This document shows, piece by piece, positions 1-64,000 of a stretch of 64,000 bases of DNA. Every line of letters starts with the position of its first letter. Position 1 is the stretch's first letter. Location of the stretch: positions 230,239 through 294,238 of the forward strand of contig VBIW01000037.1 of the NCBI GenBank assembly GCA_005880915.1. Reading direction: 5' to 3'. Made by a program: the position numbers and the translations under genes. The notes beneath the pieces are model-generated. The model had not been told where the DNA came from, did no database searches, and saw nothing but the letters and a program-made list of their open reading frames with translations. The stretch comes from Chloroflexota bacterium. GTDB taxonomy: Bacteria; Chloroflexota; Dormibacteria; Dormibacterales; Dormibacteraceae.

Positions 1-623
1 GTGTGCTCGTGCTGTGTGACCCGTTCCGGCAGGTCACGCATGAGCAGGAGCGCGACCACAGCGGCGAGGTAGCTGACGGAGTTGGCCAGGAAGCAAAGCG
101 GCAAGCCGACCAGCACGATCAGCACGCCTGCGACCGACGGCCCGACGATGGCTGCGGCATTGAAGACCGACGAATTGAGCGCGATCGCATTCATCAGGTC
201 GCGCTTGCCGACCATCTCGACGAGGAAGGACTGCCGCGCGGGAACGTCGAAAAGATTGACCGTTCCGGTGGCCAATGCCGCGAGGACCACCATCCAGTAC
301 TGCGCGTGACCACTCGCGCTGAGCACGAACAGCGCAAAGGAGGGCACCATGAACGCCGACTGTGTGGCGAGCAGCACATTTCGCTTGCGGAACCGGTCCG
401 CGACCACGCCGCCGAACTGGCTGCCGACAAGGACGGGTGTGAACTGCGCGGCGAGCACGAGGCCGACGAGAAGCCCGCTGTGGGTGAGTTCGAGCGCGAG
501 CCATGGCATGGCCACGCTCTGCATCCAGGTTCCGACGGTCGAGATGATCTGACCGGCGAGGAAGAGGCGATAGTTGCGGTGGCGAAGCGCACCAAACATG
601 CGCGGCGGTGGAACTTCTTGCAT
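1..623 (-). CDS. MFS exporter, EntS/MFS_3-like (partial)
   Basis: Proton-coupled exporter of the major facilitator superfamily, most like the EntS/MFS_3 group; the substrate cannot be told. About 207 residues are visible and the C-terminal half lies beyond the left edge. The visible part has about six hydrophobic segments and an MFS motif A after the second (GGVVADRFRKR, residues 71-81). In-frame ATGs exist at 656, 635 and 623. I chose 623 (MQEVPPPRMFG) because it lies 7 nt from a minus-strand -10-like hexamer GATGAT and does not overlap the divergent neighbour that starts at 642. Confidence 0.85.
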   Translation of the reverse strand, partial: MQEVPPPRMFGALRHRNYRLFLAGQIISTVGTWMQSVAMPWLALELTHSGLLVGLVLAAQFTPVLVGSQFGGVVADRFRKRNVLLATQSAFMVPSFALFVLSASGHAQYWMVVLAALATGTVNLFDVPARQSFLVEMVGKRDLMNAIALNSSVFNAAAIVGPSVAGVLIVLVGLPLCFLANSVSYLAAVVALLLMRDLPERVTQHEH

Positions 624-629
624 CGGTGC

Positions 630-636
630 GATCATC
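630..636. promoter_or_regulatory. Overlapping divergent -10 (GATCATC)
   Basis: Plus-strand GATCAT ends 6 nt before the GTG at 642, and minus-strand GATGAT ends 7 nt before the ATG at 623. The two hexamers share five base pairs. This is the weakest member of the shared-promoter set described in the findings, because neither hexamer begins with T. Confidence 0.4.
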
Positions 637-641
637 CCAGT

Positions 642-1121
642 GTGGCGAAGGTCCATGAATCAGTTGACATCGAAGCGCCTGTCGATCGGGTATGGGCTGT
701 CGTATGCGAGGACGTGCTTAACGCTCCGAAGTGGACGACCTACCTCGACAAGGCCGAGAAGCTCAACGTGGGTCCGCCCGGCAAGGGAACACGTTACCGA
801 TACCACCTCCGCCTGCCAGGCGGCCACAAGGTGACGCTCGAAGTCGAGCAGGACGTGTTTGCGAAACCGAAGACGTCCGCGGGCAGGTTCATAAAAGGAC
901 CGCTCAAAGGAACGTGGAGCTACACCTTGACCCAAAGGAAGGATGGGTCGACGAGGCTTGTCTATGACATGAACTACGAGCTGGGCGGACTGCTGCGCTT
1001 CGCCGGCGGACTGCTCGGGCCGCAGTACGCGGCCGGCATTCGAGAGAACTTCGAATCGCTGAAGCGGTACATCGAGGCGGGCAAGGGCCCCAAACCCAAG
1101 CGTGAGGCGCCTAAGAAATAA
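642..1121 (+). CDS. SRPBCC (START-like) family protein
   Basis: Small soluble protein of the polyketide cyclase/dehydrase SRPBCC superfamily, 159 aa, whose members bind hydrophobic ligands in a helix-grip fold; the ligand is unknown. The N-terminus has the family pattern (VDIEAPVDRVWAVV) and the C-terminus has a long amphipathic helix (residues about 125-145) followed by a Lys/Pro-rich tail (GKGPKPKREAPKK). The only usable start is GTG at 642; the open frame continues upstream only as antisense of the MFS gene. Its stop overlaps the convergent RidA gene by 11 bp. The function is unknown beyond the fold. Confidence 0.8.
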   Translation: MAKVHESVDIEAPVDRVWAVVCEDVLNAPKWTTYLDKAEKLNVGPPGKGTRYRYHLRLPGGHKVTLEVEQDVFAKPKTSAGRFIKGPLKGTWSYTLTQRKDGSTRLVYDMNYELGGLLRFAGGLLGPQYAAGIRENFESLKRYIEAGKGPKPKREAPKK

Positions 1122-1494
1122 CCGCCTCTGCCTCGATCTCGACCTTCCAGCGCTCGTCGATCAGGTCCTTAACAACGACCATTGTTGCGACCGGTCGCGC
1201 GTTGACCATCGCCTCACCGTGTGCCTTGCCAACCGCATCGACCCACGCCAGTCCGGTCACGTACATGCGAGTTCTGACGACCTGATCGAGCGATGCCCCG
1301 GCATCGGCGAGCGCGCTTGCGATGATCTCGAAGCACCGCTTCGCCTGGACGTATGCGTCAGCGTCGACAGACCCGTCGGGCCAGACCGGCGCCGTGCCTG
1401 AAACCAGGACGCGATCGCCAATGCGTATTGCCCGGCAATAACCAAAAGGGCGCTCGAAAGGCGACCCGGAGCTGATCCTCTGTCTGTCGGTCAG
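1111..1494 (-). CDS. ridA: RidA/YjgF-family enamine deaminase, CTG start
   Basis: Probable 2-iminobutanoate/enamine deaminase of 127 aa, the usual RidA length. The conserved substrate-binding arginine lies in NARPVATMV and the family C-terminus in KVEIEAEAVIS. No ATG, GTG or TTG exists at a sensible position: the frame reads back through RISSGSPFERPFGY to CTG at 1494. That CTG overlaps the TGA of the upstream gene (stop 1493-1491) as CTGA, the same arrangement as two other genes in this window. I therefore call CTG as the start, used by translational coupling. RidA identity rests on motifs; the start is inference. Confidence 0.75.
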   Translation of the reverse strand: MTDRQRISSGSPFERPFGYCRAIRIGDRVLVSGTAPVWPDGSVDADAYVQAKRCFEIIASALADAGASLDQVVRTRMYVTGLAWVDAVGKAHGEAMVNARPVATMVVVKDLIDERWKVEIEAEAVIS

Positions 1495-1949
1495 GTTCTT
1501 CGGAAGGGCAGCAGCTCGAGCTGCTCGAAACGATCCTGGACTGCTGTCCGGAGCTCACTCACGAGCGACTTCAGCCGCTCCTGGGAGGCTGAGTCGGTGA
1601 TGTTGACGACGCGGATCCTACGCAGCGTGGTTTGCAGCGCGTACAGGCCGGCCGGCTCGTTGCCGGTCATCCGTGCGGCCCCATTGCGGATCTCACGCGC
1701 CACATCCTCATGGCCGTGCGCGCGCATCCAGTTCGAGAGGCGCGCGGCGGCGATGACGACGCGTTGTGTTTTCGGGTTGAGGGCGGGCGGTACGACCTCT
1801 CGCGGTCCGCGCGGCTGGAACACCGCTGGAACCCGGGTCGGGTGTCGGATGGACGCGATCCGACCGATAACGTTGTGCGGTCCGAGGATGACGACAACGC
1901 CGGCGACCACCAGGAGCACGACGAGGGCGGCCACGAGCGCATCGAGCAT
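1491..1949 (-). CDS. Single-pass membrane protein of unknown function
   Basis: 152-aa protein I do not recognise. Residues 3-24 form a strongly hydrophobic N-terminal anchor (LDALVAALVVLLVVAGVVVI). The remainder is predicted cytoplasmic, Arg-rich and helical, with two helices rich in Leu and charged residues near the C-terminus. The ATG at 1949 is preceded by TAACCT with an 8-nt spacer, so the mRNA is probably leaderless. It is the first gene of a two-gene unit with the RidA gene and shares the CTGA junction with it. Confidence 0.65.
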   Translation of the reverse strand: MLDALVAALVVLLVVAGVVVILGPHNVIGRIASIRHPTRVPAVFQPRGPREVVPPALNPKTQRVVIAAARLSNWMRAHGHEDVAREIRNGAARMTGNEPAGLYALQTTLRRIRVVNITDSASQERLKSLVSELRTAVQDRFEQLELLPFRRT

Positions 1950-1956
1950 TTTTCTC

Positions 1957-1963
1957 TAGGTTA
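1957..1963 (-). promoter_or_regulatory. -10 element for the membrane-protein/ridA unit
   Basis: Minus-strand TAACCT (1963-1958) ends 8 nt before the ATG at 1949. The heptamer TAGGTTA is symmetric, so the plus strand also carries TAGGTT, pointing toward the SDR gene; no canonical start lies at leaderless distance on that side. Confidence 0.55.
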
Positions 1964-2012
1964 CGCTTGGACGGCGTCGGTTTCATATCCGTTTACCAGG
2001 GGGCGGAAAAAG

Positions 2013-2768
2013 GTGACACCAATCGCTGTCATCACCGGAGCGTCGTCGGGGATCGGGGCCGCCACAGCCATCGCGCTCGGCCGTCACGGCTACCGTGTCG
2101 TCGTCGGCGCGCGCCGTGTTGAGCGTCTGGAGCGAGTGGCCGGGGAAGAGGGAGTCGCGCTCCCGCTTGACGTGACGGACGAGCAGAGTGTGACCGACTT
2201 CGTTCGCGAGGTTGCGAAGCGGTTCGGACGGATCGACGTCCTGGTCAACAACGCAGGCGGAGCGCTGGGTCTGAACCCGATCGAGAAAGCGATCGACGAC
2301 GAGTGGATCGGAATGTGGAAGACCAATGTCCTCGGCCTGATGTGGATGACGCGTGCGTGCCTGCCTCTTTTGCGCAAGGCGAAGCATGGGCACATCGTGA
2401 ACATCGGCTCGATCGCCGGCTTCGAGACTTACAAAGGGGGCGCCGGCTACACCGCCGTCAAGCACGCGGTGCGTGCGATCTCTAAAACGCTGCGCCTGGA
2501 GCTGAACGGCGAGCCCATACGCGTCACTGAGATCGCGCCGGGGCTCGTCGAGACCGAGTTCAGCGTGGTCCGGTTCCACGGTGACCGCAAGGCCGCGCGC
2601 GCTGTCTATGAAGGACTCAAGCCGCTGACGGCCGATGACATTGCCGAATGCGTTCTCTTTGCCGTCACTCGACCGCCGCACGTCGACATCGACGAGATCG
2701 TCGTTCGGCCGGTGGCGCAGGCGACCGTATGGCAGGTCGCCCGAAAACCGTCCCGCAAGAGGTCCTAA
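2013..2768 (+). CDS. SDR-family NAD(P)-dependent oxidoreductase
   Basis: Classical short-chain dehydrogenase, 251 aa, similar to YdfG/serine-dehydrogenase-type enzymes. Features: nucleotide-binding GASSGIG (9-15), NNAGG near residue 80, catalytic Ser in NIGSIAG and catalytic Tyr/Lys in YTAVK. The substrate is unknown. GTG at 2013 gives the normal N-terminus (MTPIAVITGASSGIG) with a purine-rich stretch just before it; the frame upstream is antisense of the previous gene. The stop codon interlocks with that of the convergent quinone reductase (CTAA, 2765-2768). Confidence 0.88.
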   Translation: MTPIAVITGASSGIGAATAIALGRHGYRVVVGARRVERLERVAGEEGVALPLDVTDEQSVTDFVREVAKRFGRIDVLVNNAGGALGLNPIEKAIDDEWIGMWKTNVLGLMWMTRACLPLLRKAKHGHIVNIGSIAGFETYKGGAGYTAVKHAVRAISKTLRLELNGEPIRVTEIAPGLVETEFSVVRFHGDRKAARAVYEGLKPLTADDIAECVLFAVTRPPHVDIDEIVVRPVAQATVWQVARKPSRKRS

Positions 2769-3703
2769 GGAAGCAGGAGGACCTTGCCGGTCGTCTTACG
2801 GGCTCCGAGATCTTCGTGGGCTTGGCGGGCTTTGGCGAGAGGATAGCGAGCGCCGATCCGGATCTTGAGCGTGCCCTGAGTGACCAGCTCGAAGACCTTT
2901 CGAGCGCGGTCCCGGAGCAGCTCCGGCGTGCGTGTATGCGTCTGTAGCGTCGGTCGCTGGACATAGAGCGAGCCCGACTTTGCCAGGAGCATCAGTTGCA
3001 GGGGGTCCGGCTGCCCGCTCGACGCGCCGTAGAGGATCATGTGGCCAAAGGGCCTGAGCGCCTTCAGACCCTCGTAAAACGTGGTCCTGCCGACCCCGTC
3101 ATAAACAGCCGCCACCCCCTCGCCGCCCGCGATCTCGCGTGCGCGTTCGGCGAAACCTTCGTAGCCGAGGACCTCGTCCGCACCCGTGTCGCGGGCGAGC
3201 TGTGCCTTCTCGTCAGTCGACGCCGTCGCGATCACGCAGCCGCCGACCAGCTTGGCGATCTGCGTGAGCAGGAGTCCGACGCCGCCTGCGGCGGCGTGGA
3301 CGATGACCCAGTCGCCTTTCTGGATCGGATAGGAGTCGAAGACCAGATAGTGCGCGGTCATTCCCTGGAGCAGCGCCGCTGTGGCTACATCAAAGGACAC
3401 GTCGTCGGGAATCGGAACGAGACGACCGGGGTCGGCCGCGACCCGCTCCGCGTAGCTGTGCGGGACACCGAGCCACGCTACCCGCTGCCCGGTCTCGACG
3501 ACGGTGCCGGCGCCCTCGACGCCCACAATCGCAGGTGGCTGCAGGGCGTATTCCCGGCCATCGCGCTCGTAGACATCCCGAAAGTTGACGCCTGCCACCT
3601 CGACGTCTACGAGCACCTCTCCGTTGGCAGGCGAAGGGTCGGGCACGTCCCTGTATTCGAGGACCTCGGGCCCTCCGTGTCGCTCGTACACGACCGCGTG
3701 CAT
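2765..3703 (-). CDS. qor: NADPH:quinone oxidoreductase-like MDR protein
   Basis: Zinc-independent medium-chain reductase of the quinone oxidoreductase/enoyl reductase group, 312 aa. It has an N-terminal GroES-like domain and a Rossmann domain with HAAAGGVGLLLTQIAK near residue 140. No structural zinc cysteines are present, as expected for Qor. Unlike many genes here it has a clear Shine-Dalgarno, AGGGAGGA, 7 nt before the ATG at 3703. It is the last gene of the minus-strand run that begins at 5938, with only a 13-codon ORF between it and the upstream gene. Substrate specificity is unknown. Confidence 0.85.
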   Translation of the reverse strand: MHAVVYERHGGPEVLEYRDVPDPSPANGEVLVDVEVAGVNFRDVYERDGREYALQPPAIVGVEGAGTVVETGQRVAWLGVPHSYAERVAADPGRLVPIPDDVSFDVATAALLQGMTAHYLVFDSYPIQKGDWVIVHAAAGGVGLLLTQIAKLVGGCVIATASTDEKAQLARDTGADEVLGYEGFAERAREIAGGEGVAAVYDGVGRTTFYEGLKALRPFGHMILYGASSGQPDPLQLMLLAKSGSLYVQRPTLQTHTRTPELLRDRARKVFELVTQGTLKIRIGARYPLAKARQAHEDLGARKTTGKVLLLP

Positions 3704-3716
3704 GAGTCGGTCCTCC

Positions 3717-3758
3717 CTACTTGATCAAACCGGCCGCACGGGCCTCATCTTTCGTCAT
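3717..3758 (-). CDS. 13-codon ORF between the Cys-tail gene and qor
   Basis: ATG at 3758 directly follows the TGA of the upstream small gene (TGA|ATG) and encodes MTKDEARAAGLIK. Its TAG is followed at once by the qor Shine-Dalgarno. It could be a tiny coupled peptide that carries ribosomes to qor, or chance. The sequence alone cannot decide. Confidence 0.25.
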   Translation of the reverse strand: MTKDEARAAGLIK

Positions 3759-3917
3759 TCAACAGCCGGGGTCGCCGTAGTTGCCGCAGCAACCGCGACC
3801 GCCGCTCTTTCGGCGCACGTTGCTGACGATCACGCGCACCCGCTCGAGCGGGCCGTACGACCCGGCCGCGAGATTGCGAAGGAAGCTAGGGGGCGAGGGG
3901 CGGACCTGTCGATTCAT
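3759..3917 (-). CDS. 52-aa basic protein with a Cys/Gly tail
   Basis: Small protein of unknown function starting MNRQVRPSPPSFLR and ending in GGRGCCGNYGDPGC, with four Cys in all if the doublet is counted, within 14 residues. ATG at 3917 overlaps the TGA of the upstream lipoprotein gene as ATGA, which argues that it is translated by coupling. The middle is basic (RVRVIVSNVRRK). The compact Cys motif could bind a metal, or be modified; that is inference. An in-frame upstream ATG at 3962 would lie inside the lipoprotein gene and is less likely. Confidence 0.5.
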   Translation of the reverse strand: MNRQVRPSPPSFLRNLAAGSYGPLERVRVIVSNVRRKSGGRGCCGNYGDPGC

Positions 3918-4306
3918 TCGTAGTAATTGTTGTTGTACTCGATCCAGCCGGGGTTTGGGCACCCGCCCGAGGTATGCCCGTGCGTGCAGTGCACTCCATA
4001 ACGCGGACCCGGGTCGATGTAGAGCTGTCCGTGGATCACGACACCATCGCCTTTATGCGCGGGAACGTCCGGGGCAAGGCTTGTGTTGTGATCGACCTCA
4101 AGGGTCTCGCCGGTTGTCGTCATCACCTCGAACCTCTCGTGGTCGCCGCCCTGCACCGGGTCGGTGATGAGGGTCGCGTCAAATGTCACCTCCGCGCCGC
4201 TGGTGCCGTTGACGATGTCCCGATGGAGACCCTGGTCGTCGGGGTTATCGCGGCCCCCGCACGCGACGAGCAGGAGCAGCGTCGCGGCCAGGCCAAGCAC
4301 CTTCAC
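3914..4306 (-). CDS. DUF3465-like lipoprotein
   Basis: 130-aa secreted lipoprotein. The signal peptide MKVLGLAATLLLLVAC has lipobox LVAC with the lipidated Cys at 16. The mature part resembles DUF3465 proteins: a small beta-rich domain ending in a conserved stretch with GVHCTHGH and GWIEYNNNYYE. It has two further Cys (in VHCTH and GGCPN) that could pair. GTG at 4306 overlaps the hisA TGA as GTGA. The role is unknown; location outside the membrane is inferred from the lipobox. Confidence 0.75.
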   Translation of the reverse strand: MKVLGLAATLLLLVACGGRDNPDDQGLHRDIVNGTSGAEVTFDATLITDPVQGGDHERFEVMTTTGETLEVDHNTSLAPDVPAHKGDGVVIHGQLYIDPGPRYGVHCTHGHTSGGCPNPGWIEYNNNYYE

Positions 4307-5007
4307 GTCGCGAGCGCTTGCTCCAGTTTTATCCGGCCTTCGTAGAGCGCTTTGCCCAGGATGACTGCGTCGGCGCCGGCCGCCCGCACCCGGTGCAAAT
4401 CCTCGACCGAGGTCACGCCCCCGGAGTACTCCAGCTCGAGCTTGGTCATCTTGCGGACCCGGGCGAGCGTTTGCAGATCCGGGCCAGACATCGTGCCGTC
4501 ACGCTCGATGCTGGTGACGATGATTCCAGCCAGCGGTAGAAACTCCCAGCGTCCGACGAGCGCGCCGATCGAAACCGGGTCAGTGTCAAGCCAGCCGCCA
4601 ACCGCCGCCTTGTTGTCGCGCACATCGAGCGCGGCCAGGACTCGCCCAGGGTGCTGGATTGCGCAATGCTCAAAGAGGTGCGGATCGCGAACGGCCGCAG
4701 TGGCCATGACGACCCACTGAGCGCCCACCTCAAGCAACCCGGCCACGGTCTCGGCCGTCCGCACGCCGCCTGCCACCTGCACCTGGATGCCTGGCAGCGC
4801 GAGCATTTTCGTGATCACGGGCCGGTTGCTGGCTGAGCCGCGCGCGGCGTCCAGGTCGACCACATGCACGCGCTTCGCGCCCGCCGCTGCAAATCCTCTT
4901 GCCACCTCGACCGGGTCGTCGGCGTAGATCGTCGGATTCTCGTAGTCACCCTGGGTCAGGCGCACGCAGCGGCCTCCCAGGATGTCGATCGCCGGAATGA
5001 CCACCAA
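4303..5007 (-). CDS. hisA: HisA, phosphoribosylformimino-AICAR-P isomerase
   Basis: Fourth step of histidine synthesis: opens the ProFAR ribose to PRFAR in the cytoplasm. The (beta/alpha)8 protein of 234 aa has catalytic Asp8 in PAIDILGG and a second Asp near 128 in LAALDVRD, with phosphate-binding glycines in VAGGVRT and YSGGVTS. The start is TTG 5007 or GTG 5004; both give MVVIPAID-like ends. It lies outside a his cluster, between yajQ and the lipoprotein gene. In some actinobacteria PriA does both HisA and TrpF reactions; this cannot be excluded here. Confidence 0.92.
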   Translation of the reverse strand: MVVIPAIDILGGRCVRLTQGDYENPTIYADDPVEVARGFAAAGAKRVHVVDLDAARGSASNRPVITKMLALPGIQVQVAGGVRTAETVAGLLEVGAQWVVMATAAVRDPHLFEHCAIQHPGRVLAALDVRDNKAAVGGWLDTDPVSIGALVGRWEFLPLAGIIVTSIERDGTMSGPDLQTLARVRKMTKLELEYSGGVTSVEDLHRVRAAGADAVILGKALYEGRIKLEQALAT

Positions 5008-5022
5008 GCTATGAAATGCCGG

Positions 5023-5514
5023 CTAGCGGTAGTTCGTGAACTGGAGCGGGACCGGAATGTCTTCCGCCTCGCGCAGAGATTTGATCACAAGCTGCAGCGT
5101 GTCCTTGTCCTTGCTGACGACCCGGAGCTGATCGCCCTGGATTCGTACCTGGAGCTTTGGCGAAACGTTCTGGATCCGCTTGCGCAGGTCGCGGGCGATG
5201 TCCTCGGTGATCCCAGCGTTGAGCCTGACCTCGATCTGGCCCCGTCCTTTGCCGACAATCTTCGGGTCGTCGGCCTTGAAGAGCTTGGCCGAGAGCTGGC
5301 GGCGCGCGGCCTTCTCGCGCAGGACCTGGAGCGCGGCCTTGGCTCGGTCCTCGCTGGCCGACTCGATCACGATCATCTCGTCCCGCTGGTCGTAGACGGT
5401 GGCTGTGTCCTTGAAGTCGAAACGGGTGCCGACCTCGCGGCGCGCCTGGTCGAGCGCGTTGGTCAGCTCGGCCGCGTTGAACTCCGAGACGACGTCGAAG
5501 GAATACTCGGGCAC
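5023..5514 (-). CDS. yajQ: YajQ-family nucleotide-binding protein
   Basis: 163-aa YajQ/DUF520 protein with two ferredoxin-like halves. Family members have been reported to bind c-di-GMP and act as effectors, and this window also encodes a GGDEF protein with an intact I-site. It begins MPEYSFDVVSEF and ends VPLQFTNYR, both typical of the family. GTG at 5514 shares its G with the upstream TAG (TAGTG), so it is translationally coupled to the membrane-protein gene. Its own regulatory target is unknown. Confidence 0.9.
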   Translation of the reverse strand: MPEYSFDVVSEFNAAELTNALDQARREVGTRFDFKDTATVYDQRDEMIVIESASEDRAKAALQVLREKAARRQLSAKLFKADDPKIVGKGRGQIEVRLNAGITEDIARDLRKRIQNVSPKLQVRIQGDQLRVVSKDKDTLQLVIKSLREAEDIPVPLQFTNYR

Positions 5515-5900
5515 TACTGGGCGCTGAAGATCGCGTTCAGGCCAATCACGACAACGGCGATGGCTAGCGCAATGACGGCAACCGAGGAGATGGCCATCAG
5601 AAACCCGATGCCCTCAGTTGCCTCGTCGAGAGGCTCCAGTGGGGGCTTGTCGTAGGGATCGGGCCCATAGTCGAGGTCGTAGACACCTTCTTCCCGAGCT
5701 CGGTGCACAAGCTCGTCGAGCACTGGTTTGCCTCCGGGCGGCAGAGACGTGCCTTCGAGGTTCGCGATCGCTTCCTTGAGGTTGTCTCGGGTCTTGCCGA
5801 GCTCGGCGACGACGAGGTCGAGAGTCTGGGTTGCCGCCGGGGTCGGGTGTTCTCGGCGCAGGTCAGCGATGATGCCGTACAGGCTCACGCCGCGATTCAT
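5514..5900 (-). CDS. C-terminally anchored membrane protein, unknown
   Basis: 128-aa protein of unknown function. Residues 1-70 are helical and charged (starts MNRGVSLYGIIADLRREH), the middle is acidic and Pro-rich (YDLDYGPDPYDKPPLEPLDE), and the last 30 residues form one hydrophobic segment (FLMAISSVAVIALAIAVVVIGL), suggesting a tail-anchored protein facing the cytoplasm. I chose ATG 5900 because a 13-codon leaderless ORF ends on it as ATGA; the frame is open further upstream but has no good start. First large gene of the yajQ-hisA operon. Confidence 0.65.
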   Translation of the reverse strand: MNRGVSLYGIIADLRREHPTPAATQTLDLVVAELGKTRDNLKEAIANLEGTSLPPGGKPVLDELVHRAREEGVYDLDYGPDPYDKPPLEPLDEATEGIGFLMAISSVAVIALAIAVVVIGLNAIFSAQ

Positions 5901-5938
5901 AACAGAACCAGGCTGGGCGGTGCAGGTGAGTACCTCAC
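5897..5938 (-). CDS. 13-codon leaderless upstream ORF (MRYSPAPPSLVLL)
   Basis: GTG at 5938 lies 8 nt after a minus-strand -10-like AAGTGT (5952-5947). Its TGA overlaps the ATG of the next gene (ATGA at 5900-5897). This would let a leaderless transcript load ribosomes on a mini-ORF and pass them to the operon, which has no visible Shine-Dalgarno. Placement is seen; translation is inference. Confidence 0.4.
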   Translation of the reverse strand: MRYSPAPPSLVLL

Positions 5939-5945
5939 GCCCGAA

Positions 5946-5952
5946 TACACTT
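5946..5952. promoter_or_regulatory. Overlapping divergent -10 (ilvE / yajQ operon)
   Basis: Plus TACACT ends 7 nt before the ilvE ATG (5959). Minus AAGTGT ends 8 nt before the GTG of the 13-codon ORF (5938). Start codons are 21 bp apart. Confidence 0.6.
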
Positions 5953-5958
5953 AGTGAG

Positions 5959-6924
5959 ATGGGTGTGGACACAAAATCGAATGCCGTGGTGAGGAAACCG
6001 GCGGCGCATCCGAACACGTGGGTGTTCTTCGGGGGCGACTTTGCCCGCTACAACGACGTGAAGCTCGGCCTCATGACCCACGCCTTGCACTACGGAACCG
6101 CAGTTTTCGAAGGCATTCGCGCTTACTGGAACGAGAAAAAGAACCAGCTCTTCCTCCTCGAGGCGGCCGCCCATTACGACCGCATGCACCGCTCGGCGAA
6201 CGTGATGCGGATGCGGCTGCCGTACTCGACCGAAGAGCTCGTCAACTTCACGGTGGAGCTTCTTCGCCGTAACGAGTTCAAGTCCGACGTCTACGTGCGG
6301 CCGCTGCTCTACACCTCGAGCGAGGAGATCGGGGTCCGGCTGCACAACCTTGACCGCGGCTTCTTCATCTACGCGATCCCATTCGGTAACTACGTCGAGA
6401 TCGAGGGCGGGATCCGGTGCATGGTCAGCAGCTGGCGCCGCGTGCCCGACCAGGCGCTGCCTGCCCGCGCCAAGATCACCGGCTCGTACGCGCAGGCCGC
6501 CCTCGCCAAGTCGGAAGCGGTCGAGGGTGGATTCGACGAGGCGATAGTCCTCTCAGTCGACGGCCACGTCTCCGAGGGCTCGGCGGAAAACCTCTTCATG
6601 CTCAAGGACGGCGCGTTCATCACACCCCCGGTCACGGACGACATCCTGGAAGGCGTCACCAGGACGCTCCTGATGAAAGTGATCAAGGATGAGCTCAACC
6701 TGCCAGTGGTCGAACGGAGCATCGACCGGACCGAGCTCTACACGTGCGAGGAGCTCTTGCTGTGCGGTACCGGTGCCCAGATCTCGCCAGTTATCGAGGT
6801 CGACCGCCGTCCCGTCGGCAACGGTAAGGTCGGTGAGTTCACACAGGAGCTGCAGAACATCTATTTCGGTGCGGTGCGCGGCGATACGCCGAAGTACAAG
6901 GACTGGACGATCCCCGTCTATTAA
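5959..6924 (+). CDS. ilvE: Branched-chain amino acid aminotransferase
   Basis: PLP fold-type IV aminotransferase for the last step of Leu, Ile and Val synthesis (and the first of their breakdown), 321 aa. The PLP lysine is in RAKITGSYAQAALAKSEA, the cofactor/phosphate region in VSEGSAENLF, and the C-terminal CGTGAQISPV motif matches IlvE. ATG 5959 sits 7 nt after TACACT, so the message is probably leaderless. It stands alone, with a 20-bp palindrome just downstream. A D-amino-acid transaminase or ADC lyase is less likely because the SEGSAENLF/GTGA pattern fits IlvE. Confidence 0.92.
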   Translation: MGVDTKSNAVVRKPAAHPNTWVFFGGDFARYNDVKLGLMTHALHYGTAVFEGIRAYWNEKKNQLFLLEAAAHYDRMHRSANVMRMRLPYSTEELVNFTVELLRRNEFKSDVYVRPLLYTSSEEIGVRLHNLDRGFFIYAIPFGNYVEIEGGIRCMVSSWRRVPDQALPARAKITGSYAQAALAKSEAVEGGFDEAIVLSVDGHVSEGSAENLFMLKDGAFITPPVTDDILEGVTRTLLMKVIKDELNLPVVERSIDRTELYTCEELLLCGTGAQISPVIEVDRRPVGNGKVGEFTQELQNIYFGAVRGDTPKYKDWTIPVY

Positions 6925-6941
6925 GCCTAAGCCGACCACCC

Positions 6942-6961
6942 CGGATAGTCCGGACTATCCG
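6942..6961. promoter_or_regulatory. 20-bp perfect palindrome, candidate operator
   Basis: CGGATAGTCCGGACTATCCG is its own reverse complement. The part TCCGGACTA recurs at 6991-6999, 13 bp before the start of the glxK -10. No U-tract follows, so an operator for glxK or an ilvE 3' hairpin are both possible. Confidence 0.5.
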
Positions 6962-7004
6962 ATGTTTCCAATGGAGTTGGCCTCGCTTCGTCCGGACTAA
7001 CCAG

Positions 7005-7010
7005 TAACGT
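7005..7010 (+). promoter_or_regulatory. -10 element of glxK (TAACGT)
   Basis: TAACGT followed by a 9-nt spacer and the GTG start at 7020: leaderless geometry. Confidence 0.6.
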
Positions 7011-7019
7011 GCATCCGCG

Positions 7020-8156
7020 GTGAAAGTCGTCGTCGCGCCGAACGCGTTCAAGGGGACGCTGACCGCCGCGCAAGCCGCCGCCGCCATCGCGCGAGGGGTG
7101 CATCAGGTCTTTCCCGATGCCGAGGTGCTCGAGGTCCCCGTCGCGGATGGCGGCGATGGGACGATGGAGGCCCTGGTCTCGGCCAACCACGGCGTTTACC
7201 GCACGGCCGTGGTCGAGGGGCCCCTTGGCGACTCCGTCCAGGCTCGCTTCGGGTTGATCGACTCCCGTCGTGGCGCGGTGGTCGAGCTGGCAATGTCGAG
7301 CGGCCTCACCCTCATTTCGCAGGAGCGCCGCGATCCGCGGCACGCCTCGACCTACGGTTTCGGCCAGCTGCTGGAGGAGGCCAGGCGCGCAGGGGTTTCC
7401 GGAATCATCGCCGGCATCGGCGGCTCGGCTACCAACGACGGCGGCGCCGGCATGGCGCAGGCGCTTGGATACCGGCTTCTAGATGCTGCCGGCCGCGAGC
7501 TCGAGCGGGGAGGCGCGGCGCTGGCTCGCCTGGAACAGATCGACCCATCGGGCTTCGATCCGGCGTGGCGTGCGGTGGCGGTCAAAGTTGCTTGTGACGT
7601 CACGAATCCACTCACCGGGCCGGAAGGCGCGAGCGCCGTCTACGGGCCGCAGAAGGGGGCCGACCCGCAGGCGGTCCGCGAGCTGGACGCGGCGCTGAAC
7701 AGGCTCTCCGCGTTCATCCAGCGCGACCTCGGCAAGAGCGTGGCAGACATTCCGGGCGCGGGTGCAGCGGGCGGGACTGGGGCCGGCCTCGTCGCCTTCC
7801 TCGACGCGAGTCTGGTCCCCGGCGCGCCCCTGGTCGTTGACGCGGCCGGGTTCGACGCCAAGCTCCGCGGCGCCGACCTGGTCATCACCGGCGAAGGCCG
7901 GGTCGATGAGCAGACCGCCTTCGGCAAAGCCCCCGGCGAAGTGGCCCGACGAGCCCAGGCGGCAGGAGTCCCCGTCGTCCTGCTTGCCGGCAGCAAGGGC
8001 CCGGGCTGGCAGGCGTTGAACCGGTTGGGCGTCACCGCTGTCGTGACGCTCGATGAGGAAGGCGGGGACCCTGAGCAGGCCCTAAAAGAGCCAGAAGGGA
8101 TGCTAATCCGGGCCGCCGTAGTAGCCTGCCGCCGTCACAAGTGGGCGAAGAAGTAG
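7020..8156 (+). CDS. glxK: Glycerate kinase
   Basis: Type-1 glycerate kinase (GlxK/GarK family), 378 aa, phosphorylating glycerate to 2- or 3-phosphoglycerate. It begins MKVVVAPNAFKGTLTAAQAA and has the family's VPVADGGDGTMEAL, GGSATNDGGAGMAQALG and LVITGEGRVDEQTAFGKAPGEVA motifs at the expected places. The start GTG 7020 lies 9 nt from TAACGT. Its last 16 bp overlap the sigma factor gene. A role in glyoxylate/glycerate use would fit the hydroxyacid reductase at 32.2 kb, but they are not linked. Confidence 0.92.
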   Translation: MKVVVAPNAFKGTLTAAQAAAAIARGVHQVFPDAEVLEVPVADGGDGTMEALVSANHGVYRTAVVEGPLGDSVQARFGLIDSRRGAVVELAMSSGLTLISQERRDPRHASTYGFGQLLEEARRAGVSGIIAGIGGSATNDGGAGMAQALGYRLLDAAGRELERGGAALARLEQIDPSGFDPAWRAVAVKVACDVTNPLTGPEGASAVYGPQKGADPQAVRELDAALNRLSAFIQRDLGKSVADIPGAGAAGGTGAGLVAFLDASLVPGAPLVVDAAGFDAKLRGADLVITGEGRVDEQTAFGKAPGEVARRAQAAGVPVVLLAGSKGPGWQALNRLGVTAVVTLDEEGGDPEQALKEPEGMLIRAAVVACRRHKWAKK

Positions 8157-8926
8157 AGGACAACCCAGTCGCCGCGGCCGCCGGCGAGCCGACCGACGTC
8201 GAGCTCGTCAGGGCCTACCGCAACGGTGACACCCACGCGTTCGAGGAGCTTCACCGCCGCTATGTCGCGTCCATCTTTCGCCTGGTCCGGCGCAAGCTCG
8301 GCGACGCTTTGCTGGCGGAGGACATCGCGCAGGAGACCTTCATGAAGGCCCTGCGCATGATGGACCGAGTCGACGACTCGTTCAACTTCGGCGGCTGGAT
8401 CCACACCGTGGCGCGCAACCTCTGCTACGACGAGCTGCGGCGCCGCCAACGCGACCTCAGGGCCGACGGCGGGACCGACGAGGAGGACGACGAGCTGATG
8501 GCGAACCTGCCGTCGACCGCTCGCTCGTTCGACCCAGTCATGGTCCAGGAGTCCAACGAGACCCGCCGGCAGGTCTGGCACGTAGCCCAGAGGTTGCCGG
8601 AGAAGTACCGGCTGGTGCTGACGCTGCGTGAGCTCCAGGACATGAGCTATCGCCAGATCGCCCGCACGCTCAAGATGTCGGAGAGCGCGGTCGAGACGCT
8701 CCTCTACAGGGCGCGTCTCAGGTTCAAGGAGGAATACCTCGCATCGCAGCGCGAGGGGGAGCTCAGCCACGAGGAGGCCATGCCGCTGCTGGCGCCGTAT
8801 CTCGCCGGGAAGCTGAGGCGGCCTCAGGCGGAAGCAGTCAGGGACCACATCGCAACGTGCACCAAATGCGCCCGCCGCATCGGCCGGCGAAGGCTGAAAG
8901 ACCAGCGCAGGAGTGAAGCCAGATGA
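8141..8926 (+). CDS. ECF-type sigma factor with zinc-finger tail
   Basis: RNA polymerase sigma-70-family factor of 261 aa. Region 2 spans about residues 22-95 (ending GGWIHTVARNLCYDELRRR) and region 4 about 140-195 (LPEKYRLVLTLRELQDMSYRQIARTLKMSESAVETLLYRAR, quoted here only as a span). After a linker the C-terminus carries a putative zinc site, HIATCTKC (H-x3-C-x2-C), as in anti-sigma ZAS/zf-HC2 domains. No separate anti-sigma gene follows, so the factor may be self-regulated through the tail; that is inference. GTG 8141 overlaps glxK by 16 bp. Confidence 0.88.
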   Translation: MGEEVEDNPVAAAAGEPTDVELVRAYRNGDTHAFEELHRRYVASIFRLVRRKLGDALLAEDIAQETFMKALRMMDRVDDSFNFGGWIHTVARNLCYDELRRRQRDLRADGGTDEEDDELMANLPSTARSFDPVMVQESNETRRQVWHVAQRLPEKYRLVLTLRELQDMSYRQIARTLKMSESAVETLLYRARLRFKEEYLASQREGELSHEEAMPLLAPYLAGKLRRPQAEAVRDHIATCTKCARRIGRRRLKDQRRSEAR

Positions 8927-8933
8927 GGGTTAG

Positions 8934-8939
8934 TAGAGT
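8934..8939 (+). promoter_or_regulatory. -10 element of the DUF6982-like gene (TAGAGT)
   Basis: TAGAGT with a 9-nt spacer to the ATG at 8949. Confidence 0.55.
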
Positions 8940-8948
8940 AGGTGTGAA

Positions 8949-9506
8949 ATGGCCAAGGTAGTCGTGCGCTTCTTCGACGACGAGACCGTGGAAGGGGTCG
9001 CCCGCGATCTCGATTTCGACGAGCCCGACTTCCTGGTCGAGGTCGATGACGCCGGCGGTCTGGAGAACAACGAGACCGCCTGGATCCCTCTGACCGCGGT
9101 GAAGTGGGTCGAGCTCCAGCGCGACAAAGACCTGGCCGACACGCCGACCCGCAAGGTCGCCATCCGCTTCCTGGACGGCGAGGTTCTCCGCGGCCACCTC
9201 GACGGCACGCTGGAACGCCATCGCTACGGGGTCGTGCTGCACCTCCACGCCGAGCAGAGCGACAGCCCCATCCGCAAGCTTGGCATCCCGTTCTCCGCGG
9301 TCAAAGCGCTGTTCTTCGTCCGCGAGTTCGACGCGCGCGGCGAGGAGGCTGGGACCGCCTCCGACGCCTACCTGGCGCGGCGGACCATGGCGCCGCTCCT
9401 CGACGTGCTCGAGGAGATGGACATGCTGACCCGGCTCCACCGGGACGGCCTGCTGTCCGACCACGAATACGCCTCCAAGCGCACGCTGGTTCTGGAGCGG
9501 CTCTAA
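8949..9506 (+). CDS. DUF6982-like protein with two repeats
   Basis: 185-aa soluble protein of unknown function. Residues 3-55 and 65-125 look like two copies of a beta-rich unit (VVVRFFDDETVEGVARDLDF and VAIRFLDGEVLRGHLDGTLE), each ending in an 'I-P-[LF]-[TS]-A-V-K' strand, reminiscent of PilZ-like or Sm-like small barrels. The last 36 residues (LLDVLEEMDMLTRLHRDGLL...) resemble a SHOCT-type short helical tail. The promoter hexamer at 8934 makes it a separate leaderless transcript. The family name is given from memory and is tentative. Confidence 0.6.
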   Translation: MAKVVVRFFDDETVEGVARDLDFDEPDFLVEVDDAGGLENNETAWIPLTAVKWVELQRDKDLADTPTRKVAIRFLDGEVLRGHLDGTLERHRYGVVLHLHAEQSDSPIRKLGIPFSAVKALFFVREFDARGEEAGTASDAYLARRTMAPLLDVLEEMDMLTRLHRDGLLSDHEYASKRTLVLERL

Positions 9507-9514
9507 CCCCGGCG

Positions 9515-9520
9515 TAGAAT
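9515..9520 (+). promoter_or_regulatory. -10 element of pdxS (TAGAAT)
   Basis: TAGAAT, 7-nt spacer (TCCGAAC), GTG at 9528. Nearly the same block (CAGAAT, TCCGCAC, GTG) precedes the minus-strand gene that starts at 19084. Confidence 0.65.
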
Positions 9521-9527
9521 TCCGAAC

Positions 9528-10445
9528 GTGGCCGAACGCAATGGTGCCCGTAATGGAAACGGCGCCGTAAAGGGTTCCTTCAAGCTCAAAGCCGGGCTCG
9601 CCCAGATGCTGAAGGGCGGCGTGATCATGGACGTCGTCACGGCCGAGCACGCTCGCATCGCCCAGGAGGCAGGGGCCGCTGCGGTGATGGCCCTCGAGCG
9701 CGTGCCCGCCGACATCCGCAAAGAAGGCGGCGTGGCGCGCATGTCCGACCCGGAGCTGATCAACTCGATCATGGCCGCCGTCACCATCCCTGTAATGGCG
9801 AAATGCCGGATCGGTCACTTCGTCGAGGCGCAGATTCTCGAGGCCCTCGGCATCGACTACATCGACGAGTCAGAGGTGCTCACGCCCGCGGACGAGGAAA
9901 ACCACATCGACAAGAACCCGTTCAAGGTTCCGTTCGTGTGCGGCTGCCGCGACCTGGGTGAAGCGACACGGCGCATTGCGGAAGGCGCCGCAATGATCCG
10001 CACCAAGGGCGAGGCGGGCACCGGCAATGTGGTCGAGGCCGTTCGCCATGCACGTGCGGTCAACGCGGGTATCCGGAGGCTGCAGGGCATGAACCACGCA
10101 GAGCTCGTGCACGAGGCCAAGCAGATCGGTGCTCCGGTCGAGGTGCTCGTCGAGTGCCAGAAGCTCGGTCGCCTGCCAGTGGTCAACTTCGCGGCCGGCG
10201 GCATCGCGACGCCCGCCGACGCCGCGTTGATGATGCAGCTCGGCGTCGATGGGGTGTTCGTCGGGTCGGGCATCTTCAAGTCCGAGGACCCTTTGAAGCG
10301 TGCCAAGGCGATCGTCGCGGCGACGACCTATTTCGACAAGCCGGAGATCCTGGCCGAAGTCTCGGCGGGGCTCGGCAAGCCGATGCATGGTCTGGAGATC
10401 CCGACCATCCCCAAGGACGAGCTGCTCGCTGCCCGAGGCTGGTAG
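9528..10445 (+). CDS. pdxS: PdxS, PLP synthase lyase subunit
   Basis: Makes pyridoxal 5'-phosphate from ribose 5-phosphate, glyceraldehyde 3-phosphate and ammonia supplied by PdxT, in a dodecameric cytoplasmic complex. 305 aa, with a typical barrel containing [42 protein letters not shown] (given as positions near 35-75) and the catalytic Lys regions ([23 protein letters not shown]). It starts at GTG 9528 with a leaderless promoter and is followed 22 bp later by pdxT, as in many Gram-positive bacteria. Confidence 0.96.
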
Positions 10446-10467
10446 GTCCGCCCGCAGGAAAGTCGGT

Positions 10468-11079
10468 GTGCCCGCCGGGCCCGCGCAGGGCGCACTCTTG
10501 CCCTTGATCGGGGTCCTCGCGATGCAGGGTGCTTTCGCCGAACATGTCAGCGCGCTCGAGGCGGCAGGAGCCCGTACGCGCCTCGTGCGGGCTCGTGAGG
10601 ACCTCGACGGTCTCGATGGCATCGTCCTCCCGGGCGGAGAGAGCACGACGATGACGATGCTCATGGAGCGGGTCGGCTTGCTCGAACCGCTGCGCGAAGC
10701 CATCCGCAGCGGCCTTGCAACACTGGCCACATGTGCCGGGACGATCTTGCTCGCACGTGAAGTCACCGACGGCATGCCCGAGCAGAAGGGCTTCGGGCTT
10801 CTCGACGTCGCCGTACGCCGCAACGGCTACGGACGCCAGGTCGAGAGTTTCGAGGCGCCACTGCGCATCGAAGGCATGAACGGCAAAGAGTTTCCAGGCG
10901 TCTTCATTCGATCGCCGTTGGTCGAGCGCACCGGCGACGTGAAGGTCCTCGCGACCTACGACGGACACCCCGTTGCGGTCCAGCACGAGCGCATCCTCGG
11001 CCTTTGCTTTCACCCGGAGCTGACCGGGGACCTGCGCCTGCACCGCGAGTTCCTGCGCCTTGCCTCGGAGCGCGGATGA
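10468..11079 (+). CDS. pdxT: PdxT, PLP synthase glutaminase subunit
   Basis: Class-I glutaminase that releases ammonia from glutamine for PdxS. 203 aa with the triad Cys89 (ATCAGTILLA) and C-terminal His-x-Glu (CFHPELTGD), and the oxyanion strand PGGESTT. GTG 10468 is preceded by AGGAAAG; TTG 10498 would give a shorter, more usual N-terminus and is an alternative. It is the second gene of a chain in which the next genes overlap by ATGA. Confidence 0.94.
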   Translation: MPAGPAQGALLPLIGVLAMQGAFAEHVSALEAAGARTRLVRAREDLDGLDGIVLPGGESTTMTMLMERVGLLEPLREAIRSGLATLATCAGTILLAREVTDGMPEQKGFGLLDVAVRRNGYGRQVESFEAPLRIEGMNGKEFPGVFIRSPLVERTGDVKVLATYDGHPVAVQHERILGLCFHPELTGDLRLHREFLRLASERG

Positions 11080-12053
11080 AGATTCGCACCGCCGGCTTGC
11101 TCGATCTGGCGCGCATCGAGGAGATGCATCGCTCGTCCGATGTCCGCTTGAGCGAAGCCGCGCCTCCGGCCGTGCGCCTCTGGTCGCTGCTGAGCTCCAC
11201 GCTTTCCGCGCTGCTCCCTCTTTCCCAGGAAACCTTGATGTATGTGGCAGAGGAGCGCGGCAAGGTGGTCGGCTTCATCCAGGCATCCGGCCAGCCGATC
11301 AGCCTCGATCTGCGCAGGGCGCGCGTGCTCCAGGTGCTCAACCTGCAGGTCGCCGACGGTGCCGACTCGGACGAGGTCGCGCCGGCGCTGGTTCAGCATC
11401 TGTGCAACCAGGCGCTGGAGCGCGGCGCGCTGCGCCTGTTCGTCCGCGTGCCCGACCGCGATCCGGTGCTCTCGGCATTCCGCCTTCAGGGATTTCGGCA
11501 GTACGCCACCGAACAGGTCGTCTACGCCGACAAGCCCATGCGTCGCTCCGACCAGTATCCGGACGGCCTTCGGCCATTCAAGCGTGGCGATGACCGGAAC
11601 CTCTATCAGCTCTATCGGAAGGTCACCCCACAGGGGGTTTCCCAGCTCGAGGCGCCCACCTATCGCGAGTGGAAGGCGCTGCACCCCGGCGAGTGGACGG
11701 GCGGCCTTGGCCCGCGGGCCGCGGACAAGCAGGAGCACGTCGTAGACCGAATCGAGGTCGTCGGTTGGGTGAGGATGATGCGCGGGGCGGGTGCCCGCCC
11801 CGACACCCTTCAGTTCATGGCCCTGCCGGAAAGCCCCCTCCCAGCCGAGCTGGCCGACTTCGGAATCTCCCTCCTGGGCGACTCGGAAGCGCCGGCCTGG
11901 TCGAGCCTGCGTCACTATGATTCGCACATGATCGACGCCCTGCGAGGGCGTGGGTTTAACGTCTTGCTCACGCAGTTGTTGCTGGTCAAGGAGCTGGCGC
12001 TGAGGGTGCCGAAACCGGTGCGAGAGAAAGGACTGGTGCCGTCGTTCGGATGA
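11076..12053 (+). CDS. GNAT-family acetyltransferase-like protein
   Basis: 325-aa protein beginning MKIRTAGLLDLARIEEMHRSS, a GNAT fold N-terminus. The strand and turn around YVAEERGKVVGFIQASG and the helix after LQVADGADSDEVAPALVQHL fit the acetyl-CoA site, although a clean R/Q-x-x-G-x-G/A loop is not visible. A second, weaker GNAT-like half follows from about residue 165. The substrate is unknown. ATG 11076 overlaps the pdxT TGA and the stop overlaps the next ATG, so all three are coupled. Confidence 0.65.
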   Translation: MKIRTAGLLDLARIEEMHRSSDVRLSEAAPPAVRLWSLLSSTLSALLPLSQETLMYVAEERGKVVGFIQASGQPISLDLRRARVLQVLNLQVADGADSDEVAPALVQHLCNQALERGALRLFVRVPDRDPVLSAFRLQGFRQYATEQVVYADKPMRRSDQYPDGLRPFKRGDDRNLYQLYRKVTPQGVSQLEAPTYREWKALHPGEWTGGLGPRAADKQEHVVDRIEVVGWVRMMRGAGARPDTLQFMALPESPLPAELADFGISLLGDSEAPAWSSLRHYDSHMIDALRGRGFNVLLTQLLLVKELALRVPKPVREKGLVPSFG

Positions 12054-13618
12054 CAGCGCAAGCCAGACACCCCGGACGAGCGCAGGGCGAATTTCAATCA
12101 CGGGCCGCCAACTGGGACGAGGAGGTCGAGCTCTTGGCGCGGGCGCTTCCGCCTGAGCTCGCGCGGGCGTTGCACGAGCGCACCGACCCCGGCGAGCTGC
12201 TCGAGATCGTGCTCGATCTGGGGCGCGAGCCGGAAGCGCGCGTTCCGGGGCGCGAGGTGCTGCTGGCCGACCATCCGGTCTCTGCGTCCGACCTCGAGCA
12301 CGTGGCCAACAACGTTGGTCAGTTCGGCGACGACAACCGCGCCGGCATCGAGCGCACGCTGCACCGTGTCTCCGCGATTCGGAACCGGTCCGGCCGCATC
12401 GTCGGGCTGACCATGCGCGTCGGCCGCGCCGTGACCGGCACCGGCGAGATCATCCGCGACATCGTGGTCAGCGGCCAGAGCATCTTGCTGCTCGGCCGGC
12501 CCGGCATCGGCAAGACCACGATGCTTCGTGAATGTGCGCGTTTGCTGGCTGACGAGCTGCGCAAGCGAGTGGTCATCGTCGACACGTCAAACGAGATCGG
12601 CGGCGATGGTGACATCCCGCACCCCGGCATCGGCCGTGCGCGGCGCATGCAGGTGAAGACTCCGCTGCTGCAGCACGCGGTGATGATCGAAGCGGTCGAG
12701 AACCACATGCCCGAGGTCATCGTGATCGACGAGATCGGCACAGAGCTCGAAGCCGCAGCTGCACGAACAATCGCCGAGCGCGGCGTGCAGCTGATCGCGA
12801 CTGCCCACGGCCAGACCCTCGAGAACCTGCTCGTCAACCCCACCCTGAACGACCTTCTGGGCGGCATCCAGAGCGTGACGCTGTCGGACGAGGAGGCGCG
12901 CCGCCGCGGCACGCAGAAGTCGGTGCTCGAACGCAAGGCTCCACCGACTTTCGACGTCCTGGTCGAAATCCAGGACCGCGACCGCGTCGCCATCCATCAG
13001 CCGCTCGCCGATGTCGTGGACACAGCGCTGCGCGGCCCGATGCAGACGCCCAAGATCCGCGTGCGGACGCGCGAGGGCCGGGTCATATCGAACGTCGACG
13101 CGCCGGTGGTCCTGGCATCGGAGCCTCCCGCGACCGTGTCGACGAGCAAACCGCTGGGCATCTTTCCCTACGGCGTGAGCCGGCACCACGTCGAGCAGTC
13201 GATCCGGGAGCTCGACCTGCCCGTGCGCGTCCTGGGCAACCTCGACGGCGCCGGAGCCGTGCTCACCTTGAAGAACCACTACCGGCGCCGGCCCGACAGC
13301 TTGCGCCAGGCTGAGAGTCGGGGCCTGCCGATCCACATTCTCAAGAGCAACACCGTGAGCCAGGTGCGCGACGCCCTGACTCGCATTTACGGAGTCGACA
13401 AGCAGGACGAGGCGACGACTCGAGCCCTGGCCGAGGCCGCGGCGGCGATTCGCCAGGTCAAGACGACGCTCCGGCCGGTTGAGATAGGGCCGCAGAACGC
13501 GTACCTGCGCCGCCTGCAGCACCAGCTCGTGGCGGAGAACGACCTGTCCGCCCGCAGCACCGGCAAGGAGCCGCAGCGCAGGCTTCGCATCACGCCTTTG
13601 CCCGAAGAACCGGCCTAG
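12050..13618 (+). CDS. R3H-domain AAA ATPase (Ycf45/SpoIIIAA-like)
   Basis: 522-aa ATPase related to the plastid Ycf45 and SpoIIIAA families. Walker A is GRPGIGKTT (149-157), Walker B VIVIDEIG (223-230), and a sensor-like TAHGQT follows. The middle of the protein carries a helical nucleic-acid-type module (about 375-450), and the C-terminus has an R3H-like R-x3-H (RRLQH) followed by a basic tail. It probably acts on nucleic acid or ribonucleoprotein; the exact role is unknown. ATG 12050 overlaps the GNAT stop. Confidence 0.82.
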   Translation: MTAQARHPGRAQGEFQSRAANWDEEVELLARALPPELARALHERTDPGELLEIVLDLGREPEARVPGREVLLADHPVSASDLEHVANNVGQFGDDNRAGIERTLHRVSAIRNRSGRIVGLTMRVGRAVTGTGEIIRDIVVSGQSILLLGRPGIGKTTMLRECARLLADELRKRVVIVDTSNEIGGDGDIPHPGIGRARRMQVKTPLLQHAVMIEAVENHMPEVIVIDEIGTELEAAAARTIAERGVQLIATAHGQTLENLLVNPTLNDLLGGIQSVTLSDEEARRRGTQKSVLERKAPPTFDVLVEIQDRDRVAIHQPLADVVDTALRGPMQTPKIRVRTREGRVISNVDAPVVLASEPPATVSTSKPLGIFPYGVSRHHVEQSIRELDLPVRVLGNLDGAGAVLTLKNHYRRRPDSLRQAESRGLPIHILKSNTVSQVRDALTRIYGVDKQDEATTRALAEAAAAIRQVKTTLRPVEIGPQNAYLRRLQHQLVAENDLSARSTGKEPQRRLRITPLPEEPA

Positions 13619-13619
13619 G

Positions 13620-14231
13620 TTGGCCGGGCAGCGCGGGATCTTCATCACCTTCGAGGGCACCGAGGGTTCAGGCAAGACCACCCAGGCGGAGCTCCTGGGC
13701 CAGTGGCTGGCCGACCGCGACCCGGTCGCGGTCCGCGAGCCAGGTGGTACCGAGCTGGGCGAACGGATCCGCGAGGTACTGCTCTACGCCGGCCTCGAGA
13801 TCGACGCCGAGGCGGAGATGTATCTCTTCATGGCCTCCCGCCGGCAGCTGATCGCCGAGGTCATCGAGCCCGCTCTGACCAAGGGCCAGATCGTGATCGC
13901 GGACCGCTATCACGACTCGACCCTGGCCTACCAGGGCGGCGCGCGGGGCGTGCCAACAACGTGGCCGACGACCTTTCCCCTGCCCAACGTCACCTTCCTC
14001 CTGGAGGGTCCCGTCGAGGCCGGTTTGGGCAGGCACGAGGCGGCGGGCAAGAGCAAAGACCGGATGGAGCAGGAGTCGATCGACTTTCATCAGAAGGTGG
14101 CCGAGGCGTATGCCTGGCTGGCCACGAACGACCCGCAGCGTTTCATCCGGCTCGACGCCACCGGTTCGCGCGACAAGATCCACCTCCAGGTCAGAGATCA
14201 CGTCAAACCACTGCTCGAAGGGCGGGATTGA
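13620..14231 (+). CDS. tmk: Thymidylate kinase
   Basis: Converts dTMP to dTDP. 203 aa with P-loop GTEGSGKTT (13-21), DR motif in IVIADRYHDSTLAYQGGARG and the LID around RHEAAGKSKDRME. TTG 13620 directly follows the stop of the ATPase gene. The last bases overlap the next gene as TTGA. The tmk-darA order is also known from Firmicutes, where holB follows; here holB is 15 kb away. Confidence 0.95.
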   Translation: MAGQRGIFITFEGTEGSGKTTQAELLGQWLADRDPVAVREPGGTELGERIREVLLYAGLEIDAEAEMYLFMASRRQLIAEVIEPALTKGQIVIADRYHDSTLAYQGGARGVPTTWPTTFPLPNVTFLLEGPVEAGLGRHEAAGKSKDRMEQESIDFHQKVAEAYAWLATNDPQRFIRLDATGSRDKIHLQVRDHVKPLLEGRD

Positions 14232-14557
14232 AGCTCATCATTGCCGTCGTGCAGGGTGAAGACGCACAGCGCACGGTCCACGCGCTGACCGACAAGGGGA
14301 TCAGCTCGACCCGGGTCTCCTCGACCGGCGGCTTCCTTCAGCAGGGCAACGTGACGCTGCTGATCGGCATCGAAGAAACGCAGGTTGCAACTGCGCTGGA
14401 GATCATTCGCGAGAACTGCCACGAGCGCAGCCGCTACCTGACCCCGGTTCCCCCGCTCGCTGAGCCCGGCGAGTTTCTCCTTGCGTACCCGGTCGAGGTT
14501 CAGGTGGGCGGCGCGACGGTATTCGTCGTTCCAGTGGACTCACTCGAAAAGATCTGA
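14228..14557 (+). CDS. DarA/PstA-like PII-type c-di-AMP receptor
   Basis: 109-aa protein of the DUF970/YaaQ family, PII-like trimers that bind c-di-AMP in Firmicutes. It starts MKLIIAVVQGEDAQRTVHAL and has SSTGGFLQQGNVTLLIG, a hallmark of the family, with the C-terminal VEVQVGGATVFVVPVD strand. TTG 14228 overlaps the tmk TGA. Adjacency to tmk supports the call. Whether this lineage makes c-di-AMP cannot be told from the window. Confidence 0.88.
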   Translation: MKLIIAVVQGEDAQRTVHALTDKGISSTRVSSTGGFLQQGNVTLLIGIEETQVATALEIIRENCHERSRYLTPVPPLAEPGEFLLAYPVEVQVGGATVFVVPVDSLEKI

Positions 14558-14567
14558 AACCACGTCC

Positions 14568-16955
14568 ATGATCAGGGTCGAAGGTCTGTACAAGAGCTTT
14601 AGCGACGTGCGTGCCGTCGCCGGCGTAGACCTGCATGTCGAGCGGGGCGAGATCCTTGTTCTACTCGGCCAGAACGGCGCCGGCAAGTCGACGACGCTGC
14701 GCTGTCTCGGCGGGATCCTCCGCCCCGACGCAGGTCTCATCGAGCTCGACGGCCTTCGCCTGCCCGAGAGCCTGGACGCGATGCGATCGCGGCTCGGTGT
14801 CGTGCCGGACCAGGCGCGGCTTTACGGGCGCAACACGGCTACGGAGTACCTCGACCGGTTTGGCTACCTGTACGGCGTTCCCGAAAAGATTCGCCGCGAG
14901 CGTATCGCCGCGCTCCTCGACCGCTTCGAGCTGGCCGACCGCTCCGATACCATCCTCGCCGCCTACTCCCGTGGTATGGCGCAGAAGGTCGCGCTGATCC
15001 GCGCGACAATCCACGAGCCGGACTGGATCTTCTGTGACGAGCCGACGGCTGGCCTCGATCCCGTGGCCGCGTCGGACATGCGCCACTACCTGGGCGAGCA
15101 GAGGAGCCGCGGCGCCGCTCTGATCGTCACGACCCATGTCCTGGGCGAGGCCGAGCTGATGGCGGACCGCGTCGCCATCATGCGGCGCGGGGTCATCGTG
15201 GCCGAGGGCACGCTCGACGAGCTGCGCCAGGAAGCCGAGGCCGGCCGCCGCTTCGAAGCGCACCTCGCGCGAGCGCCGGAAGATGCGCCCGCCATCACGG
15301 GGTGGTTGAGCTCGCGCTCCCTCGCGCACAAGCTCGAAGGTCAGGAGCTCTCCTACACTTTGCCGTGGCCGGCGAGCGTCGGTGACCGTGCTGCCTTTGC
15401 TGCCCAGCTGCAGGCACGGCTCGCCGAGCAAGGCGCACCGTTCCACGAGCTCGAGGAACGGCAGGCGACACTCGAGTCGGTCTACCTGAAAGCAATGGAA
15501 GCGCCGATCGCAGCTTCCACTGCGCCGGCGCCTTCCTCGGCCCACATCGTGTCCGGCATCCGGGCGCCGCGAATGTTCGCGTCGCTGCCCAAGCAGGGCG
15601 ACATGCTGCGCCACTCGCTTCCCTTCTATGTCAGCTCCTGGTGGCGGCGCGGCGACCTGAGCTGGGTGCTGTACCTGAACGCCTTCGTCCTGCTGCTCGT
15701 CGCAGGCACATCGCTGTTCGGCCAGCTGCCCGGGGTTGCTGGACAGGTCGCGCAGCGCATCGCGGGTGGAAGCGCCTTGCAGGCTGGGCTGCTGCTGCCC
15801 CTGTTCTTCATGTCGTTTGCGCTGCTCGAGTCGATCAAGAGCTCGATCGGCATCTGGTGGGAAAAGGCGCAGGGCTCGCTCGAGGTCCTGCTGTATACGC
15901 CGCTTGATGACCCATCGCTGATCTGGCTCGAGGTCTTACCCGGCGCGGTGGTCAGCACTGTTTGGGTGACGCTGTGGATGGCTGCCGGCATGGCGCTGTT
16001 GAGCCTGTTCGGGCAGACCGCGCCATGGGACCTGCTCCCGGTGTTCGCTTTCGTTGCGGTAGTCACGTCGTACTGGGCCGCAATGGGGCGAATGCTCGGC
16101 TTCATGCTCTTTCCGCGTGAGGGTGCGGCGGGCGGCGCGTGGTCGTTCCTCCTTTCGCCCGTGTCCGCCGCCGTAGCGGACCTGCCACTCGCGCTCTTCA
16201 TCTTCCGCTCACCCCTCGCGCCGGTCTCGCTCTTGCTTCCCATCACGGCGTGCTTTGCGTTGACGGTCCTTTGCGGCGCCGCCTTCGACCGCGAACGGCT
16301 GATGGAGACCGGAGTGGGGCGTATGCGGCGACGGCGCAACTGGCTGCCGGTCACCGTGATTCGGCGCAGTGCGGCCGCGATCGCCGTTGGCATCCTTCTG
16401 GCCGTCGTGCCCGCTGGGGTCGCGGCCGAGCTGACCTCGAACGCAAACCTGCACTCGTGGTCCGAGGTCAGCGGCTCGGCGGGCTTGAGCAGTGGCGACC
16501 CGGCGCGGATCGCGTACACGCCTGTGAGCACGACCCCCGTGCATCAGCCAAACGGTGTAACAGTTGCCGCGGCCGGTCTGGCGGGAATCGTGGCCATCCT
16601 GGCTCTGATGCTCGGCCTGGTGGTGTTGAGCTTTGCCTCGTTCTTTCTGTTGGGGATCCCAGCGGTGGTCCTGCTTGCCGGCGTGAGCGCGATGTGGGGC
16701 ACGCAGCTCGGGTTTGGTTTCTCGACGCCGCTTCAACCCTGGTTCGCCGGTGCAGGCGGCGTTGCTCTTCTTGCCCTGGCCCTAAACACTGGAGCCGCGC
16801 TGCCCATCTACTGGTCGCTGGTATTTGGGTCTGGCCGGCGGCTTGACCGCCTACGCGAGGCGTGGTCCAACTACTGGGCGCTCTTCCGAGGACTGGTCAT
16901 CCCCTCGTGCGCTCTCTTTGGTGCGGTTGTCTTCCGATTGCTTGCTGCGGGCTAG
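14568..16955 (+). CDS. Fused ABC transporter: ATPase plus permease
   Basis: 795-aa single-chain ABC-2-like exporter. Residues 1-310 are a NatA/CcmA-type ATPase: Walker A GQNGAGKST (34-42), Q-loop in VVPDQARLYG, an altered signature YSRGMAQK and Walker B FCDEPTAGLDP. Residues about 365-795 form a membrane domain with about 12 hydrophobic segments. Most relatives keep ATPase and permease on separate genes, so the NBD-first fusion is notable. The substrate is unknown. It stands 10 bp after the darA-like gene. Confidence 0.85.
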   Translation: MIRVEGLYKSFSDVRAVAGVDLHVERGEILVLLGQNGAGKSTTLRCLGGILRPDAGLIELDGLRLPESLDAMRSRLGVVPDQARLYGRNTATEYLDRFGYLYGVPEKIRRERIAALLDRFELADRSDTILAAYSRGMAQKVALIRATIHEPDWIFCDEPTAGLDPVAASDMRHYLGEQRSRGAALIVTTHVLGEAELMADRVAIMRRGVIVAEGTLDELRQEAEAGRRFEAHLARAPEDAPAITGWLSSRSLAHKLEGQELSYTLPWPASVGDRAAFAAQLQARLAEQGAPFHELEERQATLESVYLKAMEAPIAASTAPAPSSAHIVSGIRAPRMFASLPKQGDMLRHSLPFYVSSWWRRGDLSWVLYLNAFVLLLVAGTSLFGQLPGVAGQVAQRIAGGSALQAGLLLPLFFMSFALLESIKSSIGIWWEKAQGSLEVLLYTPLDDPSLIWLEVLPGAVVSTVWVTLWMAAGMALLSLFGQTAPWDLLPVFAFVAVVTSYWAAMGRMLGFMLFPREGAAGGAWSFLLSPVSAAVADLPLALFIFRSPLAPVSLLLPITACFALTVLCGAAFDRERLMETGVGRMRRRRNWLPVTVIRRSAAAIAVGILLAVVPAGVAAELTSNANLHSWSEVSGSAGLSSGDPARIAYTPVSTTPVHQPNGVTVAAAGLAGIVAILALMLGLVVLSFASFFLLGIPAVVLLAGVSAMWGTQLGFGFSTPLQPWFAGAGGVALLALALNTGAALPIYWSLVFGSGRRLDRLREAWSNYWALFRGLVIPSCALFGAVVFRLLAAG

Positions 16956-17278
16956 TGCGCAGGCGGCCCGGAGATGCCGACCAACACCACCCCGCCCACG
17001 ATCAGGACCATGCCGGCCATCGCCAGCGGCGGGACCGGGTCGTTGAAGAGGATCTTGCCAAACACTGCAACAAGGGCGATGCCGACCGCGGACCAGATCG
17101 CGTAGACGATTCCGACCGGGAGCGTTTTCAGCACGAACGCGAGAAGGACGAAGCTCGCGATGTAGCCGATCACGGTGATGACAGAAGGGATCGGCCGGCT
17201 GAAGCCGTCAGAGCCGCGAAGCGCGAGAGTGCTCGCCACCTCGGTCGCAATGGCCGCGCCAAGCAGCAGCCACTGCAC
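16952..17278 (-). CDS. Small multidrug resistance (SMR) transporter
   Basis: Four-helix proton antiporter for cationic drugs or guanidinium-like compounds, 108 aa, acting as a dual-topology or paired dimer. The essential membrane Glu is at position 13 (AAIATEVASTLALR), with the family's GIVYAIWSAVGI in helix 3. GTG 17278 (MQWLLLGAAI) gives the right length; upstream codons in the frame belong to the acyl-CoA dehydrogenase. Its stop interlocks with the ABC transporter stop (CTAG). Confidence 0.9.
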   Translation of the reverse strand: MQWLLLGAAIATEVASTLALRGSDGFSRPIPSVITVIGYIASFVLLAFVLKTLPVGIVYAIWSAVGIALVAVFGKILFNDPVPPLAMAGMVLIVGGVVLVGISGPPAH

Positions 17279-17282
17279 GGTC

Positions 17283-18410
17283 TTAGAGGTCGAGGGCTTG
17301 CGCGACCAGCTCGCGGTGATACGTCGCATCACCGAGCGTCACCTCGGATGACTTGGCGCGCTTGAAGTAGAGATGCATGTCGTGCTCCCAGGTGAAGCCG
17401 ATGCCGCCGTGCACCTGGATGCCGTCGCCCGCGACCTTCCTGTACGCGTCGGATACGTACGCCTTGGCCATCGACGAGGCGAGCGAGCGGTCCGGCGCGT
17501 CCGCGTCGACCGTCCACGCCGCGTAGTAGGTGGCCGATCGCCCGCTCTCGGACAGCACGAGCATGTCAGCGAGCTTGTGCGAGACCGCCTGGTAGATCCC
17601 GATCGGCTTGCCGAACTGCTGGCGCGTCTTCACGTACTCGGTCGAGATCTCGAGGACCTTCTGTACGCCACCGACCATCTCCGCACACAACGCTGCTGTG
17701 GCCCATTCGAGGGCGCGCTTCAGGCGAGGCCATGCCTTGTCGGGCGTGCCCATCACCGCTTCGGCCGGGAGCTGCACGCCGTCGAAGCGGACCTCGCTCC
17801 AGCGCCGCGTCATGTCGAGCGTTTCGAGCGGTTTGACCGTCAGGCCGTTCGGTCGGCCCTTGACCAGGAAGAGGGTGATTCCCTCCTCGCCTTCACCCCT
17901 CGTGCGCGCGGCGACCGCGATGTAGTCCGCGGCTCCCGCGTCAGGCACAAACAGCTTGACCCCGTCGAGCTGCCAGCCTCCTCCGGCCTGCTTCGCAGCA
18001 AGCGCGACACCGCTTGCGTCCCACCGACCGGCCGGCTCGGTGAAGGCCAGGGTCGCCCGCGCCGATCCGCCGGCAATCGCGCCGAGAGCCTCCTTTTTTT
18101 GGGCCTCGGTCCCAGCCTCGATCAGCACAGGGACTGCGAGCCCCATGGTCGAGAAGAACGGACCAGGAAGCAGGGCGCGTCCGGCTTCTTCGAGCACGAC
18201 CACCAGGTCGAGGAAGGTGCCGACGCCGCCGTACTCCTCGGGTATGCCGAGCGCGGTCCAGCCGAGGTCGGCGATCTTCTTCCACAACGCCGGGTCATAG
18301 CCGTCGCCCTCCATCAGCTTGCGCACGACCTTGGGGCTGCACTCTTTGGCCAGGAACTCGCGCGTCGAACGGCGCAGCATCTCCTGCTCATCAGAAAACG
18401 CAAAGTCCAC
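17283..18410 (-). CDS. Acyl-CoA dehydrogenase
   Basis: FAD-dependent alpha,beta-dehydrogenase of acyl-CoA thioesters, 375 aa. It has the ACAD N-terminal helix bundle (MDFAFSDEQEMLRRSTREFL), a middle barrel (LAFTEPAGRWD) and a C-terminal bundle with IQVHGGIGFTWEHDMHLYFKR, whose Glu is a candidate catalytic base. GTG 18410 lies 8 nt after TAGACT, the TAG being the stop of the upstream gene. The substrate is unknown; a second dehydrogenase lies 2.4 kb away. Confidence 0.9.
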   Translation of the reverse strand: MDFAFSDEQEMLRRSTREFLAKECSPKVVRKLMEGDGYDPALWKKIADLGWTALGIPEEYGGVGTFLDLVVVLEEAGRALLPGPFFSTMGLAVPVLIEAGTEAQKKEALGAIAGGSARATLAFTEPAGRWDASGVALAAKQAGGGWQLDGVKLFVPDAGAADYIAVAARTRGEGEEGITLFLVKGRPNGLTVKPLETLDMTRRWSEVRFDGVQLPAEAVMGTPDKAWPRLKRALEWATAALCAEMVGGVQKVLEISTEYVKTRQQFGKPIGIYQAVSHKLADMLVLSESGRSATYYAAWTVDADAPDRSLASSMAKAYVSDAYRKVAGDGIQVHGGIGFTWEHDMHLYFKRAKSSEVTLGDATYHRELVAQALDL

Positions 18411-18418
18411 GAAAACGC

Positions 18419-18424
18419 AGTCTA
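18419..18424 (-). promoter_or_regulatory. -10 element made from a stop codon (TAGACT)
   Basis: Minus-strand TAGACT (18424-18419). Its TAG is the stop of the gene starting at 19084; the spacer to the GTG at 18410 is 8 nt. Confidence 0.6.
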
Positions 18425-19084
18425 GGTGGTAGGCGTACCCGACTCGTGAGGCGGTAACTCAGGCAGCTCCTCCTCGTCGTGAGCGGGGAGCTCCGGCTCT
18501 TCCTCAGCCGCCGCGGCGGGGGCGGATTCCACCTTTGCCAGCACGGCCTCCGGCTTCGCCTCGACAGGCTCTGCCGGAATCTGTGGAGCCGCCGCCTTCT
18601 CCATCGGAGGGATCCTCCGCACGGGCGGCGCGGCCTCCTGTTGAACGGGGCGCCGGTAGGCGGTGACCAGGCCGTAGAAGCCGAGCATCAGAGCGGCGAT
18701 GCCGCATGCGGCGGCTGCCCCGAGGCCATTGTTCTCGCCGTCGGTAAGCGGTCGAGGCAGACCGGTGGTGCAGGGCGCGGGCAGTACGGGGCAGGTGCCG
18801 AGGGCGGCGAGCCGGACGGGCAGCGAGAAGATGGACAGGAGCCCGTAAACGATCGCGAGTCCGGCCACGAAGTAGATCACCGACGTGGTGATCCGGCCCT
18901 GCGAGTGAAACAGCGCACACGCCGCAATGCCGATCGCCCCGACCGCGAACGGGATTATCACGCCCGCGATGCGACTGGACGTGCCGCCGAAGACCAACGG
19001 CAGGAAACCACCGACCGCGACGATGGCCGCGGACGCCCAGAGCGCCCAGATGACCCGCTGCTCTTGACCCAATGCCTGATTCAC
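18422..19084 (-). CDS. Four-helix membrane protein with acidic Pro/Ala tail
   Basis: 220-aa membrane protein of unknown function. Four hydrophobic segments (about residues 12-32, 40-58, 65-88 and 125-145) are followed by a long low-complexity cytoplasmic tail rich in Pro, Ala and Glu (ending in EEELPELPPHESGTPTT). The short loop before the fourth helix holds two Cys (TCPVLPAPCTT) that could form an outside disulfide. GTG 19084 follows CAGAAT by 7 nt. Confidence 0.65.
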   Translation of the reverse strand: MNQALGQEQRVIWALWASAAIVAVGGFLPLVFGGTSSRIAGVIIPFAVGAIGIAACALFHSQGRITTSVIYFVAGLAIVYGLLSIFSLPVRLAALGTCPVLPAPCTTGLPRPLTDGENNGLGAAAACGIAALMLGFYGLVTAYRRPVQQEAAPPVRRIPPMEKAAAPQIPAEPVEAKPEAVLAKVESAPAAAAEEEPELPAHDEEELPELPPHESGTPTT

Positions 19085-19091
19085 GTGCGGA

Positions 19092-19097
19092 ATTCTG
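19092..19097 (-). promoter_or_regulatory. -10 element (CAGAAT) of the 19084 gene
   Basis: Minus-strand CAGAAT with 7-nt spacer to GTG 19084; almost identical to the pdxS promoter block. Confidence 0.5.
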
Positions 19098-19127
19098 TCC
19101 TGCGTGCACCCGCAAGACAAGCGGATA

Positions 19128-20759
19128 TCAGGTCAAAGAGCTATTTTCAGCTTCGTCCGAGCCGCCACTGACTTTCTGAGGCGCCCTCTGAACCTGCCGA
19201 CCGGCGGTCACGTGCACCGTCTGGCGGAGGGGCAGCTCTTTGATGAAGAGGGTGACGAGGATGGATACCGCGATGATCGGCAGGCCGGCCATGAAGACCG
19301 GGTGCAGCGCATCCGCCAGCCCGTGCCGGATGCCGGCGGCGATCGCCGGCGGGAGATGCGCGAGCTGCGCGGGATCGAACACCGCGGTGGCCGTCGCTCC
19401 GCCTCCGGCAGACTGCAGCTGGCGGAGCGCCGCGGGTGGCAGGTACTTCGCCATCGCAATGGCCATGCCCTGGGTCAGAATCGTGCCCAGGATTGCCAGC
19501 CCGATGGCCGCGCCCATCGAGCGCGACAGCTGCGTCGCCGACGTCGCGACCGCCATGTCGATTCTCTCGACCGAGTTCTGGACGATCAGGGTGTAGGTCT
19601 GCATGGTCAGGCCCAGCCCGAGACCGATCAGCACCATCGCCTCGATCGCCTGCTGGTTGGTCGTCGCCACACCGAACGTCGAGACCAGGTAGAAGCCGGC
19701 ACCCATCGAGAGCAGGCCGAGGAGAATCGGCACCTTGTAGCGCCCAGTGCGCGAGATGAACTGGCCGCCCAGAACGCTCGTGACGATCATCGCGACGAGC
19801 ATGGGCACCAGGATCGCGCCCGAGTTGGTGACGCTGTTCCCGATCACGCCCTGCACGAAAACCGGCAGGAAGAATATGGCGCCGAACATCGACATCGCCA
19901 CGCCAACGCTCGCGATGTTCGAGAAGGTGAAGATGCTGCTCTTCCACAATCGCAGCGGCAGCACCGGTTCTGGAGCGTGCATCTCGACCCACACAAAAGT
20001 CGAGATCAGAACCGCCGCGGCGGCGTACAGGCCGATGATCTGCCACGACGACCACGGGTACTGGACTCCTCCCCATACTGTGGCCAACAGCACGCATGTG
20101 ATGCCGGCCGAGAGGGTCACGCTCCCCCATACGTCGATCGCGTGCTTGCGTCGCTCATTCGGAACGTGCATGTAGAGCGCGATCACGACCATCGTCACCA
20201 CGGCGACAGGTAGGTTGACGAAGAAGAGCCACCGCCAGGTGAAGTGCTCTGTGATGAAGCCACCCGCTGCCGGTCCGACGATCGAAGCGAGGCCGAACGA
20301 CGCGCCCATCATTCCCTGATACTTGCCCCGTTCTCGGGGCGAGATGATGTCGCCGATGATCGCTTGCGAGAGCGGCATGATGAAGCCCATGCCGGCGCCC
20401 TGGACGAAGCGCGCGAAGACCAGGAACCAGAAGTTCGGCGCCAGCCCGGACAGGGCCGAGCCGATCGCGAACACGATGATGCCGGTCATGTACAGAGGCT
20501 TGCGGCCGTAGATGTCCGAGAGCTTGCCCGCGATGGGCACCACGATCGTCGAGGCGAGCATCGCCGAGATCGGGACCCAGCTGTAGTCGGCGAGTCCGCC
20601 AAGCTCGGCCACGATCGTCGGCAGCGCCGGCGCAACCAGGGTCATGTTGAGCGACGCGACCAGCGACCCAAGCAGGAGACCCGCGAAAACGGCCATCACG
20701 CCGCGGTCGACGCCCTTTTGCGTTGTCGCGCCGGCCGCCTGGGTGGCGACAGCGGTCAT
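19128..20759 (-). CDS. DHA2-family (EmrB/QacA) 14-TM exporter
   Basis: Proton-driven drug exporter of 543 aa with about 14 hydrophobic segments. The DHA2 signs are LNMTLVAPALPTIVAELGG in helix 1, GKLSDIYGRKPLYM (motif A), ARFVQGAGMGFIMPL (motif B region) and GPAAGGFITEHFTWRWLFFVN (motif C region). ATG 20759 lies 8 nt after TAACCT. The substrate is unknown, and no regulator sits beside it. Confidence 0.92.
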   Translation of the reverse strand: MTAVATQAAGATTQKGVDRGVMAVFAGLLLGSLVASLNMTLVAPALPTIVAELGGLADYSWVPISAMLASTIVVPIAGKLSDIYGRKPLYMTGIIVFAIGSALSGLAPNFWFLVFARFVQGAGMGFIMPLSQAIIGDIISPRERGKYQGMMGASFGLASIVGPAAGGFITEHFTWRWLFFVNLPVAVVTMVVIALYMHVPNERRKHAIDVWGSVTLSAGITCVLLATVWGGVQYPWSSWQIIGLYAAAAVLISTFVWVEMHAPEPVLPLRLWKSSIFTFSNIASVGVAMSMFGAIFFLPVFVQGVIGNSVTNSGAILVPMLVAMIVTSVLGGQFISRTGRYKVPILLGLLSMGAGFYLVSTFGVATTNQQAIEAMVLIGLGLGLTMQTYTLIVQNSVERIDMAVATSATQLSRSMGAAIGLAILGTILTQGMAIAMAKYLPPAALRQLQSAGGGATATAVFDPAQLAHLPPAIAAGIRHGLADALHPVFMAGLPIIAVSILVTLFIKELPLRQTVHVTAGRQVQRAPQKVSGGSDEAENSSLT

Positions 20760-20767
20760 GTGATCAG

Positions 20768-20773
20768 AGGTTA
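20768..20773 (-). promoter_or_regulatory. -10 element made from a stop codon (TAACCT)
   Basis: Minus TAACCT (20773-20768), whose TAA is the stop of the upstream acyl-CoA dehydrogenase; spacer to ATG 20759 is 8 nt. Confidence 0.6.
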
Positions 20774-21913
20774 CCGACTGCGGGGCAGTCCCAGCACGCG
20801 CTCCGCGAGGATGTTTCGCAAGACCTCAGAAGTCCCGGCTTCGATCGTGTTTGCGCGCGAGCGGAGGAACTCGTATTTCCAGCCGTCGCCGTCGCCAACC
20901 TGGGAGGCGGGGCCGCCGATATCGACGGCCGTCTCCGCCATGCGCTGGTTGAGCTCAGACCACATCAATTTGAGGATCGATCCTTCAGGTCCGGGAATCC
21001 CGTTTCGCTTCACCGCCGTCACCGCGCGATAACCGTTCAGCTGCAGCGCGCGGGCCTCGATGGTGTGCTGCGCGACCTTCTGGCGCACCAACGGGTCCGC
21101 GCCGCGGCCGAGCTTGCGCGCGCGCTCCGCCAGCTCCGAGGCTGTGATCTGTGCACGCGTCGCCAGGGCCAGGCCAAGCGTGCCGCGCTCGTGAAGCAGA
21201 GTCGTCATCGCCACTGTCCAGCCCTTCCCGGCCTCGCCGAGGATCTGTGACTTCGGCACCTTGACGTCCTTGAAGAAGATCTCGTTGAACTCCGCGTCGC
21301 CGGTGATCTGGACCAGTGGGCGCACCTCGATGCCGGGGCTCTGCATGTCGACCAGCAAGTACGTGAGCCCGTCCCGCGGGTTTGCCTCCTTGCGTTCGCG
21401 GGCCAGCAGCATGCACCACTTCGCGACGTGGGCCAGCGTCGTCCATACCTTCTGGCCGTTGACGACGTAGTGGTCGCCCTTGTCTTCCGCCCGTGTCTGC
21501 AGCCCGGACAGGTCACTCCCCGCGTTGGGCTCGCTGAAGCCCTGGCACCAGATCTCATCCGCCGAGAGGAGCGGCGCCAGGTATCTCTTCTTCTGGTCCT
21601 CGGTGCCGTGCGCGATGACGACAGGGCCGCCCATGCCGAGGCCTATGACGTTGATCGGCTCGGGTGCGTGGGCGAGGATCATCTCGTCGTTGAAGATCAG
21701 CTGATCCAGGAAGCTGCCACCGCGGCCGCCGTACTCCTCGGGCCAGGTGATCCCGACGTAGCCGGCCTCGTGGAGCTTTCTCTGCCAGGCTCGGCGGTTG
21801 TTGATGAAAGTCTCCATGTCGTGCCCGTCGCCGTCGTGCGGCGCGTTCGCCTTCAGCCAGCCACGCACCTCGTCACGAAACGCCTTCTCCGACGGGCTGA
21901 GCTCAAAGTCCAT
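20771..21913 (-). CDS. Acyl-CoA dehydrogenase
   Basis: 380-aa ACAD. It has the substrate loop CQGFSEPNAGSDLSGLQTRA, the FAD/substrate region WTTLAHVAKWC and the C-terminal IEAGTSEVLRNILAERVLGLPR pattern (about residues 357-378). Long relatives of this type are common in actinobacterial fatty-acid, terpene or steroid breakdown. The gene at 17.3 kb has a different C-terminus, so the two could be partners or independent. ATG 21913 follows TAACCT by 7 nt. Confidence 0.92.
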   Translation of the reverse strand: MDFELSPSEKAFRDEVRGWLKANAPHDGDGHDMETFINNRRAWQRKLHEAGYVGITWPEEYGGRGGSFLDQLIFNDEMILAHAPEPINVIGLGMGGPVVIAHGTEDQKKRYLAPLLSADEIWCQGFSEPNAGSDLSGLQTRAEDKGDHYVVNGQKVWTTLAHVAKWCMLLARERKEANPRDGLTYLLVDMQSPGIEVRPLVQITGDAEFNEIFFKDVKVPKSQILGEAGKGWTVAMTTLLHERGTLGLALATRAQITASELAERARKLGRGADPLVRQKVAQHTIEARALQLNGYRAVTAVKRNGIPGPEGSILKLMWSELNQRMAETAVDIGGPASQVGDGDGWKYEFLRSRANTIEAGTSEVLRNILAERVLGLPRSR

Positions 21914-21920
21914 GGCGCTT

Positions 21921-21926
21921 AGGTTA
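21921..21926 (-). promoter_or_regulatory. -10 element made from a stop codon (TAACCT)
   Basis: Minus TAACCT (21926-21921), whose TAA is the stop of the F420-type oxidoreductase; spacer to ATG 21913 is 7 nt. Confidence 0.6.
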
Positions 21927-22832
21927 GGCCACCGCCGGAATCACTTCTTTCGCCAGCAGCTGGAGCGCGTCTGAATCGTCGAGCGCGAAGTGTTGAAGCA
22001 TGAACAGGTCGACCCCGAGGTTTGCGTGCTCGCGCATCTGTTCCGCGATCTCTTCCGGCGTGCCGACGAAAGCGCGAGGCCGCATCGTCTCCAGGACCTG
22101 CTCGGCGTCCAGGCCTCTCAAGCTCCCCATCACCTCGCCCAGCTTCAAGGCTCGTTCGCGAAGCTCGCCCTGGTCGCGGCCGATGATGTAGGTCGTCATC
22201 ACCGAGCGCTTGATGGTCGACGGGTCGCGGCCGATGTCTCGGCAGGCCTGGTCCAGGGCGGCACTGCGTTGGCGAAATGTCTCGGTGTCCAGCCTGGAGA
22301 GGTTCCACTCGCTTGCTTCGCGAGCCGCAAGTGGCAGCGTTCGTTTCATGCCCTTGCCGCCGATCAAGAGCGGAATCGGATCACGGGCAGGTTTTGGGTA
22401 GGTCTCTGACCAGACGTCGCGCATCGTCTTGATGCCCCCCTCGAGCCGGTCGAAGCGCTCGCGCTCGGTGTAGAAGGGGATGTCGAAGATCTTGTGCTCG
22501 TTCTCGTTCCAGCCCGCTCCGACTCCAAGAAGCAGACGTCCGCCGGAAAGTGAATCGACCGCAGCAGCGATCTTCGCGAGCACCGCAGGCAAGCGAAATG
22601 TCATCGGGGTGACCATCGGGCCGAACTCGATCCGCGTCGTCCACTCGGCCGCGAGGGCAAGTGAGGTCCAGCACTCGACGCAGTCGCGATCAGATTGACC
22701 AGCCAGCGAGATGAGGTGGTCGCTGCGGCGAAGCGACGCGAAGCCCAGGGTGTCGGCGTCGTGGCAGATGCGCCGCCAGCGCTCCCATGTCAGGCCTTCC
22801 TGGCCCTCGATCATGATTCCGATCTGCGTCAT
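21924..22832 (-). CDS. LLM-class F420-dependent oxidoreductase
   Basis: 302-aa luciferase-like (beta/alpha)8 oxidoreductase, probably using F420, since the window encodes three F420 biosynthesis enzymes. Family signs: IGIMIEGQEGLTWERW, FGPMVTPMTFRLPAVLAKIAA, SGGRLLLGVGAGWNENEH and PIPLLIGGKGMKRTL. FMN use cannot be excluded from sequence alone. The substrate is unknown. ATG 22832 overlaps the TGA of the PHP gene as ATGA, and it is followed by the acyl-CoA dehydrogenase. Confidence 0.85.
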   Translation of the reverse strand: MTQIGIMIEGQEGLTWERWRRICHDADTLGFASLRRSDHLISLAGQSDRDCVECWTSLALAAEWTTRIEFGPMVTPMTFRLPAVLAKIAAAVDSLSGGRLLLGVGAGWNENEHKIFDIPFYTERERFDRLEGGIKTMRDVWSETYPKPARDPIPLLIGGKGMKRTLPLAAREASEWNLSRLDTETFRQRSAALDQACRDIGRDPSTIKRSVMTTYIIGRDQGELRERALKLGEVMGSLRGLDAEQVLETMRPRAFVGTPEEIAEQMREHANLGVDLFMLQHFALDDSDALQLLAKEVIPAVA

Positions 22833-23839
22833 GGCTCGAGCGCCATCGTAAGTTCATCGAGAGGACGGAAGTTCACGATCCGATCCTCTGAGATGCCCGC
22901 TCTCCGCGCCATCCAGAGCGCCATGGGCACGTAAGCGAACTCGGCTGGTGCGTGCGCATCCGCGTCCAGCGAGAAAATGCACCCCCACTCGAGCGCCAGG
23001 CGGGCCATCTCAGGGGAAAGGTCCATGCGCGCTGGGTCGCAGTCGATCTCCAGCGCGACTCCATGCTTGGCGGCTTCCTTGAACACGGCCTCGATGTCGT
23101 AGGTCGCGCCTTCGCGCGATCCGGGCCGGCGGCCGGTCGGATGGCCGATGACGTCGACGTGAGGATGCGAAACCGCGCGAAGCATGCGTTCAGTCATGGC
23201 GGCGGACTCCTGTCGCAGCTTGACGTGGGGCGAGGCGATGACGACGTCGAGGATCTCCAGCACCGCGTCGGGCAGGTCGAGCGAACCGTCTTCGAGGATG
23301 TCGACTTCGATCCCCTGGAGAAGCGTCAGCCCGTCGACTCGTGCCTGGACGTCGGCCATCTCCCGCGACTGGGCGACCAGCCGCTCGGCGTCGAGCCCGT
23401 GGACTACCTTGATGCGAGGGGAGTGATCGGTGATGCCGAGATAGCGGTAGCCGAGGGCCTTCGCGCCCTCCGCCATCTCGAGCATGGTCGCCCTGCCGTC
23501 GCTCCAGTCGGTGTGCGAGTGGATGTCGCCCTGGTAGCGGCTGAAATCGACCGCCGACTCGTCATCGCGCGCGGGCTGCCTCATCTGCTCGCGCAGGCGC
23601 GCCAGGTAGCGGCTCTGCCCTGTCTCGACCAGATCGGCGAGAACCTTCGCGATGCCGGCGCCGACGCCTTCGATCGAGGTCAGGGCGCCGTCGCGCTGGA
23701 GCGCGGCCAGGTCGGGACGCTGGAGGGCGAGCGACCAGGCGGCCGCCGAGAAAGCCTTGGCTCTAAAGACCTCCTTCGGATCCTGCCGGAGCAGGTAGCC
23801 AATCTCCGAGAGCGCCTGGGCAGCCGCGATCGCATCCAA
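22829..23839 (-). CDS. HhH plus PHP protein, PolX-like without polymerase
   Basis: 336-aa protein resembling bacterial DNA polymerase X but lacking the nucleotidyltransferase palm. Residues 1-85 are the 8-kDa/helix-hairpin-helix part (FRAKAFSAAAWSL, SIEGVGAGIAKVLADLV). From about 110 a PHP domain follows: DIHSHTDWSDG, YLGITDHSPR, GIEVDIL, VIASPHVK, GHPTGRR and the late SLDADAHAP. It may be a metal-dependent phosphoesterase or exonuclease. I chose TTG 23839 because ATG 23863 would overlap the folE ATG and the shared -10 fits 23839. Confidence 0.8.
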   Translation of the reverse strand: MDAIAAAQALSEIGYLLRQDPKEVFRAKAFSAAAWSLALQRPDLAALQRDGALTSIEGVGAGIAKVLADLVETGQSRYLARLREQMRQPARDDESAVDFSRYQGDIHSHTDWSDGRATMLEMAEGAKALGYRYLGITDHSPRIKVVHGLDAERLVAQSREMADVQARVDGLTLLQGIEVDILEDGSLDLPDAVLEILDVVIASPHVKLRQESAAMTERMLRAVSHPHVDVIGHPTGRRPGSREGATYDIEAVFKEAAKHGVALEIDCDPARMDLSPEMARLALEWGCIFSLDADAHAPAEFAYVPMALWMARRAGISEDRIVNFRPLDELTMALEP

Positions 23840-23845
23840 CCCGTA

Positions 23846-23852
23846 AATTGTG
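23846..23852. promoter_or_regulatory. Overlapping divergent -10 (folE / PHP gene)
   Basis: Plus AATTGT ends 10 nt before folE ATG 23862. Minus CACAAT ends 7 nt before TTG 23839. Start codons are 23 bp apart. Confidence 0.45.
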
Positions 23853-23861
23853 TGAGCAACC

Positions 23862-24440
23862 ATGGCCACGCCGAAGCCCAAGCCGCGAGATCCGATCCCG
23901 GAGCTGGTCGAAACGCTGCTTGTCGAGCTTGGCGAAGACCCTGATCGTCAGGGCCTCAAAGCGACGCCGGGCCGCGTTTCGCGCGCGCTGCGCGAGCTGA
24001 CGTCCGGTTATGGGATGAAGCCCGAAGATGTCATCGCAGACGCCGTCTTCGACCAGGACTACGAGGAGATGGTGCTGGTGAAGGACATCCCGTTCTACAG
24101 CCTCTGCGAGCACCACATGCTGCCGTTCTTCGGCCACGTGCATGTCGGCTACCTGCCGAAGGGAAAGGTCGTGGGCCTTAGCAAGATCCCGCGCCTGGTC
24201 GAGGTGTTCTCCCACCGCCTTCAGATCCAGGAGCAGCTGACGCGGGAGATCGCCGAGGCCCTGAACGCTGGGCTTGCGCCACACGGCGTTGGCGTGGTCA
24301 TCGAGGCACGCCACCTGTGCATGGAGATGCGCGGCGTCGAGACGCCGGGCGGCCGGATGATCACGTCTTGCATGCTGGGCACGTTCCGGCGCGACCCGCG
24401 CACGCGCGCCGAGTTTCTGGACCTGGTGCGCCGCTCCTAG
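23862..24440 (+). CDS. folE: GTP cyclohydrolase I
   Basis: Converts GTP to 7,8-dihydroneopterin triphosphate, the first step of tetrahydrofolate synthesis. 192 aa with zinc ligands in SLCEHHMLPFFGHVHVGY and in EARHLCMEMRGV (C, H, C), plus GLSKIPRLVEVFSHRLQIQE and the C-terminal pattern SCMLGTFRRDP...EFL. The expected partners folB, folP and folK are not nearby; the next operon begins with arsR. Confidence 0.96.
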   Translation: MATPKPKPRDPIPELVETLLVELGEDPDRQGLKATPGRVSRALRELTSGYGMKPEDVIADAVFDQDYEEMVLVKDIPFYSLCEHHMLPFFGHVHVGYLPKGKVVGLSKIPRLVEVFSHRLQIQEQLTREIAEALNAGLAPHGVGVVIEARHLCMEMRGVETPGGRMITSCMLGTFRRDPRTRAEFLDLVRRS

Positions 24441-24451
24441 ACCCTCCCACA

Positions 24452-24500
24452 CATAAACGAACCTTTATGCATTAGACTGGCTTATAAAGCAACCTTTATG
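24452..24500 (+). promoter_or_regulatory. Twin 18-bp operators of the arsR-ino1 operon
   Basis: CATAAACGAACCTTTATG (24452-24469) is an inverted repeat CATAAA/TTTATG. TATAAAGCAACCTTTATG (24483-24500) is a second copy 31 bp downstream, about three helical turns, and includes the first possible ATG of arsR. A -10-like TAGACT (24473-24478) lies between them. The layout suits autorepression by the ArsR protein. Confidence 0.7.
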
Positions 24501-24827
24501 TTTCTCCAGAACCCGCGGAACGAGATGCCGGACCATTTCCTGGCCTTCGCCAACCCGACCCGCCTGCGCATCCTGGAGCGCCTGGCCAAGGTCGGCGAGG
24601 TGAGCGTCAACGAACTGGCCGAGCACCTCCGCATGAGCCAACCGCGCATCTCGTGGCACTTGCGGACGCTGCGCCTGGGCGGCGTGATCCGAACGCGGCG
24701 CGACGGCCGCCAGGTCTACTGCTCGCTCGACTTGGAGAACATCAGGCGCTACCGCGAGCGCCTCGACCAGATGCTGGGGATCCCGCACAACGGAAAAGTG
24801 AAAGTACGTGAGGAGGTTGGGGCATGA
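24498..24827 (+). CDS. ArsR-family winged-helix repressor
   Basis: 109-aa ArsR/SmtB-type regulator. The winged helix spans about residues 12-85, with recognition helix [19 protein letters not shown] and wing [13 protein letters not shown]. No CxC or other clear metal site is present, so a metal sensor is unlikely. ATG 24498 lies inside the second operator; ATG 24525 ([17 protein letters not shown]) would leave the operator in a 5' UTR and is at least as plausible. Its TGA overlaps the ino1 ATG, so it probably controls inositol synthesis and the glycolipid genes behind it. Confidence 0.88.
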
Positions 24828-25990
24828 GCGCCAATCACAAGAACGGTCATCGCAACGGCAAAGTACGGGTGGCCATCGTCGGGGTGGGCAACTGCGCCTC
24901 GTCGCTGGTCCAGGGCGTGCACTACTACCACGACGCTTCGCCGAAAGACTCCGTGCCTGGTCTGATGCACGTCGACCTCGGCGGCTATCACATCAGCGAC
25001 ATCGAGTTCGTGGCCGCGTTCGACATCGACAAGAACAAGGTCGGCCTCGACCTCTCGGAGGCCATCTTCGCCAAGCCGAACAACACCGTGAAGTTCTCTG
25101 TCGTACCGAACACCGGCGTGAAGGTCAATCGAGGCATGACGCACGACGGGATCGGCAAGTACCTGGCCGACGTGGTGAAAAAGGCGCCCGGTGAAACCTC
25201 TGATGTGGTCGGCATCCTCAAGAAGACGAAGGCGGATGTGGTCGTGAGCTACCTGCCGGTCGGCTCCGAGGAGGCGACCAAGTGGTATGTCGAGCAGGCG
25301 CTCACCGCGGGTGTCGGGTTCGTGAACTGCATCCCTGTCTTCATCGCGCGCGAGCCCTACTGGCAGAAGCGCTTCCTGGACAAGGGCCTGCCGATCATCG
25401 GCGACGACATCAAATCCCAGGTCGGGGCCACGATCGTCCACCGCGTCTTGACGCGTCTCTTTCGCGACCGCGGCGTGAAGCTCGAGCGGACCTACCAGCT
25501 CAACTTCGGCGGCAACACCGACTTCCTCAACATGCTGGAGCGCGAGCGCCTGATGTCCAAGAAGATCTCGAAGACACGCTCGGTGACCTCGCAGCTCGAC
25601 TACGACGTCGGCGCGGACAATGTCCACATCGGCCCATCCGACTACGTGCCCTGGCTGAACGACCGCAAGTGGGCCTACATCCGGCTCGAGGGCCGCTCCT
25701 TCGGCGACGTCCCTCTCAACGTCGAGCTGAAGCTCGAGGTAGTCGACTCACCCAACTCGGCGGGCATTGTGATCGACGCCGTGCGCTGCGCCAAGCTGGC
25801 GCTCGACCGCGGCATTGGCGGAGCTCTGGAAGCGCCGAGCTCCTACTTCATGAAGTCGCCTCCGGTGCAGTACAGCGACAACGAAGCAAGGCGGTTGGTG
25901 GAGGAGTTCATCGAAGGTGATAAGGCGGGAGTCAATGGGCGCGACCGCCGTGTCGCCCGCGCGAAGCCGGCCGCAGCTGCTCGCCGCTAG
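24824..25990 (+). CDS. ino1: myo-Inositol-1-phosphate synthase
   Basis: NAD-dependent cyclisation of glucose 6-phosphate to inositol 1-phosphate, 388 aa, of the compact actinobacterial/archaeal type. Signs: [17 protein letters not shown] (NAD site), [27 protein letters not shown] and the active-site lysines in [13 protein letters not shown] and [11 protein letters not shown]. The C-terminus has a basic tail ([14 protein letters not shown]) overlapping the next gene. It supplies head groups for the phosphatidylinositol synthase encoded four genes downstream and for any inositol thiol. Confidence 0.95.
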
Positions 25991-26816
25991 CTACCGCGCG
26001 GGCGCGCGCGTGCTCCGCGCTGTTCCCGCCAGGGTGCGGCACGCCGCCGCGGCTCCAGGCGGGACCGCGTGGTTCTTGCTCAACGCCCGGCAGCGCCGCG
26101 CTGCGCTCGACAACTATGCAGCGGTGCTGGGCGTCGACCGGTCTGATCCGCGCGCGGCGCGGGTCGCCCGGCGCGCGTTCCAGAACTATGGCCGCATGCT
26201 GATCGACTTCCTGGTCCTGGGCGGGCTTTCGCCGGACGAAGTGATCAAGCGCATGTCTCTGGATGGACGCGAGCACCTCGATGCGGCGCTCGCCGGAGGA
26301 CGTGGCGTCATCATGGCGGCGCCGCACATGGGCTCGTGGGACATGTCCGGTGCGTACGCCGCGGCGATGGGTTACAGGATCTGGACAGTCGCCGAGCGAT
26401 TTCCAGGGTCTCTCAATGAGGCGGTTGTCGCAACGCGACATAGCTTCGGGCTGAACATCATCCCAATAGGGCGCTCTGCAATAAGGGCCATCACCGAGAC
26501 GCTCCGGTCGAACGGAGTCGTGGCCTTGCTATGCGACCTCGAACAGGGGCCGGGTGTCGGCGTGCGGTTCTTCGGCCAGCGTGCCATAGTCCCCGGCGGT
26601 CCTGCCGCATTGGCCATCAAGACCGGAGCCGCTCTTCTCCCAGCCTGCCAGTACGCAGACGCCGGGGGCTATCACGTACACATCGAGCCGGCCCTCACAT
26701 GGTCTGCGAACGAAACCAAAGAAGACCTTATGCAGCGCGTGATCGACAGGTTCGAGGATTTCATCAAGGAGCGGCCCGAGCAGTGGTATGCGTTCCGTCC
26801 GATGTTCAATCGCTGA
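25935..26816 (+). CDS. PatA/HtrB-like lipid acyltransferase 1
   Basis: 293-aa acyltransferase of the lauroyl/PIM acyltransferase family, acting at the inner face of the membrane with acyl-CoA or acyl-ACP. The catalytic H-x4-D is in [11 protein letters not shown] (near residue 120) and later motifs include [18 protein letters not shown] and [13 protein letters not shown] 25935 is preceded by GGCGGGAG and overlaps the ino1 end; an in-frame GTG lies at 25917. In mycobacteria the relative acylates PIM; here that is inferred from context. Confidence 0.85.
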
Positions 26817-26819
26817 GGG

Positions 26820-27698
26820 ATGGGCGAATGGACATGGCGCGCCTTCAAGATCGTGCAGTCGCTGGTCGAGAGGCTGCCGCGGCCCTGGGCATACGCGCTC
26901 GCAGTGGCGGCGGCAAAGATCGCGTGGTGGTTCTCACCCCTCGCCCGACCGCGGCTCGAGTACAACCTGAAAGTCGCTTGTCCGGAGCTGGAGAACGATC
27001 CGGCGGCGTTGCGCAAGCTCTCCTGGCTGAACTTCCGCAACCACGCCAAGGCATACGCCGACCTGATGCAGCTGCCGAGCGCCCACGTAGAGTCAATGCG
27101 CCGGCTCTTGAAGATCAAAGGCCTGGAGCACCTGGAAGAGGCGCGCGCCCTCGGCAAAGGGGTGCTCGCCGTGTCGTGTCACATGGGCTCGTACGAGGTG
27201 GTTTCGGCGATCTGGTCCGCGACGCTGGCGCCCGTGAGCTTTTTCGCCGAAGAGCTCGAGCCACGGGCGCTGTACGAGTGGTACCGCGACACGAGGGCGC
27301 GACTTGGGATCAGCGTCCTGACGCTCGACCACGGAGGCATTCGGCGCGTGCTCGAAGCGCTGCGCGAGCAGGAGATGGTGATCACCGCCATCGACCGCGA
27401 CATCACGGGGACCGGCCACGTGATGCCCTTCTTCGGCAAGCCGACGCCCATCCCGCTGGGTCCGGCCGCCATCGCCTTGCGACTCGGAACCCCGCTGTTC
27501 CCGGTATGCGTCTACCGGTTGCCGGACGATACGTACATGGCCGAAGGAGCACCCCTCGTCTATGCGAAATCGACCGGCGATACGCGAGCAGACCAGGTGC
27601 GTGCGACCGAGGAGCTGCTGCGGAACATCGAGCGCTTCATCCAGCAGCATCCGGAGCAGTGGCACGTCCCACACCGGATCTGGGCTGGATCGCCGTGA
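26820..27698 (+). CDS. PatA/HtrB-like lipid acyltransferase 2
   Basis: 292-aa paralogue of the preceding gene, three bases after its stop. The catalytic motif is H-x4-E (SCHMGSYEVVS) rather than H-x4-D, with AIDRDITGTGHVMPFFGKP and EQWHVPHRIW further on. The N-terminus has a hydrophobic stretch (WAYALAVAAAKIAWWF) for membrane contact. Two unlike acyltransferases in tandem suggest two acylation steps on one glycolipid. Confidence 0.85.
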   Translation: MGEWTWRAFKIVQSLVERLPRPWAYALAVAAAKIAWWFSPLARPRLEYNLKVACPELENDPAALRKLSWLNFRNHAKAYADLMQLPSAHVESMRRLLKIKGLEHLEEARALGKGVLAVSCHMGSYEVVSAIWSATLAPVSFFAEELEPRALYEWYRDTRARLGISVLTLDHGGIRRVLEALREQEMVITAIDRDITGTGHVMPFFGKPTPIPLGPAAIALRLGTPLFPVCVYRLPDDTYMAEGAPLVYAKSTGDTRADQVRATEELLRNIERFIQQHPEQWHVPHRIWAGSP

Positions 27699-27813
27699 GG
27701 AAGAGGCGCGGGGGGATCAGGATCCCCCCACGAGCCCCCCTCCACTGGGCACGATTGGCAGGCGCTTGGAAAGTGCACGCCTGGGTGACGGCCGGAATGA
27801 ATCCGGCCTACCA
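27699..27813 (+). repeat. Structured intergenic repeat, copy A
   Basis: Lies between the second acyltransferase and pimA. It contains a GC hairpin (GGGGGGATC / GATCCCCCC, 27710-27729), a C-rich strip, and the hairpin GGCCGGA-ATGAA-TCCGGCC (27790-27808) preceded by CTGGGTGAC. Copy B at 55505-55614 has the same order of elements with matching changes in the first stem. No coding sense is evident. Confidence 0.7.
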
Positions 27814-27831
27814 ACCATGTGGGGAACTTCG

Positions 27832-29001
27832 GTGAGAGTCGGACTCGTCTCGCCGTATGACTTCGCGTCGCCAGGCGGCGTGAATGACCATGTCCGCCAT
27901 CTCGCTGTCCGGCTCCAGAAGCTCGGCCATGAGACGCGGGTCTTTGCGCCGTCGAGCCGGGCTGAGGTCGACTTCAACAGCGCGCGCTTCTACCGAATCG
28001 GCAGGCCCATCGCCATCCCCGTCAACGACTCCGTGGCCCGCATCACGCTGAGCTTTCACCTGGCCAACCAGGTCGCGGCGATCATCGCGGACGAGCGATT
28101 CGACGTCCTCCACTTTCACGAGCCGCTGATGCCGGCTCTGCCGATGACCATGCTGCGGATGTCGACCACCGCCAACGTCGGCACGTTTCACGCGTTCGCG
28201 CACTCGAACGTGGGCTACTACTATGGCCGGCCGCTGCTCCAGCCTTACCTCGGCCATCTGCACCGCGCGATCGCGGTCAGCGAGCCCGCTCGCACGTTCG
28301 TCAATCGGTACTTCCCCGACTTTCCGATGCGAGTGATTCCCAATGGCGTCGACCTCAACGTATTCCGGCCAGGGCTTCCGCCGATCCGGCACTTGCGCGA
28401 CGAAAACTTCAACATCTTGTTCGTCGGAAGGCTCGAGAAGCGCAAGGGTCTCGGCGACCTGGTGCGCGCCTACCGTTCCATCATCGAACGCGTGCCCCGG
28501 AGCCGCCTGATAATCGTCGGCGACGGACCCCTGCGCGGCAAGGTCGAGGCGTATGTCGCGCGACACCGCCTGCCCAACGTCGTCATGGCGGGCTATGTCC
28601 CGGAGACGGTAAAGCCGCGCTACTACAACAGCGCGGACATCTTCTGCGCTCCTGCGACTGGTGCGGAAAGCTTCGGCATCGTGCTGCTAGAGGCCCTTGC
28701 CTCAGGCCTGCCGGTGGTGGCGACGGAGGTGCCCGGGTACATGTCGGTGCTCGAGCCGGGTCTGGACAGCATCACGGTCCAGCCGAAGAACTGGCGCGAG
28801 CTCGCGGCTTCGCTCGTGATTCTGGCCCGCGACCGCGACCTCCGGACGCATCTGGCCGACTACGCGCTGGAGAAGGCGCGTCGGTACTCGTGGGACCTTG
28901 TCGCCGCCGAGGTCGTCGAGGTTTACAAAGAAGCGCGCAAGGCGCTGGCCGCTCAACCGGCCAGGGCACTGGAGGTGTCGGGTGTTCACCACGCGGTTTG
29001 A
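27832..29001 (+). CDS. pimA: PimA-like GT4 glycosyltransferase
   Basis: 389-aa GT-B glycosyltransferase, probably GDP-mannose:phosphatidylinositol mannosyltransferase. It starts MRVGLVSPYDFASPGGVNDH, has HFHEPLMPALP and the donor-site E-x7-E in GAESFGIVLLEALASGLPVV. GTG 27832 has GGGGA 8 nt upstream; ATG 27817 is in frame but lies at the repeat edge. Position between two acyltransferases and the CDP-alcohol transferase supports a PIM-like pathway. Other hexose donors are possible. Confidence 0.85.
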   Translation: MRVGLVSPYDFASPGGVNDHVRHLAVRLQKLGHETRVFAPSSRAEVDFNSARFYRIGRPIAIPVNDSVARITLSFHLANQVAAIIADERFDVLHFHEPLMPALPMTMLRMSTTANVGTFHAFAHSNVGYYYGRPLLQPYLGHLHRAIAVSEPARTFVNRYFPDFPMRVIPNGVDLNVFRPGLPPIRHLRDENFNILFVGRLEKRKGLGDLVRAYRSIIERVPRSRLIIVGDGPLRGKVEAYVARHRLPNVVMAGYVPETVKPRYYNSADIFCAPATGAESFGIVLLEALASGLPVVATEVPGYMSVLEPGLDSITVQPKNWRELAASLVILARDRDLRTHLADYALEKARRYSWDLVAAEVVEVYKEARKALAAQPARALEVSGVHHAV

Positions 29002-29635
29002 GGCTTGGGTGCGCAGGCACGCGGAGGCGCTTGTTTCGGCGCTCGGCCGCACGCCCCTGACTCCGAACCAGGTGACCGTGGTCGGCCTGGGGCTGACCTT
29101 CGTTGCCGCCGGCCTGGTCGCGTTCGGTCAATTGCGATGGGCAGGGATCGTCCTGATCTTCGCGGGGACCTGCGACATCCTCGACGGCGCGCTCGCGCGC
29201 ACGACCAAGACGGGCTACCCGTACGGCGCTTTCCTCGACTCAACCCTCGACCGCTATTCCGAAGGCGCGATCTACCTCGGGCTGGCTGCCTACTTCGTCA
29301 GCATCGGCGGCACGCTGGAGCGGTGGCTCGTCCTCGCGACGCTGGCCGCGCTCGCCGGCTCTTTCCTCGTCAGCTACGTCCGGGCCCGCGCTCAGAGCCT
29401 TGGCTTCACATGCAAGACGGGTTTGTTCCAGCGGCCCGAACGAGTCGTGGTGACCGTGGTCGGATTGATCATCGGCGGCCCAGTGCTGTACGGCGTCGTT
29501 TTCCTGCTGGCGGTCGTGACCAACCTCACCGCGCTGCAGCGGATCAGGGAGGTGTGGCTGCAGGGGCGCGCCCAGCGCCTGGAGCGCGAAAGAGAGATGA
29601 AAGCCACTCGCACCGCCCCCCACCAGGTTCCGTGA
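28982..29635 (+). CDS. pgsA: CDP-alcohol phosphatidyltransferase, PI synthase-like
   Basis: 217-aa membrane enzyme with about six helices. The complete family motif D-x2-D-G-x2-A-R-x8-G-x3-D-x3-D is at about residues 60-85 (DILDGALARTTKTGYPYGAF then LDSTLD). With ino1 in the operon the acceptor is probably inositol phosphate, giving phosphatidylinositol phosphate. GTG 28982 has GGAGG about 6-8 nt upstream and overlaps pimA by 20 bp. A phosphatidylglycerophosphate synthase role is the alternative. Confidence 0.87.
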   Translation: MFTTRFEAWVRRHAEALVSALGRTPLTPNQVTVVGLGLTFVAAGLVAFGQLRWAGIVLIFAGTCDILDGALARTTKTGYPYGAFLDSTLDRYSEGAIYLGLAAYFVSIGGTLERWLVLATLAALAGSFLVSYVRARAQSLGFTCKTGLFQRPERVVVTVVGLIIGGPVLYGVVFLLAVVTNLTALQRIREVWLQGRAQRLEREREMKATRTAPHQVP

Positions 29636-30582
29636 CCGAAACCTTCGACGGCGTCATTGGCCACGCCCAGGCGCTGGACCAGCTCCGAGCACAGGTGAAA
29701 ACTGACCGGATGGCGCACGCGTATCTCTTCGTGGGCGAGTCCGGCCTGGGCAAGTCGACCGCTGCCCGCGCCCTGGCGGCCGCTCTGCTGCACGAAGCGC
29801 CGCTGTCCAGGCACCCCGACTACTGGGAGGATGACCGGGTCAAGCCGCTGTCGATCAACGAGATAAGACTGTTGCCGGACAAGCCGCCCGAGTTCCACGA
29901 GCTGTCGCTGCAGGCATTCCTCAATCTCAAACCCGCGGTCGCTTCCCGGCGCGTCGCGCTGGTCGTCAACGTCGGGCGCTTGCGCGACCAGGACCAGGGC
30001 GTGCTGCTGAAAACTGTCGAGGAGCCGCACCCCCACCGAGTCATCATCTTGACGACGCCCAGCCTCAATCCTTTCGTGGTTCTTCCCACCGTCGTCTCGC
30101 GCTGCCAGAGGGTGTTTTTCCACCCGGTGCCGGCTGCCGAGATCGAGAAGCTGCTGGCCGGCCACGGCGTCGACCCGCAGCGGGCAAAGCTGCTCGCGGA
30201 ACTTTCCGGCGGCCGGCCTGGGTGGGCCGTGCGCAGAGCGCGCGACGAAACGGTCATCGAGCTCCACCATGTCTGGACCCGGCGCCTGGAGGAAGTCTTC
30301 GGCGCTCCGGCGGACGTGCCTCTGCACGTCGCCGCGGAGCTGGACGCTGCGCAGATGGGATGGCGGCGCAGCGAAGGTGAGGAAGAAGACCCTGCCTTGT
30401 TTGCGATCGCGAGCTGGCAGATCGAGCTGCGACACCGCATGCTTGGCAGCCGCGGCCCCGAGCAGGGCCGGTGGGCTCGGCTGCTCGAGCTGTCGTACGA
30501 CACGCTCGGCTACCTCGAGCAAAACGTCAGCCCCCGGCTTGCTCTGGAAACGTTCTTGCTCGAATGCCGAAAAGCCTCGTAA
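29632..30582 (+). CDS. holB: DNA polymerase III delta' subunit, short form
   Basis: Clamp-loader AAA+ subunit, 316 aa. Walker A GESGLGKST (35-43) and the conserved SRC of delta' (TVVSRCQRVFF) are present. The zinc module that usually follows Walker A, with four Cys, is missing: the sequence goes from ALLHEAPLSRHPDYWEDD straight to INEIRLL. The only Cys nearby are absent altogether. GTG 29632 overlaps the pgsA TGA as GTGA. Identity is good; subunit function in the clamp loader is inferred. Confidence 0.85.
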   Translation: MTETFDGVIGHAQALDQLRAQVKTDRMAHAYLFVGESGLGKSTAARALAAALLHEAPLSRHPDYWEDDRVKPLSINEIRLLPDKPPEFHELSLQAFLNLKPAVASRRVALVVNVGRLRDQDQGVLLKTVEEPHPHRVIILTTPSLNPFVVLPTVVSRCQRVFFHPVPAAEIEKLLAGHGVDPQRAKLLAELSGGRPGWAVRRARDETVIELHHVWTRRLEEVFGAPADVPLHVAAELDAAQMGWRRSEGEEEDPALFAIASWQIELRHRMLGSRGPEQGRWARLLELSYDTLGYLEQNVSPRLALETFLLECRKAS

Positions 30583-31613
30583 GGAAGGGCCTCGACGGCT
30601 TTCAGCCCTACGTTCCGGGCGAGCAGCCGCCTGATGGCGAGGGGTGGGTCAAGCTCAACACCAACGAGTCGCCCCTACCGCCGTCGCCGAATGTGCTCGA
30701 GGCGATCAAGGCCGCCGCCGACGACTCGCTCCGCCTCTATCCGAGCCCGAGCGCGGCGCCCGCTCGCAACGCGATCGCCCGGCATTTCGGCGTCGATCCT
30801 TCGCATGTGCTGGTCGGCAACGGCGGCGACGAGCTGATCGAACTGTGCTTTCGCGCCTTTGCGGGGCCGGGCGACGAGGTCGCGTTTCCCACGCCCACGT
30901 ATCCGCTGTTCGAGCCGCTGTGCCGAATACACGACGCCGTCGCGTCCAGGCATCCGACCGAGCTGGCGTGGGAGCTGCCGCCGAGCCTGGGGGCGGATCC
31001 GGCCCCTCTCAAGTTCATCGTCAACCCGAACTCCCCAACTGGCGCTCTGTTCGACCGCCCGGTCGTGGAGGCCGCCGTGGTCGCCTCTTCTGGAGTGGTC
31101 GTCATCGATGAGGCTTACGTCGACTTCGCGCCTCAATCAAGCCTGCCGCTGCTGGAGCGACATGACAATGTGCTGCTTTTGCGGACCTTCTCCAAGTCGT
31201 ACAGCCTGGCGGGCATGCGCATCGGTTTTGCGCTGGGCCCAACCGACCTGATCGAATCGCTCAACGCGGTGAAGGACTCATACAACGTCGACCGGCTGGC
31301 CATCGTCGCGGCCGCTGCGGCGATTGCGGACGAAGGCCATCACACGAAGGTCGTCGATGAGGTGGTGACCAACCGGCGCGAGCTGAATGCCGCGCTCGAA
31401 AGCATGAATTTCGAAGTCGTGCCGTCGGCGACGAACTTTGTCTTCGCCAAGCCGCCGAAGCCCGCGGCTGAGGTTGTCGCTGGGCTTCGCGAGCGAAAGG
31501 TCCTGGTCCGCCACTACGATCGTGAGCCGATCGCGGGCTGGATCCGGATCACGGTCGGAACCCGGGACCAGCACGAGAAGCTGTTTGTTGCCTTGAAGGA
31601 GATTTTGAGCTGA
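30564..31613 (+). CDS. hisC: Histidinol-phosphate aminotransferase
   Basis: PLP fold-type I enzyme of histidine synthesis, 349 aa. Signs: WVKLNTNESPLPPSPNVLEAI at the start, NPNSPTGALFD, IDEAYVDFAP, and the PLP lysine in LRTFSKSYSLAGMRIGF. ATG 30564 overlaps holB by 19 bp. Unlinked to hisA at 4.3 kb. Family members can also act on aromatic amino acids, so specificity is inferred. Confidence 0.92.
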   Translation: MPKSLVRKGLDGFQPYVPGEQPPDGEGWVKLNTNESPLPPSPNVLEAIKAAADDSLRLYPSPSAAPARNAIARHFGVDPSHVLVGNGGDELIELCFRAFAGPGDEVAFPTPTYPLFEPLCRIHDAVASRHPTELAWELPPSLGADPAPLKFIVNPNSPTGALFDRPVVEAAVVASSGVVVIDEAYVDFAPQSSLPLLERHDNVLLLRTFSKSYSLAGMRIGFALGPTDLIESLNAVKDSYNVDRLAIVAAAAAIADEGHHTKVVDEVVTNRRELNAALESMNFEVVPSATNFVFAKPPKPAAEVVAGLRERKVLVRHYDREPIAGWIRITVGTRDQHEKLFVALKEILS

Positions 31614-32176
31614 ACACCCCGACGCGAGACGAAGCATGGGAGCTCGTTACCTCCATGACCAGGTCCGACCAGCTGCGCCGGCATATGCGCAGCGTCGAAG
31701 CGGCGATGCGTGCCTATGCGCGCCGATTCGGTGAGGACGAGGACCGATGGGCGGTGCTCGGCCTGATCCATGACTGGGACTATGAATCCGGCCCGACGCC
31801 GGAACAGCATCCGACGCGTGGAATGCAGATGCTGCGCGAGAAAGGTTGGCCCGAGGACATTCTGCAGGACATCGCGTCGCACGCGGACTACCTGGACGTG
31901 CCACGTGACACCAACGCGCGCAAAGCGCTTTATGCAGTCGACGAGATGTGCGGCTTCATCATCGCGTGCGCCCTGGTCAAACCGGACAAGTCGCTGAGCT
32001 CGGTCGAAGCAAGCACGGTGCGTAAGAAGATGAAGGACAAGGCTTTCGCGCGCGGGGTTCACCGCGAAGAGCTGGTCGCCGGCGCCGAGGTCCTCGGTGT
32101 ACCGTTCGACGAGCACGTGGAGCTCGTCCGCGATGCCCTGAAGCCGATCGCACAGGAGCTGGGACTGAATCCATGA
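31610..32176 (+). CDS. HD-domain hydrolase, CTG start
   Basis: 188-aa HD-superfamily phosphohydrolase of the small 'HDIG-like' type. Metal ligands: His in LRRHMRSVEAAM, HD in GLIHDWDYE, and His in IASHADYLD. Relatives begin with a short helix before the first His, which here reads NTPTRDEAWELVTSMTRSD; no ATG/GTG/TTG precedes it. CTG at 31610 overlaps the hisC TGA as CTGA and gives exactly that N-terminus. ATG 31655 would remove the helix. The substrate is unknown. Confidence 0.75.
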   Translation: MNTPTRDEAWELVTSMTRSDQLRRHMRSVEAAMRAYARRFGEDEDRWAVLGLIHDWDYESGPTPEQHPTRGMQMLREKGWPEDILQDIASHADYLDVPRDTNARKALYAVDEMCGFIIACALVKPDKSLSSVEASTVRKKMKDKAFARGVHREELVAGAEVLGVPFDEHVELVRDALKPIAQELGLNP

Positions 32177-33156
32177 GCACCGGCGGGCGACCGCGCGTCC
32201 TTTTGATGCACCCGATCCTCGACCCGGGTCCGGCCATCCTGGCCGAGGCGGCCGAAGTGATTGCCTATCCCCAGGGCCGCCCCCTCGATGAGGCAAACAT
32301 CCGCCAGGCGGCGGAGGGCTGCATCGGGATCGTCAGCCAGCTGATGGATCCGGTCCGCGAAACAGTGCTGTCGTCGCCCGGCCTCAAGTGCGTTAGCAAT
32401 GTGGCGGTTGGCTTCGACAACATCGACGTGCCTGCGGCCACCGCGCACAAGGTGATGATCACGAACACGCCGGGCGTGCTGGACGACGCGACGGCGGACT
32501 TCGCTTTCACGCTGCTCATGGCGACCGCTCGCCGCATCGTCGAGGCGGACAGCTTCACACGCTCCGGTCAATTCCGTGGCTGGGCAATCGACATGATGCT
32601 GGGTCACGACGTTTTCGACGCCACGCTCGGAATCGTCGGTATCGGCCGGATCGGCCGCGGTGTGGCCCACCGCGCGAAGGGCTTCAACATGCGCGTCCTC
32701 TACTACGACCCGCAGCCCCTTCCGCCGGAAGCCGAACAGCAGCTGAACGCCCGGCGATCGAGCCTCGACAGGCTCATCGCGGAGTCGGACTTCATATCGG
32801 TCCACGTGCCGCTAACTCAGGAGACCCAACACCTCATCAGCACCGCGCAGTTCAACACGATGAAACCGAACGCAATACTCATCAACACTTCACGCGGACC
32901 TGTCATCGACGAAGCCGCGCTTGTCGAAGCGCTCAAGGCCAAGAAGCTGGCCGGCGCCGGACTCGACGTTTACGAACGCGAGCCGGCAGTGCACCCGGGC
33001 CTGATCCCCATGCCCAACGTCGTGCTTGCTCCTCACATCGCAAGCGCCACTGTGCGCACGCGGTCTGAGATGTCGGCCATGGCCGCCCGCAACATGGCGA
33101 CAGCAGTGCGGGGCGGGCGTCCGCCGAACCTGCTCAACCCCGAGGTCAAGCGATAG
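32173..33156 (+). CDS. D-2-hydroxyacid dehydrogenase (glyoxylate reductase-like)
   Basis: 327-aa NAD(P)-dependent dehydrogenase. Rossmann motif GIVGIGRIGRGVAHRAKGF, catalytic Arg in INTSRGPVIDEAAL, Glu in LDVYEREP, and His in VLAPHIASAT. Best fit is glyoxylate/hydroxypyruvate reductase. ATG 32173 overlaps the HD-gene TGA. It could work with the glycerate kinase at 7 kb, but that is only a pathway inference. Confidence 0.9.
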   Translation: MSTGGRPRVLLMHPILDPGPAILAEAAEVIAYPQGRPLDEANIRQAAEGCIGIVSQLMDPVRETVLSSPGLKCVSNVAVGFDNIDVPAATAHKVMITNTPGVLDDATADFAFTLLMATARRIVEADSFTRSGQFRGWAIDMMLGHDVFDATLGIVGIGRIGRGVAHRAKGFNMRVLYYDPQPLPPEAEQQLNARRSSLDRLIAESDFISVHVPLTQETQHLISTAQFNTMKPNAILINTSRGPVIDEAALVEALKAKKLAGAGLDVYEREPAVHPGLIPMPNVVLAPHIASATVRTRSEMSAMAARNMATAVRGGRPPNLLNPEVKR

Positions 33157-33176
33157 TTCTCGCACTTCGTTACCGA

Positions 33177-33956
33177 TTGCTGGCGCTGGACCTGGACGGG
33201 ACGATCCTGGACAGGCAGCTGCACCTCGACCCGCGCGACGTCGCCGCGCTCGACCGCATCAGGTCCGCGGGCGTCGCAGTCGTCGCCTGCACGGGCCGGC
33301 CGTTTCCAGGCGCGGCGCCATGGGTGAAAAGGCTCGGGCTCGAGGGTCCGATCGTCTGCTACCAGGGGGCGCAGGTCCGCACGCTGGACGGAGCCGTGCT
33401 GCTCGACCACGGCGTCTCGCATGAGCTCGCAATGGAGGTCATCGACTACGCACGCGAGCGCGACCTGCACGTTCAGGCTTATCGCGACGACGAGCTCATC
33501 GTCGAGCGCGATCGCCCCGAGGCTCACCTCTACGCTGAGCACGCGGGCATGACGATCCACCTCGTTGGCGACCTGGACACGGCGATGGGCCCGACCACGC
33601 CCAAGCTCGTCATCGTTTCGACAGGAGAGAAGCTGGAGGCGCTCTTGCCGGACGTTCGCCGCCGGTGGGCGGGCAGGTTGAATGCCGCAACCTCAGTGCC
33701 CGAATACCTCGAATTCACTAGCGTGGAGAGCGACAAGGCTTCTGCGCTGAGCTTTGTGGCCGAGCGATTCTCGATCCCGCAGGCGGAAGTGGTGGCGGTT
33801 GGCGACGGTCGCAACGACGCATCGATGATTGGCTGGGCCGGGCTGGGCGTCGCGGTAGCGGGTTCGCCCCCGGAGGTGATCGCAGCCGCGGATCGCACGA
33901 TCCCCCGTCCTGGTCACGGCGGAATTCAGCAGCTCGCCGACGTATTGCTCAAGTAA
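33177..33956 (+). CDS. Cof-type HAD phosphatase
   Basis: 259-aa HAD-IIB hydrolase acting on sugar or nucleotide phosphates. Motif I DLDGTILD, motif II TGRPFPG, motif III Lys in ESDKASAL, motif IV GDGRNDASMIGWAGLGVAV. The start is TTG 33177 (MLALDLDG), which is short for the family. Homologues usually have RYRLLALDLDG, and here RYR is present just upstream but without an ATG/GTG/TTG; an ATA at 33153 overlapping the upstream TAG would include it. Confidence 0.87.
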   Translation: MLALDLDGTILDRQLHLDPRDVAALDRIRSAGVAVVACTGRPFPGAAPWVKRLGLEGPIVCYQGAQVRTLDGAVLLDHGVSHELAMEVIDYARERDLHVQAYRDDELIVERDRPEAHLYAEHAGMTIHLVGDLDTAMGPTTPKLVIVSTGEKLEALLPDVRRRWAGRLNAATSVPEYLEFTSVESDKASALSFVAERFSIPQAEVVAVGDGRNDASMIGWAGLGVAVAGSPPEVIAAADRTIPRPGHGGIQQLADVLLK

Positions 33957-33958
33957 CA

Positions 33959-34765
33959 ATGGGAACTCTTCTCCTCGTCCATGCTCATCCGGACGACGAA
34001 GCGATCTCGACCGGCGGCGTGATGATGAAGGCCAGGGCCCACGGTCAGCGAGTCGTGCTCGTCACGGCGACGCGCGGCGAGGTCGGCGAGATCTACAACA
34101 TGGACGAGGCCGCTTCGAGGCCGCGACTTGGCGAGATCCGGGCGGCTGAGCTCAAAGCCGCCGGCGAGATTCTCGGCGTCGACCGCCAGGAGTTTCTCGG
34201 CTACCGCGATTCAGGCATGGTTGACACCGCGGACAACAAGGACCCGCGCTCGTTCCACCAGGCGCCGCTCGAGGAAGCGGCCGCCAGGCTCGCGGTATTC
34301 ATGCGCGAGGAGCGGCCGGACGTAGTTGTGACGTATGGCGAGGACGGCGTGTACGGCCACCCCGACCACATCAAGGCGCACTTCGTGACCAACGCAGCTC
34401 TCGACGTCATCGAGCGTGAAGGTCTGCCGGTGAAAAAGCTGTACTACACCGCGATCCCGCGATCGATGATGGAAGAGTTCATGAAGCAAATGCCGGAAGA
34501 GGCGAGGCAGGCACAAAACCCGAACATGCGCATTGCAGGCACGCCTGACGAGCTGATCACGACTCGAGTCGACGTCCACGACTACGTGGAGCGCAAGCGC
34601 GACGCATTTCGAGCCCACCTGAGCCAGAACGATCCGAACTCGTGGTTCGCGACGATGGCGAGCCAGATCTACGAGCTTGCGTTTGGCACCGAGTACTACC
34701 AGCTAGCTCGCGGCAAGCCAGGCGCAGACCTGCCGGAGCCGGATCTCTTCGTCGGGATCAGCTGA
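33959..34765 (+). CDS. PIG-L deacetylase, MshB/Mca-like
   Basis: 268-aa zinc N-deacetylase. Zinc motif HAHPDDE (8-14) and the second site GHPDH (about 139-143), with VTATRGEVGEIYN and LGVDRQEFLGYRDSGM typical of MshB/Mca. In actinobacteria these act on GlcNAc-inositol or on mycothiol conjugates; because ino1 is in this window an inositol thiol is possible, but mshA, mshC and mshD are not seen here. ATG 33959 follows the HAD stop by two bases. Confidence 0.88.
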   Translation: MGTLLLVHAHPDDEAISTGGVMMKARAHGQRVVLVTATRGEVGEIYNMDEAASRPRLGEIRAAELKAAGEILGVDRQEFLGYRDSGMVDTADNKDPRSFHQAPLEEAAARLAVFMREERPDVVVTYGEDGVYGHPDHIKAHFVTNAALDVIEREGLPVKKLYYTAIPRSMMEEFMKQMPEEARQAQNPNMRIAGTPDELITTRVDVHDYVERKRDAFRAHLSQNDPNSWFATMASQIYELAFGTEYYQLARGKPGADLPEPDLFVGIS

Positions 34766-35582
34766 GGCAGCTGTAGGAGTTCGCCGACTCATTCCAGCCG
34801 ACGAGGCTCCACGTCAGCCCAACCTCGCCGGTGCAGGTCCCAGTCCTGGTGCGCAGGGTCATCGGGTAGGTAACCTGCCCGAATCCCCAGCGTGGCCGTC
34901 CAAGTGAATAGCTGATCACTTCCGGGCCGAAGCTCAACCGTTCGTTGAACAGACCCTGGATCACAAGCGGCGGACGGCCGAAGTAGTCGAATCCGATGGT
35001 GAACAGGGCGGCCGCCGCGAGCGTGATGGCGAGCCATCGCCGAGCCGTCTGCCCGGATGTTCGAGTCGCTCGGGGATCGAGGGCGCGGGGCTGGTAGACG
35101 ACCGTTGTCCCCGCCGCGATGTCGCCCAGGCGCTGGCTGCCAGGGGTATTGAAGACAAGAACCCCGCCGAGCAAATAGAGCAGGGGAAGAAAGTCGACGG
35201 GCTTCAGCAGGTTGCGAACGACCACCGAGCCGACGCCTAGCGGCCTTCCGTCGAGCCGAACGACCTTGAGCCGCATCCAGTACTTGCCCGGCGTGGTCCC
35301 GAACATCGCCTCGGGGATGGTGAAGTACAGCCCCCCGAGCAATGTCAGCCATGGCCACGCGACCGCCGTCGTGGTCGAGTACATGCCGCCGCTGGCGGTG
35401 AAGAAGCCGGAAGTCACCTCAGTCACGCCATAAACGGAGTTCACGACGAGTGAGATGAACCCGAAAACGACCATATCGATGATGAGCGCCCGGAACCGGG
35501 CGAGGCGTGCCTCACGGGCGAATCCAGCCCGGTCTGAAAGCGCCGGTGCGACGGCCGCCACCGCCATGGTGGGCGAGATCAT
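34758..35582 (-). CDS. RDD-family membrane protein
   Basis: 274-aa membrane protein with an RDD domain: RFRALIIDMVVFGFI in the first helix (the R-D pair) and FGTTPGKYWMRLKVVRLDG before the third. A fourth hydrophobic segment at about 200-215 leads to an extracytoplasmic C-terminal part of about 65 residues ending in NSYSCLS with two Cys (TCTGEV and SYSCLS). ATG 35582 is exactly 22 bp from the divergent ispH start and 7 nt from a GAGTCT hexamer. The function is unknown. Confidence 0.8.
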   Translation of the reverse strand: MISPTMAVAAVAPALSDRAGFAREARLARFRALIIDMVVFGFISLVVNSVYGVTEVTSGFFTASGGMYSTTTAVAWPWLTLLGGLYFTIPEAMFGTTPGKYWMRLKVVRLDGRPLGVGSVVVRNLLKPVDFLPLLYLLGGVLVFNTPGSQRLGDIAAGTTVVYQPRALDPRATRTSGQTARRWLAITLAAAALFTIGFDYFGRPPLVIQGLFNERLSFGPEVISYSLGRPRWGFGQVTYPMTLRTRTGTCTGEVGLTWSLVGWNESANSYSCLS

Positions 35583-35588
35583 CTCACG

Positions 35589-35595
35589 TAGACTC
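35589..35595. promoter_or_regulatory. Overlapping divergent -10 (ispH / RDD gene)
   Basis: Plus TAGACT ends 9 nt before ispH ATG 35604; minus GAGTCT ends 7 nt before ATG 35582. Starts are 22 bp apart. Confidence 0.65.
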
Positions 35596-35603
35596 GGGTT
35601 GCG

Positions 35604-36473
35604 ATGGAGGTCCTGAAGATCACACCGCGCGGTTACTGCCACGGCGTCGTCGATGCGTTTCGGATCGCCAAGCGAGTCCGTGAGGAGACCCAGGGCCCCG
35701 TTCATATGCTGGGCATGCTGGTCCACAACACGCACGCCACCGACGACCTGCAGCGCCAGGGCATCGCGCTGGTCGACCAGCCCAATCGCCTGGCCGGTCT
35801 GGAACAGATCCAGGAGGGCACGGTGATCTTCACCGCCCACGGCGTGTCGCCCCAGGTCAAGCAGCGCGCGGTCGAGCTGGGACTGAAACCTGTCGACGCC
35901 ACCTGTTCAGACGTCGTGCGCACGCATGAGCTCGTGGCCGACCTGGCCCGCCAGGGCTACGAGGTCGTTTACATAGGCCGCAAGGGACATCCCGAGCCGG
36001 AGGGCGTGGTCGGCGAGGCGCCGGGCAAGGTCTACCTGGTGCAGGAGCCCGAGGACATCGACGCGCTCGACCTGAAGGGCGACCGCGTCGCGGTGACCTG
36101 CCAGACCACGCTTTCAGTCTGGGATACCGAAGACCTCATAGGCCGGGTCAAGGCGCGCTACCCGCAGGCGGAGGTCCACAACGAGATCTGCCGCGCCACC
36201 CAGGAGCGCCAGGAGGCGGCTGTCGAGGCGGCCAAGGAGGTCGACCTGGTCATCGTCGTCGGCAGCCCGCGCTCGTCCAACTCGCTACGCCTGGTCGAGG
36301 TCGTCAAGAAGCTCGGCCATAAACCTGCCTACCTGGTCGACAGGTTTGAGGACCTCGACCTCTCTTGGTTCAACGGCGCCAAGAAGGTGGGAGTGACCAG
36401 CGGCGCGTCGACGCCGACTCAGCTCACCAGGCGGGTGATCGAATACCTTGAGGCCTTCGAACCTCCGGCCTAG
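35604..36473 (+). CDS. ispH: IspH, HMB-PP reductase
   Basis: Last step of the MEP isoprenoid pathway, giving IPP and DMAPP. 289 aa with the three Fe-S cysteines in PRGYCHGVVDA, VDATCSDVVRTH and NEICRATQERQEA, plus TAHGVSP and TSGASTP. ATG 35604 follows TAGACT by 9 nt. Fully conserved ligands make the call firm. Confidence 0.96.
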   Translation: MEVLKITPRGYCHGVVDAFRIAKRVREETQGPVHMLGMLVHNTHATDDLQRQGIALVDQPNRLAGLEQIQEGTVIFTAHGVSPQVKQRAVELGLKPVDATCSDVVRTHELVADLARQGYEVVYIGRKGHPEPEGVVGEAPGKVYLVQEPEDIDALDLKGDRVAVTCQTTLSVWDTEDLIGRVKARYPQAEVHNEICRATQERQEAAVEAAKEVDLVIVVGSPRSSNSLRLVEVVKKLGHKPAYLVDRFEDLDLSWFNGAKKVGVTSGASTPTQLTRRVIEYLEAFEPPA

Positions 36474-37243
36474 GACGTCCCTCTCAGGCGTCGCAGGACG
36501 CCGCCTAACCCCTTCCGGTCGGCCTGGACGAGAGGCGTCGACGGGGCCGGGGTGACCGGCCCAGGCACCGTCTCAGGCGTGTGGGCCGCGCGCGGCTCGT
36601 GCTCTTCTTCGCGGGCGGTCGATCCTGAGGGGCGGCGGCGGCGACGCCTCCTGGACGGCCCAGCCGCCCGCTCCGGCTTGGCGCTTGCCGCGGGGGGAGC
36701 GGCGACCGCCGGCGGCTCAGGCACGGTGCCGTTGGCGCGGGAACGGCGGCGCCGGCGCCGCGGCGCACTCGTCACGGCTGCAGCCGCCGGCTCGGGGCTC
36801 CGCTGCCGCGGTAGGGCCGCGTCGCGCTTCACCGTGGCTCCGACCTCACCTTCCGCGCACAACGCCCCGTCGGCCGTGTGAACGTCCACCCGCCAGACCA
36901 CGATCGAGGAAAGCGCTCCGCCCACTGGCGGCCGTTTCTGGGTCAGCGTCCAGCGGGCGTAGATCGTTTCCCCGGCGTGGATCGGCCGCGGGAACTTCCA
37001 GTTCAGCCACTCCCACTCTGCGACATGGGGCACGGGCATATCGACCGAACCAAGACCCACGGCCAGGGCGACCACCATCGCGGGCGGTGCCGGGCGCGGG
37101 CCATCGCCCGTGGCCTCGATCGTGAGCGGTGACAGGTCGCCGGCGACGCCGGCAAACAGCGCTATCTCGGCTTCGGAGACGGTGCGGCGGCGCGTCGTCC
37201 ACTCGCCGCCCAGAGGTAGATCGTCGAAAGAAAGCGGCTCCAG
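36470..37243 (-). CDS. MaoC-like hot-dog protein with Arg-rich tail, CTG start
   Basis: 257 aa. Residues 1-135 are a hot-dog fold related to MaoC dehydratases (FAGVAGDLSPLTIEA, then HAGETIYARWTLTQKRPP), probably binding acyl-CoA or acyl-ACP; the catalytic His of MaoC (in the usual N-P-[IL]-H) is replaced by L-T in SPLTIEA. Residues 150-257 are Pro/Ala-rich with runs PRRRRRRSR and SRRRRRRRP. Between an in-frame TGA and the domain there is no ATG/GTG/TTG; CTG 37243 lies 9 nt after TATACT. It may be a binding protein, not an enzyme. Confidence 0.7.
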   Translation of the reverse strand: MEPLSFDDLPLGGEWTTRRRTVSEAEIALFAGVAGDLSPLTIEATGDGPRPAPPAMVVALAVGLGSVDMPVPHVAEWEWLNWKFPRPIHAGETIYARWTLTQKRPPVGGALSSIVVWRVDVHTADGALCAEGEVGATVKRDAALPRQRSPEPAAAAVTSAPRRRRRRSRANGTVPEPPAVAAPPAASAKPERAAGPSRRRRRRRPSGSTAREEEHEPRAAHTPETVPGPVTPAPSTPLVQADRKGLGGVLRRLRGTS

Positions 37244-37252
37244 ATCGGGCCG

Positions 37253-37258
37253 AGTATA
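37253..37258 (-). promoter_or_regulatory. -10 element TATACT before a leaderless CTG
   Basis: Minus TATACT (37258-37253), 9-nt spacer, CTG at 37243. Confidence 0.6.
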
Positions 37259-37322
37259 GATCCAACTCCAATGTCGGGGCGTTAACCTATGGCATCTTCA
37301 GAGCGCCCCAGGAGGCTTGACG

Positions 37323-38480
37323 TTGGATCTCGCGGCCGTACTGCTGGTCACCTTGGTCCTCCTGGTCGCGGCTTTCATCCTGCTCCTCATCTCCCTGATC
37401 CGCCTTCGTGGCGCCACGCGGGAGCTCGAGGCGGCACTCGCGGACGAAAGCGGCGCCCGCGACCGCGCAAGCCTTCTGCTCGCCATGGCGTCCGCGGTCA
37501 ACTCCTCGCTGGCCCTGGAGGAGGTCCTCAACGTGGCCCTGACCCACGCGGGCCGGATCATGGGCGCCGTCGCGGGGGCGATGTACCTAGTCCGCACCGG
37601 TAAGGCAGAGATGCACCGCGAGGCCTCTTACAACCTGACCAACCGCGCCCGTGGGGCTGTGCGCAAGGTCGACGAGGAGCCGTTGCGATCCGCGCTCGCG
37701 GCACTCCGGCCGCTGGTAGTCAAGCTGGACGAGCGGACCGCGCCTGGTCTCGACGCGGGCGGACATCCCATGCACGCGTTGGTCGTCCCGATCCAGCGCT
37801 CAGGCCAGCTGATGGGAGCGATGGAGCTCTACCTCAATGCCTGGCGTGAGCTCAGCGAGGACCAGGCCGACCTCCTGAACGGTGTTGCGTCGCAAGCTGC
37901 AATCGCCATCCGCCACGCCCAGCTTTTCGAAGCCCAAGAGGAAAACGCGCTGACCGACGAGCTGACCAAGCTGCCGAACAGGCGCGCCCTGGCCCAACAG
38001 TTCCTTCGGGAGATGCAGCGGGCGCGTCGCAACCACAAGGGCATCACCTTCGTGATGATCGACCTCGACCACTTCAAGCAGGTGAACGACACGTACGGCC
38101 ACCTGAACGGGGATGCGGTGCTTGCCGAGCTCGCTTCTCTGCTCTCCACCGGCGCCAGAGAGTCGGACGTCTGCGCCCGCTATGGCGGCGAGGAGTTTGC
38201 CTTGATCCTGCCTGAGACCACCGAGGCCGGAGCACGCACCCTCGCCGAACGCATCCGCGCGAAGGTTGCGGCCGCGACGTTTCCGGGAGGTCTGAAGCTG
38301 ACGATCAGCGTCGGCGTCGCTGCGACTACGGAGCCCGCGCTTTTCACCCAGCTCATCGACCGCGCCGACCAGGCGCTGTACGCCGCGAAGCAGGGCGGCC
38401 GCAACCAGGTCCGCATCGCCGACATGAAGGGTCCGGCGCCCAAACCGCACCCGACCAGGCCGGAGGCGGAACCGGTCTAG
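37323..38480 (+). CDS. GAF-GGDEF diguanylate cyclase
   Basis: 385-aa membrane-bound c-di-GMP synthase. One N-terminal helix (about 3-27), a GAF domain (about 45-195) and a GGDEF domain (about 205-370). The active site is YGGEEF and the inhibitory I-site RESD lies five residues before it; DLDHFKQVNDTYGH is intact, so the enzyme should be active and product-inhibited. TTG 37323 has AGGAGG 8 nt upstream; TTG 37317 is too close. YajQ in this window is a possible effector. Confidence 0.92.
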   Translation: MDLAAVLLVTLVLLVAAFILLLISLIRLRGATRELEAALADESGARDRASLLLAMASAVNSSLALEEVLNVALTHAGRIMGAVAGAMYLVRTGKAEMHREASYNLTNRARGAVRKVDEEPLRSALAALRPLVVKLDERTAPGLDAGGHPMHALVVPIQRSGQLMGAMELYLNAWRELSEDQADLLNGVASQAAIAIRHAQLFEAQEENALTDELTKLPNRRALAQQFLREMQRARRNHKGITFVMIDLDHFKQVNDTYGHLNGDAVLAELASLLSTGARESDVCARYGGEEFALILPETTEAGARTLAERIRAKVAAATFPGGLKLTISVGVAATTEPALFTQLIDRADQALYAAKQGGRNQVRIADMKGPAPKPHPTRPEAEPV

Positions 38481-38483
38481 GCT
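38478..38483 (+). promoter_or_regulatory. -10 element made from a stop codon (TAGGCT)
   Basis: TAG is the stop of the GGDEF gene; 8-nt spacer to GTG 38492. Confidence 0.6.
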
Positions 38484-38491
38484 CTACGTCG

Positions 38492-39085
38492 GTGGGCCAT
38501 TTCTGCGTCAACTGCGGCGTGCCCCTCGTCGTGAAAAACATCGAAGGTCGCGCGCTCGAGGTGTGCCCCAACGATTCCTATGTCCTGTGGCGCGACCCCA
38601 AGGTTTCGGCTGCAGTGGTGGTCGAGCACGAGGGAGGCATCGTGCTCGGCAAGCGCAGCATCGAGCCGGGCTACGGCCTGTGGTGCCTGCCGGGCGGCTT
38701 TGTAAACGACGATGAGGATCCCGCGGGCGCCGCCGTACGGGAGTGCATGGAAGAGATCAACGCCACAGTCGAGCTCACGGGCCTGCTCGGCGTGTACCAC
38801 GTCCCGAAGACCACGGCATCGAGCATCATCGGAATCGCCTACCGAGGGCGTGTGGCCGACGGTGCCTCGATCAGCGCCGGGCCGGAGATGCTCGAGGTGC
38901 GGGTCTTTCCGCGTGACGCGTTACCCGAGATCGCTTTCCCGAGCCACCGCGCGGTGCTCGAGGCCTACGTCACGTCCCTGGAGCGGGGGGTGGAAGCGGC
39001 ACCCGTGATCGGCGCCGGCTCGGCTCTGACTCAAGTGCTGCCATTACAAGGACCAGGACAGCGGAAGCCGCGGCGCACGCGGTGA
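38492..39085 (+). CDS. Zinc-ribbon Nudix hydrolase
   Basis: 197 aa. An N-terminal ribbon (FCVNCGVPL, then EVCPND, three Cys seen) precedes a Nudix domain. The Nudix box runs from GGFVNDDEDPAGAAVRECME to EINA: the R-E-x3-E-E core is present, but the usual Gly after it is Asn. Zinc-ribbon Nudix proteins include NADH pyrophosphatases and related enzymes. The C-terminal 38 residues are antisense to the end of the MFS gene. The substrate is unknown. Confidence 0.85.
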   Translation: MGHFCVNCGVPLVVKNIEGRALEVCPNDSYVLWRDPKVSAAVVVEHEGGIVLGKRSIEPGYGLWCLPGGFVNDDEDPAGAAVRECMEEINATVELTGLLGVYHVPKTTASSIIGIAYRGRVADGASISAGPEMLEVRVFPRDALPEIAFPSHRAVLEAYVTSLERGVEAAPVIGAGSALTQVLPLQGPGQRKPRRTR

Positions 39086-40184
39086 AACCAGCGGCGTAGC
39101 CGTAGCCCTGGACGATCGGGCCGAAGATCAGCGGTCCAAGCGAGAGGCCGAGGAAAAGAACCGTCCCGTACGCTCCCATCGTCACGCCTCGCGTCGACCC
39201 GGCCGACAGGTCGGCGAAGACGACGCCTATTGCGACAAACGCGGCGGCCATGAACGGCGTGCCGATCGCGAGCAGCAAGGCCGGCATGACGAATCCAGTC
39301 AGGTGGCCGAGCACGACCATCACGGTCGCCCAGCCGAGGGCGCCGACGAAGACGATTGGCCATCGCCGTCGCATTCTGTCGACCAGGCGTCCGGCGGGTA
39401 TCCGTGACGCCCCGTTCACGACTGCCTGGAGGGCGAGCAAGTAGCCGATCTGTGAGCTGGGGAGAGCCAGCACTTCCTTGCCGAAGACGGGAAGAAATGC
39501 ACCGATCGTTCCCCAGGTGAGGGTCACGCTGATCAGCCCGATCGTGATGGGAAAGAAAGCACGCTGCCGGATCAGCGCGCGCAGCGGTTCACGCAAAGAC
39601 AAGCCCTTGCGATCCGACTGCTGGCGGCTGCTGCTCGCAAGGATCGCACCTGGAATGGTGAAGATCAAAAGCACAGTCGTCACAGCGATGTCGGTGCGAA
39701 CGTCGAGCCACCGCAGTGCCAGTCCCGCGAGCGATGGGCCCAGAAAAAAACCGACCTGCATCGAAAGTGTCAGCCAGCCCATGGCGCGGCCCAACCTGGA
39801 TCTGGAAACGGACTCTGTCACGGCGCTGAACAGTGCGGCTTGCTGTGCGCCCGCCGCGAGTCCGCCGATGACCTGCCAGAGAAACAGCGGCGCCACCGTC
39901 GTGGTCAGCGCGGTCGCCGCTTGCGAGCCCGCGGTGAGGATCAGCGACACCGCCAACAGGGTCCGGGCCCCGAAGCGGTCGATCAGGACGCCTGACGGCA
40001 GAGACAGAAGGGCGGCGGTGATGGTCGCCGCCGAGAAAAGCGCACCGACTTCGAAACGGCTCGCGCCGAGGCCGTGCGCATACAGCGGGACTGTGAGTCC
40101 ACGTGCCGCGATGGTCGCGAAAACACTTCCGGCGGCGAGGTAGATGAAGACTATCCGGCGGGACTCGGGGACGGCGCGGGTCAC
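38970..40184 (-). CDS. 12-TM MFS transporter
   Basis: 404-aa MFS protein with about twelve hydrophobic segments. Motif A-like loops are GVLIDRFGARTL and the second-half AGRLVDRMRRRWP. The substrate is unknown. GTG 40184 (MTRAVPESRRIVFIYL) lies 7 nt after TATGTT; ATG 40196 is just upstream in frame. The last 116 bp are antisense to the Nudix gene; both frames keep low-complexity tails there (this one ends PSRRRSRVPLPPPAPGT). Confidence 0.85.
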   Translation of the reverse strand: MTRAVPESRRIVFIYLAAGSVFATIAARGLTVPLYAHGLGASRFEVGALFSAATITAALLSLPSGVLIDRFGARTLLAVSLILTAGSQAATALTTTVAPLFLWQVIGGLAAGAQQAALFSAVTESVSRSRLGRAMGWLTLSMQVGFFLGPSLAGLALRWLDVRTDIAVTTVLLIFTIPGAILASSSRQQSDRKGLSLREPLRALIRQRAFFPITIGLISVTLTWGTIGAFLPVFGKEVLALPSSQIGYLLALQAVVNGASRIPAGRLVDRMRRRWPIVFVGALGWATVMVVLGHLTGFVMPALLLAIGTPFMAAAFVAIGVVFADLSAGSTRGVTMGAYGTVLFLGLSLGPLIFGPIVQGYGYAAGFTACAAASAVLVLVMAALESEPSRRRSRVPLPPPAPGT

Positions 40185-40191
40185 CCTGCCT

Positions 40192-40197
40192 AACATA
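40192..40197 (-). promoter_or_regulatory. -10 element of the MFS gene (TATGTT)
   Basis: Minus TATGTT (40197-40192), 7-nt spacer to GTG 40184. Confidence 0.5.
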
Positions 40198-40332
40198 CCG
40201 GCCCGGTTGTGCGCAGGTGCGCTGGCGGGAGCCTGGTGCTGGTCATCCTCTCGTTCCAACCGGCAACATGGTCCGGACATTCGGTCGTGAGCAGCAGCGG
40301 CCACCTGCGCTTTGCGGATCTGGATCCAGTAT

Positions 40333-40338
40333 TACCGT
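40333..40338 (+). promoter_or_regulatory. -10-like element of the sirtuin gene (TACCGT)
   Basis: TACCGT, 6-nt spacer to GTG 40345. Confidence 0.4.
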
Positions 40339-40344
40339 GGTGAG

Positions 40345-41097
40345 GTGGGACGGGTGAGTGTCGAGCGAGCCGCTGACATGGTCGCAGCCGCCCAACGTGG
40401 CCTCGCGTTGACCGGGGCCGGGGTCTCGGCGGAGAGCGGCATCCCCACTTTTCGTGGCGAGGGCGGTCTATGGACGAAGTACGACCCGGTAAAGGTGTCC
40501 TCGATCGAGAGCTTTCTTGCCGATCCGACCTCCTACTGGAGCGTCTCGAAGGAGCGCGGCCGGGTCGCACTCGCGGCCAGGCCAAATCCCGGCCACGTTG
40601 CACTGGCCGCGATGGAGGCGGCCGGGCACCTCGTGGCGGTCGTCACGCAGAACACAGATGGCCTGCATCAGGACGCGGGCAGCAAGCGCGTGATCGAGCT
40701 GCACGGATCGGGGCGCAAGGTGCAGTGCCTTGAGTGCGGCAGGCTCGAGGCACGGTCGGAGGTGCAGGCGCGGCTCGAGGTCGAGATGCCACCGCGATGC
40801 CCTACATGTGGCAGCACCTTCTTGAAGCCGACAGTGATCTTGTTCGGCGAGCCGATGCCCGCCGTTGCAATGCACGATGCACTCGAGCTCGCCGGTCAAG
40901 CCGACGTGGTGATCGTGGTCGGATCATCGCTCGTGGTCTATCCGGCGGCGGAGGTTCCACTCGTCGCGGTCCGCGCGGGCGCCCGCCTGATCGTGATCAA
41001 TGCCGAGCCGACACCGCTCGACCGCTTCGCCGAGGTGGTGATCCATGGCCGCTCGGGTGAGGTGTTGCCCCAGATCGCGGCCCTCATAGGTGCGTGA
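40345..41097 (+). CDS. Sir2-family NAD-dependent deacylase
   Basis: 250-aa class-U/III sirtuin that removes acyl groups from protein lysines. NAD motifs GAGVSAESGIPTFRG and TQNTDGLHQDAGS, catalytic His in ELHGS, and a four-Cys zinc site (VQCLECG and RCPTCGS). Start GTG 40345 follows TACCGT; GTG 40354 is an alternative. Relatives regulate acyl-CoA synthetases; no such gene is adjacent. Its end overlaps birA by 14 bp. Confidence 0.93.
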   Translation: MGRVSVERAADMVAAAQRGLALTGAGVSAESGIPTFRGEGGLWTKYDPVKVSSIESFLADPTSYWSVSKERGRVALAARPNPGHVALAAMEAAGHLVAVVTQNTDGLHQDAGSKRVIELHGSGRKVQCLECGRLEARSEVQARLEVEMPPRCPTCGSTFLKPTVILFGEPMPAVAMHDALELAGQADVVIVVGSSLVVYPAAEVPLVAVRAGARLIVINAEPTPLDRFAEVVIHGRSGEVLPQIAALIGA

Positions 41098-41698
41098 CGC
41101 TGCCCGCGACAAATGCCACTCCGTCGACGATCAGCTCGCCGCGCGGTCCGATCCCTTCCGCCAGTCCTTCGGTGATTGCACCCGACACGTCGACTCGCAC
41201 TCGCCGGCCCAGCGTCGCCGACAGGTCGCGCCAGCGCTCGATAACCTGGTCTGGTCGCGCCAAGGTCCAGGTCGCGATCTCTTGACGCAGCCGGTCGAAT
41301 ACGTCGTCTCGTGGTTGATCAAGCGTTGCCGCACCATCCGGCGACCAGGTCAGGTTGATTCCGATGCCGCATATGGCGCGGTCTTGGGTGGCCTCGACCA
41401 GAATCCCGCCCACCTTTCGCTCTTCCAGCAGCAGGTCGTTGGGCCACTTCAGACGGACGCGGCGTGGATCGCATGCTTCTGCCGCCGCCACCCCAGCCGC
41501 AAGGCTCAGCAGCGGGTTGGGCTCGAGCACGAAGGAGACCAGCAGCGCCGTGCCCTCGGGCGACTCCCAGCGGCGGTCGAGCCGTCCGCGTCCGGCCGTC
41601 TGATGATCGGCGAGCACGATCGAGCCGATGGGCAGGCTGCGGGCGACATCCTGAGTCGACGTGACCGACCCCAGGCGCCAAACTTCCGCTTCACCCAC
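41084..41698 (-). CDS. birA: Biotin-[carboxylase carrier] ligase, no DNA-binding domain
   Basis: Attaches biotin to carboxylase carrier proteins. 204 aa, class I (no N-terminal helix-turn-helix). Signs: TSTQDVARSL, TAGRGRLDRRW (biotinyl-AMP loop), LKWPNDLLLEERKVGGILVE and GIGINL. GTG 41698 gives MGEAEVWRLGSVTSTQD and lies 7 nt after TAGCTT. The carboxyltransferase at 58.5 kb would need a biotinylated partner, so this enzyme fits that need. Confidence 0.9.
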   Translation of the reverse strand: MGEAEVWRLGSVTSTQDVARSLPIGSIVLADHQTAGRGRLDRRWESPEGTALLVSFVLEPNPLLSLAAGVAAAEACDPRRVRLKWPNDLLLEERKVGGILVEATQDRAICGIGINLTWSPDGAATLDQPRDDVFDRLRQEIATWTLARPDQVIERWRDLSATLGRRVRVDVSGAITEGLAEGIGPRGELIVDGVAFVAGSVTHL

Positions 41699-41704
41699 GA
41701 TCGG

Positions 41705-41711
41705 TAAGCTA
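41705..41711. promoter_or_regulatory. Overlapping divergent -10 (TAAGCTA)
   Basis: Plus TAAGCT ends 9 nt before ATG 41720; minus TAGCTT ends 7 nt before GTG 41698. Starts are 22 bp apart. The clearest symmetric case together with 60138-60144. Confidence 0.75.
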
Positions 41712-41719
41712 ACCGAGTC

Positions 41720-41908
41720 ATGAAGCTCCATCGAGCGATCGCGCTCGTGGTGATGATGGCGATGGCGGTGGTTCTGGTTGTTTTTCTCACCGCCGTCGGC
41801 ATCGCGAACTTCGACACCCACAGCCTCATCGCGCTCGGGGTGGTGGTGGCCGCGGCTGCCATCAGCGGCGTCGCGTTCAGCTGGAATCGGTACTTCAAGC
41901 GCCAGTAG
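41720..41908 (+). CDS. 62-aa two-helix membrane protein
   Basis: Small membrane protein, unknown. Two hydrophobic helices (about 6-28 and 35-53) and a basic end (WNRYFKRQ). ATG 41720 follows TAAGCT by 9 nt. Its TAG shares the G with the fgd GTG (TAGTG), so it is the leader gene of the F420 cluster and may be needed mainly for coupled translation, or may have its own role in the membrane. Confidence 0.75.
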
Positions 41909-42918
41909 TGCCCGCACCAAAGCTGCGGCTCGGCTACAAGGCTTCGGCCGAGCAGTTCGGCCCGCGCGAGCTGCTCGACTTCGCGGTCGCGGCCGAGGCC
42001 AACGGGTTCGATTCGGTTTTCGTCAGCGACCACTTTCAGCCCTGGCGCCACTCCGACGGCCATGCGCCATTCGCGTTCGCGTGGCTGGCAGCGGTGGGCG
42101 AGCGCACGGCTAGCGTCGCTCTCGGCACCTCAGTCGCGACGCCCACCTTTCGCTACCACCCCGCCATAGTCGCCCAGGCGTTCGGCACCCTCGGGCTCTT
42201 ATTCCCGGAGCGGATGATCCTCGGCGTCGGGACCGGCGAGCATCTCAACGAGGGCGCGCTCGGCGTCCAGTGGCCAGACAACCGAGAGCGTTTCGCTCGC
42301 CTCAGGGAGGCGGTGCGGCTCATCCGCCAGCTCTGGAGCGAGCAGTCGGTGACCTTCGACGGCGAGTACTACCACACCCGCAACGCGACGATCTATGACC
42401 GTCCGCAAAAGCCCCTGCCGATCTACGTCAGCGCGGGCGGACCGCAGGTCGCCAAATACGCCGGGCGCGCAGGCGACGGCCTGATCTGCACCTCGGGCAA
42501 AGGGATGGAGCTCTACACCGACCAGTTGCTCCCCTCATTCGGTGATGGGGCCAGGGAATCGGGACGCGATGCGGGCGACCTGGAAAAGATGATCGAGGTC
42601 AAGGTCTCTTACGACACCGACCGCACACGCGCGATGGAGGACACCAAGATCTGGGCGTCGCTGGCGCTGCCGGCGGAGACCAAGGCAGGGATCGACGACC
42701 CGCGTGAGATGGAACGACTTGCGAAGACAGTTGAGGACGTGGCGTACCGGCGCTGGCTGGTTGCGAGCGACCCTGACGAGCACATCGAGCAGCTCCGGCC
42801 ATATCTCGACCTTGGGTTCACCCACCTCGTCTTCCACGCGCCAGGCGATCGGCAAACCCGCTTTCTCGAGCTCTATGGGTCGCAGATCCTACCCAGGATT
42901 CGCAAGCAGTGGGGATGA
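41908..42918 (+). CDS. fgd: F420-dependent glucose-6-phosphate dehydrogenase
   Basis: Oxidises glucose 6-phosphate to 6-phosphogluconolactone and reduces F420. 336 aa, the same length as the mycobacterial enzyme as I recall it, with [45 protein letters not shown] and [12 protein letters not shown], all FGD hallmarks. GTG 41908 is coupled to the small membrane gene and its TGA overlaps cofC. Being in the F420 operon supports the cofactor. Confidence 0.93.
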
Positions 42919-43508
42919 CCACCTGGGTCGTAGTCCTGATCAAGGACTTCGACTCGGCCAAGCAGCGCCTTCGGCCGGCGCTCGGCACGAAATCGCGCCG
43001 AGCCCTGGCGCGTCGCAACGCACGCCTGGCCGTCAGCGCTGCGTTTGCGGGTGATCGCGTTCTCGTCGTGGCCGGAAGCGACGAGGTGGGCGAGCTTGCG
43101 AGGACTTGGGGTGCCGATGTCTTGCTCGAGCCTCGCGAAGAGGGTCAGAACACTGCCGCAGACCGGGGCATCAACCGCGCGCTGGAAGGCGGGGCGCGAG
43201 CCGTGCTTCTTCTGTCGAGCGACCTGCCGCTCGTCACCGAATCGTCGGTGCGCGAACTTCTCGACGTGGCGGCAAGGCACGATCGGCCGGTGGTGGTCGC
43301 GGTACCGGCGATCGGGCGGGGCGGCACGAACGCGCTTTATCTCCGGCCGCCCGACGCCATCGGCCTGCATTTCGGCGACGACTCGCTGGCGAAATTCCAC
43401 GACGACGCGGAGGCTCGCAATGTCGAGTTCGTCATCCATCATTCCGACGCGATGGCGCTTGACCTCGACGAGCCGTCCGACCTCGCCAGCCTCAGCCGCG
43501 CGGTTTGA
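42915..43508 (+). CDS. cofC: CofC/FbiD guanylyltransferase
   Basis: Activates 2-phospho-L-lactate or phosphoenolpyruvate with GTP for F420 synthesis. 197 aa with [21 protein letters not shown], the metal/phosphate region [15 protein letters not shown] and [17 protein letters not shown] 42915 overlaps fgd as ATGA and its stop overlaps cofE as TTGA. Which three-carbon substrate it uses cannot be told. Confidence 0.92.
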
Positions 43509-44239
43509 AGCGCGTCGAGCTGATCGGCGTTGAAGGACTGCCCGAGATTCGGGCCGGAGACGACCTCGGTCGACTGATCGCCGGACACGCGAGCCTGCAA
43601 TCCGGTGACGTCATCGTGGTCGCTCAGAAGGTGGTTTCGAAGTCAGAGGGACGCCTGGTCAAGCTGGCGTCGGTGACCGCCGGCGATGAGGCTGTGAGAC
43701 TCGCCTCCGGGCTGATTGCAAATCCAGACCCACGCATGGTGCAGGTCGTCCTCGACGAAAGCGTTCGCGTGCTGCGGTCGGAGCGCGTCTTGATCACAGA
43801 GACCAGACATGGATACGTGTGCGCCAACTCCGGCGTCGATCACTCGAACGTCGGAAGCGACACGCTTGCGCTTCTACCGGTGGATCCGGACGCCAGCGCC
43901 GGGCGGCTACGGTCTCGCCTGGCGGAGCTGACCGGCGCCCAGGTCGGAGTGATCGTCTCCGACACGTTCGGCCGACCGTGGAGGTTGGGCATCGTCAACG
44001 TGGCTCTCGGAGTCGCTGGTCTGTCGGGCCTCGTCGACCTTCGCGGCACTCTCGATGACGTGGGCGAGCCACTCCACGCAACAGTCCTGGCTGTGGCGGA
44101 CGACATCGCGTCGAGCGCCGGGCTGGTGATGGGCAAGACCGAGCGGACTCCCGCCGTAATCGTGCGGGGACTCGAACTGGGAGGAACCGGCTCCGGCCGC
44201 GATCTCATCCGCCCAGCGGCGGAGGATCTGTTCCGCTGA
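43505..44239 (+). CDS. cofE: CofE, F420-0:gamma-glutamyl ligase
   Basis: Adds glutamates to F420-0 using GTP. 244 aa, CofE domain only; the C-terminal nitroreductase-like FbiB part of mycobacteria is absent. Signs: DVIVVAQKVVSKSEGR, ETRHGYVCANSGVDHSNV, VIVSDTFGRPWRLGIVNVALG. TTG 43505 overlaps the cofC TGA. Because the FbiB domain reduces the intermediate dehydro-F420-0, another reductase would be needed if the pathway starts from PEP. Confidence 0.94.
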   Translation: MKRVELIGVEGLPEIRAGDDLGRLIAGHASLQSGDVIVVAQKVVSKSEGRLVKLASVTAGDEAVRLASGLIANPDPRMVQVVLDESVRVLRSERVLITETRHGYVCANSGVDHSNVGSDTLALLPVDPDASAGRLRSRLAELTGAQVGVIVSDTFGRPWRLGIVNVALGVAGLSGLVDLRGTLDDVGEPLHATVLAVADDIASSAGLVMGKTERTPAVIVRGLELGGTGSGRDLIRPAAEDLFR

Positions 44240-45141
44240 AGATCGTCGTCCTGGCCGGAGGCACTGGTGGGGCGGCGCTGGCCGCAGGGATCCAGGCCGT
44301 AGGGGCGAGCCATGAGCTGACTGTCATCGCCAACACGGCGGACGACGATGAGTTCTGGGGACTCCTGGTCTGTCCGGACATCGACGCGGTCGTCTACCGC
44401 CTCGCAGGCGTGTTCAACGACGAGGCGGGGTATGGCGTCAAGGGCGACACCTTCCGGGTCCTCGACACGCTCACCGAAATCGGCGACGCGACATGGTTTC
44501 GCATCGGCGACAAGGACTTCGCCACTCATCTCATAAGAACCGACATGCTGCGCCGCGGCCACACCCTGACCGAAACATCGCTCGCAATCGGTGCGCGCTT
44601 TGGCCTCAAGACGCGTGTGATTCCGATGACCGACGACTCGGTCCGCACGCGATTCAATACGGACGCTGGAGAGCTCTCGTTTCAGGAGTACTTCGTGCGC
44701 GAGCGTTTGAAGCCGCAGCTTCAGGGCATCGCCTTCGCAGGCATCGACTCAGCGCACCGTACGCCTGATGTCTCGACCGCACTGCGCGAGGCGGATCTCG
44801 TGATCATCGGACCGTCCAATCCGTTGATCTCGATCGCTCCGATCCTGACGCTCGTACGCAACGAGCTTCGGCGCGAACGGACGATGGCCGTCACCCCGAT
44901 CATCGGTGGCGTTGCGTTGAAAGGGCCGACCGTCGAGATGATGCGTGCTGTTGGCCGTATGCCAGATTCGGTCGAGGTCGCGCGCATGTACCGCGATGTC
45001 GCGGGCACGTTCGTGATCGATGAGAGGGACGGTGATCGAGCGAGCGCGATCGAGGAGCTCGGCTATCGGACAGTGGTTTGCGACACCGTGATGCGCGATG
45101 GGGGAGGCAAGCTTGCCGCCGCCCTCCTAAGTCACGTGTGA
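44236..45141 (+). CDS. cofD: CofD/FbiA transferase, CTG start
   Basis: Joins the activated three-carbon unit to Fo. 301 aa. The substrate-binding LAGGTGGAALAAGIQ lies at residues 6-20 and TANTADDDEFWGL-like region at about 33-46 (ANTADDDEFWGL). The first ATG/GTG/TTG in frame is at 44410, which would delete both; CTG 44236 keeps them and overlaps the cofE TGA as CTGA. This is the strongest case for a CTG start in the window. The rest (DKDFATHLIRTDMLRRG, IIGPSNPLISI) is typical CofD. Confidence 0.92.
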   Translation: MKIVVLAGGTGGAALAAGIQAVGASHELTVIANTADDDEFWGLLVCPDIDAVVYRLAGVFNDEAGYGVKGDTFRVLDTLTEIGDATWFRIGDKDFATHLIRTDMLRRGHTLTETSLAIGARFGLKTRVIPMTDDSVRTRFNTDAGELSFQEYFVRERLKPQLQGIAFAGIDSAHRTPDVSTALREADLVIIGPSNPLISIAPILTLVRNELRRERTMAVTPIIGGVALKGPTVEMMRAVGRMPDSVEVARMYRDVAGTFVIDERDGDRASAIEELGYRTVVCDTVMRDGGGKLAAALLSHV

Positions 45142-45969
45142 GTTGGCGACCATCACCAGGACACCGATCAAGACCATCACGAGGCCGACGACCAGCACAG
45201 CGTACTGAGCGATCGCAATCACCTTTCTGCTGGGGCGCCTGAGCGCCGGCTCGTCAGCCTCCATGCCGGGCGCGTCGCCCGACGCGAGGGACCAATCCCC
45301 CGAGGCAGGCTCCCCCTTGTCCTTCTTTTTCTTTTTCCCTGGCTCGGCCTCCACCTGGGCGTCCTTGCTGGTGCTGACCACCGACCAGCCACCGGCCGAG
45401 GTCGAGGACGCGGCCGCCACTGGTGCGGCGGGGGTCACGGTTTCGGCCGGAGCAAGGGGTTCCGACGGCCGGGGAGCGGGCGTCCACGAAGGCTCGCTTG
45501 GAGCCCTGGGGGTCGGCTCTGGGGCGGGGCGGAAAGGCGTTGCCGGCGCAGGCGGAGGCGGCTCTGGTGGCGCGGCAGGGTAGTCGAAGGAGGACGGTGC
45601 TGAGGGCGCTTGCGGCAGCGGGGCCTGCTCCCACGGGGGCGGTTCGGGAGCCTGCTGGGGCTTCGTGGGCGGCGCTGCAGGCGGCGGAGCAGCCGGAGGT
45701 GCCTGGTATGCCGTGACCTCGTAGGCCACGGTGGGTTGAACCTTTGTCTGTTCGAAGGGCGAGGCAGCCGCAGGAGCCGGCTCGGGTGGCTTCTCTGCGT
45801 GGCCGTGCGGTGCCATGGTGCGCTGCCGCGCCGCCCGCACCTTGTGCTCGATCTGCGATCTTCTCGCCGAATACATCGAGCGCTTGTCGACAGATTTGCG
45901 GCGCAAGACGAAAAACACGGCCACGATGCCGACGATCGCCACGAACGGGCCAGCCAGGAGATAGGCCAT
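45127..45969 (-). CDS. Two-helix membrane protein with Pro-rich linker
   Basis: 280 aa. An N-terminal helix (3-21), about 220 residues of Pro/Ala-rich sequence with a KKKKKDKG patch, and a C-terminal helix (about 252-274). Likely a cytoplasmic or surface loop held at both ends. No known domain is seen. ATG 45969 lies 8 nt after GATAAT, and an in-frame TAA is just upstream, so the start is secure. The end overlaps cofD by 15 bp on the other strand. Confidence 0.65.
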   Translation of the reverse strand: MAYLLAGPFVAIVGIVAVFFVLRRKSVDKRSMYSARRSQIEHKVRAARQRTMAPHGHAEKPPEPAPAAASPFEQTKVQPTVAYEVTAYQAPPAAPPPAAPPTKPQQAPEPPPWEQAPLPQAPSAPSSFDYPAAPPEPPPPAPATPFRPAPEPTPRAPSEPSWTPAPRPSEPLAPAETVTPAAPVAAASSTSAGGWSVVSTSKDAQVEAEPGKKKKKDKGEPASGDWSLASGDAPGMEADEPALRRPSRKVIAIAQYAVLVVGLVMVLIGVLVMVANSHVT

Positions 45970-46015
45970 AGGCGCCGATTATCGGGGATCGGTCCATGTG
46001 TGACAATCGCAAATG

Positions 46016-46468
46016 GTGGGTCTTTACGATCGCATTCAGTCCGACATGGTCGACGCGCGCATGCGGCGCGACGACGTGGCGCTGGGCACTTTGTCGCTGC
46101 TGAAGAGCGAGCTTGTGCGCGCCAGCAAGGAAGGTGGCGCCCCAGGAAAGATCGACGACGACCTCGTAGTTCGTGTGGCGCGCAAGGAAGTCAAGCGACG
46201 CGAGGAGGCGATCGACGTGTATCGAAAGGCGGGCCGTGAAGACACCGCTCGGCGTGAAGAGGCCGAGATGAAGGTGCTGCGCGGCTTTTTGCCTACGGCG
46301 CTGAGCGAGCAGGAGATCGAAGCCGAGGTACGGGCCGCCATCGACGAGGTCAAGCCGGATGGCCCCAAGGGATTCGGTCTGGTGATGAAAGCGGCCACCG
46401 CGCGTCTCGCGGGAAGGGCGGACGGGACTCAGATCGCGACGGTAGCGCGCAGGCTGCTTGGCTCTTAA
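46016..46468 (+). CDS. yqeY: YqeY/GatB-domain protein
   Basis: 150-aa helical protein related to the tRNA-binding C-terminal domain of GatB. It reads MGLYDRIQSDMVDARMRRDD and ends AATARLAGRADGTQIATVARRLL, as in YqeY. GTG 46016 lies 8 nt after GACAAT; ATG 46013 is one codon earlier. Its exact function is unknown; it may help tRNA amidation or translation. Confidence 0.88.
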   Translation: MGLYDRIQSDMVDARMRRDDVALGTLSLLKSELVRASKEGGAPGKIDDDLVVRVARKEVKRREEAIDVYRKAGREDTARREEAEMKVLRGFLPTALSEQEIEAEVRAAIDEVKPDGPKGFGLVMKAATARLAGRADGTQIATVARRLLGS

Positions 46469-47201
46469 GGCCAAGAAGTCCTGGATGTCGCCCCCGCCTC
46501 CGCGCGGGGCCCGGACCCGTGCCAGGTTGACTGTGGAGCGGCTTCGCGAGCTCTATCCGGCGGCAACCGAGCTCCTGCACGAGAGCCCGTTCCAGCTCCT
46601 GATTGCGACGATCCTCTCAGCGCAGACGACCGACCGTTCGGTGAACCTGATCACACCCGAGCTGTTCCGGCGCTATCCGACCGCGGAGGACCTCGCTGGC
46701 GCGGACCCGGCGCAGGTCGAAATGCTGATCAGGCCGACGGGTTTCTTCCGGGCCAAGACGAAAAGGATCATCGCGGCGAGCCGCAAGCTCGTCGAGCTGT
46801 TCGGCGGGGTCGTGCCGAACACGATGGAGGATCTGATCAAGATCCCCGGCATCGGGCGCAAGACGGCGAACGTGATCCTTGGCGCGGGCTTCGGCGTCCC
46901 GGGGTTTGCGGTTGACACGCACGTCATGCGCCTTACCAATCGGATCGGGCTCGTCAAGACGAAGGACCCGGTGAAGATCGAGTACCAGGTCTGCTCCATG
47001 GTGCCCAAGGAGGAGTGGACGGGCCTCTCGCTGCGGTTGATCCTCCATGGCCGCAGGGTCTGTGACGCCCGCCGGCCGCGGTGCGTGGAGTGCGTCCTGA
47101 ATGACTTTTGCCCCTCCTCGCTCACGCGTCCGAACCGGCGGCTGCGCACTGGCCGGCCCATCGGTGAGGCGCCGGGTTCGGACATCAAGCTCGCTCGCTA
47201 G
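46458..47201 (+). CDS. nth: Endonuclease III
   Basis: Base-excision DNA glycosylase/AP lyase for oxidised pyrimidines. 247 aa, HhH motif IPGIGRKTANVILGAGFG with its catalytic Lys, catalytic Asp in VDTHVMRL, and the Fe-S site C-x6-C-x2-C-x5-C (RVCDARRPRCVECVLNDFC). TTG 46458 overlaps yqeY by 11 bp; ATG 46485 is an alternative. Confidence 0.94.
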   Translation: MALKAKKSWMSPPPPRGARTRARLTVERLRELYPAATELLHESPFQLLIATILSAQTTDRSVNLITPELFRRYPTAEDLAGADPAQVEMLIRPTGFFRAKTKRIIAASRKLVELFGGVVPNTMEDLIKIPGIGRKTANVILGAGFGVPGFAVDTHVMRLTNRIGLVKTKDPVKIEYQVCSMVPKEEWTGLSLRLILHGRRVCDARRPRCVECVLNDFCPSSLTRPNRRLRTGRPIGEAPGSDIKLAR

Positions 47202-47221
47202 TCATCTCCGAACGTTTGTTC

Positions 47222-47227
47222 TAACAT
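47222..47227 (+). promoter_or_regulatory. -10 element of the radical SAM gene (TAACAT)
   Basis: TAACAT, 6-nt spacer, GTG 47234. Confidence 0.55.
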
Positions 47228-47233
47228 GATCGG

Positions 47234-48154
47234 GTGGCCTCCGTGGAACCCCGTCTTGTCGACGTCGACTACCTCGAGGTGCAGTGCAAGTCGGCGCTCA
47301 ATCCGGTCAAGAACATGGGCTTCGCCTGGTCCCTCAACCCCTACACCGGCTGCGAGCACCGCTGCGCCTTCTGCTACGTCCGCGCCTTCGAATTACGCGC
47401 CGACCGGCCATCCGACGACCGCTACGGTCGTACGGTTCGCGTCAAGCTCAACGTGGCCGCGGTCCTGCGGAGCGAGCTCGCACGGCGTTCGTGGCGCCAG
47501 GAGACCGTGGTCATCGGCGCAGCAACCGACCCCTACCAGCCTGCGGAGGGCCGCTACCGCCTGACGCGTCAGTGCCTCGAGGTCTTCCGCGACTTCGCCA
47601 ACCCGGCGGCGATGATCACCCGCGGCCCCATGATCGTGCGCGACATCGACGTGCTTTCGTCGCTTGCGCGGCGTGCCGACCTCCACATCACGTTCAGCAT
47701 CCCGACGGTCGACGACGAGATCTGGCGCAAGACCGAACCGGGCACGGCGCATCCAAGACAGCGTCTGCGCGCGATCGAGAAGCTCGTCGCCGCGGGCATC
47801 GACGTCGGCGTCGGCATGGCGCCAATCCTGCCCGGGCTCTCCGACCGGCCAGACCAGCTGGAGGCCGTCGTCAAGGCGGCGCGCGCGGTCGGCGCAACCG
47901 GCCTCTGGGCGAACATGCTGCACCTGAAGGACGGGACACGTGAGCACTTCATGTCAGTCCTGTCGCGGCACTGGCCGGAGCTCGTGCCTCGCTACGAGCA
48001 CGCCTACCGAAACCGGGCCTACCTGCCACCGAACTTTGGCGAAAAGACGATGCAAGAGGTGAAGCGACTGCGCTCGCATCACGGAGTTTCGGACCGCCGC
48101 CGCGTGATCCTGAAACCGCCGCCGCAGCCGGAGCAGCTCGCCTTTCTCAATTAG
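47234..48154 (+). CDS. Radical SAM protein, Rv2578c/SplB-like
   Basis: 306-aa radical SAM enzyme. The [4Fe-4S] motif C-x3-C-x2-C is CEHRCAFCY at about residues 40-48, with VIGAATDPYQPAEGRYRLTRQ and ITRGPMIVRDIDVL as in the Rv2578c family. Homologues are widespread and were often annotated as DNA repair photolyase; the reaction is not known to me. Location beside nth may hint at DNA repair, but that is weak. Confidence 0.87.
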   Translation: MASVEPRLVDVDYLEVQCKSALNPVKNMGFAWSLNPYTGCEHRCAFCYVRAFELRADRPSDDRYGRTVRVKLNVAAVLRSELARRSWRQETVVIGAATDPYQPAEGRYRLTRQCLEVFRDFANPAAMITRGPMIVRDIDVLSSLARRADLHITFSIPTVDDEIWRKTEPGTAHPRQRLRAIEKLVAAGIDVGVGMAPILPGLSDRPDQLEAVVKAARAVGATGLWANMLHLKDGTREHFMSVLSRHWPELVPRYEHAYRNRAYLPPNFGEKTMQEVKRLRSHHGVSDRRRVILKPPPQPEQLAFLN

Positions 48155-48157
48155 GAT
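48152..48157 (+). promoter_or_regulatory. -10 element made from a stop codon (TAGGAT)
   Basis: TAG is the stop of the radical SAM gene; 7-nt spacer to ATG 48165. Confidence 0.6.
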
Positions 48158-48164
48158 TCGAGAG

Positions 48165-48461
48165 ATGCGCGGTCCAATCGATGTGCTGGCCGGCAGGGTC
48201 GGCGGCCTCAAGAAGATGGAGATCGCGCGCCGCACCGTCCCGTGCTACAAGCACGTGATCGAGAAAGACGGCGAGACGCTGGCGGTGTGCCTGCTCGTCG
48301 ATTCCGGCAAGCTCTATCGCTTTCCGTATGAGACCGCCAAAGGGATACGCGGCCTCGGGATCAAAGCTCGCTATCTCCGCGGCGAGATGGAGCACCTCCG
48401 CCTGCGCGAGTTCCAGCCGGGGCTTTGCCGGTATGTCGAAAGAGCAGACCAAGCCGTCTGA
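48165..48461 (+). CDS. 98-aa protein of unknown function
   Basis: Small basic soluble protein that I do not recognise. Mixed alpha/beta pattern with CYKHVIEKDGETLAVCLLVDS in the middle and a helical C-terminal half rich in Arg/Leu. Three Cys (CYKH, VCLL, LCRY). ATG 48165 has a leaderless promoter. It overlaps the coiled-coil gene by 29 bp. Confidence 0.6.
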   Translation: MRGPIDVLAGRVGGLKKMEIARRTVPCYKHVIEKDGETLAVCLLVDSGKLYRFPYETAKGIRGLGIKARYLRGEMEHLRLREFQPGLCRYVERADQAV

Positions 48462-48720
48462 GTCGCTGGTCCAGGAGCTGCTCAACGAGCGCCGCTCGCT
48501 GAAGGTCTCGGTCGAGCGCCTCAAGCTAGAGCTCGCCGAGGCGCAGTCGAGCTCGGGAGGGCCGGACCCGCAGATGGGCGAGCTTCGCGAAGAGATCGAG
48601 CGCCTTCGCTACCAGCTGGCGTCCGCGCGTGCAGAGGCGAACCAGCTGCGCGACGAACGCGACGCGCTGCGCACGGGCATCGAAAAGGCGATACAGCAGA
48701 TGTCCGCGGACGAGGGATAA
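48433..48720 (+). CDS. 95-aa coiled-coil protein
   Basis: Short protein with heptad-type Leu spacing over most of its length (LLNERRSLKVSVERLKLELAE, then MGELREEIERLRYQLASARA and EANQLRDERDAL), so a dimeric coiled coil is likely. ATG 48433 lies within the previous gene in another frame. No known domain; a structural or partner-binding role is inference. Confidence 0.7.
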   Translation: MSKEQTKPSESLVQELLNERRSLKVSVERLKLELAEAQSSSGGPDPQMGELREEIERLRYQLASARAEANQLRDERDALRTGIEKAIQQMSADEG

Positions 48721-48751
48721 AAGAAAAGGCCCCGCCTCGCGGCAGGGCCTT
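48717..48751 (-). terminator. Intrinsic terminator of the DUF4870-like gene
   Basis: On the minus strand AAGGCCC...GGGCCTT forms a 7-bp stem with a further GCC/GGC inside (48751-48726), followed by TTTTCTTTTA. The plus-strand side lacks a U-tract, so it mainly stops minus-strand transcription. It is the only convincing intrinsic terminator I found. Confidence 0.85.
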
Positions 48752-48765
48752 CGGAAGTTCCAGGC

Positions 48766-49158
48766 CTACTTGACGGCGTTCGCGAGTCCGTCTGTCAGCT
48801 GGTTGGTGAACTGGCCGATGCCCGGCGCGGCAATGTGCCCGCCGTGGTAGTTGAATGCGCCGACCAGAAAGATGACCCAGTAGACGAAGCCGACCAGGTA
48901 GATGAGGCCGCCGAGCGGCAGCAAGACGATGCTGACGATCGACGCGATCAACCACAGGCCGCCGAGGACGACCACAGACTGGGCTGCGTTCCACTTCACG
49001 TCCGGGTCGTTCTTGCCGACAAATAGAAAGATGATTCCTGTAACCCACCAGAGAAGGTAGGCGAGGATGACGTTGGTCTTGCTGCTGCTGGCCGCGGTCC
49101 CTGGCTGACCTCCCATCGGCGCCGGTTGGCTGGGGGGCGGTGGGGGCATCTGCGACAT
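48766..49158 (-). CDS. DUF4870-like small membrane protein
   Basis: 130 aa. A Pro-rich start (MSQMPPPPPSQPAPMGG) is followed by three hydrophobic segments with WWVTGIIFLFVGKNDPDVKWNAAQS-type features of DUF4870/TM2-like proteins, and a polar end. AGGAGG lies about 9 nt before ATG 49158, so this gene uses a normal leader. Function unknown. Confidence 0.82.
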   Translation of the reverse strand: MSQMPPPPPSQPAPMGGQPGTAASSSKTNVILAYLLWWVTGIIFLFVGKNDPDVKWNAAQSVVVLGGLWLIASIVSIVLLPLGGLIYLVGFVYWVIFLVGAFNYHGGHIAAPGIGQFTNQLTDGLANAVK

Positions 49159-49274
49159 AAATCAATCTCCTCCTGTTGGCTGGCTGGTGCGGGGCAGATT
49201 ATCGGTGGATTGCCCCGAAAACGCCATAGCTCAGGTGAGTTCGGATCGTGATCGTAGCCGCGAACGTACTCTGC

Positions 49275-49280
49275 TAGGCT
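49275..49280 (+). promoter_or_regulatory. -10 element of the kinase gene (TAGGCT)
   Basis: TAGGCT, 9-nt spacer, ATG 49290. Confidence 0.55.
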
Positions 49281-49289
49281 CGCCACGAG

Positions 49290-50579
49290 ATGACGGATTC
49301 TGGTCAGCCGCCCAACACTCCGGTTCCAGATTGGGCGCCGACACCTGACCCGGGCGATCTACAAGCTCCAGCGACACCGAGCACCTCGCCGCCATTCGCA
49401 GCCGATGTGGCCGCGACAATGCGCCTGATCCCGGTTCCACCGCCAACGACGCCTCCGCCGCCGGTCGCCGCGATCCCCACCCCGCCCCAGGTACCGGGCG
49501 AGCGCTACATCGGCAAGTACCGCGTGAAGGCTGAGCTGGGCCGGGGAGGCATGGGCGCCGTCTACCTGGCAGAGCAGCCGGGGCTCGGTCGCGAGGTGGC
49601 GATCAAGGAGCTCATCCAGTCGGCGGATCCAGTCGCCCTGAAGCGCTTCCTCCAGGAGGCTCAGGTCATGGCGCGGACCAGCCACCCCAACCTCGTCCAG
49701 GTCCATGACATGGAGCTCATGGGCGACATCAACTACCTCGTCCTCGAGTTCGTCCGTGGCCGCTCGTTGCGTGACTGGATGAACCACGGGCCGATCTCGC
49801 CGCCCCAGGTCTTCGCGGTCATGCACGGAGTCCTGCAGGCTCTCGATTACGCCCACCGGCACGCGATCGTGCATCGCGACATGAAGCCCGAGAACGTGCT
49901 GATCTCCGAAGAGGGCCTGGTCAAGGTGGCCGACTTCGGTATCGCGCGCCTGACGGACGACACTGCAGTCGGCGGAACCGCCACCAAGACTGGCACCACG
50001 GTCGGCACGCCGCAGTACATGTCGCCAGAGCAGGTGGCGTCGAGCAAGGTCGACGGTCGAAGCGACCTTTACTCGGCCGGGATCATGCTTTACGAGCTGG
50101 TGGCCGGGGAGCCTCCTTTCACCGCGACCGAAGCCGACGGCCCTTTCACGCTCATGGCCAAGCACGTCCAGGCTCCACCCAAGCCTCCGTCAGTCTTCCG
50201 GCCGGGCCTGAACCCGGAGCTTGAGCATCTGATCCTCAAGTCCCTATCCAAGCGGCCGGACGATCGATTCCAGACGGGCAAAGCCTTCGACGAAGCGCTC
50301 TCGCGCGTGGCGGACCAGATGAGCCCGGGTTGGCAGCGCAGCCTCGAGCCTGGAGCCGACCTGTCGCAGATGGTGCCTCGCGCCATGCCTGGCGTCATGC
50401 CGTCGACGCCAATCGGCATGGCCATCGCCCAACCCGGAACGGCGGCGACGCCGCCCCACGTCATCTACAACCCGGCCCCGCCTGTCAAGCCCGCAGCCAG
50501 GCAAGCGATGAGCTGCCTGAGCGTCGTCGGCCTCTTCGTCGTGGCGATCACCAGCCTTGGACTGCTGCTGATTCGTTAG
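49290..50579 (+). CDS. PknB-like Ser/Thr protein kinase, tail-anchored
   Basis: 429 aa. A 70-residue Pro/Thr-rich N-terminus precedes the kinase domain (about 75-335): LGRGGMGAVYLAEQ, VAIKEL, HRDMKPENVL, DFGIARL, and GTPQYMSPEQ. All catalytic residues are present. A linker leads to one C-terminal helix (about 407-427, SVVGLFVVAITSLGLLLI) with no outer domain, so it has no PASTA-type sensor. Targets are unknown. Confidence 0.93.
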   Translation: MTDSGQPPNTPVPDWAPTPDPGDLQAPATPSTSPPFAADVAATMRLIPVPPPTTPPPPVAAIPTPPQVPGERYIGKYRVKAELGRGGMGAVYLAEQPGLGREVAIKELIQSADPVALKRFLQEAQVMARTSHPNLVQVHDMELMGDINYLVLEFVRGRSLRDWMNHGPISPPQVFAVMHGVLQALDYAHRHAIVHRDMKPENVLISEEGLVKVADFGIARLTDDTAVGGTATKTGTTVGTPQYMSPEQVASSKVDGRSDLYSAGIMLYELVAGEPPFTATEADGPFTLMAKHVQAPPKPPSVFRPGLNPELEHLILKSLSKRPDDRFQTGKAFDEALSRVADQMSPGWQRSLEPGADLSQMVPRAMPGVMPSTPIGMAIAQPGTAATPPHVIYNPAPPVKPAARQAMSCLSVVGLFVVAITSLGLLLIR

Positions 50580-52741
50580 TTCGGCGACTGGGCTCGGCGC
50601 GCGAGCTCTGCGCGGGCTTCCTCGCCGACCAGGATGTCGCTCGATGCCGACTCGCCGGCCGCAATCACCGTCTGCTGCGTGTACTGAGCGGTGTAGGCGT
50701 GATGCGACTGGGTCGCCAACTCTGTGGGGAACTGCACCCAGGGGGCCTCGGGCGTCTCGCGGATCGCGGTCAATTGGTAGATCCGGAAGGTTTCGGCCGA
50801 CTTGCCCTTCAGCTGGACTCCCGGCACAAGGTCCACCGCGACGTAGTCCTTGCACATCTCGTAGGTCTCCTGGCCGATCAAGACTTGGAACGCCGGAGCG
50901 TGGGCGCAAAAGCGCGCCGCCGTGTTTACCGTGTCACCGAGAGCCGTGTACTGGAGCCGGCTGCGCGAACCCATGTTGCCGACGACGGCCGGGCCTGAGT
51001 TGATGCCGATGCCCCATCGAATCGGGGGCAGGCCCTTCGCGAGAAGCTTCTGCTGCAGCTCGGGAGCATGGTTGACGAGGTCGTAGGCGCAGCGCACCGC
51101 GAGCAGGGCGTGGTTTCCCTGCAGGCGGGGCGCGTTCCAGAAAGCCATGATCTCGTCGCCCACGTACTTGTCGACGGTTCCGTCCCAGGTGAAGATGGTC
51201 CCGCTCAGCTGGTCGAGATACAGCTGCACGAGCTCGGTCACGTCGCGAGCGGCCATGGATTCCGACATCGAGGTGAAGCCGCGGATGTCGACGAACATCA
51301 GCGTGATGTCGCGCCGCTCGCCGCCGCGCAGGATGTCTTCAACGCCGCCTTTTGTCCTGGCCAGCTCGGCCACGATCTCGGGCTTCAGATACTGGCCGAA
51401 CAGCGCCGTGACCTTGCGCCTTTCGCGGTCTTCGTAGAGAAACCGATACGCGGTTACGCCGGTGTACGTCATGGCGATGGCGAGCCAGGTGTGGAAGAGG
51501 TCGGGAACCCAGCCGTTGAAGACCGAGAGCGCGGACATGCCGACTGTGAATAGAACCAGGGCGCCGACAGTGCCCACAAACCCCCACAGCACCGTCACCC
51601 GTGAGACGCCGACGGCTGTTGCCAGCGCCAGCAGCAGCATGATCCCGACGAGCACGGCCGGCGCCTCGGGGACGGGGAAGCTTGGCTGCAGGGGGAGAAA
51701 CATGTTCAGGACATTGGCATGCAGCTCGACTCCAGGCATGGGTATGCCGTTTCCACCCGGCGTCAAAAACTCGTCATGCACGCCGGTGAGGCCGTACGCG
51801 CCGATCAGGACGACTTTGTCCTTCACGCTGGCGGAGGGGAACGTACCGTCGTAAACATCGCCGAACGAGAGGTACTGATGCGCCTTCTGGAACCCGCCCG
51901 GCCCGACGATGTATTTGATCAGCGCGGCGCCCGTTGCGTCGACCTGGAGAGGCTGCGCCCATGCAGTACCGAAGTTCGCCTGGCTCCCCGCCTCGATCAG
52001 GTTGACGCTCGCCCAATCAGATCCCAGCTGCTGAATCCGGCTCGCCGTAAACCCGATCGAGTTGAGCATCGACGTGGTGCATGTGCCGGCGCTGTAGCAA
52101 GCCGGCTGCACGAACATCGGGATCCTTCGTACGACCCCGTCTGAGTCGGTGACGATGTCCGTGGAGGCGAGGACCACGTTCTTGTCAGAGTTCTGGCAGG
52201 GCACGCTCGGATTCGTGTTGACGTCGGAGCACCAGAACTCTTTGAGGGGGATCTGGTCGAGACCCGACGGCCTTGTCTTGGCCGATGCCTGCTTGAAGAA
52301 CCCGTTGTCCGCGATGTTCTGCTCGGCCGGGTAGGAGAGGATGACCGGCACCTTGCTCTGGCGCAGGGTCGCGGCCAGGTCGCCATCAGTGATGGGGTCG
52401 CGCGGATCGGGCAAGCTGACGTCCAGCCCGACCACCGCGGCGCCGGCGGCCTGCAGATTACGGAGTGCCAGCGCGTACTTGTCGCGAGATATCGGGAACT
52501 GGCCGACTTTGCCGATGCTGGCGTCGTCGATCCCGACGATGACGATGTTCGAGCTAGGGGTGGATTCGCTGAACAACCGGTCTTCCGGATGGACCGCGAG
52601 GTTGACCTGGCAAGTGTCCATCCGCGCGTCGCAAGCCACCTGCTGCGTATAGAGGACGTACATCAGGACGGTGAGGACGAGCGCCATCAAGACCGCCACG
52701 GCGGTCCGGTAGGTGTACCAGTAGCGAATGCGGCGGCCCAA
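50576..52741 (-). CDS. CHASE2-type adenylate cyclase
   Basis: 721-aa class III nucleotide cyclase. After a first helix (about 15-38) a large extracytoplasmic CHASE2 domain (about 50-345) ends in three helices, then a cyclase domain (about 465-640) with LMFVDIRGFTSMSE (metal Asp), DKYVGDEIMAFWNAP and YTALGDTVNTAARF. TTG 52741 (MGRRIRYWY) is 22 bp from the divergent DUF72 start; ATG 52756 is in frame. The sensed signal is unknown. Confidence 0.9.
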   Translation of the reverse strand: MGRRIRYWYTYRTAVAVLMALVLTVLMYVLYTQQVACDARMDTCQVNLAVHPEDRLFSESTPSSNIVIVGIDDASIGKVGQFPISRDKYALALRNLQAAGAAVVGLDVSLPDPRDPITDGDLAATLRQSKVPVILSYPAEQNIADNGFFKQASAKTRPSGLDQIPLKEFWCSDVNTNPSVPCQNSDKNVVLASTDIVTDSDGVVRRIPMFVQPACYSAGTCTTSMLNSIGFTASRIQQLGSDWASVNLIEAGSQANFGTAWAQPLQVDATGAALIKYIVGPGGFQKAHQYLSFGDVYDGTFPSASVKDKVVLIGAYGLTGVHDEFLTPGGNGIPMPGVELHANVLNMFLPLQPSFPVPEAPAVLVGIMLLLALATAVGVSRVTVLWGFVGTVGALVLFTVGMSALSVFNGWVPDLFHTWLAIAMTYTGVTAYRFLYEDRERRKVTALFGQYLKPEIVAELARTKGGVEDILRGGERRDITLMFVDIRGFTSMSESMAARDVTELVQLYLDQLSGTIFTWDGTVDKYVGDEIMAFWNAPRLQGNHALLAVRCAYDLVNHAPELQQKLLAKGLPPIRWGIGINSGPAVVGNMGSRSRLQYTALGDTVNTAARFCAHAPAFQVLIGQETYEMCKDYVAVDLVPGVQLKGKSAETFRIYQLTAIRETPEAPWVQFPTELATQSHHAYTAQYTQQTVIAAGESASSDILVGEEARAELARRAQSPN

Positions 52742-52750
52742 CTGGGGCCG

Positions 52751-52757
52751 GATCATA
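52751..52757. promoter_or_regulatory. Overlapping divergent -10 (GATCATA)
   Basis: Minus TATGAT ends 10 nt before TTG 52741; plus GATCAT ends 6 nt before GTG 52763. Starts are 22 bp apart. Confidence 0.55.
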
Positions 52758-52762
52758 TCTCC

Positions 52763-53668
52763 GTGGCAGTCCTTTGCGGCATCGCCGGATGGGCCGACAA
52801 ATCGCTGATCGATTCCAAGCTCTTCTATCCGCTGTCGGTGAAGAGCTCCATCGACCGGCTCCGCTTCTACACGACCCAATTCCCGCTGGTGGAGGTTGAC
52901 TCCACGTACTACGGAATCCCAAAGCCGGAGACCGTCGAAAGCTGGGCGGCCCAGACGCCGGCCGGCTTCACCTTCGACGTGAAGTCCTTCTCATTGTTCA
53001 CCAACCACCCGACCCGGCCGCTCTCATTGCCGCCTGACATCAGGGGGGACCTACCGGCCAATCTGCGCGATAAGAGGATCCTCTACGCGGAGCACCTCCC
53101 GGAGGACGTCGTCGACGAGTGTTGGGAGCGGTTTCGAGGCGCTCTGGAGCCGCTTAGAGCCGCCGGCAAGCTGGCCGCGGTCTTCTTTCAGTTCCCGCCG
53201 TGGTTCCTGCCGTCGTCGCGTTCCCTAGCTTACGTCGAGCAGTGTCAGGAGCGCATGTTCGGCTTCCAGATCGCCGTCGAGTTCCGCAAGCCGGAGTGGC
53301 TTGACGACAGGCATCGCGACGGGACGCTCGCCTTCCTCCGAACGCGAGACATTCCTTATGTCGCCGTCGACGTGCCGGAAGGCCATGCCACGAGCATGCC
53401 GTCCGTTTTCCACGTGACCTCACCGAAGCTGGCGGTCGTCCGGTCCCACGGCCGCAACCACGAGACCTGGGACCTTCGAGGCGTGCCACCCAATGTCCGC
53501 TTTCGCTACGACTACAACGAGGAGGAGCTTGGCCAATGGGTGCCGCGGATCAAGGAGATGGAGCGGTCGGCAGGCCGCGTCCACGCGCTGATGAACAACA
53601 ATTATTCGAACTACTCGGTCAAGAACGCGCAGCAGCTCGAGCGCATGCTCGAGGCCTGGCAGAAGTAG
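52763..53668 (+). CDS. DUF72-family protein
   Basis: 301-aa TIM-barrel-like protein of the YecE/DUF72 family: LCGIAGWADKSLIDSKLFYP, QFPLVEVDSTYYGIP, FAFDVKSF-like FTFDVKSFSLFTNH, and AVEFRKPEWLDD. The C-terminus has ALMNNNYSNYSVKNAQQL. The biochemical role is unknown. GTG 52763 is the only sensible start. It abuts the convergent SDR gene without a gap. Confidence 0.9.
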   Translation: MAVLCGIAGWADKSLIDSKLFYPLSVKSSIDRLRFYTTQFPLVEVDSTYYGIPKPETVESWAAQTPAGFTFDVKSFSLFTNHPTRPLSLPPDIRGDLPANLRDKRILYAEHLPEDVVDECWERFRGALEPLRAAGKLAAVFFQFPPWFLPSSRSLAYVEQCQERMFGFQIAVEFRKPEWLDDRHRDGTLAFLRTRDIPYVAVDVPEGHATSMPSVFHVTSPKLAVVRSHGRNHETWDLRGVPPNVRFRYDYNEEELGQWVPRIKEMERSAGRVHALMNNNYSNYSVKNAQQLERMLEAWQK

Positions 53669-54445
53669 TCACTCGCGAAGGCTGCGCCGCCTGACCTCGC
53701 CGATCGCGTGGTCCATCAGTCCGCCGAAGACCGGCTCGGCGAAGTGCGCGACGCGGATTGGAGCGACCATGGCATCGCGGCGCGGAAAGCGAGCCGTCCG
53801 GACGATCAAGTTGGCCACCCACGCCGCCGGGTGCTGAGGCCCCACCACCCCGCCCATCCCTTCGAAGAACTCTGTCCCGCTCGTCACGTACGGGTACACG
53901 ACGCAAACCTTCACGCCGCTGCCCGACAGCTCGCCGCGAAGCGCGTGGGAAAAGCCGACGACCGCGTGCTTCGTCGCCGCGTAGACGGCTGAATACGGCG
54001 TCGCCCGGAAACCCGCGATAGAAGCGACGTTGATGATCACGCCGCGCCGGCGCTCCAGCATCCACGGCAGAGCTGCCTGTGTGGTGGTCACGATCCCCTT
54101 GAAGTTGGTCGCGACGAGCTCGTCGACCTTTTCTTCGGGCATCTGCTGCGCCCGACCCATCCAGCCGACACCGGCGTTGTTGACGAGGACGTCGAGCCGC
54201 TCGAAGTCACGCAGAGTCGCCGCGATGAAAGCGCGGGCTTGCGCCCGCTGGCCGACGTCGAGCAGCCGGACGTTCGCCTCGGGCGACCCGGCCTGGCGGC
54301 ACCTCTGGGCGACCGAGTTGAGCTTTTCGAGGCGCCGGGCGCCGAGCTCGAGCCGCGCCCCGTGGCGCGCGAACGCCAGCGCGGTCGCTTCGCCGATGCC
54401 GCTCGACGCGCCCGTGATGGCGACAACCGCTCCCTTCAGCCGCAC
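53669..54445 (-). CDS. SDR-family oxidoreductase
   Basis: 258-aa short-chain dehydrogenase. GASSGIG (12-18), NNAGVGW near 92, catalytic Ser in INVASIAGF and Y-x3-K in YAATKHAVVG. The late motif with TARFPRRDAMVAPIRVAHF resembles DltE/ketoreductase-like members. The substrate is unknown. GTG 54445 is 22 bp from the divergent dehydrogenase start. Confidence 0.88.
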   Translation of the reverse strand: MRLKGAVVAITGASSGIGEATALAFARHGARLELGARRLEKLNSVAQRCRQAGSPEANVRLLDVGQRAQARAFIAATLRDFERLDVLVNNAGVGWMGRAQQMPEEKVDELVATNFKGIVTTTQAALPWMLERRRGVIINVASIAGFRATPYSAVYAATKHAVVGFSHALRGELSGSGVKVCVVYPYVTSGTEFFEGMGGVVGPQHPAAWVANLIVRTARFPRRDAMVAPIRVAHFAEPVFGGLMDHAIGEVRRRSLRE

Positions 54446-54450
54446 CGACC

Positions 54451-54457
54451 TATCATC
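54451..54457. promoter_or_regulatory. Overlapping divergent -10 (TATCATC)
   Basis: Plus TATCAT ends 10 nt before GTG 54467; minus GATGAT ends 6 nt before GTG 54445. Starts are 22 bp apart. Confidence 0.6.
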
Positions 54458-54466
54458 GCGTTCAGA

Positions 54467-55504
54467 GTGAGGGCGCTGACTTTTCAGGGTGAAGGCGACG
54501 TCAAGGTCATCGACGTGCCCAAGCCGAGCATCAGAAGCTCTGGCGACGCGCTGCTCAAGGTGACGTTGGGCGCCGTATGCGGCTCAGATCTGCACATCCT
54601 TCATGGACACACCCCGATGAATCCCGGTGCTGTCCTCGGCCATGAGTTCGTCGGCGTGGTGGAGGACGTGGGGAGCGAGGTCAAGCGCTTCAAGCCGGGC
54701 GATCACGTCGTCTCCAGCTTCTTCACCTCGTGCGGCCACTGCGCGCTTTGCCGCAAGGGCTGGTTCAACCAGTGCGTCGACAAGGGCACGTTCGGCCATG
54801 GCGAGTACTTCGGCGGGTTGGGAGGAGGTCAGGCTGAGTACGTCGTTGTGCCGAATGCCGACCACACGATGGAGACCATTCCGCCCGGCATGACCGACGA
54901 GCAGGCGATCTTCGTCGGCGACATCCTGGCCACGGGTTTCTTTGGCGCAGAGCGGGCGGAGATCAGGCCGGGCGACATGGTTGCCGTTGTCGGCGCCGGC
55001 CCTGTCGGCCTGATGGCGACGATGTGCGCACAGCTCTTCGGACCGTCCCGGACATTTGTGATCGACATGGTCGACTCGCGCCTCGAGGTCGCCCAGGAGC
55101 TGGGCGGCATCCCGATCAACACCAAGGAGGTCCATCCCGTCGAAGCGATCGAGAAGGCGACGGATGGCGTCGGGGCCGACTCGAGCATCGAGTGTGTCGG
55201 GCTGCTTCCCGCGGTGGACACCGCGATTCACTGCGTGCGCGGCGGCGGAACGGTCTCGATGGTCGGCGTGCCGAGCGCCGTGCTGGGCGATTTCCCCTAC
55301 ATGCGCATGTGGCTCAAGTCGCTGACGTTTCGGGCGGGCTGGTGCAACGTGCAGAAATACATGCGACCGCTGCTGGACCTCATTGCCGCCGGGAGGCTGC
55401 AGCCCGAGAAGATCATCAGCCACCGCATGAAGCTCGACCAGGCCGAAGAGGCCTACCGCATGTTCGACGCGCGCCAGGCCACGAAGATAGTTCTTACTCC
55501 GTAA
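54467..55504 (+). CDS. Zinc-dependent alcohol dehydrogenase
   Basis: 345-aa MDR enzyme. Catalytic zinc ligands Cys (AVCGSDLH) and His-Glu (GHEFVG); structural zinc loop CGHCALCRKGWFNQC (four Cys); NAD motif VVGAGPVGLMA. It resembles glutathione-independent formaldehyde or threonine-type dehydrogenases. The start GTG 54467 gives MRALTFQGEGDVKVIDVP. Repeat copy B begins right after its stop. Confidence 0.92.
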   Translation: MRALTFQGEGDVKVIDVPKPSIRSSGDALLKVTLGAVCGSDLHILHGHTPMNPGAVLGHEFVGVVEDVGSEVKRFKPGDHVVSSFFTSCGHCALCRKGWFNQCVDKGTFGHGEYFGGLGGGQAEYVVVPNADHTMETIPPGMTDEQAIFVGDILATGFFGAERAEIRPGDMVAVVGAGPVGLMATMCAQLFGPSRTFVIDMVDSRLEVAQELGGIPINTKEVHPVEAIEKATDGVGADSSIECVGLLPAVDTAIHCVRGGGTVSMVGVPSAVLGDFPYMRMWLKSLTFRAGWCNVQKYMRPLLDLIAAGRLQPEKIISHRMKLDQAEEAYRMFDARQATKIVLTP

Positions 55505-55614
55505 AGCGCGGGTGAGGCAGGCCTCCCCGCGAGACCCCCTCCGTGCAGTGCGGCGTCTGGCGTGTGTAGGAAGTGAACGCTGGGTGACGGCCGGAGTAAA
55601 TCCGGCCTGACGCT
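55505..55614 (+). repeat. Structured intergenic repeat, copy B
   Basis: Same order as copy A: GCGCGGG, first stem GGTGAGGC/GCCTCCCC, CGAGACCCCCTCC, GGAAGTG, CTGGGTGAC and the hairpin GGCCGGA-GTAAA-TCCGGCC. It follows the dehydrogenase stop directly, as copy A follows an acyltransferase stop. Confidence 0.7.
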
Positions 55615-55624
55615 CCACTCTGCT

Positions 55625-56131
55625 CTACGCCAACGAGTCGAGCGCCAGAAGGTAGCCCTTCGCGCGCTCGGTCAGCGGATAGCGCTTCTCCAGCTCGTGA
55701 AATTCGACGCCGTGGTCGCTGTGCACAAGATGTGCCAGCTCGTGCACCAGGAGGTAGTCGAGCACCCAGTCGGGCAGCGTGGCGGCGCGTCGCGCGATCC
55801 TGATATGCCCCTCGGTGAAGGTGCAGCTGCCCCACAGCCGGTCCATCTCAGCGAACCCGATGGACATCCACCGCAGCCGGCCACCGAAGTGACGCTCGTT
55901 GAGACTGCGGGCACGCCGGTCCAGACGCTCTTCTGAAGGTCGCGACCGCTCAGCTTTGCGCTGGAGCCGCCGGGTCATCACCTCCGCCCAGTGCTCGCGC
56001 TCCAGGTGCGGCATGCTCGCGGGGACGAGAAGCTCGAGGACGCCTGAGCGAAGCCGCGCCGCGACCGTACGGCGGCGCTTGCGAGAAGCGATGATGCGGA
56101 CCGGCGGACGGTGATCTGGGTTCGTTTCCAA
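55625..56131 (-). CDS. YgjP-like zinc metallopeptidase (DUF45)
   Basis: 168-aa M48-like metal-dependent hydrolase of the YgjP/WLM group. The zinc site HELAH (VHELAHLVHSDHG) is at about residues 122-126 with LWGSCTFTEGHIRI and LPDWVLDYLLVHE before it. The usual N-terminal strand with SRKRRRTVAARL is present. TTG 56131 has GGAG about 9 nt upstream; a longer frame to 56266 exists but adds low-quality sequence. Biological role unknown. Confidence 0.82.
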   Translation of the reverse strand: METNPDHRPPVRIIASRKRRRTVAARLRSGVLELLVPASMPHLEREHWAEVMTRRLQRKAERSRPSEERLDRRARSLNERHFGGRLRWMSIGFAEMDRLWGSCTFTEGHIRIARRAATLPDWVLDYLLVHELAHLVHSDHGVEFHELEKRYPLTERAKGYLLALDSLA

Positions 56132-56192
56132 GACGCAGTGCTCCGTTGTGTGGTGCGGGTTGGGGGAATTGTAGGATTGCCGCGCAAAAGAC

Positions 56193-58181
56193 GTGCCTCG
56201 AAGCCTGGTCCTCGGCAACGGCAACTCACTCGTCGGCCTCGATGCCACGTACACGGTGCGTGACATCTACTTTCCTCGGGTCGGCGATGCGAACCACACG
56301 ATGGGCAACGAGTGCCGCACCGGCTTCTACGTCGATGGCAGGTTTGCCTGGCTCGATGACGGCGCCTGGCTGAGAAAGTTCGGCTACGCGCAGGATTCGC
56401 TTGTCAGCGATGTGACGCTGAGCCATCCAGGTCTCGGCATCATTGTCAGGTTCGAGGATTTTCTCGACCTCGCGCGCAACTGGCTGATCCGCAACATCAC
56501 GATGACGTCGCCAGCCGGTTTCAGCGTCGGACGCGTCTTCTTTCACTACGACTGGTTCATCGAAGGCTCGGACATCGGCAACACGGTGCTCTACGAACCT
56601 CGGCATCGTGGGGTGATCGCCTACAAGGCCAATCGCTACTTCATGATCGGTGGTCAGTGCGGTCCCGACTACGGCATCAGCACGTGGGCCAACGGCAAGA
56701 AGGGCAACGGCGCCGAGGGCACGTGGGTGGATGCGGAGGACGGCGTTCTCGGCAGGAACCCTATCGAACAGGGTTCGGTCGACTGCACCGTCGGCTTCGA
56801 CCTCGGCGCGGCCGGCGCCGACCAGGCGCGCAACCTCACGCACTGGCTGTGCATGGGAACGCGCCTGAGCGACGTCACGACGTATGGGCAGGACCTCATC
56901 GTCGGCAAAGGTCCTGACACGTATCGGACTCGGACTCTCACCTACTGGCAGGTGTGGTCCGAAAAAGATCACCGCCATATCGACCAGGACCTGGGCCAGC
57001 CGGCCACGGACCTCTACCGCCGAAGTGTTCTAACGGCTCGGACCCACGTCGACAACCGTGGCGCGATCATAGCTTCGACCGATTTCGACATCACGAAATT
57101 TGCGCGTGATACGTATGCCTACGCCTGGCCTCGCGACGGCGCGCTGGTCGCGAACGCCCTCGACCGGTCGGGCCATGAGGACGTGACCAGACAGTTCTTC
57201 ACCTTCTGCCAGCAGTCACTCGTCGAGGAGGGTTTTTTCCTCCACAAGTACACGCCGTACGGGCAGCCGGGCAGCTCGTGGCTGCCGTGGATCGATTCCC
57301 ACGGCGTACGCACGCTGCCGATCCAGGAGGACGAGACCGGGCTCGTCCTGTGGTCGTTGTGGCAGCACTACCGCATCCACCAGAACCTGGACTTCGTGGT
57401 CGGGCTCTACACCGCGCTGGTCGTGCCCGCGGCCGACTGGATGGTCAGCTACGTCGACGAGCGCAACGGGTTGCTCATGCCGTCGTGGGACCTCTGGGAG
57501 GAGCGGTGGGGCGTCCATGCCTTCACCGTCGGATCCGTCTGGGGCGGGCTCGATGCGGCGCGAAACTTCGCCGACCTGTTCGGTGACGCCGCCTCGTACG
57601 TCCGCTACCGCGACGCCGCCGAGCGGCTGCGTGAGGCGTCCGACACCCATCTCTACAGCGCCGAGCTCGGCCGCTTTCCTCGTCGCATAACGGTAGAGGA
57701 CGACGAGTCGGTGACCGTCGACACCGTGCTCGACAGCGCCCTCTACGGCCTGTGGCGTTTCGGGATGTACCCGCCGGATGACAGGCGGATCGTCGACACG
57801 ATGAAGGCGATCGCGACGCAGCTTGCCAACGGGGCGGAATGCGGTGGCATCGCCCGATACACCGACGACTACTACTTCAAGGTCGAGTCTGATACCAGGA
57901 AGGTGCCGGGCAATCCGTGGTTCATGTGCACGATGTGGTTGGCTCAGTGGTACATCGCGACCGCCCGCTCGGCGGACGATTTGAAGCCAGCGCAGGACAT
58001 CGTCAACTGGGTCGTCGCCCACCAGATGCCCGGCGGCTTGCTGTCCGAGCAGCTCGACCCCAACACCGGGGCGCCGCTGTCGGTCTCGCCCCTGACGTGG
58101 TCCCACGCGGAGTTCATAGTCACGGTGGATGAGTTCTGCAAGAAGGCGGCTGCGCTTCGCCGAGCATCCCCGGCTCCTTAA
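56193..58181 (+). CDS. GH15 glucoamylase-like glycosidase
   Basis: 662 aa, no signal peptide, so cytoplasmic. A beta-sandwich N-domain (1-260) precedes an (alpha/alpha)6 barrel. Catalytic Glu candidates are in SWDLWEERWGVHAF (general acid) and GGLLSEQLDPNTG (base); YAYAWPRDGAL marks the active cleft. Substrates in the family include alpha-1,4 glucans, isomalto-oligosaccharides and trehalose. TAGGAT lies 15 nt before GTG 56193, leaving a short leader. Confidence 0.9.
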   Translation: MPRSLVLGNGNSLVGLDATYTVRDIYFPRVGDANHTMGNECRTGFYVDGRFAWLDDGAWLRKFGYAQDSLVSDVTLSHPGLGIIVRFEDFLDLARNWLIRNITMTSPAGFSVGRVFFHYDWFIEGSDIGNTVLYEPRHRGVIAYKANRYFMIGGQCGPDYGISTWANGKKGNGAEGTWVDAEDGVLGRNPIEQGSVDCTVGFDLGAAGADQARNLTHWLCMGTRLSDVTTYGQDLIVGKGPDTYRTRTLTYWQVWSEKDHRHIDQDLGQPATDLYRRSVLTARTHVDNRGAIIASTDFDITKFARDTYAYAWPRDGALVANALDRSGHEDVTRQFFTFCQQSLVEEGFFLHKYTPYGQPGSSWLPWIDSHGVRTLPIQEDETGLVLWSLWQHYRIHQNLDFVVGLYTALVVPAADWMVSYVDERNGLLMPSWDLWEERWGVHAFTVGSVWGGLDAARNFADLFGDAASYVRYRDAAERLREASDTHLYSAELGRFPRRITVEDDESVTVDTVLDSALYGLWRFGMYPPDDRRIVDTMKAIATQLANGAECGGIARYTDDYYFKVESDTRKVPGNPWFMCTMWLAQWYIATARSADDLKPAQDIVNWVVAHQMPGGLLSEQLDPNTGAPLSVSPLTWSHAEFIVTVDEFCKKAAALRRASPAP

Positions 58182-58184
58182 AGC

Positions 58185-58397
58185 GTGACGACCACCGCGA
58201 CCGGCGTTTTGCTAGTGGCGTTAGGGATCCCCTTCGTGCTCAACGCCGACAGGGTTTCCGATAGGTTGGCCGCTTTCGTCAAAGACCACCCCAGCTGGAT
58301 GCGCTCGCGTGCCGACGAGCATCCAGCGACCTGGCGGCTTGCGGGCGGGGCGTTCGTCCTGACGGGCATCGTATTCATCGTCTTGGGATTGCGATAG
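58185..58397 (+). CDS. 70-aa two-helix membrane protein
   Basis: GTG 58185 three bases after the glycosidase stop; MTTTATGVLLVALGIPFVLN is the first helix and GAFVLTGIVFIVLGLR the second, with a charged loop between. Unknown function; resembles DUF6199-type small membrane proteins only in layout. Confidence 0.6.
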   Translation: MTTTATGVLLVALGIPFVLNADRVSDRLAAFVKDHPSWMRSRADEHPATWRLAGGAFVLTGIVFIVLGLR

Positions 58398-58410
58398 GGC
58401 TCCGGGTCGG

Positions 58411-58463
58411 CACACGCGTTCGGCGCCTGACGAACACTCCCAGCCGGTCGATACCCGCGTGTG
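58411..58463. other. Inverted repeat between convergent genes
   Basis: CACACGCG (58411-58418) and CGCGTGTG (58456-58463) could form an 8-bp stem with a 37-nt loop. GGCGCCTGACG and GGCGCCTAACG also repeat directly. No U-tract; possible Rho-independent-like stop for both strands, or chance in GC-rich DNA. Confidence 0.35.
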
Positions 58464-58491
58464 GCGCCTAACGCGCCATACCCTCCGCCGC

Positions 58492-60129
58492 CTAGAGAGG
58501 GATGTTGCCGTGCTTGCGTGATGGCCGCTCGACGGTCTTGCGCAGGCAAAGCTGGAGCCCGCGCACCAGCTCGCGCCGGGTCTGGCTCGGCTCGATGACG
58601 TCGTCGATGTAGCCGCGCTCCGCCGCCACGTAGGGGTTGGCGAACCGAGCGGTGTACTCGGCGACGAGGGCCTGGCGACGTGCCGCGGGATCTGGAGCGA
58701 CTACGAGGTCGCGCTTGTAGATGATGTTGACCGCGGCCTCCGGGCCCATGACCGCGATCTCCGCGGTCGGCCACGCAAGGTTCAGGTCGGCCCCCATCTG
58801 CTTGGGCGACATGACGCAGTACGCGCCGCCGTAGTCCTTGCGGGTGATCACCGTCAGCTTCGGCACCGTCGCCTCGGCGTAGGCGTACAGCAGCTTCGCG
58901 CCGTGGCGGATGATCCCGCCGTGCTCCTGGTCCCGCCCCGGCAGGTAGCCGGGCACGTCGACGAACGAGATGATCGGGATGCCGAATGCGTCGCAAAAGC
59001 GGATGAACCGAGCCGCCTTCACCGACGCGTTGATGTCGATGGCACCCGCCAGCACCTTGGGCTGGTTGCCGACGATCCCGACGACGTGTCCGCCCAGGCG
59101 GCCGAGCCCGACGACGATGTTGGGCGCGAAGAACGGCTGGACCTCGAAGAACTCCCGCCCGTCGAGCACGCGTGACACCACCTCGCGCATGTCGTACGGC
59201 TTGTTCGCGGACTCAGGGACGATCGTCTGCAGCTCGACATCCGCACGTTCGACGTCGTCCGTGGTCGGCACGAACGGAGGTCTCTCGTTGTTGGATGAGG
59301 GCAGGTACGAGAGCAGCTTGCGCACGCCGGCCGCGCATTCCTGCTCGGTCTTGGGCAGAAAGTGCGCGACGCCGGATGTTGCGTTATGCACGTGACCGCC
59401 GCCCAGCTCGTCGAACGAAACGGCCTCGCCGGTGACCACCTTGATCACCTCCGGACCGGTGATGAACATGTAGCCCTGACCCGCCACGATGAAGATGAAG
59501 TCCGTGATGGCAGGTGAGTAGACCGCGCCGCCGGTGCACGGCCCGGCGATGATGCTCAGCTGCGGGATCACACCGGACGAGCGGACGTTGCGGTAGAAGA
59601 TGTCCGCATAGCCCGCCAGCGCCACCACGCCTTCCTGGATGCGTGCGCCGCCCGAGTCATTGATGCCGATGATGGGCACCCGGTTGCGCAGGGCGAGCTC
59701 CTGGACCTTGACGATCTTCTCCGCGGTCACCTCGCCTAACGACCCGCCGAAAACCGTCGCGTCATAGGCGTACACGGCGACGGGCTTGCGGTCGATCTCA
59801 CCGAACCCGGCCACGACTCCGTCGCCGGCGATCTTGCGGTCTTCCATGCCGAATCCGTGCGCGCGGTGCGTCGCGAAAACGTCGAGTTCGACGAACGAGC
59901 CCTCGTCGAGCAGCATCTCGATGCGGTCGCGCGCCGTCGCTTTGCCCGCTGCTCGACGTTTGTTCGCGGCCTCGGTCTCGGCGTGTAACGCCTGGTAGCG
60001 GCGCTTGCGGTACTGGTTGATCTTCTGCTCTGAAACAGTTGTCGCCTCGCGCTGCGGGGCCTCGACTCCTTCGAGGCTTGGCGCGGTCCGGCGCACGGGC
60101 GAAAGAGACCTGGGTTTGCGTGCAGCCAT
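58492..60129 (-). CDS. pccB: Acyl-CoA carboxylase carboxyltransferase subunit
   Basis: 545-aa carboxyltransferase (AccD5/PccB type) that moves CO2 from biotin to acetyl- or propionyl-CoA. ARDRIEMLLDEGSFVE, FGGSLGEVTAEKIVK, INDSGGARIQEGV, GPCTGGAVYSPA and the C-terminal half's GYLPGRDQEHGGIIRHGAKLLYAYAEATVP (given as a span) plus GGAYCVMSPK. The 35 N-terminal residues are extra and basic. ATG 60129 follows TACGAT by 9 nt. The biotinylated alpha subunit is not in the window; birA is. Confidence 0.93.
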   Translation of the reverse strand: MAARKPRSLSPVRRTAPSLEGVEAPQREATTVSEQKINQYRKRRYQALHAETEAANKRRAAGKATARDRIEMLLDEGSFVELDVFATHRAHGFGMEDRKIAGDGVVAGFGEIDRKPVAVYAYDATVFGGSLGEVTAEKIVKVQELALRNRVPIIGINDSGGARIQEGVVALAGYADIFYRNVRSSGVIPQLSIIAGPCTGGAVYSPAITDFIFIVAGQGYMFITGPEVIKVVTGEAVSFDELGGGHVHNATSGVAHFLPKTEQECAAGVRKLLSYLPSSNNERPPFVPTTDDVERADVELQTIVPESANKPYDMREVVSRVLDGREFFEVQPFFAPNIVVGLGRLGGHVVGIVGNQPKVLAGAIDINASVKAARFIRFCDAFGIPIISFVDVPGYLPGRDQEHGGIIRHGAKLLYAYAEATVPKLTVITRKDYGGAYCVMSPKQMGADLNLAWPTAEIAVMGPEAAVNIIYKRDLVVAPDPAARRQALVAEYTARFANPYVAAERGYIDDVIEPSQTRRELVRGLQLCLRKTVERPSRKHGNIPL

Positions 60130-60137
60130 TGCGCATA

Positions 60138-60144
60138 TATCGTA
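60138..60144. promoter_or_regulatory. Overlapping divergent -10 (TATCGTA)
   Basis: Plus TATCGT ends 7 nt before GTG 60151 (LysR); minus TACGAT ends 9 nt before ATG 60129 (carboxyltransferase). Starts are 22 bp apart. Confidence 0.75.
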
Positions 60145-60150
60145 GGCGCC

Positions 60151-61119
60151 GTGCCTAAGGCCACCTTGAAGGTCGATCTGGAGCGCATGGTCACCCTCCG
60201 CCAGCTGCGCACGTTCAAGACGGTGGCCGACCTGAACAGCTTCAGCCTGGCCGCCCAGCGCCTCAAGCTGAGCCAGCCCTCGATCTCGTACCAGGTCAAA
60301 GAGCTGGAGGAAGCGCTCGGCGTGCCGCTGCTCGACCGGCTCGGCAAGAGGGTTCAGCTGACCGAGGCGGGCACGCTCCTGTACGGCTACGCGCGAAGGA
60401 TGCTCGACGTTCTGGACGAAGCAACCATCGCGATCGAGGAGATGCGTGGCATCCAGCGCGGGACCCTGCGCGTGGGCGCCAGCACGACGGTCGGCATCTA
60501 CCTCCTGCCGGCGGCGCTCGGCGCGTTCAAGAAGCTCCACCCCGGCCTTGTGATCTCGCTCGAGATCGGAACGCGGGTCCGGGTCCAGGAGCAAGTGCTG
60601 CGCAATGAGCTGGACCTCGCCGTGGTCGGTCCCGCGTCTAAGGACCCGGACCTCGCGATCGTCCCGTTCATCAGCGACGAGCTGGTCGTGGTGGCGCCGG
60701 CGAACCATCCATTGTCCGGGCGCCACGGGCTAGGACTCAAAGACCTGGCCGGTCAGCCCTTCATCATGCGCGAGGCTGCTTCGGGCAGCCGGCTGTCACT
60801 GGAGAAGGCGGCGCGGAAGGCTGGGACAAAGCTGGTGGTCGCGATGGAGCTGGGCTCAAACGGCGCGATCAAGCATGCGGTCGAGTCCGGTCTCGGGCTG
60901 GCGGTGATCTCTCGCTATGCCTGCGTGCTCGAGCTGTCGAGCGGCCGCCTCGTCGAGCTTGACGTGCGCGGCTTTCCAATCCGCCGCGACTGGCACATCG
61001 TCCATCTGCGTAGGCGCAGGCTGCCGTCGTCGGTGACCGCGTTCATCGAATTCCTCAAAGACAGGAGCTGGCTTTCCCAGAACGGCTCGCGCGGCAAGGT
61101 CCGCCCGCCTACCGACTGA
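60151..61119 (+). CDS. LysR-family regulator, CysB/CbbR-like
   Basis: 322 aa. Winged helix at about 14-72 (VTLRQLRTFKTVADLNSFS, LKLSQPSISYQVKELEEALG) and a periplasmic-binding-like effector domain with LRVGASTTVGIYLLPAALG. The N-terminal MPKATLKVDLER is an extra lead. It shares a promoter with the carboxyltransferase, so it may control that gene; a LysR half-site box (T-N11-A) was not identified with confidence. Confidence 0.92.
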   Translation: MPKATLKVDLERMVTLRQLRTFKTVADLNSFSLAAQRLKLSQPSISYQVKELEEALGVPLLDRLGKRVQLTEAGTLLYGYARRMLDVLDEATIAIEEMRGIQRGTLRVGASTTVGIYLLPAALGAFKKLHPGLVISLEIGTRVRVQEQVLRNELDLAVVGPASKDPDLAIVPFISDELVVVAPANHPLSGRHGLGLKDLAGQPFIMREAASGSRLSLEKAARKAGTKLVVAMELGSNGAIKHAVESGLGLAVISRYACVLELSSGRLVELDVRGFPIRRDWHIVHLRRRRLPSSVTAFIEFLKDRSWLSQNGSRGKVRPPTD

Positions 61120-61125
61120 TTCGCG

Positions 61126-62376
61126 TCAGGGGACTCGGACCTCTCCTTCGGCCCTGCGCGCCACTTCCCCGGCAAGCGGGGCACGGGAGCGGAAGTCTCG
61201 CGCGGCCACGACGCAAACCCCGAACAGGATCAAGGCGCCGACCGTCCACAGGTTGGGAAACGGAAGGAGGCACGGCTGGCGGAGCCACAGCAAAAGACCG
61301 ATTGCGATACCCGTCAGCTGTTTCCACCGACCGTTGCGAATCGCCTTGACCGTGACCAACAGGATCAGTGGCAGCAGCGGCAGGTACTGGTATGTGTTGA
61401 GCTCACCTGGGAGCAGGCCTCCGAGCGCAAGGCCCAACGCCATCCCGTACGTGGGGTTCCAGCCACTGGCCCGAGCGGCCGCAACCGCGGCGATGACCAC
61501 GGCCGCGAGCGCAACGACCGTCAGGACTGCGGCAAGGGTGCCCAGGTGGAGGGGTGACTGGAGCGTCGTGATCGAGTCGTTCGGCTCGATGATCGGGTAT
61601 GGGTCCCCACCTAGCGACCGCCCGAAAAGCGTGGCGATCGAGGTCTGCGAACAGTCCGGGTTGGGCGCCCGCAAGGATGGCAGCAGGACGTTGGTCACAT
61701 AGAACCACGCCCCGCCGGCTCCGAGGGGGATGCACGCCAGAAGAGTGATCAGGCCGCCTATCGCGATGGCCCCGATCAGGAAAGGGCGCCACCTGGCGCG
61801 GGCGCCGAGCGCCATCAGCGCCGGATAGAGCTTCAGCGACGCCGCCGCACCGGCGAGCGCTCCGGCAAGGCCGGGACGTCGCTCGGCCGCGACCAGGCCA
61901 CCGCAGGCGAACAGCAGGACGAAACCGCCGATCTGGCCGGCGTTGACCTCCGCGTAAAGCGGTGGGCAGTAGAGCGCGACGGCCCAGAAGACGGCGCGCT
62001 CCAGCGGCATTCGCGTCACGTATCGCTGCACCAGCAGGAGCCCGATCCCTGCGGCGACGGCGTCGGCCACGGTCCAGGCCGGTACCTGCCATGTGCCGGG
62101 AAGGAGCGAAAACGGCGCGGCGAGCATCGCGGCGGCAGGCGGGCGGATGAGGCCGGTCACCGGCACGAGCCCAGTCTCGGCGAGGTGCTTGGCGGTGTCG
62201 GCGTAGATGGCCACGGGGTCGGTGAGCCAGCGGTGGCCGGCCTCGATGACCGAGGCGGCGTCCGGGCGGTAGCTGGTCAGCAGGTTGCCGACGACATCGC
62301 GCACGAGGAAGACCGACGCGACCAGCCACCACAACAGCGGGCGCACAGCCACTTGTCGGAGCGGTAGCGCCACGCG
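61126..62376 (-). CDS. GT87/DUF2029-like membrane glycosyltransferase
   Basis: 416 aa, ten or more hydrophobic segments. The first outer loop has YRPDAASVIEAGHRWLTDP, similar to the catalytic Asp region of DUF2029/GT-C polyprenyl-phosphate-mannose-dependent enzymes; later SLKLYPALMAL fits the family 'K-x-x-P' motif. GTG 62376 lies 8 nt after CACCCT; GTG 62400 is in frame upstream. Likely adds mannose or arabinose to envelope glycolipids; the acceptor is unknown. Confidence 0.78.
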   Translation of the reverse strand, partial: RVALPLRQVAVRPLLWWLVASVFLVRDVVGNLLTSYRPDAASVIEAGHRWLTDPVAIYADTAKHLAETGLVPVTGLIRPPAAAMLAAPFSLLPGTWQVPAWTVADAVAAGIGLLLVQRYVTRMPLERAVFWAVALYCPPLYAEVNAGQIGGFVLLFACGGLVAAERRPGLAGALAGAAASLKLYPALMALGARARWRPFLIGAIAIGGLITLLACIPLGAGGAWFYVTNVLLPSLRAPNPDCSQTSIATLFGRSLGGDPYPIIEPNDSITTLQSPLHLGTLAAVLTVVALAAVVIAAVAAARASGWNPTYGMALGLALGGLLPGELNTYQYLPLLPLILLVTVKAIRNGRWKQLTGIAIGLLLWLRQPCLLPFPNLWTVGALILFGVCVVAARDFRSRAPLAGEVARRAEGEVRVP

Positions 62377-62383
62377 CGCATGG

Positions 62384-62390
62384 TAGGGTG
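62384..62390 (-). promoter_or_regulatory. -10-like element for the GT87-like gene (CACCCT)
   Basis: Minus CACCCT (62390-62385) ends 8 nt before GTG 62376. The plus reading TAGGGT lies 16 nt before the methyltransferase ATG, which would leave a short leader. Confidence 0.4.
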
Positions 62391-62405
62391 CCGCCACCAA
62401 CTCCT

Positions 62406-62951
62406 ATGAAGTGGCTTGACTACAGACTTCAGTGGGAGCGAACGCGCCGGGTCCTGCCCTACGTCGAAAAGGGCGCCAGCATCCTGGACATCGCCTGCGC
62501 GGACGGTGCGCTGTTCCGAGTCCTAGATGAACGGCTGAGCCGTGGGGTCGGCATCGACATGGATCCGGTGCCCACGAGCACTGACAGGTACAGCTACGTC
62601 CAGGGTTCGTTTCCGAGCGCGATGCCTCCGGGCGAGCCGTTTGACGTGGTCGCCGCTCTCGCGGTGGTCGAGCACATCCCGGACCAGGACCAATCCGCCT
62701 TTGCCGCGGGCTGTGCGGCCCAGCTTCGCAGCGGCGGACGCCTGGTCGTGACGGTACCCTCGCGAACGGTCGATGACCTGCTGCGCGTGATGAAGGCGAT
62801 CCGTCTGCTCGACGGCATGCGCGACGAGCAGCACCATCGGTTCGACCCGCGCCATGCAATCGCGATGTTCGAAAACGCTGGACTGGTCCTCGAGCGGCAT
62901 TCCACCTTCGAGCTGGGCCTCAATCACCTCCTGGTATTTCGCAAACCGTGA
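62406..62951 (+). CDS. SAM-dependent methyltransferase
   Basis: 181-aa class I methyltransferase. Motif I SILDIACADGALFRVL, acidic loop GVGIDMDPV, motif II around PFDVVAALAVVEHIPD and a post-motif LRSGGRLVVTVPS. ATG 62406 (MKWLDYRLQW); GTG 62388 is in frame. The substrate is unknown; between two membrane glycosyltransferases a sugar or lipid head is plausible. Its TGA overlaps the next GTG. Confidence 0.87.
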   Translation: MKWLDYRLQWERTRRVLPYVEKGASILDIACADGALFRVLDERLSRGVGIDMDPVPTSTDRYSYVQGSFPSAMPPGEPFDVVAALAVVEHIPDQDQSAFAAGCAAQLRSGGRLVVTVPSRTVDDLLRVMKAIRLLDGMRDEQHHRFDPRHAIAMFENAGLVLERHSTFELGLNHLLVFRKP

Positions 62952-64000
62952 CGGTTAAGCCGAGGGCACCCTCGCCCCTCAGGGGAGCAGTCAGTAAGCG
63001 CGCGCTATCGCGCGTCCTGGCCGCGCTTGGCGCGCGGGGATCAGGGGACAGGGGCACGCGACGCGTGACCCTGGGCCCAAAGGCCCTGGACCACCGCGCT
63101 TTTCGCAGCCTGCTTCTGCTCTTGGCCGGGGTGCCGATCGGTCTTCTCTACCTCTGGCAGGCCCTGATCCAGCCGCTGGCGTTTGGCGCCTACCTCGGGG
63201 ACTTTCAGGAGAGCTACCTCCGCGCCGCACGGCGGCTGGCTAACGGCAACGATCCATATGACCTGTGCCGGATGTACGGCTGCTTCGAGCCGACGGGCCC
63301 TCAGTACGTCATGCCGCCACCGCTGGCCTGGTTCCTCCAACCGCTGATCAACGTGGACAGCCACACGATCACCGTCGCGACGATCCTGGTCCTCAACGCA
63401 TCCCTCTTCGGCTTTCTGTTCTGCGCGCTGCGCGCTCTGAAGGTTCACGACTGGCAGCTCGGCGTCCTCCTCGTGATCGTCGCGATCAGCTTTGAGCCTG
63501 TCATCGGCAACATCGACGAAGGCCAGATCAACCTCGTGCTCCTCGCGCTGTCCGGCGCGTGGCTGTGGAGCTGGGCGGGCGACGGTTGGTGGGGAGGTAT
63601 CGCGATGGGTGCCGCCGTCGCCCTGAAGATGATCCAGGCGCCAGTCGGGCTTCTCATCCTGTGGGCCAGGCGCTGGTCGATGCTGGCGGCGGCGAGCGTC
63701 GCCGGCCTGGGCTTGCTTCTCCTGGCGGCTCCCCAATACCTCCTCGAGTACCTGACATCGGTCTTGCCTTCGATCAGCGGCGGCACCGGCCTGTACGAGA
63801 ACCACTCGCCCGGCGGGACGATCACCCGGCTATTCGAACCGGAGACCTTTCTCGGTGTCGTACATGGGAGTCCTCCGGCCGCGCGGGTGATCACGCTTTT
63901 GATTTCGGTCGCAGCGCTGGTCGTCACGTTCGTCGTCCTGCGCTCCCCGGCCGCCGACAGGAGCGGGCGCTTGCTCGAGGCTGCTGCCGTCGTGGCGGTG
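62948..64000 (+). CDS. GT87/DUF2029-like membrane glycosyltransferase (partial)
   Basis: At least 351 codons; it runs off the right edge. GTG 62948 overlaps the methyltransferase TGA as GTGA, with a basic N-terminus; GTG 63065 is an alternative. About eight hydrophobic segments are visible. The first outer loop has DFQESYLRAARRLANGNDPYD, the catalytic-Asp loop of DUF2029 proteins, and ALKMIQAPVGLL matches the K-x-x-P motif. A second copy of this family in 2 kb suggests an envelope polysaccharide pathway. Confidence 0.82.
   Translation, partial: MTVKPRAPSPLRGAVSKRALSRVLAALGARGSGDRGTRRVTLGPKALDHRAFRSLLLLLAGVPIGLLYLWQALIQPLAFGAYLGDFQESYLRAARRLANGNDPYDLCRMYGCFEPTGPQYVMPPPLAWFLQPLINVDSHTITVATILVLNASLFGFLFCALRALKVHDWQLGVLLVIVAISFEPVIGNIDEGQINLVLLALSGAWLWSWAGDGWWGGIAMGAAVALKMIQAPVGLLILWARRWSMLAAASVAGLGLLLLAAPQYLLEYLTSVLPSISGGTGLYENHSPGGTITRLFEPETFLGVVHGSPPAARVITLLISVAALVVTFVVLRSPAADRSGRLLEAAAVVAV

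Follow-up and report, generated by a model that had tools for sequence, protein, structure and literature searches.

When two divergent genes start only about 22 bp apart, can a single promoter element serve both of them? The question is raised by a stretch of 64,000 nucleotides (the window, understood at its full length) from an uncultured bacterium, probably soil-dwelling, in which a sequence-only reading had listed eight divergent gene pairs, each sharing one symmetric -10 heptamer. All eight coordinates, the heptamers and the distances between starts (22 bp in five; 21, 23 and 19 bp in the others) were verified in the sequence. Seven of the eight sites are formed by two real genes; at the eighth, 5938/5959, the minus-strand "start" at 5938 gives a reading frame of 13 codons only, and the conserved divergent partner of the 5959 gene starts at 5900, 59 bp away. 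In six of the seven real pairs each partner has a Pfam match (RDD/IspH, SDR/Zn-ADH, CHASE2-cyclase/DUF72, carboxyltransferase/LysR, PHP-HHH/FolE and MFS/SRPBCC), and the seventh joins BirA to a 62-aa protein that matches no Pfam family. In this genome a NANNNTN core is present in all seven, listed here with the heptamers as candidate shared elements:

3..623, minus strand: MFS transporter (Pfam MFS_3/MFS_1), start codon at 623, the ORF continuing beyond the window
630..636: candidate shared -10 heptamer GATCATC, between starts 623 and 642
642..1121, plus strand: SRPBCC / polyketide cyclase-like protein (Pfam)
22829..23839, minus strand: PHP + HHH_8 domain protein (Pfam; HHH_8 slightly below cut-off)
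23846..23852: candidate shared -10-like heptamer AATTGTG, part of a longer conserved block, CGTAAATTGTGTGAG
23862..24440, plus strand: GTP cyclohydrolase I, FolE (Pfam)
34758..35582, minus strand: RDD family membrane protein (Pfam)
35589..35595: candidate shared -10 heptamer TAGACTC; the TANNNT just 5' of IspH is conserved across loci
35604..36473, plus strand: IspH (LytB) (Pfam)
41084..41698, minus strand: biotin ligase, BirA-like (Pfam BPL_LplA_LipB)
41705..41711: candidate shared -10 heptamer TAAGCTA, all four fixed positions symmetric
41720..41908, plus strand: 62-aa hydrophobic protein, conserved, without Pfam match
50576..52741, minus strand: CHASE2 + adenylate/guanylate cyclase, TTG start (Pfam)
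52751..52757: candidate shared -10 heptamer GATCATA / TATGATC, the sole invariant block of the gap in 12 aligned sequences
52763..53668, plus strand: DUF72 protein (Pfam)
53669..54445, minus strand: short-chain dehydrogenase, SDR (Pfam)
54451..54457: candidate shared -10 heptamer TATCATC, in a gap that is 21-22 bp in a four-genome clade
54467..55504, plus strand: zinc alcohol dehydrogenase, ADH (Pfam)
58492..60129, minus strand: acyl-CoA carboxylase-type carboxyltransferase (Pfam Carboxyl_trans)
60138..60144: candidate shared -10 heptamer TATCGTA, all four fixed positions symmetric
60151..61119, plus strand: LysR-family regulator (Pfam)

Start codons were set by ortholog conservation in seven related genomes, with the motif ignored. 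Both starts were common to at least 80% of orthologs in four of the five window pairs at 22 bp; the fifth, BirA/62-aa, rests on aligned N-termini, the 62-aa gene being below the gene caller's size. The same procedure returned 599/642 for the 623/642 pair and -7 for 23839/23862, and the starts of these two pairs were likewise taken from aligned N-termini. An expectation-maximisation start model run on co-directional genes drifted into codon patterns and was discarded; on divergent genes, the same model returned TANNNT.

A genome-wide peak at 20-23 bp had been set beforehand as the test of the proposed layout. Across the sampled contigs of the seven genomes, conservation-based starts gave 166 divergent pairs, 130 of them confident, and a peak near 22 bp was indeed found, with 23 of the 130 at 20-24 bp, 2 at 10-14, 1 at 15-19, 8 at 25-29 and 3 at 30-34 bp. 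The distance was exactly 22 bp in 5 of the 32 confident pairs on the window's own 384.6-kb contig. After collapsing to 37 ortholog groups, 11 lay at 21-29.5 bp and the range of 36-62 bp was empty, and 20-24 bp held seven of the 13 groups in the 10-59 bp range (binomial P = 1e-4 versus uniform). Could such a peak have arisen merely from the way starts were chosen or genes predicted? Coding-only starts do blur it (of 55 pairs on the own contig, 6 are then at 17-30 bp and 3 at 31-44 bp), one of the eight listed pairs proved not to be a pair, and for two further window pairs the conservation method gave results other than those listed. However, the conservation-based, motif-blind starts make the peak sharper, and the 22-bp pairs of the window have the ortholog or N-terminal agreement given above; we find an artefact scarcely credible.

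The position of the peak can be related to single genes, which have TANNNT 6-10 nt 5' of their start; this peak at d = 6-10 was seen in the six gene classes tabulated and was weakest in co-directional genes with gaps below 15 nt. If d denotes the ordinary interval from -10 to start in single genes of leaderless type, two genes around one shared heptamer have their starts 6 + d1 + d2 apart, and convolving the spacers of 61 unpaired groups predicted 18-26 bp (mean 21.25). The value of 22 is thus mostly explained, since it is what leaderless spacings around one shared -10 predict. The 11 short groups had a mean of 24.2 bp, with three (27, 28 and 29.5 bp) above the predicted range. A strict 22-bp ruler was rejected, as the close forms of the window pairs span 19-32 bp in relatives; other forms range from 41 bp up to several hundred bp. 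Of the design originally proposed, the repeated use of one symmetric -10 per divergent pair is supported, but the fixed 22-bp distance is not.

In most short gaps a single -10 heptamer of the near-symmetric form NANNNTN lies about 6-12 nt from a conserved start on either side. A strict core, [TG]ANNNT[AC] with T or A at one or both ends and both spacers 6-10, occurred in 8 of 12 short-gap groups against 0.32 expected from shuffling (22 of 33 against 1.17 when counted per member), and the looser NANNNTN in 8 of 12 against 1.74, with reciprocal -11A/-7T pairing. The core at spacers 6-10 was missing in four of the 12 short groups, one of which has overlapping -10s instead; as a general layout, overlapping -10s (ANNNTANNNT) were dismissed, being limited to that one group (28 bp, G005) and to L055. 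A -35 search gave no clear signal, and A or C as the seventh base was not significantly commoner in pairs (12/17 versus 28/61, P = 0.10).

The core is weakly diagnostic alone, as ordinary -10s are half-symmetric already and it turns up in 30 of 262 windows upstream of co-directional genes. The heptamer might then be the -10 of one gene only, its partner being transcribed with a longer leader from a promoter within the first gene's coding region. IspH speaks for this arrangement: its upstream TANNNT is found in 29 of 30 loci (own included) and TANNNTC in 27, though a neighbouring RDD was matched at just 6 of the 30 (all counted by reading). Leadered genes would, however, usually need a Shine-Dalgarno (SD) motif, and SD-like 5-mers occurred in 1 of 30 groups with a divergent gap below 32 bp versus 27 of 107 among tightly packed co-directional genes. 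Moreover, the peak falls at the distance expected from two leaderless spacings, and in the wider SDR/ADH forms of relatives a -10-like hexamer is readable near each start (by reading). We consider the one-gene arrangement unlikely and favour a -10 shared by both genes. TANNNT was present at 5-11 nt in 17 of the same 30 groups, and in pairs it lay farther from the start (9-10 nt in 11/17 versus 17/61 unpaired, P = 0.009), which argues against a zero leader on the TANNNT side; given the 9-10 nt that separate several starts from the -10, a very short leader, a few nucleotides long, is just as likely as none.

Conservation was then followed pair by pair. The 62-aa protein has 64-78% identity in five other genomes, and TAAGCTA is retained in all five genomes in which the BirA/62-aa pair is adjacent, with gaps of 19-25 bp. 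The carboxyltransferase/LysR gap is 19-22 bp in the four genomes scored. MFS and SRPBCC are adjacent, 19-27 bp apart, in six of six genomes scored (own included), five of which have the NANNNTN core with spacers 5-13. For the PHP/HHH_8 protein the aligned start position is a start codon in 7/7 genomes and the gap to FolE is 20 or 23 bp in all seven; in G022 the aligned FolE position has no start codon. The cyclase begins with TTG in 12 of 12 aligned sequences (GTG in G022), and GATCATA is invariant in all 12 cyclase/DUF72 gaps while the flanks vary. The coding-only method chose another in-frame start, the ATG at 52756, which is just 7 bp away from 52763, and the conservation method favoured the TTG at 52741. 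This ATG, inside TATGATC, is in frame with the cyclase in 10 of 14 loci (own included) and out of frame with the TTG in the other four, and is disfavoured as the true start.

Promoters that fire in both directions in E. coli, Salmonella and other prokaryotes are said to have been described by Warman et al. in 2021. We think it probable that the gaps studied here are bidirectional sigma-70-type promoters of this Warman/Grainger kind, giving two leaderless or nearly leaderless mRNAs. In a near-symmetric -10 with the core ANNNT, the A and T that matter on one strand would pair with the T and A that matter on the opposite one, and RNA polymerase could open the single element from either orientation. 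With start codons about 6-12 nt past the -10 both ways, the mRNAs would be leaderless or have a few-nt leader, and the two genes would thus need merely about 22 bp between their starts. For these gaps we infer two-way polymerase use, the corresponding transcription start sites and leaderless translation.

In evolution, the spacer between two divergent TANNNT promoters may have been lost until a single -10 served both; one shared -10 would be the smallest workable divergent pair, and pairs would accumulate near 22 bp. The SDR/ADH pair has the shared form, with a gap of 21-22 bp, in four genomes that make up a single clade (99/97). This clade is nested among relatives of other layouts: four have two separate -10s and a gap of 41-44 bp, and one has the overlapping form at 24 bp. 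This series (separate, overlapping, shared) offers a direct test case for promoter fusion. It is tempting, if tentative, to speculate that fusion is a recurrent process in this lineage, in which the spacer is lost and the -10s overlap and then merge, leaving a sizeable share of divergent pairs on a single bidirectional element that feeds two leaderless mRNAs and couples the expression and evolution of unrelated housekeeping genes.

The pairs had further been proposed to act as switches, each gene excluding the other by design. In the excerpts of Warman et al. (2026; PMC12825309), one such promoter cannot bind two polymerases simultaneously, and strong activation in one direction can repress the opposite direction; basal transcription in E. 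coli was, however, too low for competition at five of five bidirectional promoters assayed. The partners here are without obvious functional antagonism, judging from their Pfam identities, and some are missing or separated in relatives. Switching by design is thus very improbable.

In comparator samples, which are small and include incomplete plasmid gene tables, the closest divergent pair was at 39 bp among 17 annotated in 150 kb of E. coli K-12 (omitting three pairs interrupted by RNA genes or IS, at 89, 529 and 721 bp), at 36 bp in 250 of 325 kb of Deinococcus deserti plasmid 1 (by reading) and at 31 bp in the first 50 kb of D. radiodurans MP1; Thermus pTT27 (250 of 257 kb) has a single 27-bp pair, cobT/phosphatase, besides one overlapping annotation. 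Same-class families, with coding-only starts, had 0/21, 2/16 and 1/16 pairs at 17-30 bp.

As excerpted, Middlemiss et al. (2023; PMC10268837) and Warman et al. (2026; PMC12825309) treat such prokaryotic bidirectional promoters, among them those of E. coli and Salmonella. The Warman/Grainger definition asks for opposite-strand start sites 7-25 bp apart and a reciprocal -11A/-7T (shared ANNNT), with a thymine at -18 / purine start on the opposite strand as a further feature. The gaps described here likewise have a near-symmetric shared -10 in which -11A and -7T of both strands coincide. Their predicted start-site distance, 18 bp from the core and the usual spacing, would equal the commonest class of those promoters, and the overlapping -10s of L055 would place the start sites about 23 bp apart, which is also among their common classes. 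In contrast to those promoters, both starts here lie about 6-12 nt from the element, without space for SD-bearing leaders; leaderless mRNA goes unmentioned in the excerpts, and the word "leaderless" occurs nowhere in PMC12825309. The excerpts of Zheng et al. (2011; PMC3160421) describe leaderless genes that carry TANNNT about 10 nt ahead of the start; the present genes resemble them in having TANNNT 6-10 nt 5' of the start, few SD motifs and high GC. Genes are taken singly there, and "divergent" is absent from the main text, whereas here one element would serve two genes. Recognition of bidirectional promoters has relied on start-site maps; the present ones can be proposed from the DNA itself, in an uncultured group, the recognition mark being conserved coding pairs about 22 bp apart. 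As leaderless mRNA would make the smallest divergent pair workable, leaderless lineages may be the setting in which bidirectional promoters count most, and the pairs reported here appear to take a known type of two-way promoter to an extreme.

The window corresponds to bases 230239-294238 of contig C160 in an assembly of 4.13 Mb and 228 contigs (G000), listed with 96% completeness and 8.6% contamination, in which no 16S rRNA match was found. A sequence-only reading had claimed eight divergent gene pairs here, each with a near-symmetric -10 heptamer between the opposed start codons. All eight start distances and heptamers are present in the sequence as described, and seven of the eight sites are real gene pairs, listed here by window positions of the minus-strand and plus-strand starts.

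623 (minus)/642 (plus): MFS/SRPBCC, Pfam matches on both sides
23839 (minus)/23862 (plus): PHP-HHH/FolE, Pfam matches on both sides
35582 (minus)/35604 (plus): RDD/IspH, Pfam matches on both sides
41698 (minus)/41720 (plus): BirA/62-aa protein, the latter conserved yet without a Pfam match
52741 (minus)/52763 (plus): CHASE2-cyclase/DUF72, Pfam matches on both sides
54445 (minus)/54467 (plus): SDR/Zn-ADH, Pfam matches on both sides
60129 (minus)/60151 (plus): carboxyltransferase/LysR, Pfam matches on both sides

The site at 5938/5959 was rejected as a pair, as the minus start at 5938 opens only 13 codons and the conserved divergent gene begins at 5900.

The survey took in 1.98 Mb of contig sequence from seven genomes within the family, six of them (G005 included) in the same genus, and used a simple purpose-written gene finder that initially placed starts from coding signal only. 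These coding-only starts yield a loose cluster of short divergent gaps: 6 of 55 divergent pairs on the window's own contig lie at 17-30 bp and 3 of 55 at 31-44 bp, and the corresponding counts for G005 are 10 and 1 of 72; no excess was seen in G011 (1 of 17 versus 3 of 17) or G016 (2 of 14 versus 2 of 14). Starts were then re-placed at the onset of conservation across reciprocal-best orthologs and at shared start-codon columns, using no promoter motif, and a pair was called confident when no fewer than half of the orthologs shared each start. The seven genomes then yielded 166 divergent pairs, 130 of them confident; the six with a negative distance, none confident, are all PHP/FolE, where start placement failed. 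The genome-wide distance peak that the sequence-only reading had asked for is present with these motif-free starts: 23 of the 130 confident pairs lie at 20-24 bp, compared with 2 at 10-14, 1 at 15-19, 8 at 25-29, 3 at 30-34 and 1-6 in each remaining 5-bp bin up to 149 bp. As orthologous pairs are not independent, we collapsed them to 37 groups, ignoring orientation and possibly over-merging paralogs, of which 1 lies at 10 bp, 11 at 21-29.5 bp, 1 at 35 bp, none at 36-62 bp and 24 at 63 bp or more. The proposed 22-bp layout holds as a peak around that value, whereas the exact distance varies among relatives (e.g., 19-25 bp for the BirA pair).

The position of the peak mostly follows from ordinary promoter geometry. 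Ordinary genes with conserved starts carry TANNNT 6-10 nt upstream of the start, and in 61 unpaired groups this spacer measures 6 nt in 14, 7 in 18, 8 in 12, 9 in 11 and 10 in 6. When two genes share one heptamer, their starts are 6 + d1 + d2 apart, d1 and d2 being the two spacers, a relation that predicts 18-26 bp with a mean of 21.25 bp; this convolution accounts for the distance peak. The mean of the eleven short groups is 24.2 bp, and three of them (27, 28 and 29.5 bp) exceed 26 bp, so the shoulder needs overlapping -10s or longer leaders. The better hexamer stands 9-10 nt from its start in 11/17 cases in pairs versus 17/61 unpaired (P = 0.009), and thus one mRNA of a pair may have a leader of 2-4 nt.

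Among 12 short-gap groups (those with a member at 15-31 bp), eight contain [TG]ANNNT[AC] in which one end or both are T or A and each spacer measures 6-10 nt, compared with 0.32 expected from shuffled gaps; at the level of members, with spacers of 6-11 nt, the core is found in 22 of 33 against 1.17 expected. One of the four groups lacking the core (28 bp) carries overlapping -10s, ANNNTANNNT. No -35 signal was seen. As every TANNNT -10 has this symmetry at its two key positions to begin with, the core also turns up upstream of co-directional genes, in 30 of 262 windows 21 nt long, and the heptamer alone is therefore weak evidence; the unusual feature is the conserved start codon flanking it on both sides.

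Conservation was scored pair by pair, excluding rows with unaligned N-termini. In cyclase/DUF72, GATCATA is the sole invariant block inside the gap across 12 aligned sequences (without truncated L050, near-duplicate L053, 49-bp L055 and 53-bp G022), while the spacers vary, and the shared form, at 21-26 bp, is found in 13 of 15 scored loci, all except G022 and L055. For this pair to measure 22 bp, TTG must be the start of the cyclase gene (50576-52741). The conservation method selected this codon, which is TTG in 12/12 aligned sequences and GTG in G022, whereas the coding-only caller selected an ATG within TATGATC that shares its frame in 10 of 14 loci, the window's own among them, but not in the other 4; we favour TTG. 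The cyclase also has a sub-cut-off Pfam match to a coronavirus domain, which is surely spurious.

BirA/62-aa carries TAAGCTA in all five adjacent cases (gaps of 19-25 bp); in G022 the two genes are separated by 253 bp and the 62-aa gene has TAAGCTG. TATCGTA is present in 4/4 carboxyltransferase/LysR gaps (19-22 bp), and in the window the 21-bp gap (60129-60151) is too small for a LysR operator of the usual kind unless it overlaps coding DNA. The core is retained in 5 of 6 genomes for MFS/SRPBCC and 7 of 7 for PHP/FolE, where the FolE position in G022 is not a start codon. The conserved block in the PHP/FolE gap (23840-23861) exceeds a -10, CGTAAATTGTGTGAG, being identical in 5/7 genomes and altered in G005 and G022; it may be an additional regulator site. 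In three of five RDD/IspH cases the core lies at spacers within the set limits; the other two gaps are 27 and 32 bp. TANNNT lies shortly upstream of IspH in 29 of 30 loci (exception L034) and RDD was matched alongside in six, so the -10 is IspH's own, and the partner is only sometimes present. In L034, TAGACTC occurs again ~60 nt before the matched IspH, with an IspH-like N-terminus after it, as if the start had been duplicated or shifted. The IspH matches of six genomes from one related genus (G044, G048, G050, G052, G056 and G058) contain a single in-frame TAG, possibly only the alignment overrunning the stop.

The SDR/ADH pair exists in several forms. A shared -10 with a distance of 21-22 bp is found in G000, G016, L049 and L050, overlapping -10s at 24 bp in L055 (AGCTTAGAAT), and two separate -10s, read by eye, in L053, L056 and L061 (41 bp) and G022 (44 bp). 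In the distant loci L062 and L063, ADH has its own TAGAAT and SDR lies 638-673 bp away. In a tree of the neighbouring cyclase, loci with the shared form group as a single clade (99/97) that sits within the separate forms. For a single pair on a single tree, this favours an ancestral state with separate promoters, from which the shared one was derived.

The analysis shows the layout, its conservation and the distance peak, and we infer the sigma factor, the start sites, bidirectional use and leaderless translation. In the most likely mechanism, RNA polymerase carrying the housekeeping sigma factor would bind the single -10 in either orientation, open one bubble there and transcribe either way, the product being an mRNA that is leaderless or nearly so. 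Exclusion between the two directions at the instant of binding would be physically possible. In an E. coli study, steric constraints block simultaneous polymerase binding at a bidirectional promoter, and basal transcription is too low for competition at 5/5 tested promoters, whereas one side, when strongly activated, can repress the other (PMC12825309).

In comparison, E. coli has none of 17 divergent pairs below 39 bp (150 kb, a small sample), Deinococcus and Thermus plasmid stretches, also a small sample, contain one annotated pair at 20-30 bp (Thermus, 27 bp), and families of the same class have 3 of 53 at 17-30 bp (coding-only starts, small sample). Among the matches listed, neither titles nor abstract openings report two divergent leaderless genes served by a single -10, a scope that leaves out most subscription literature. 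Bidirectional promoters with start sites 18 bp apart and reciprocal -11A/-7T are already known (PMC10268837, PMC12825309), and so are leaderless genes with TANNNT (PMC3160421).
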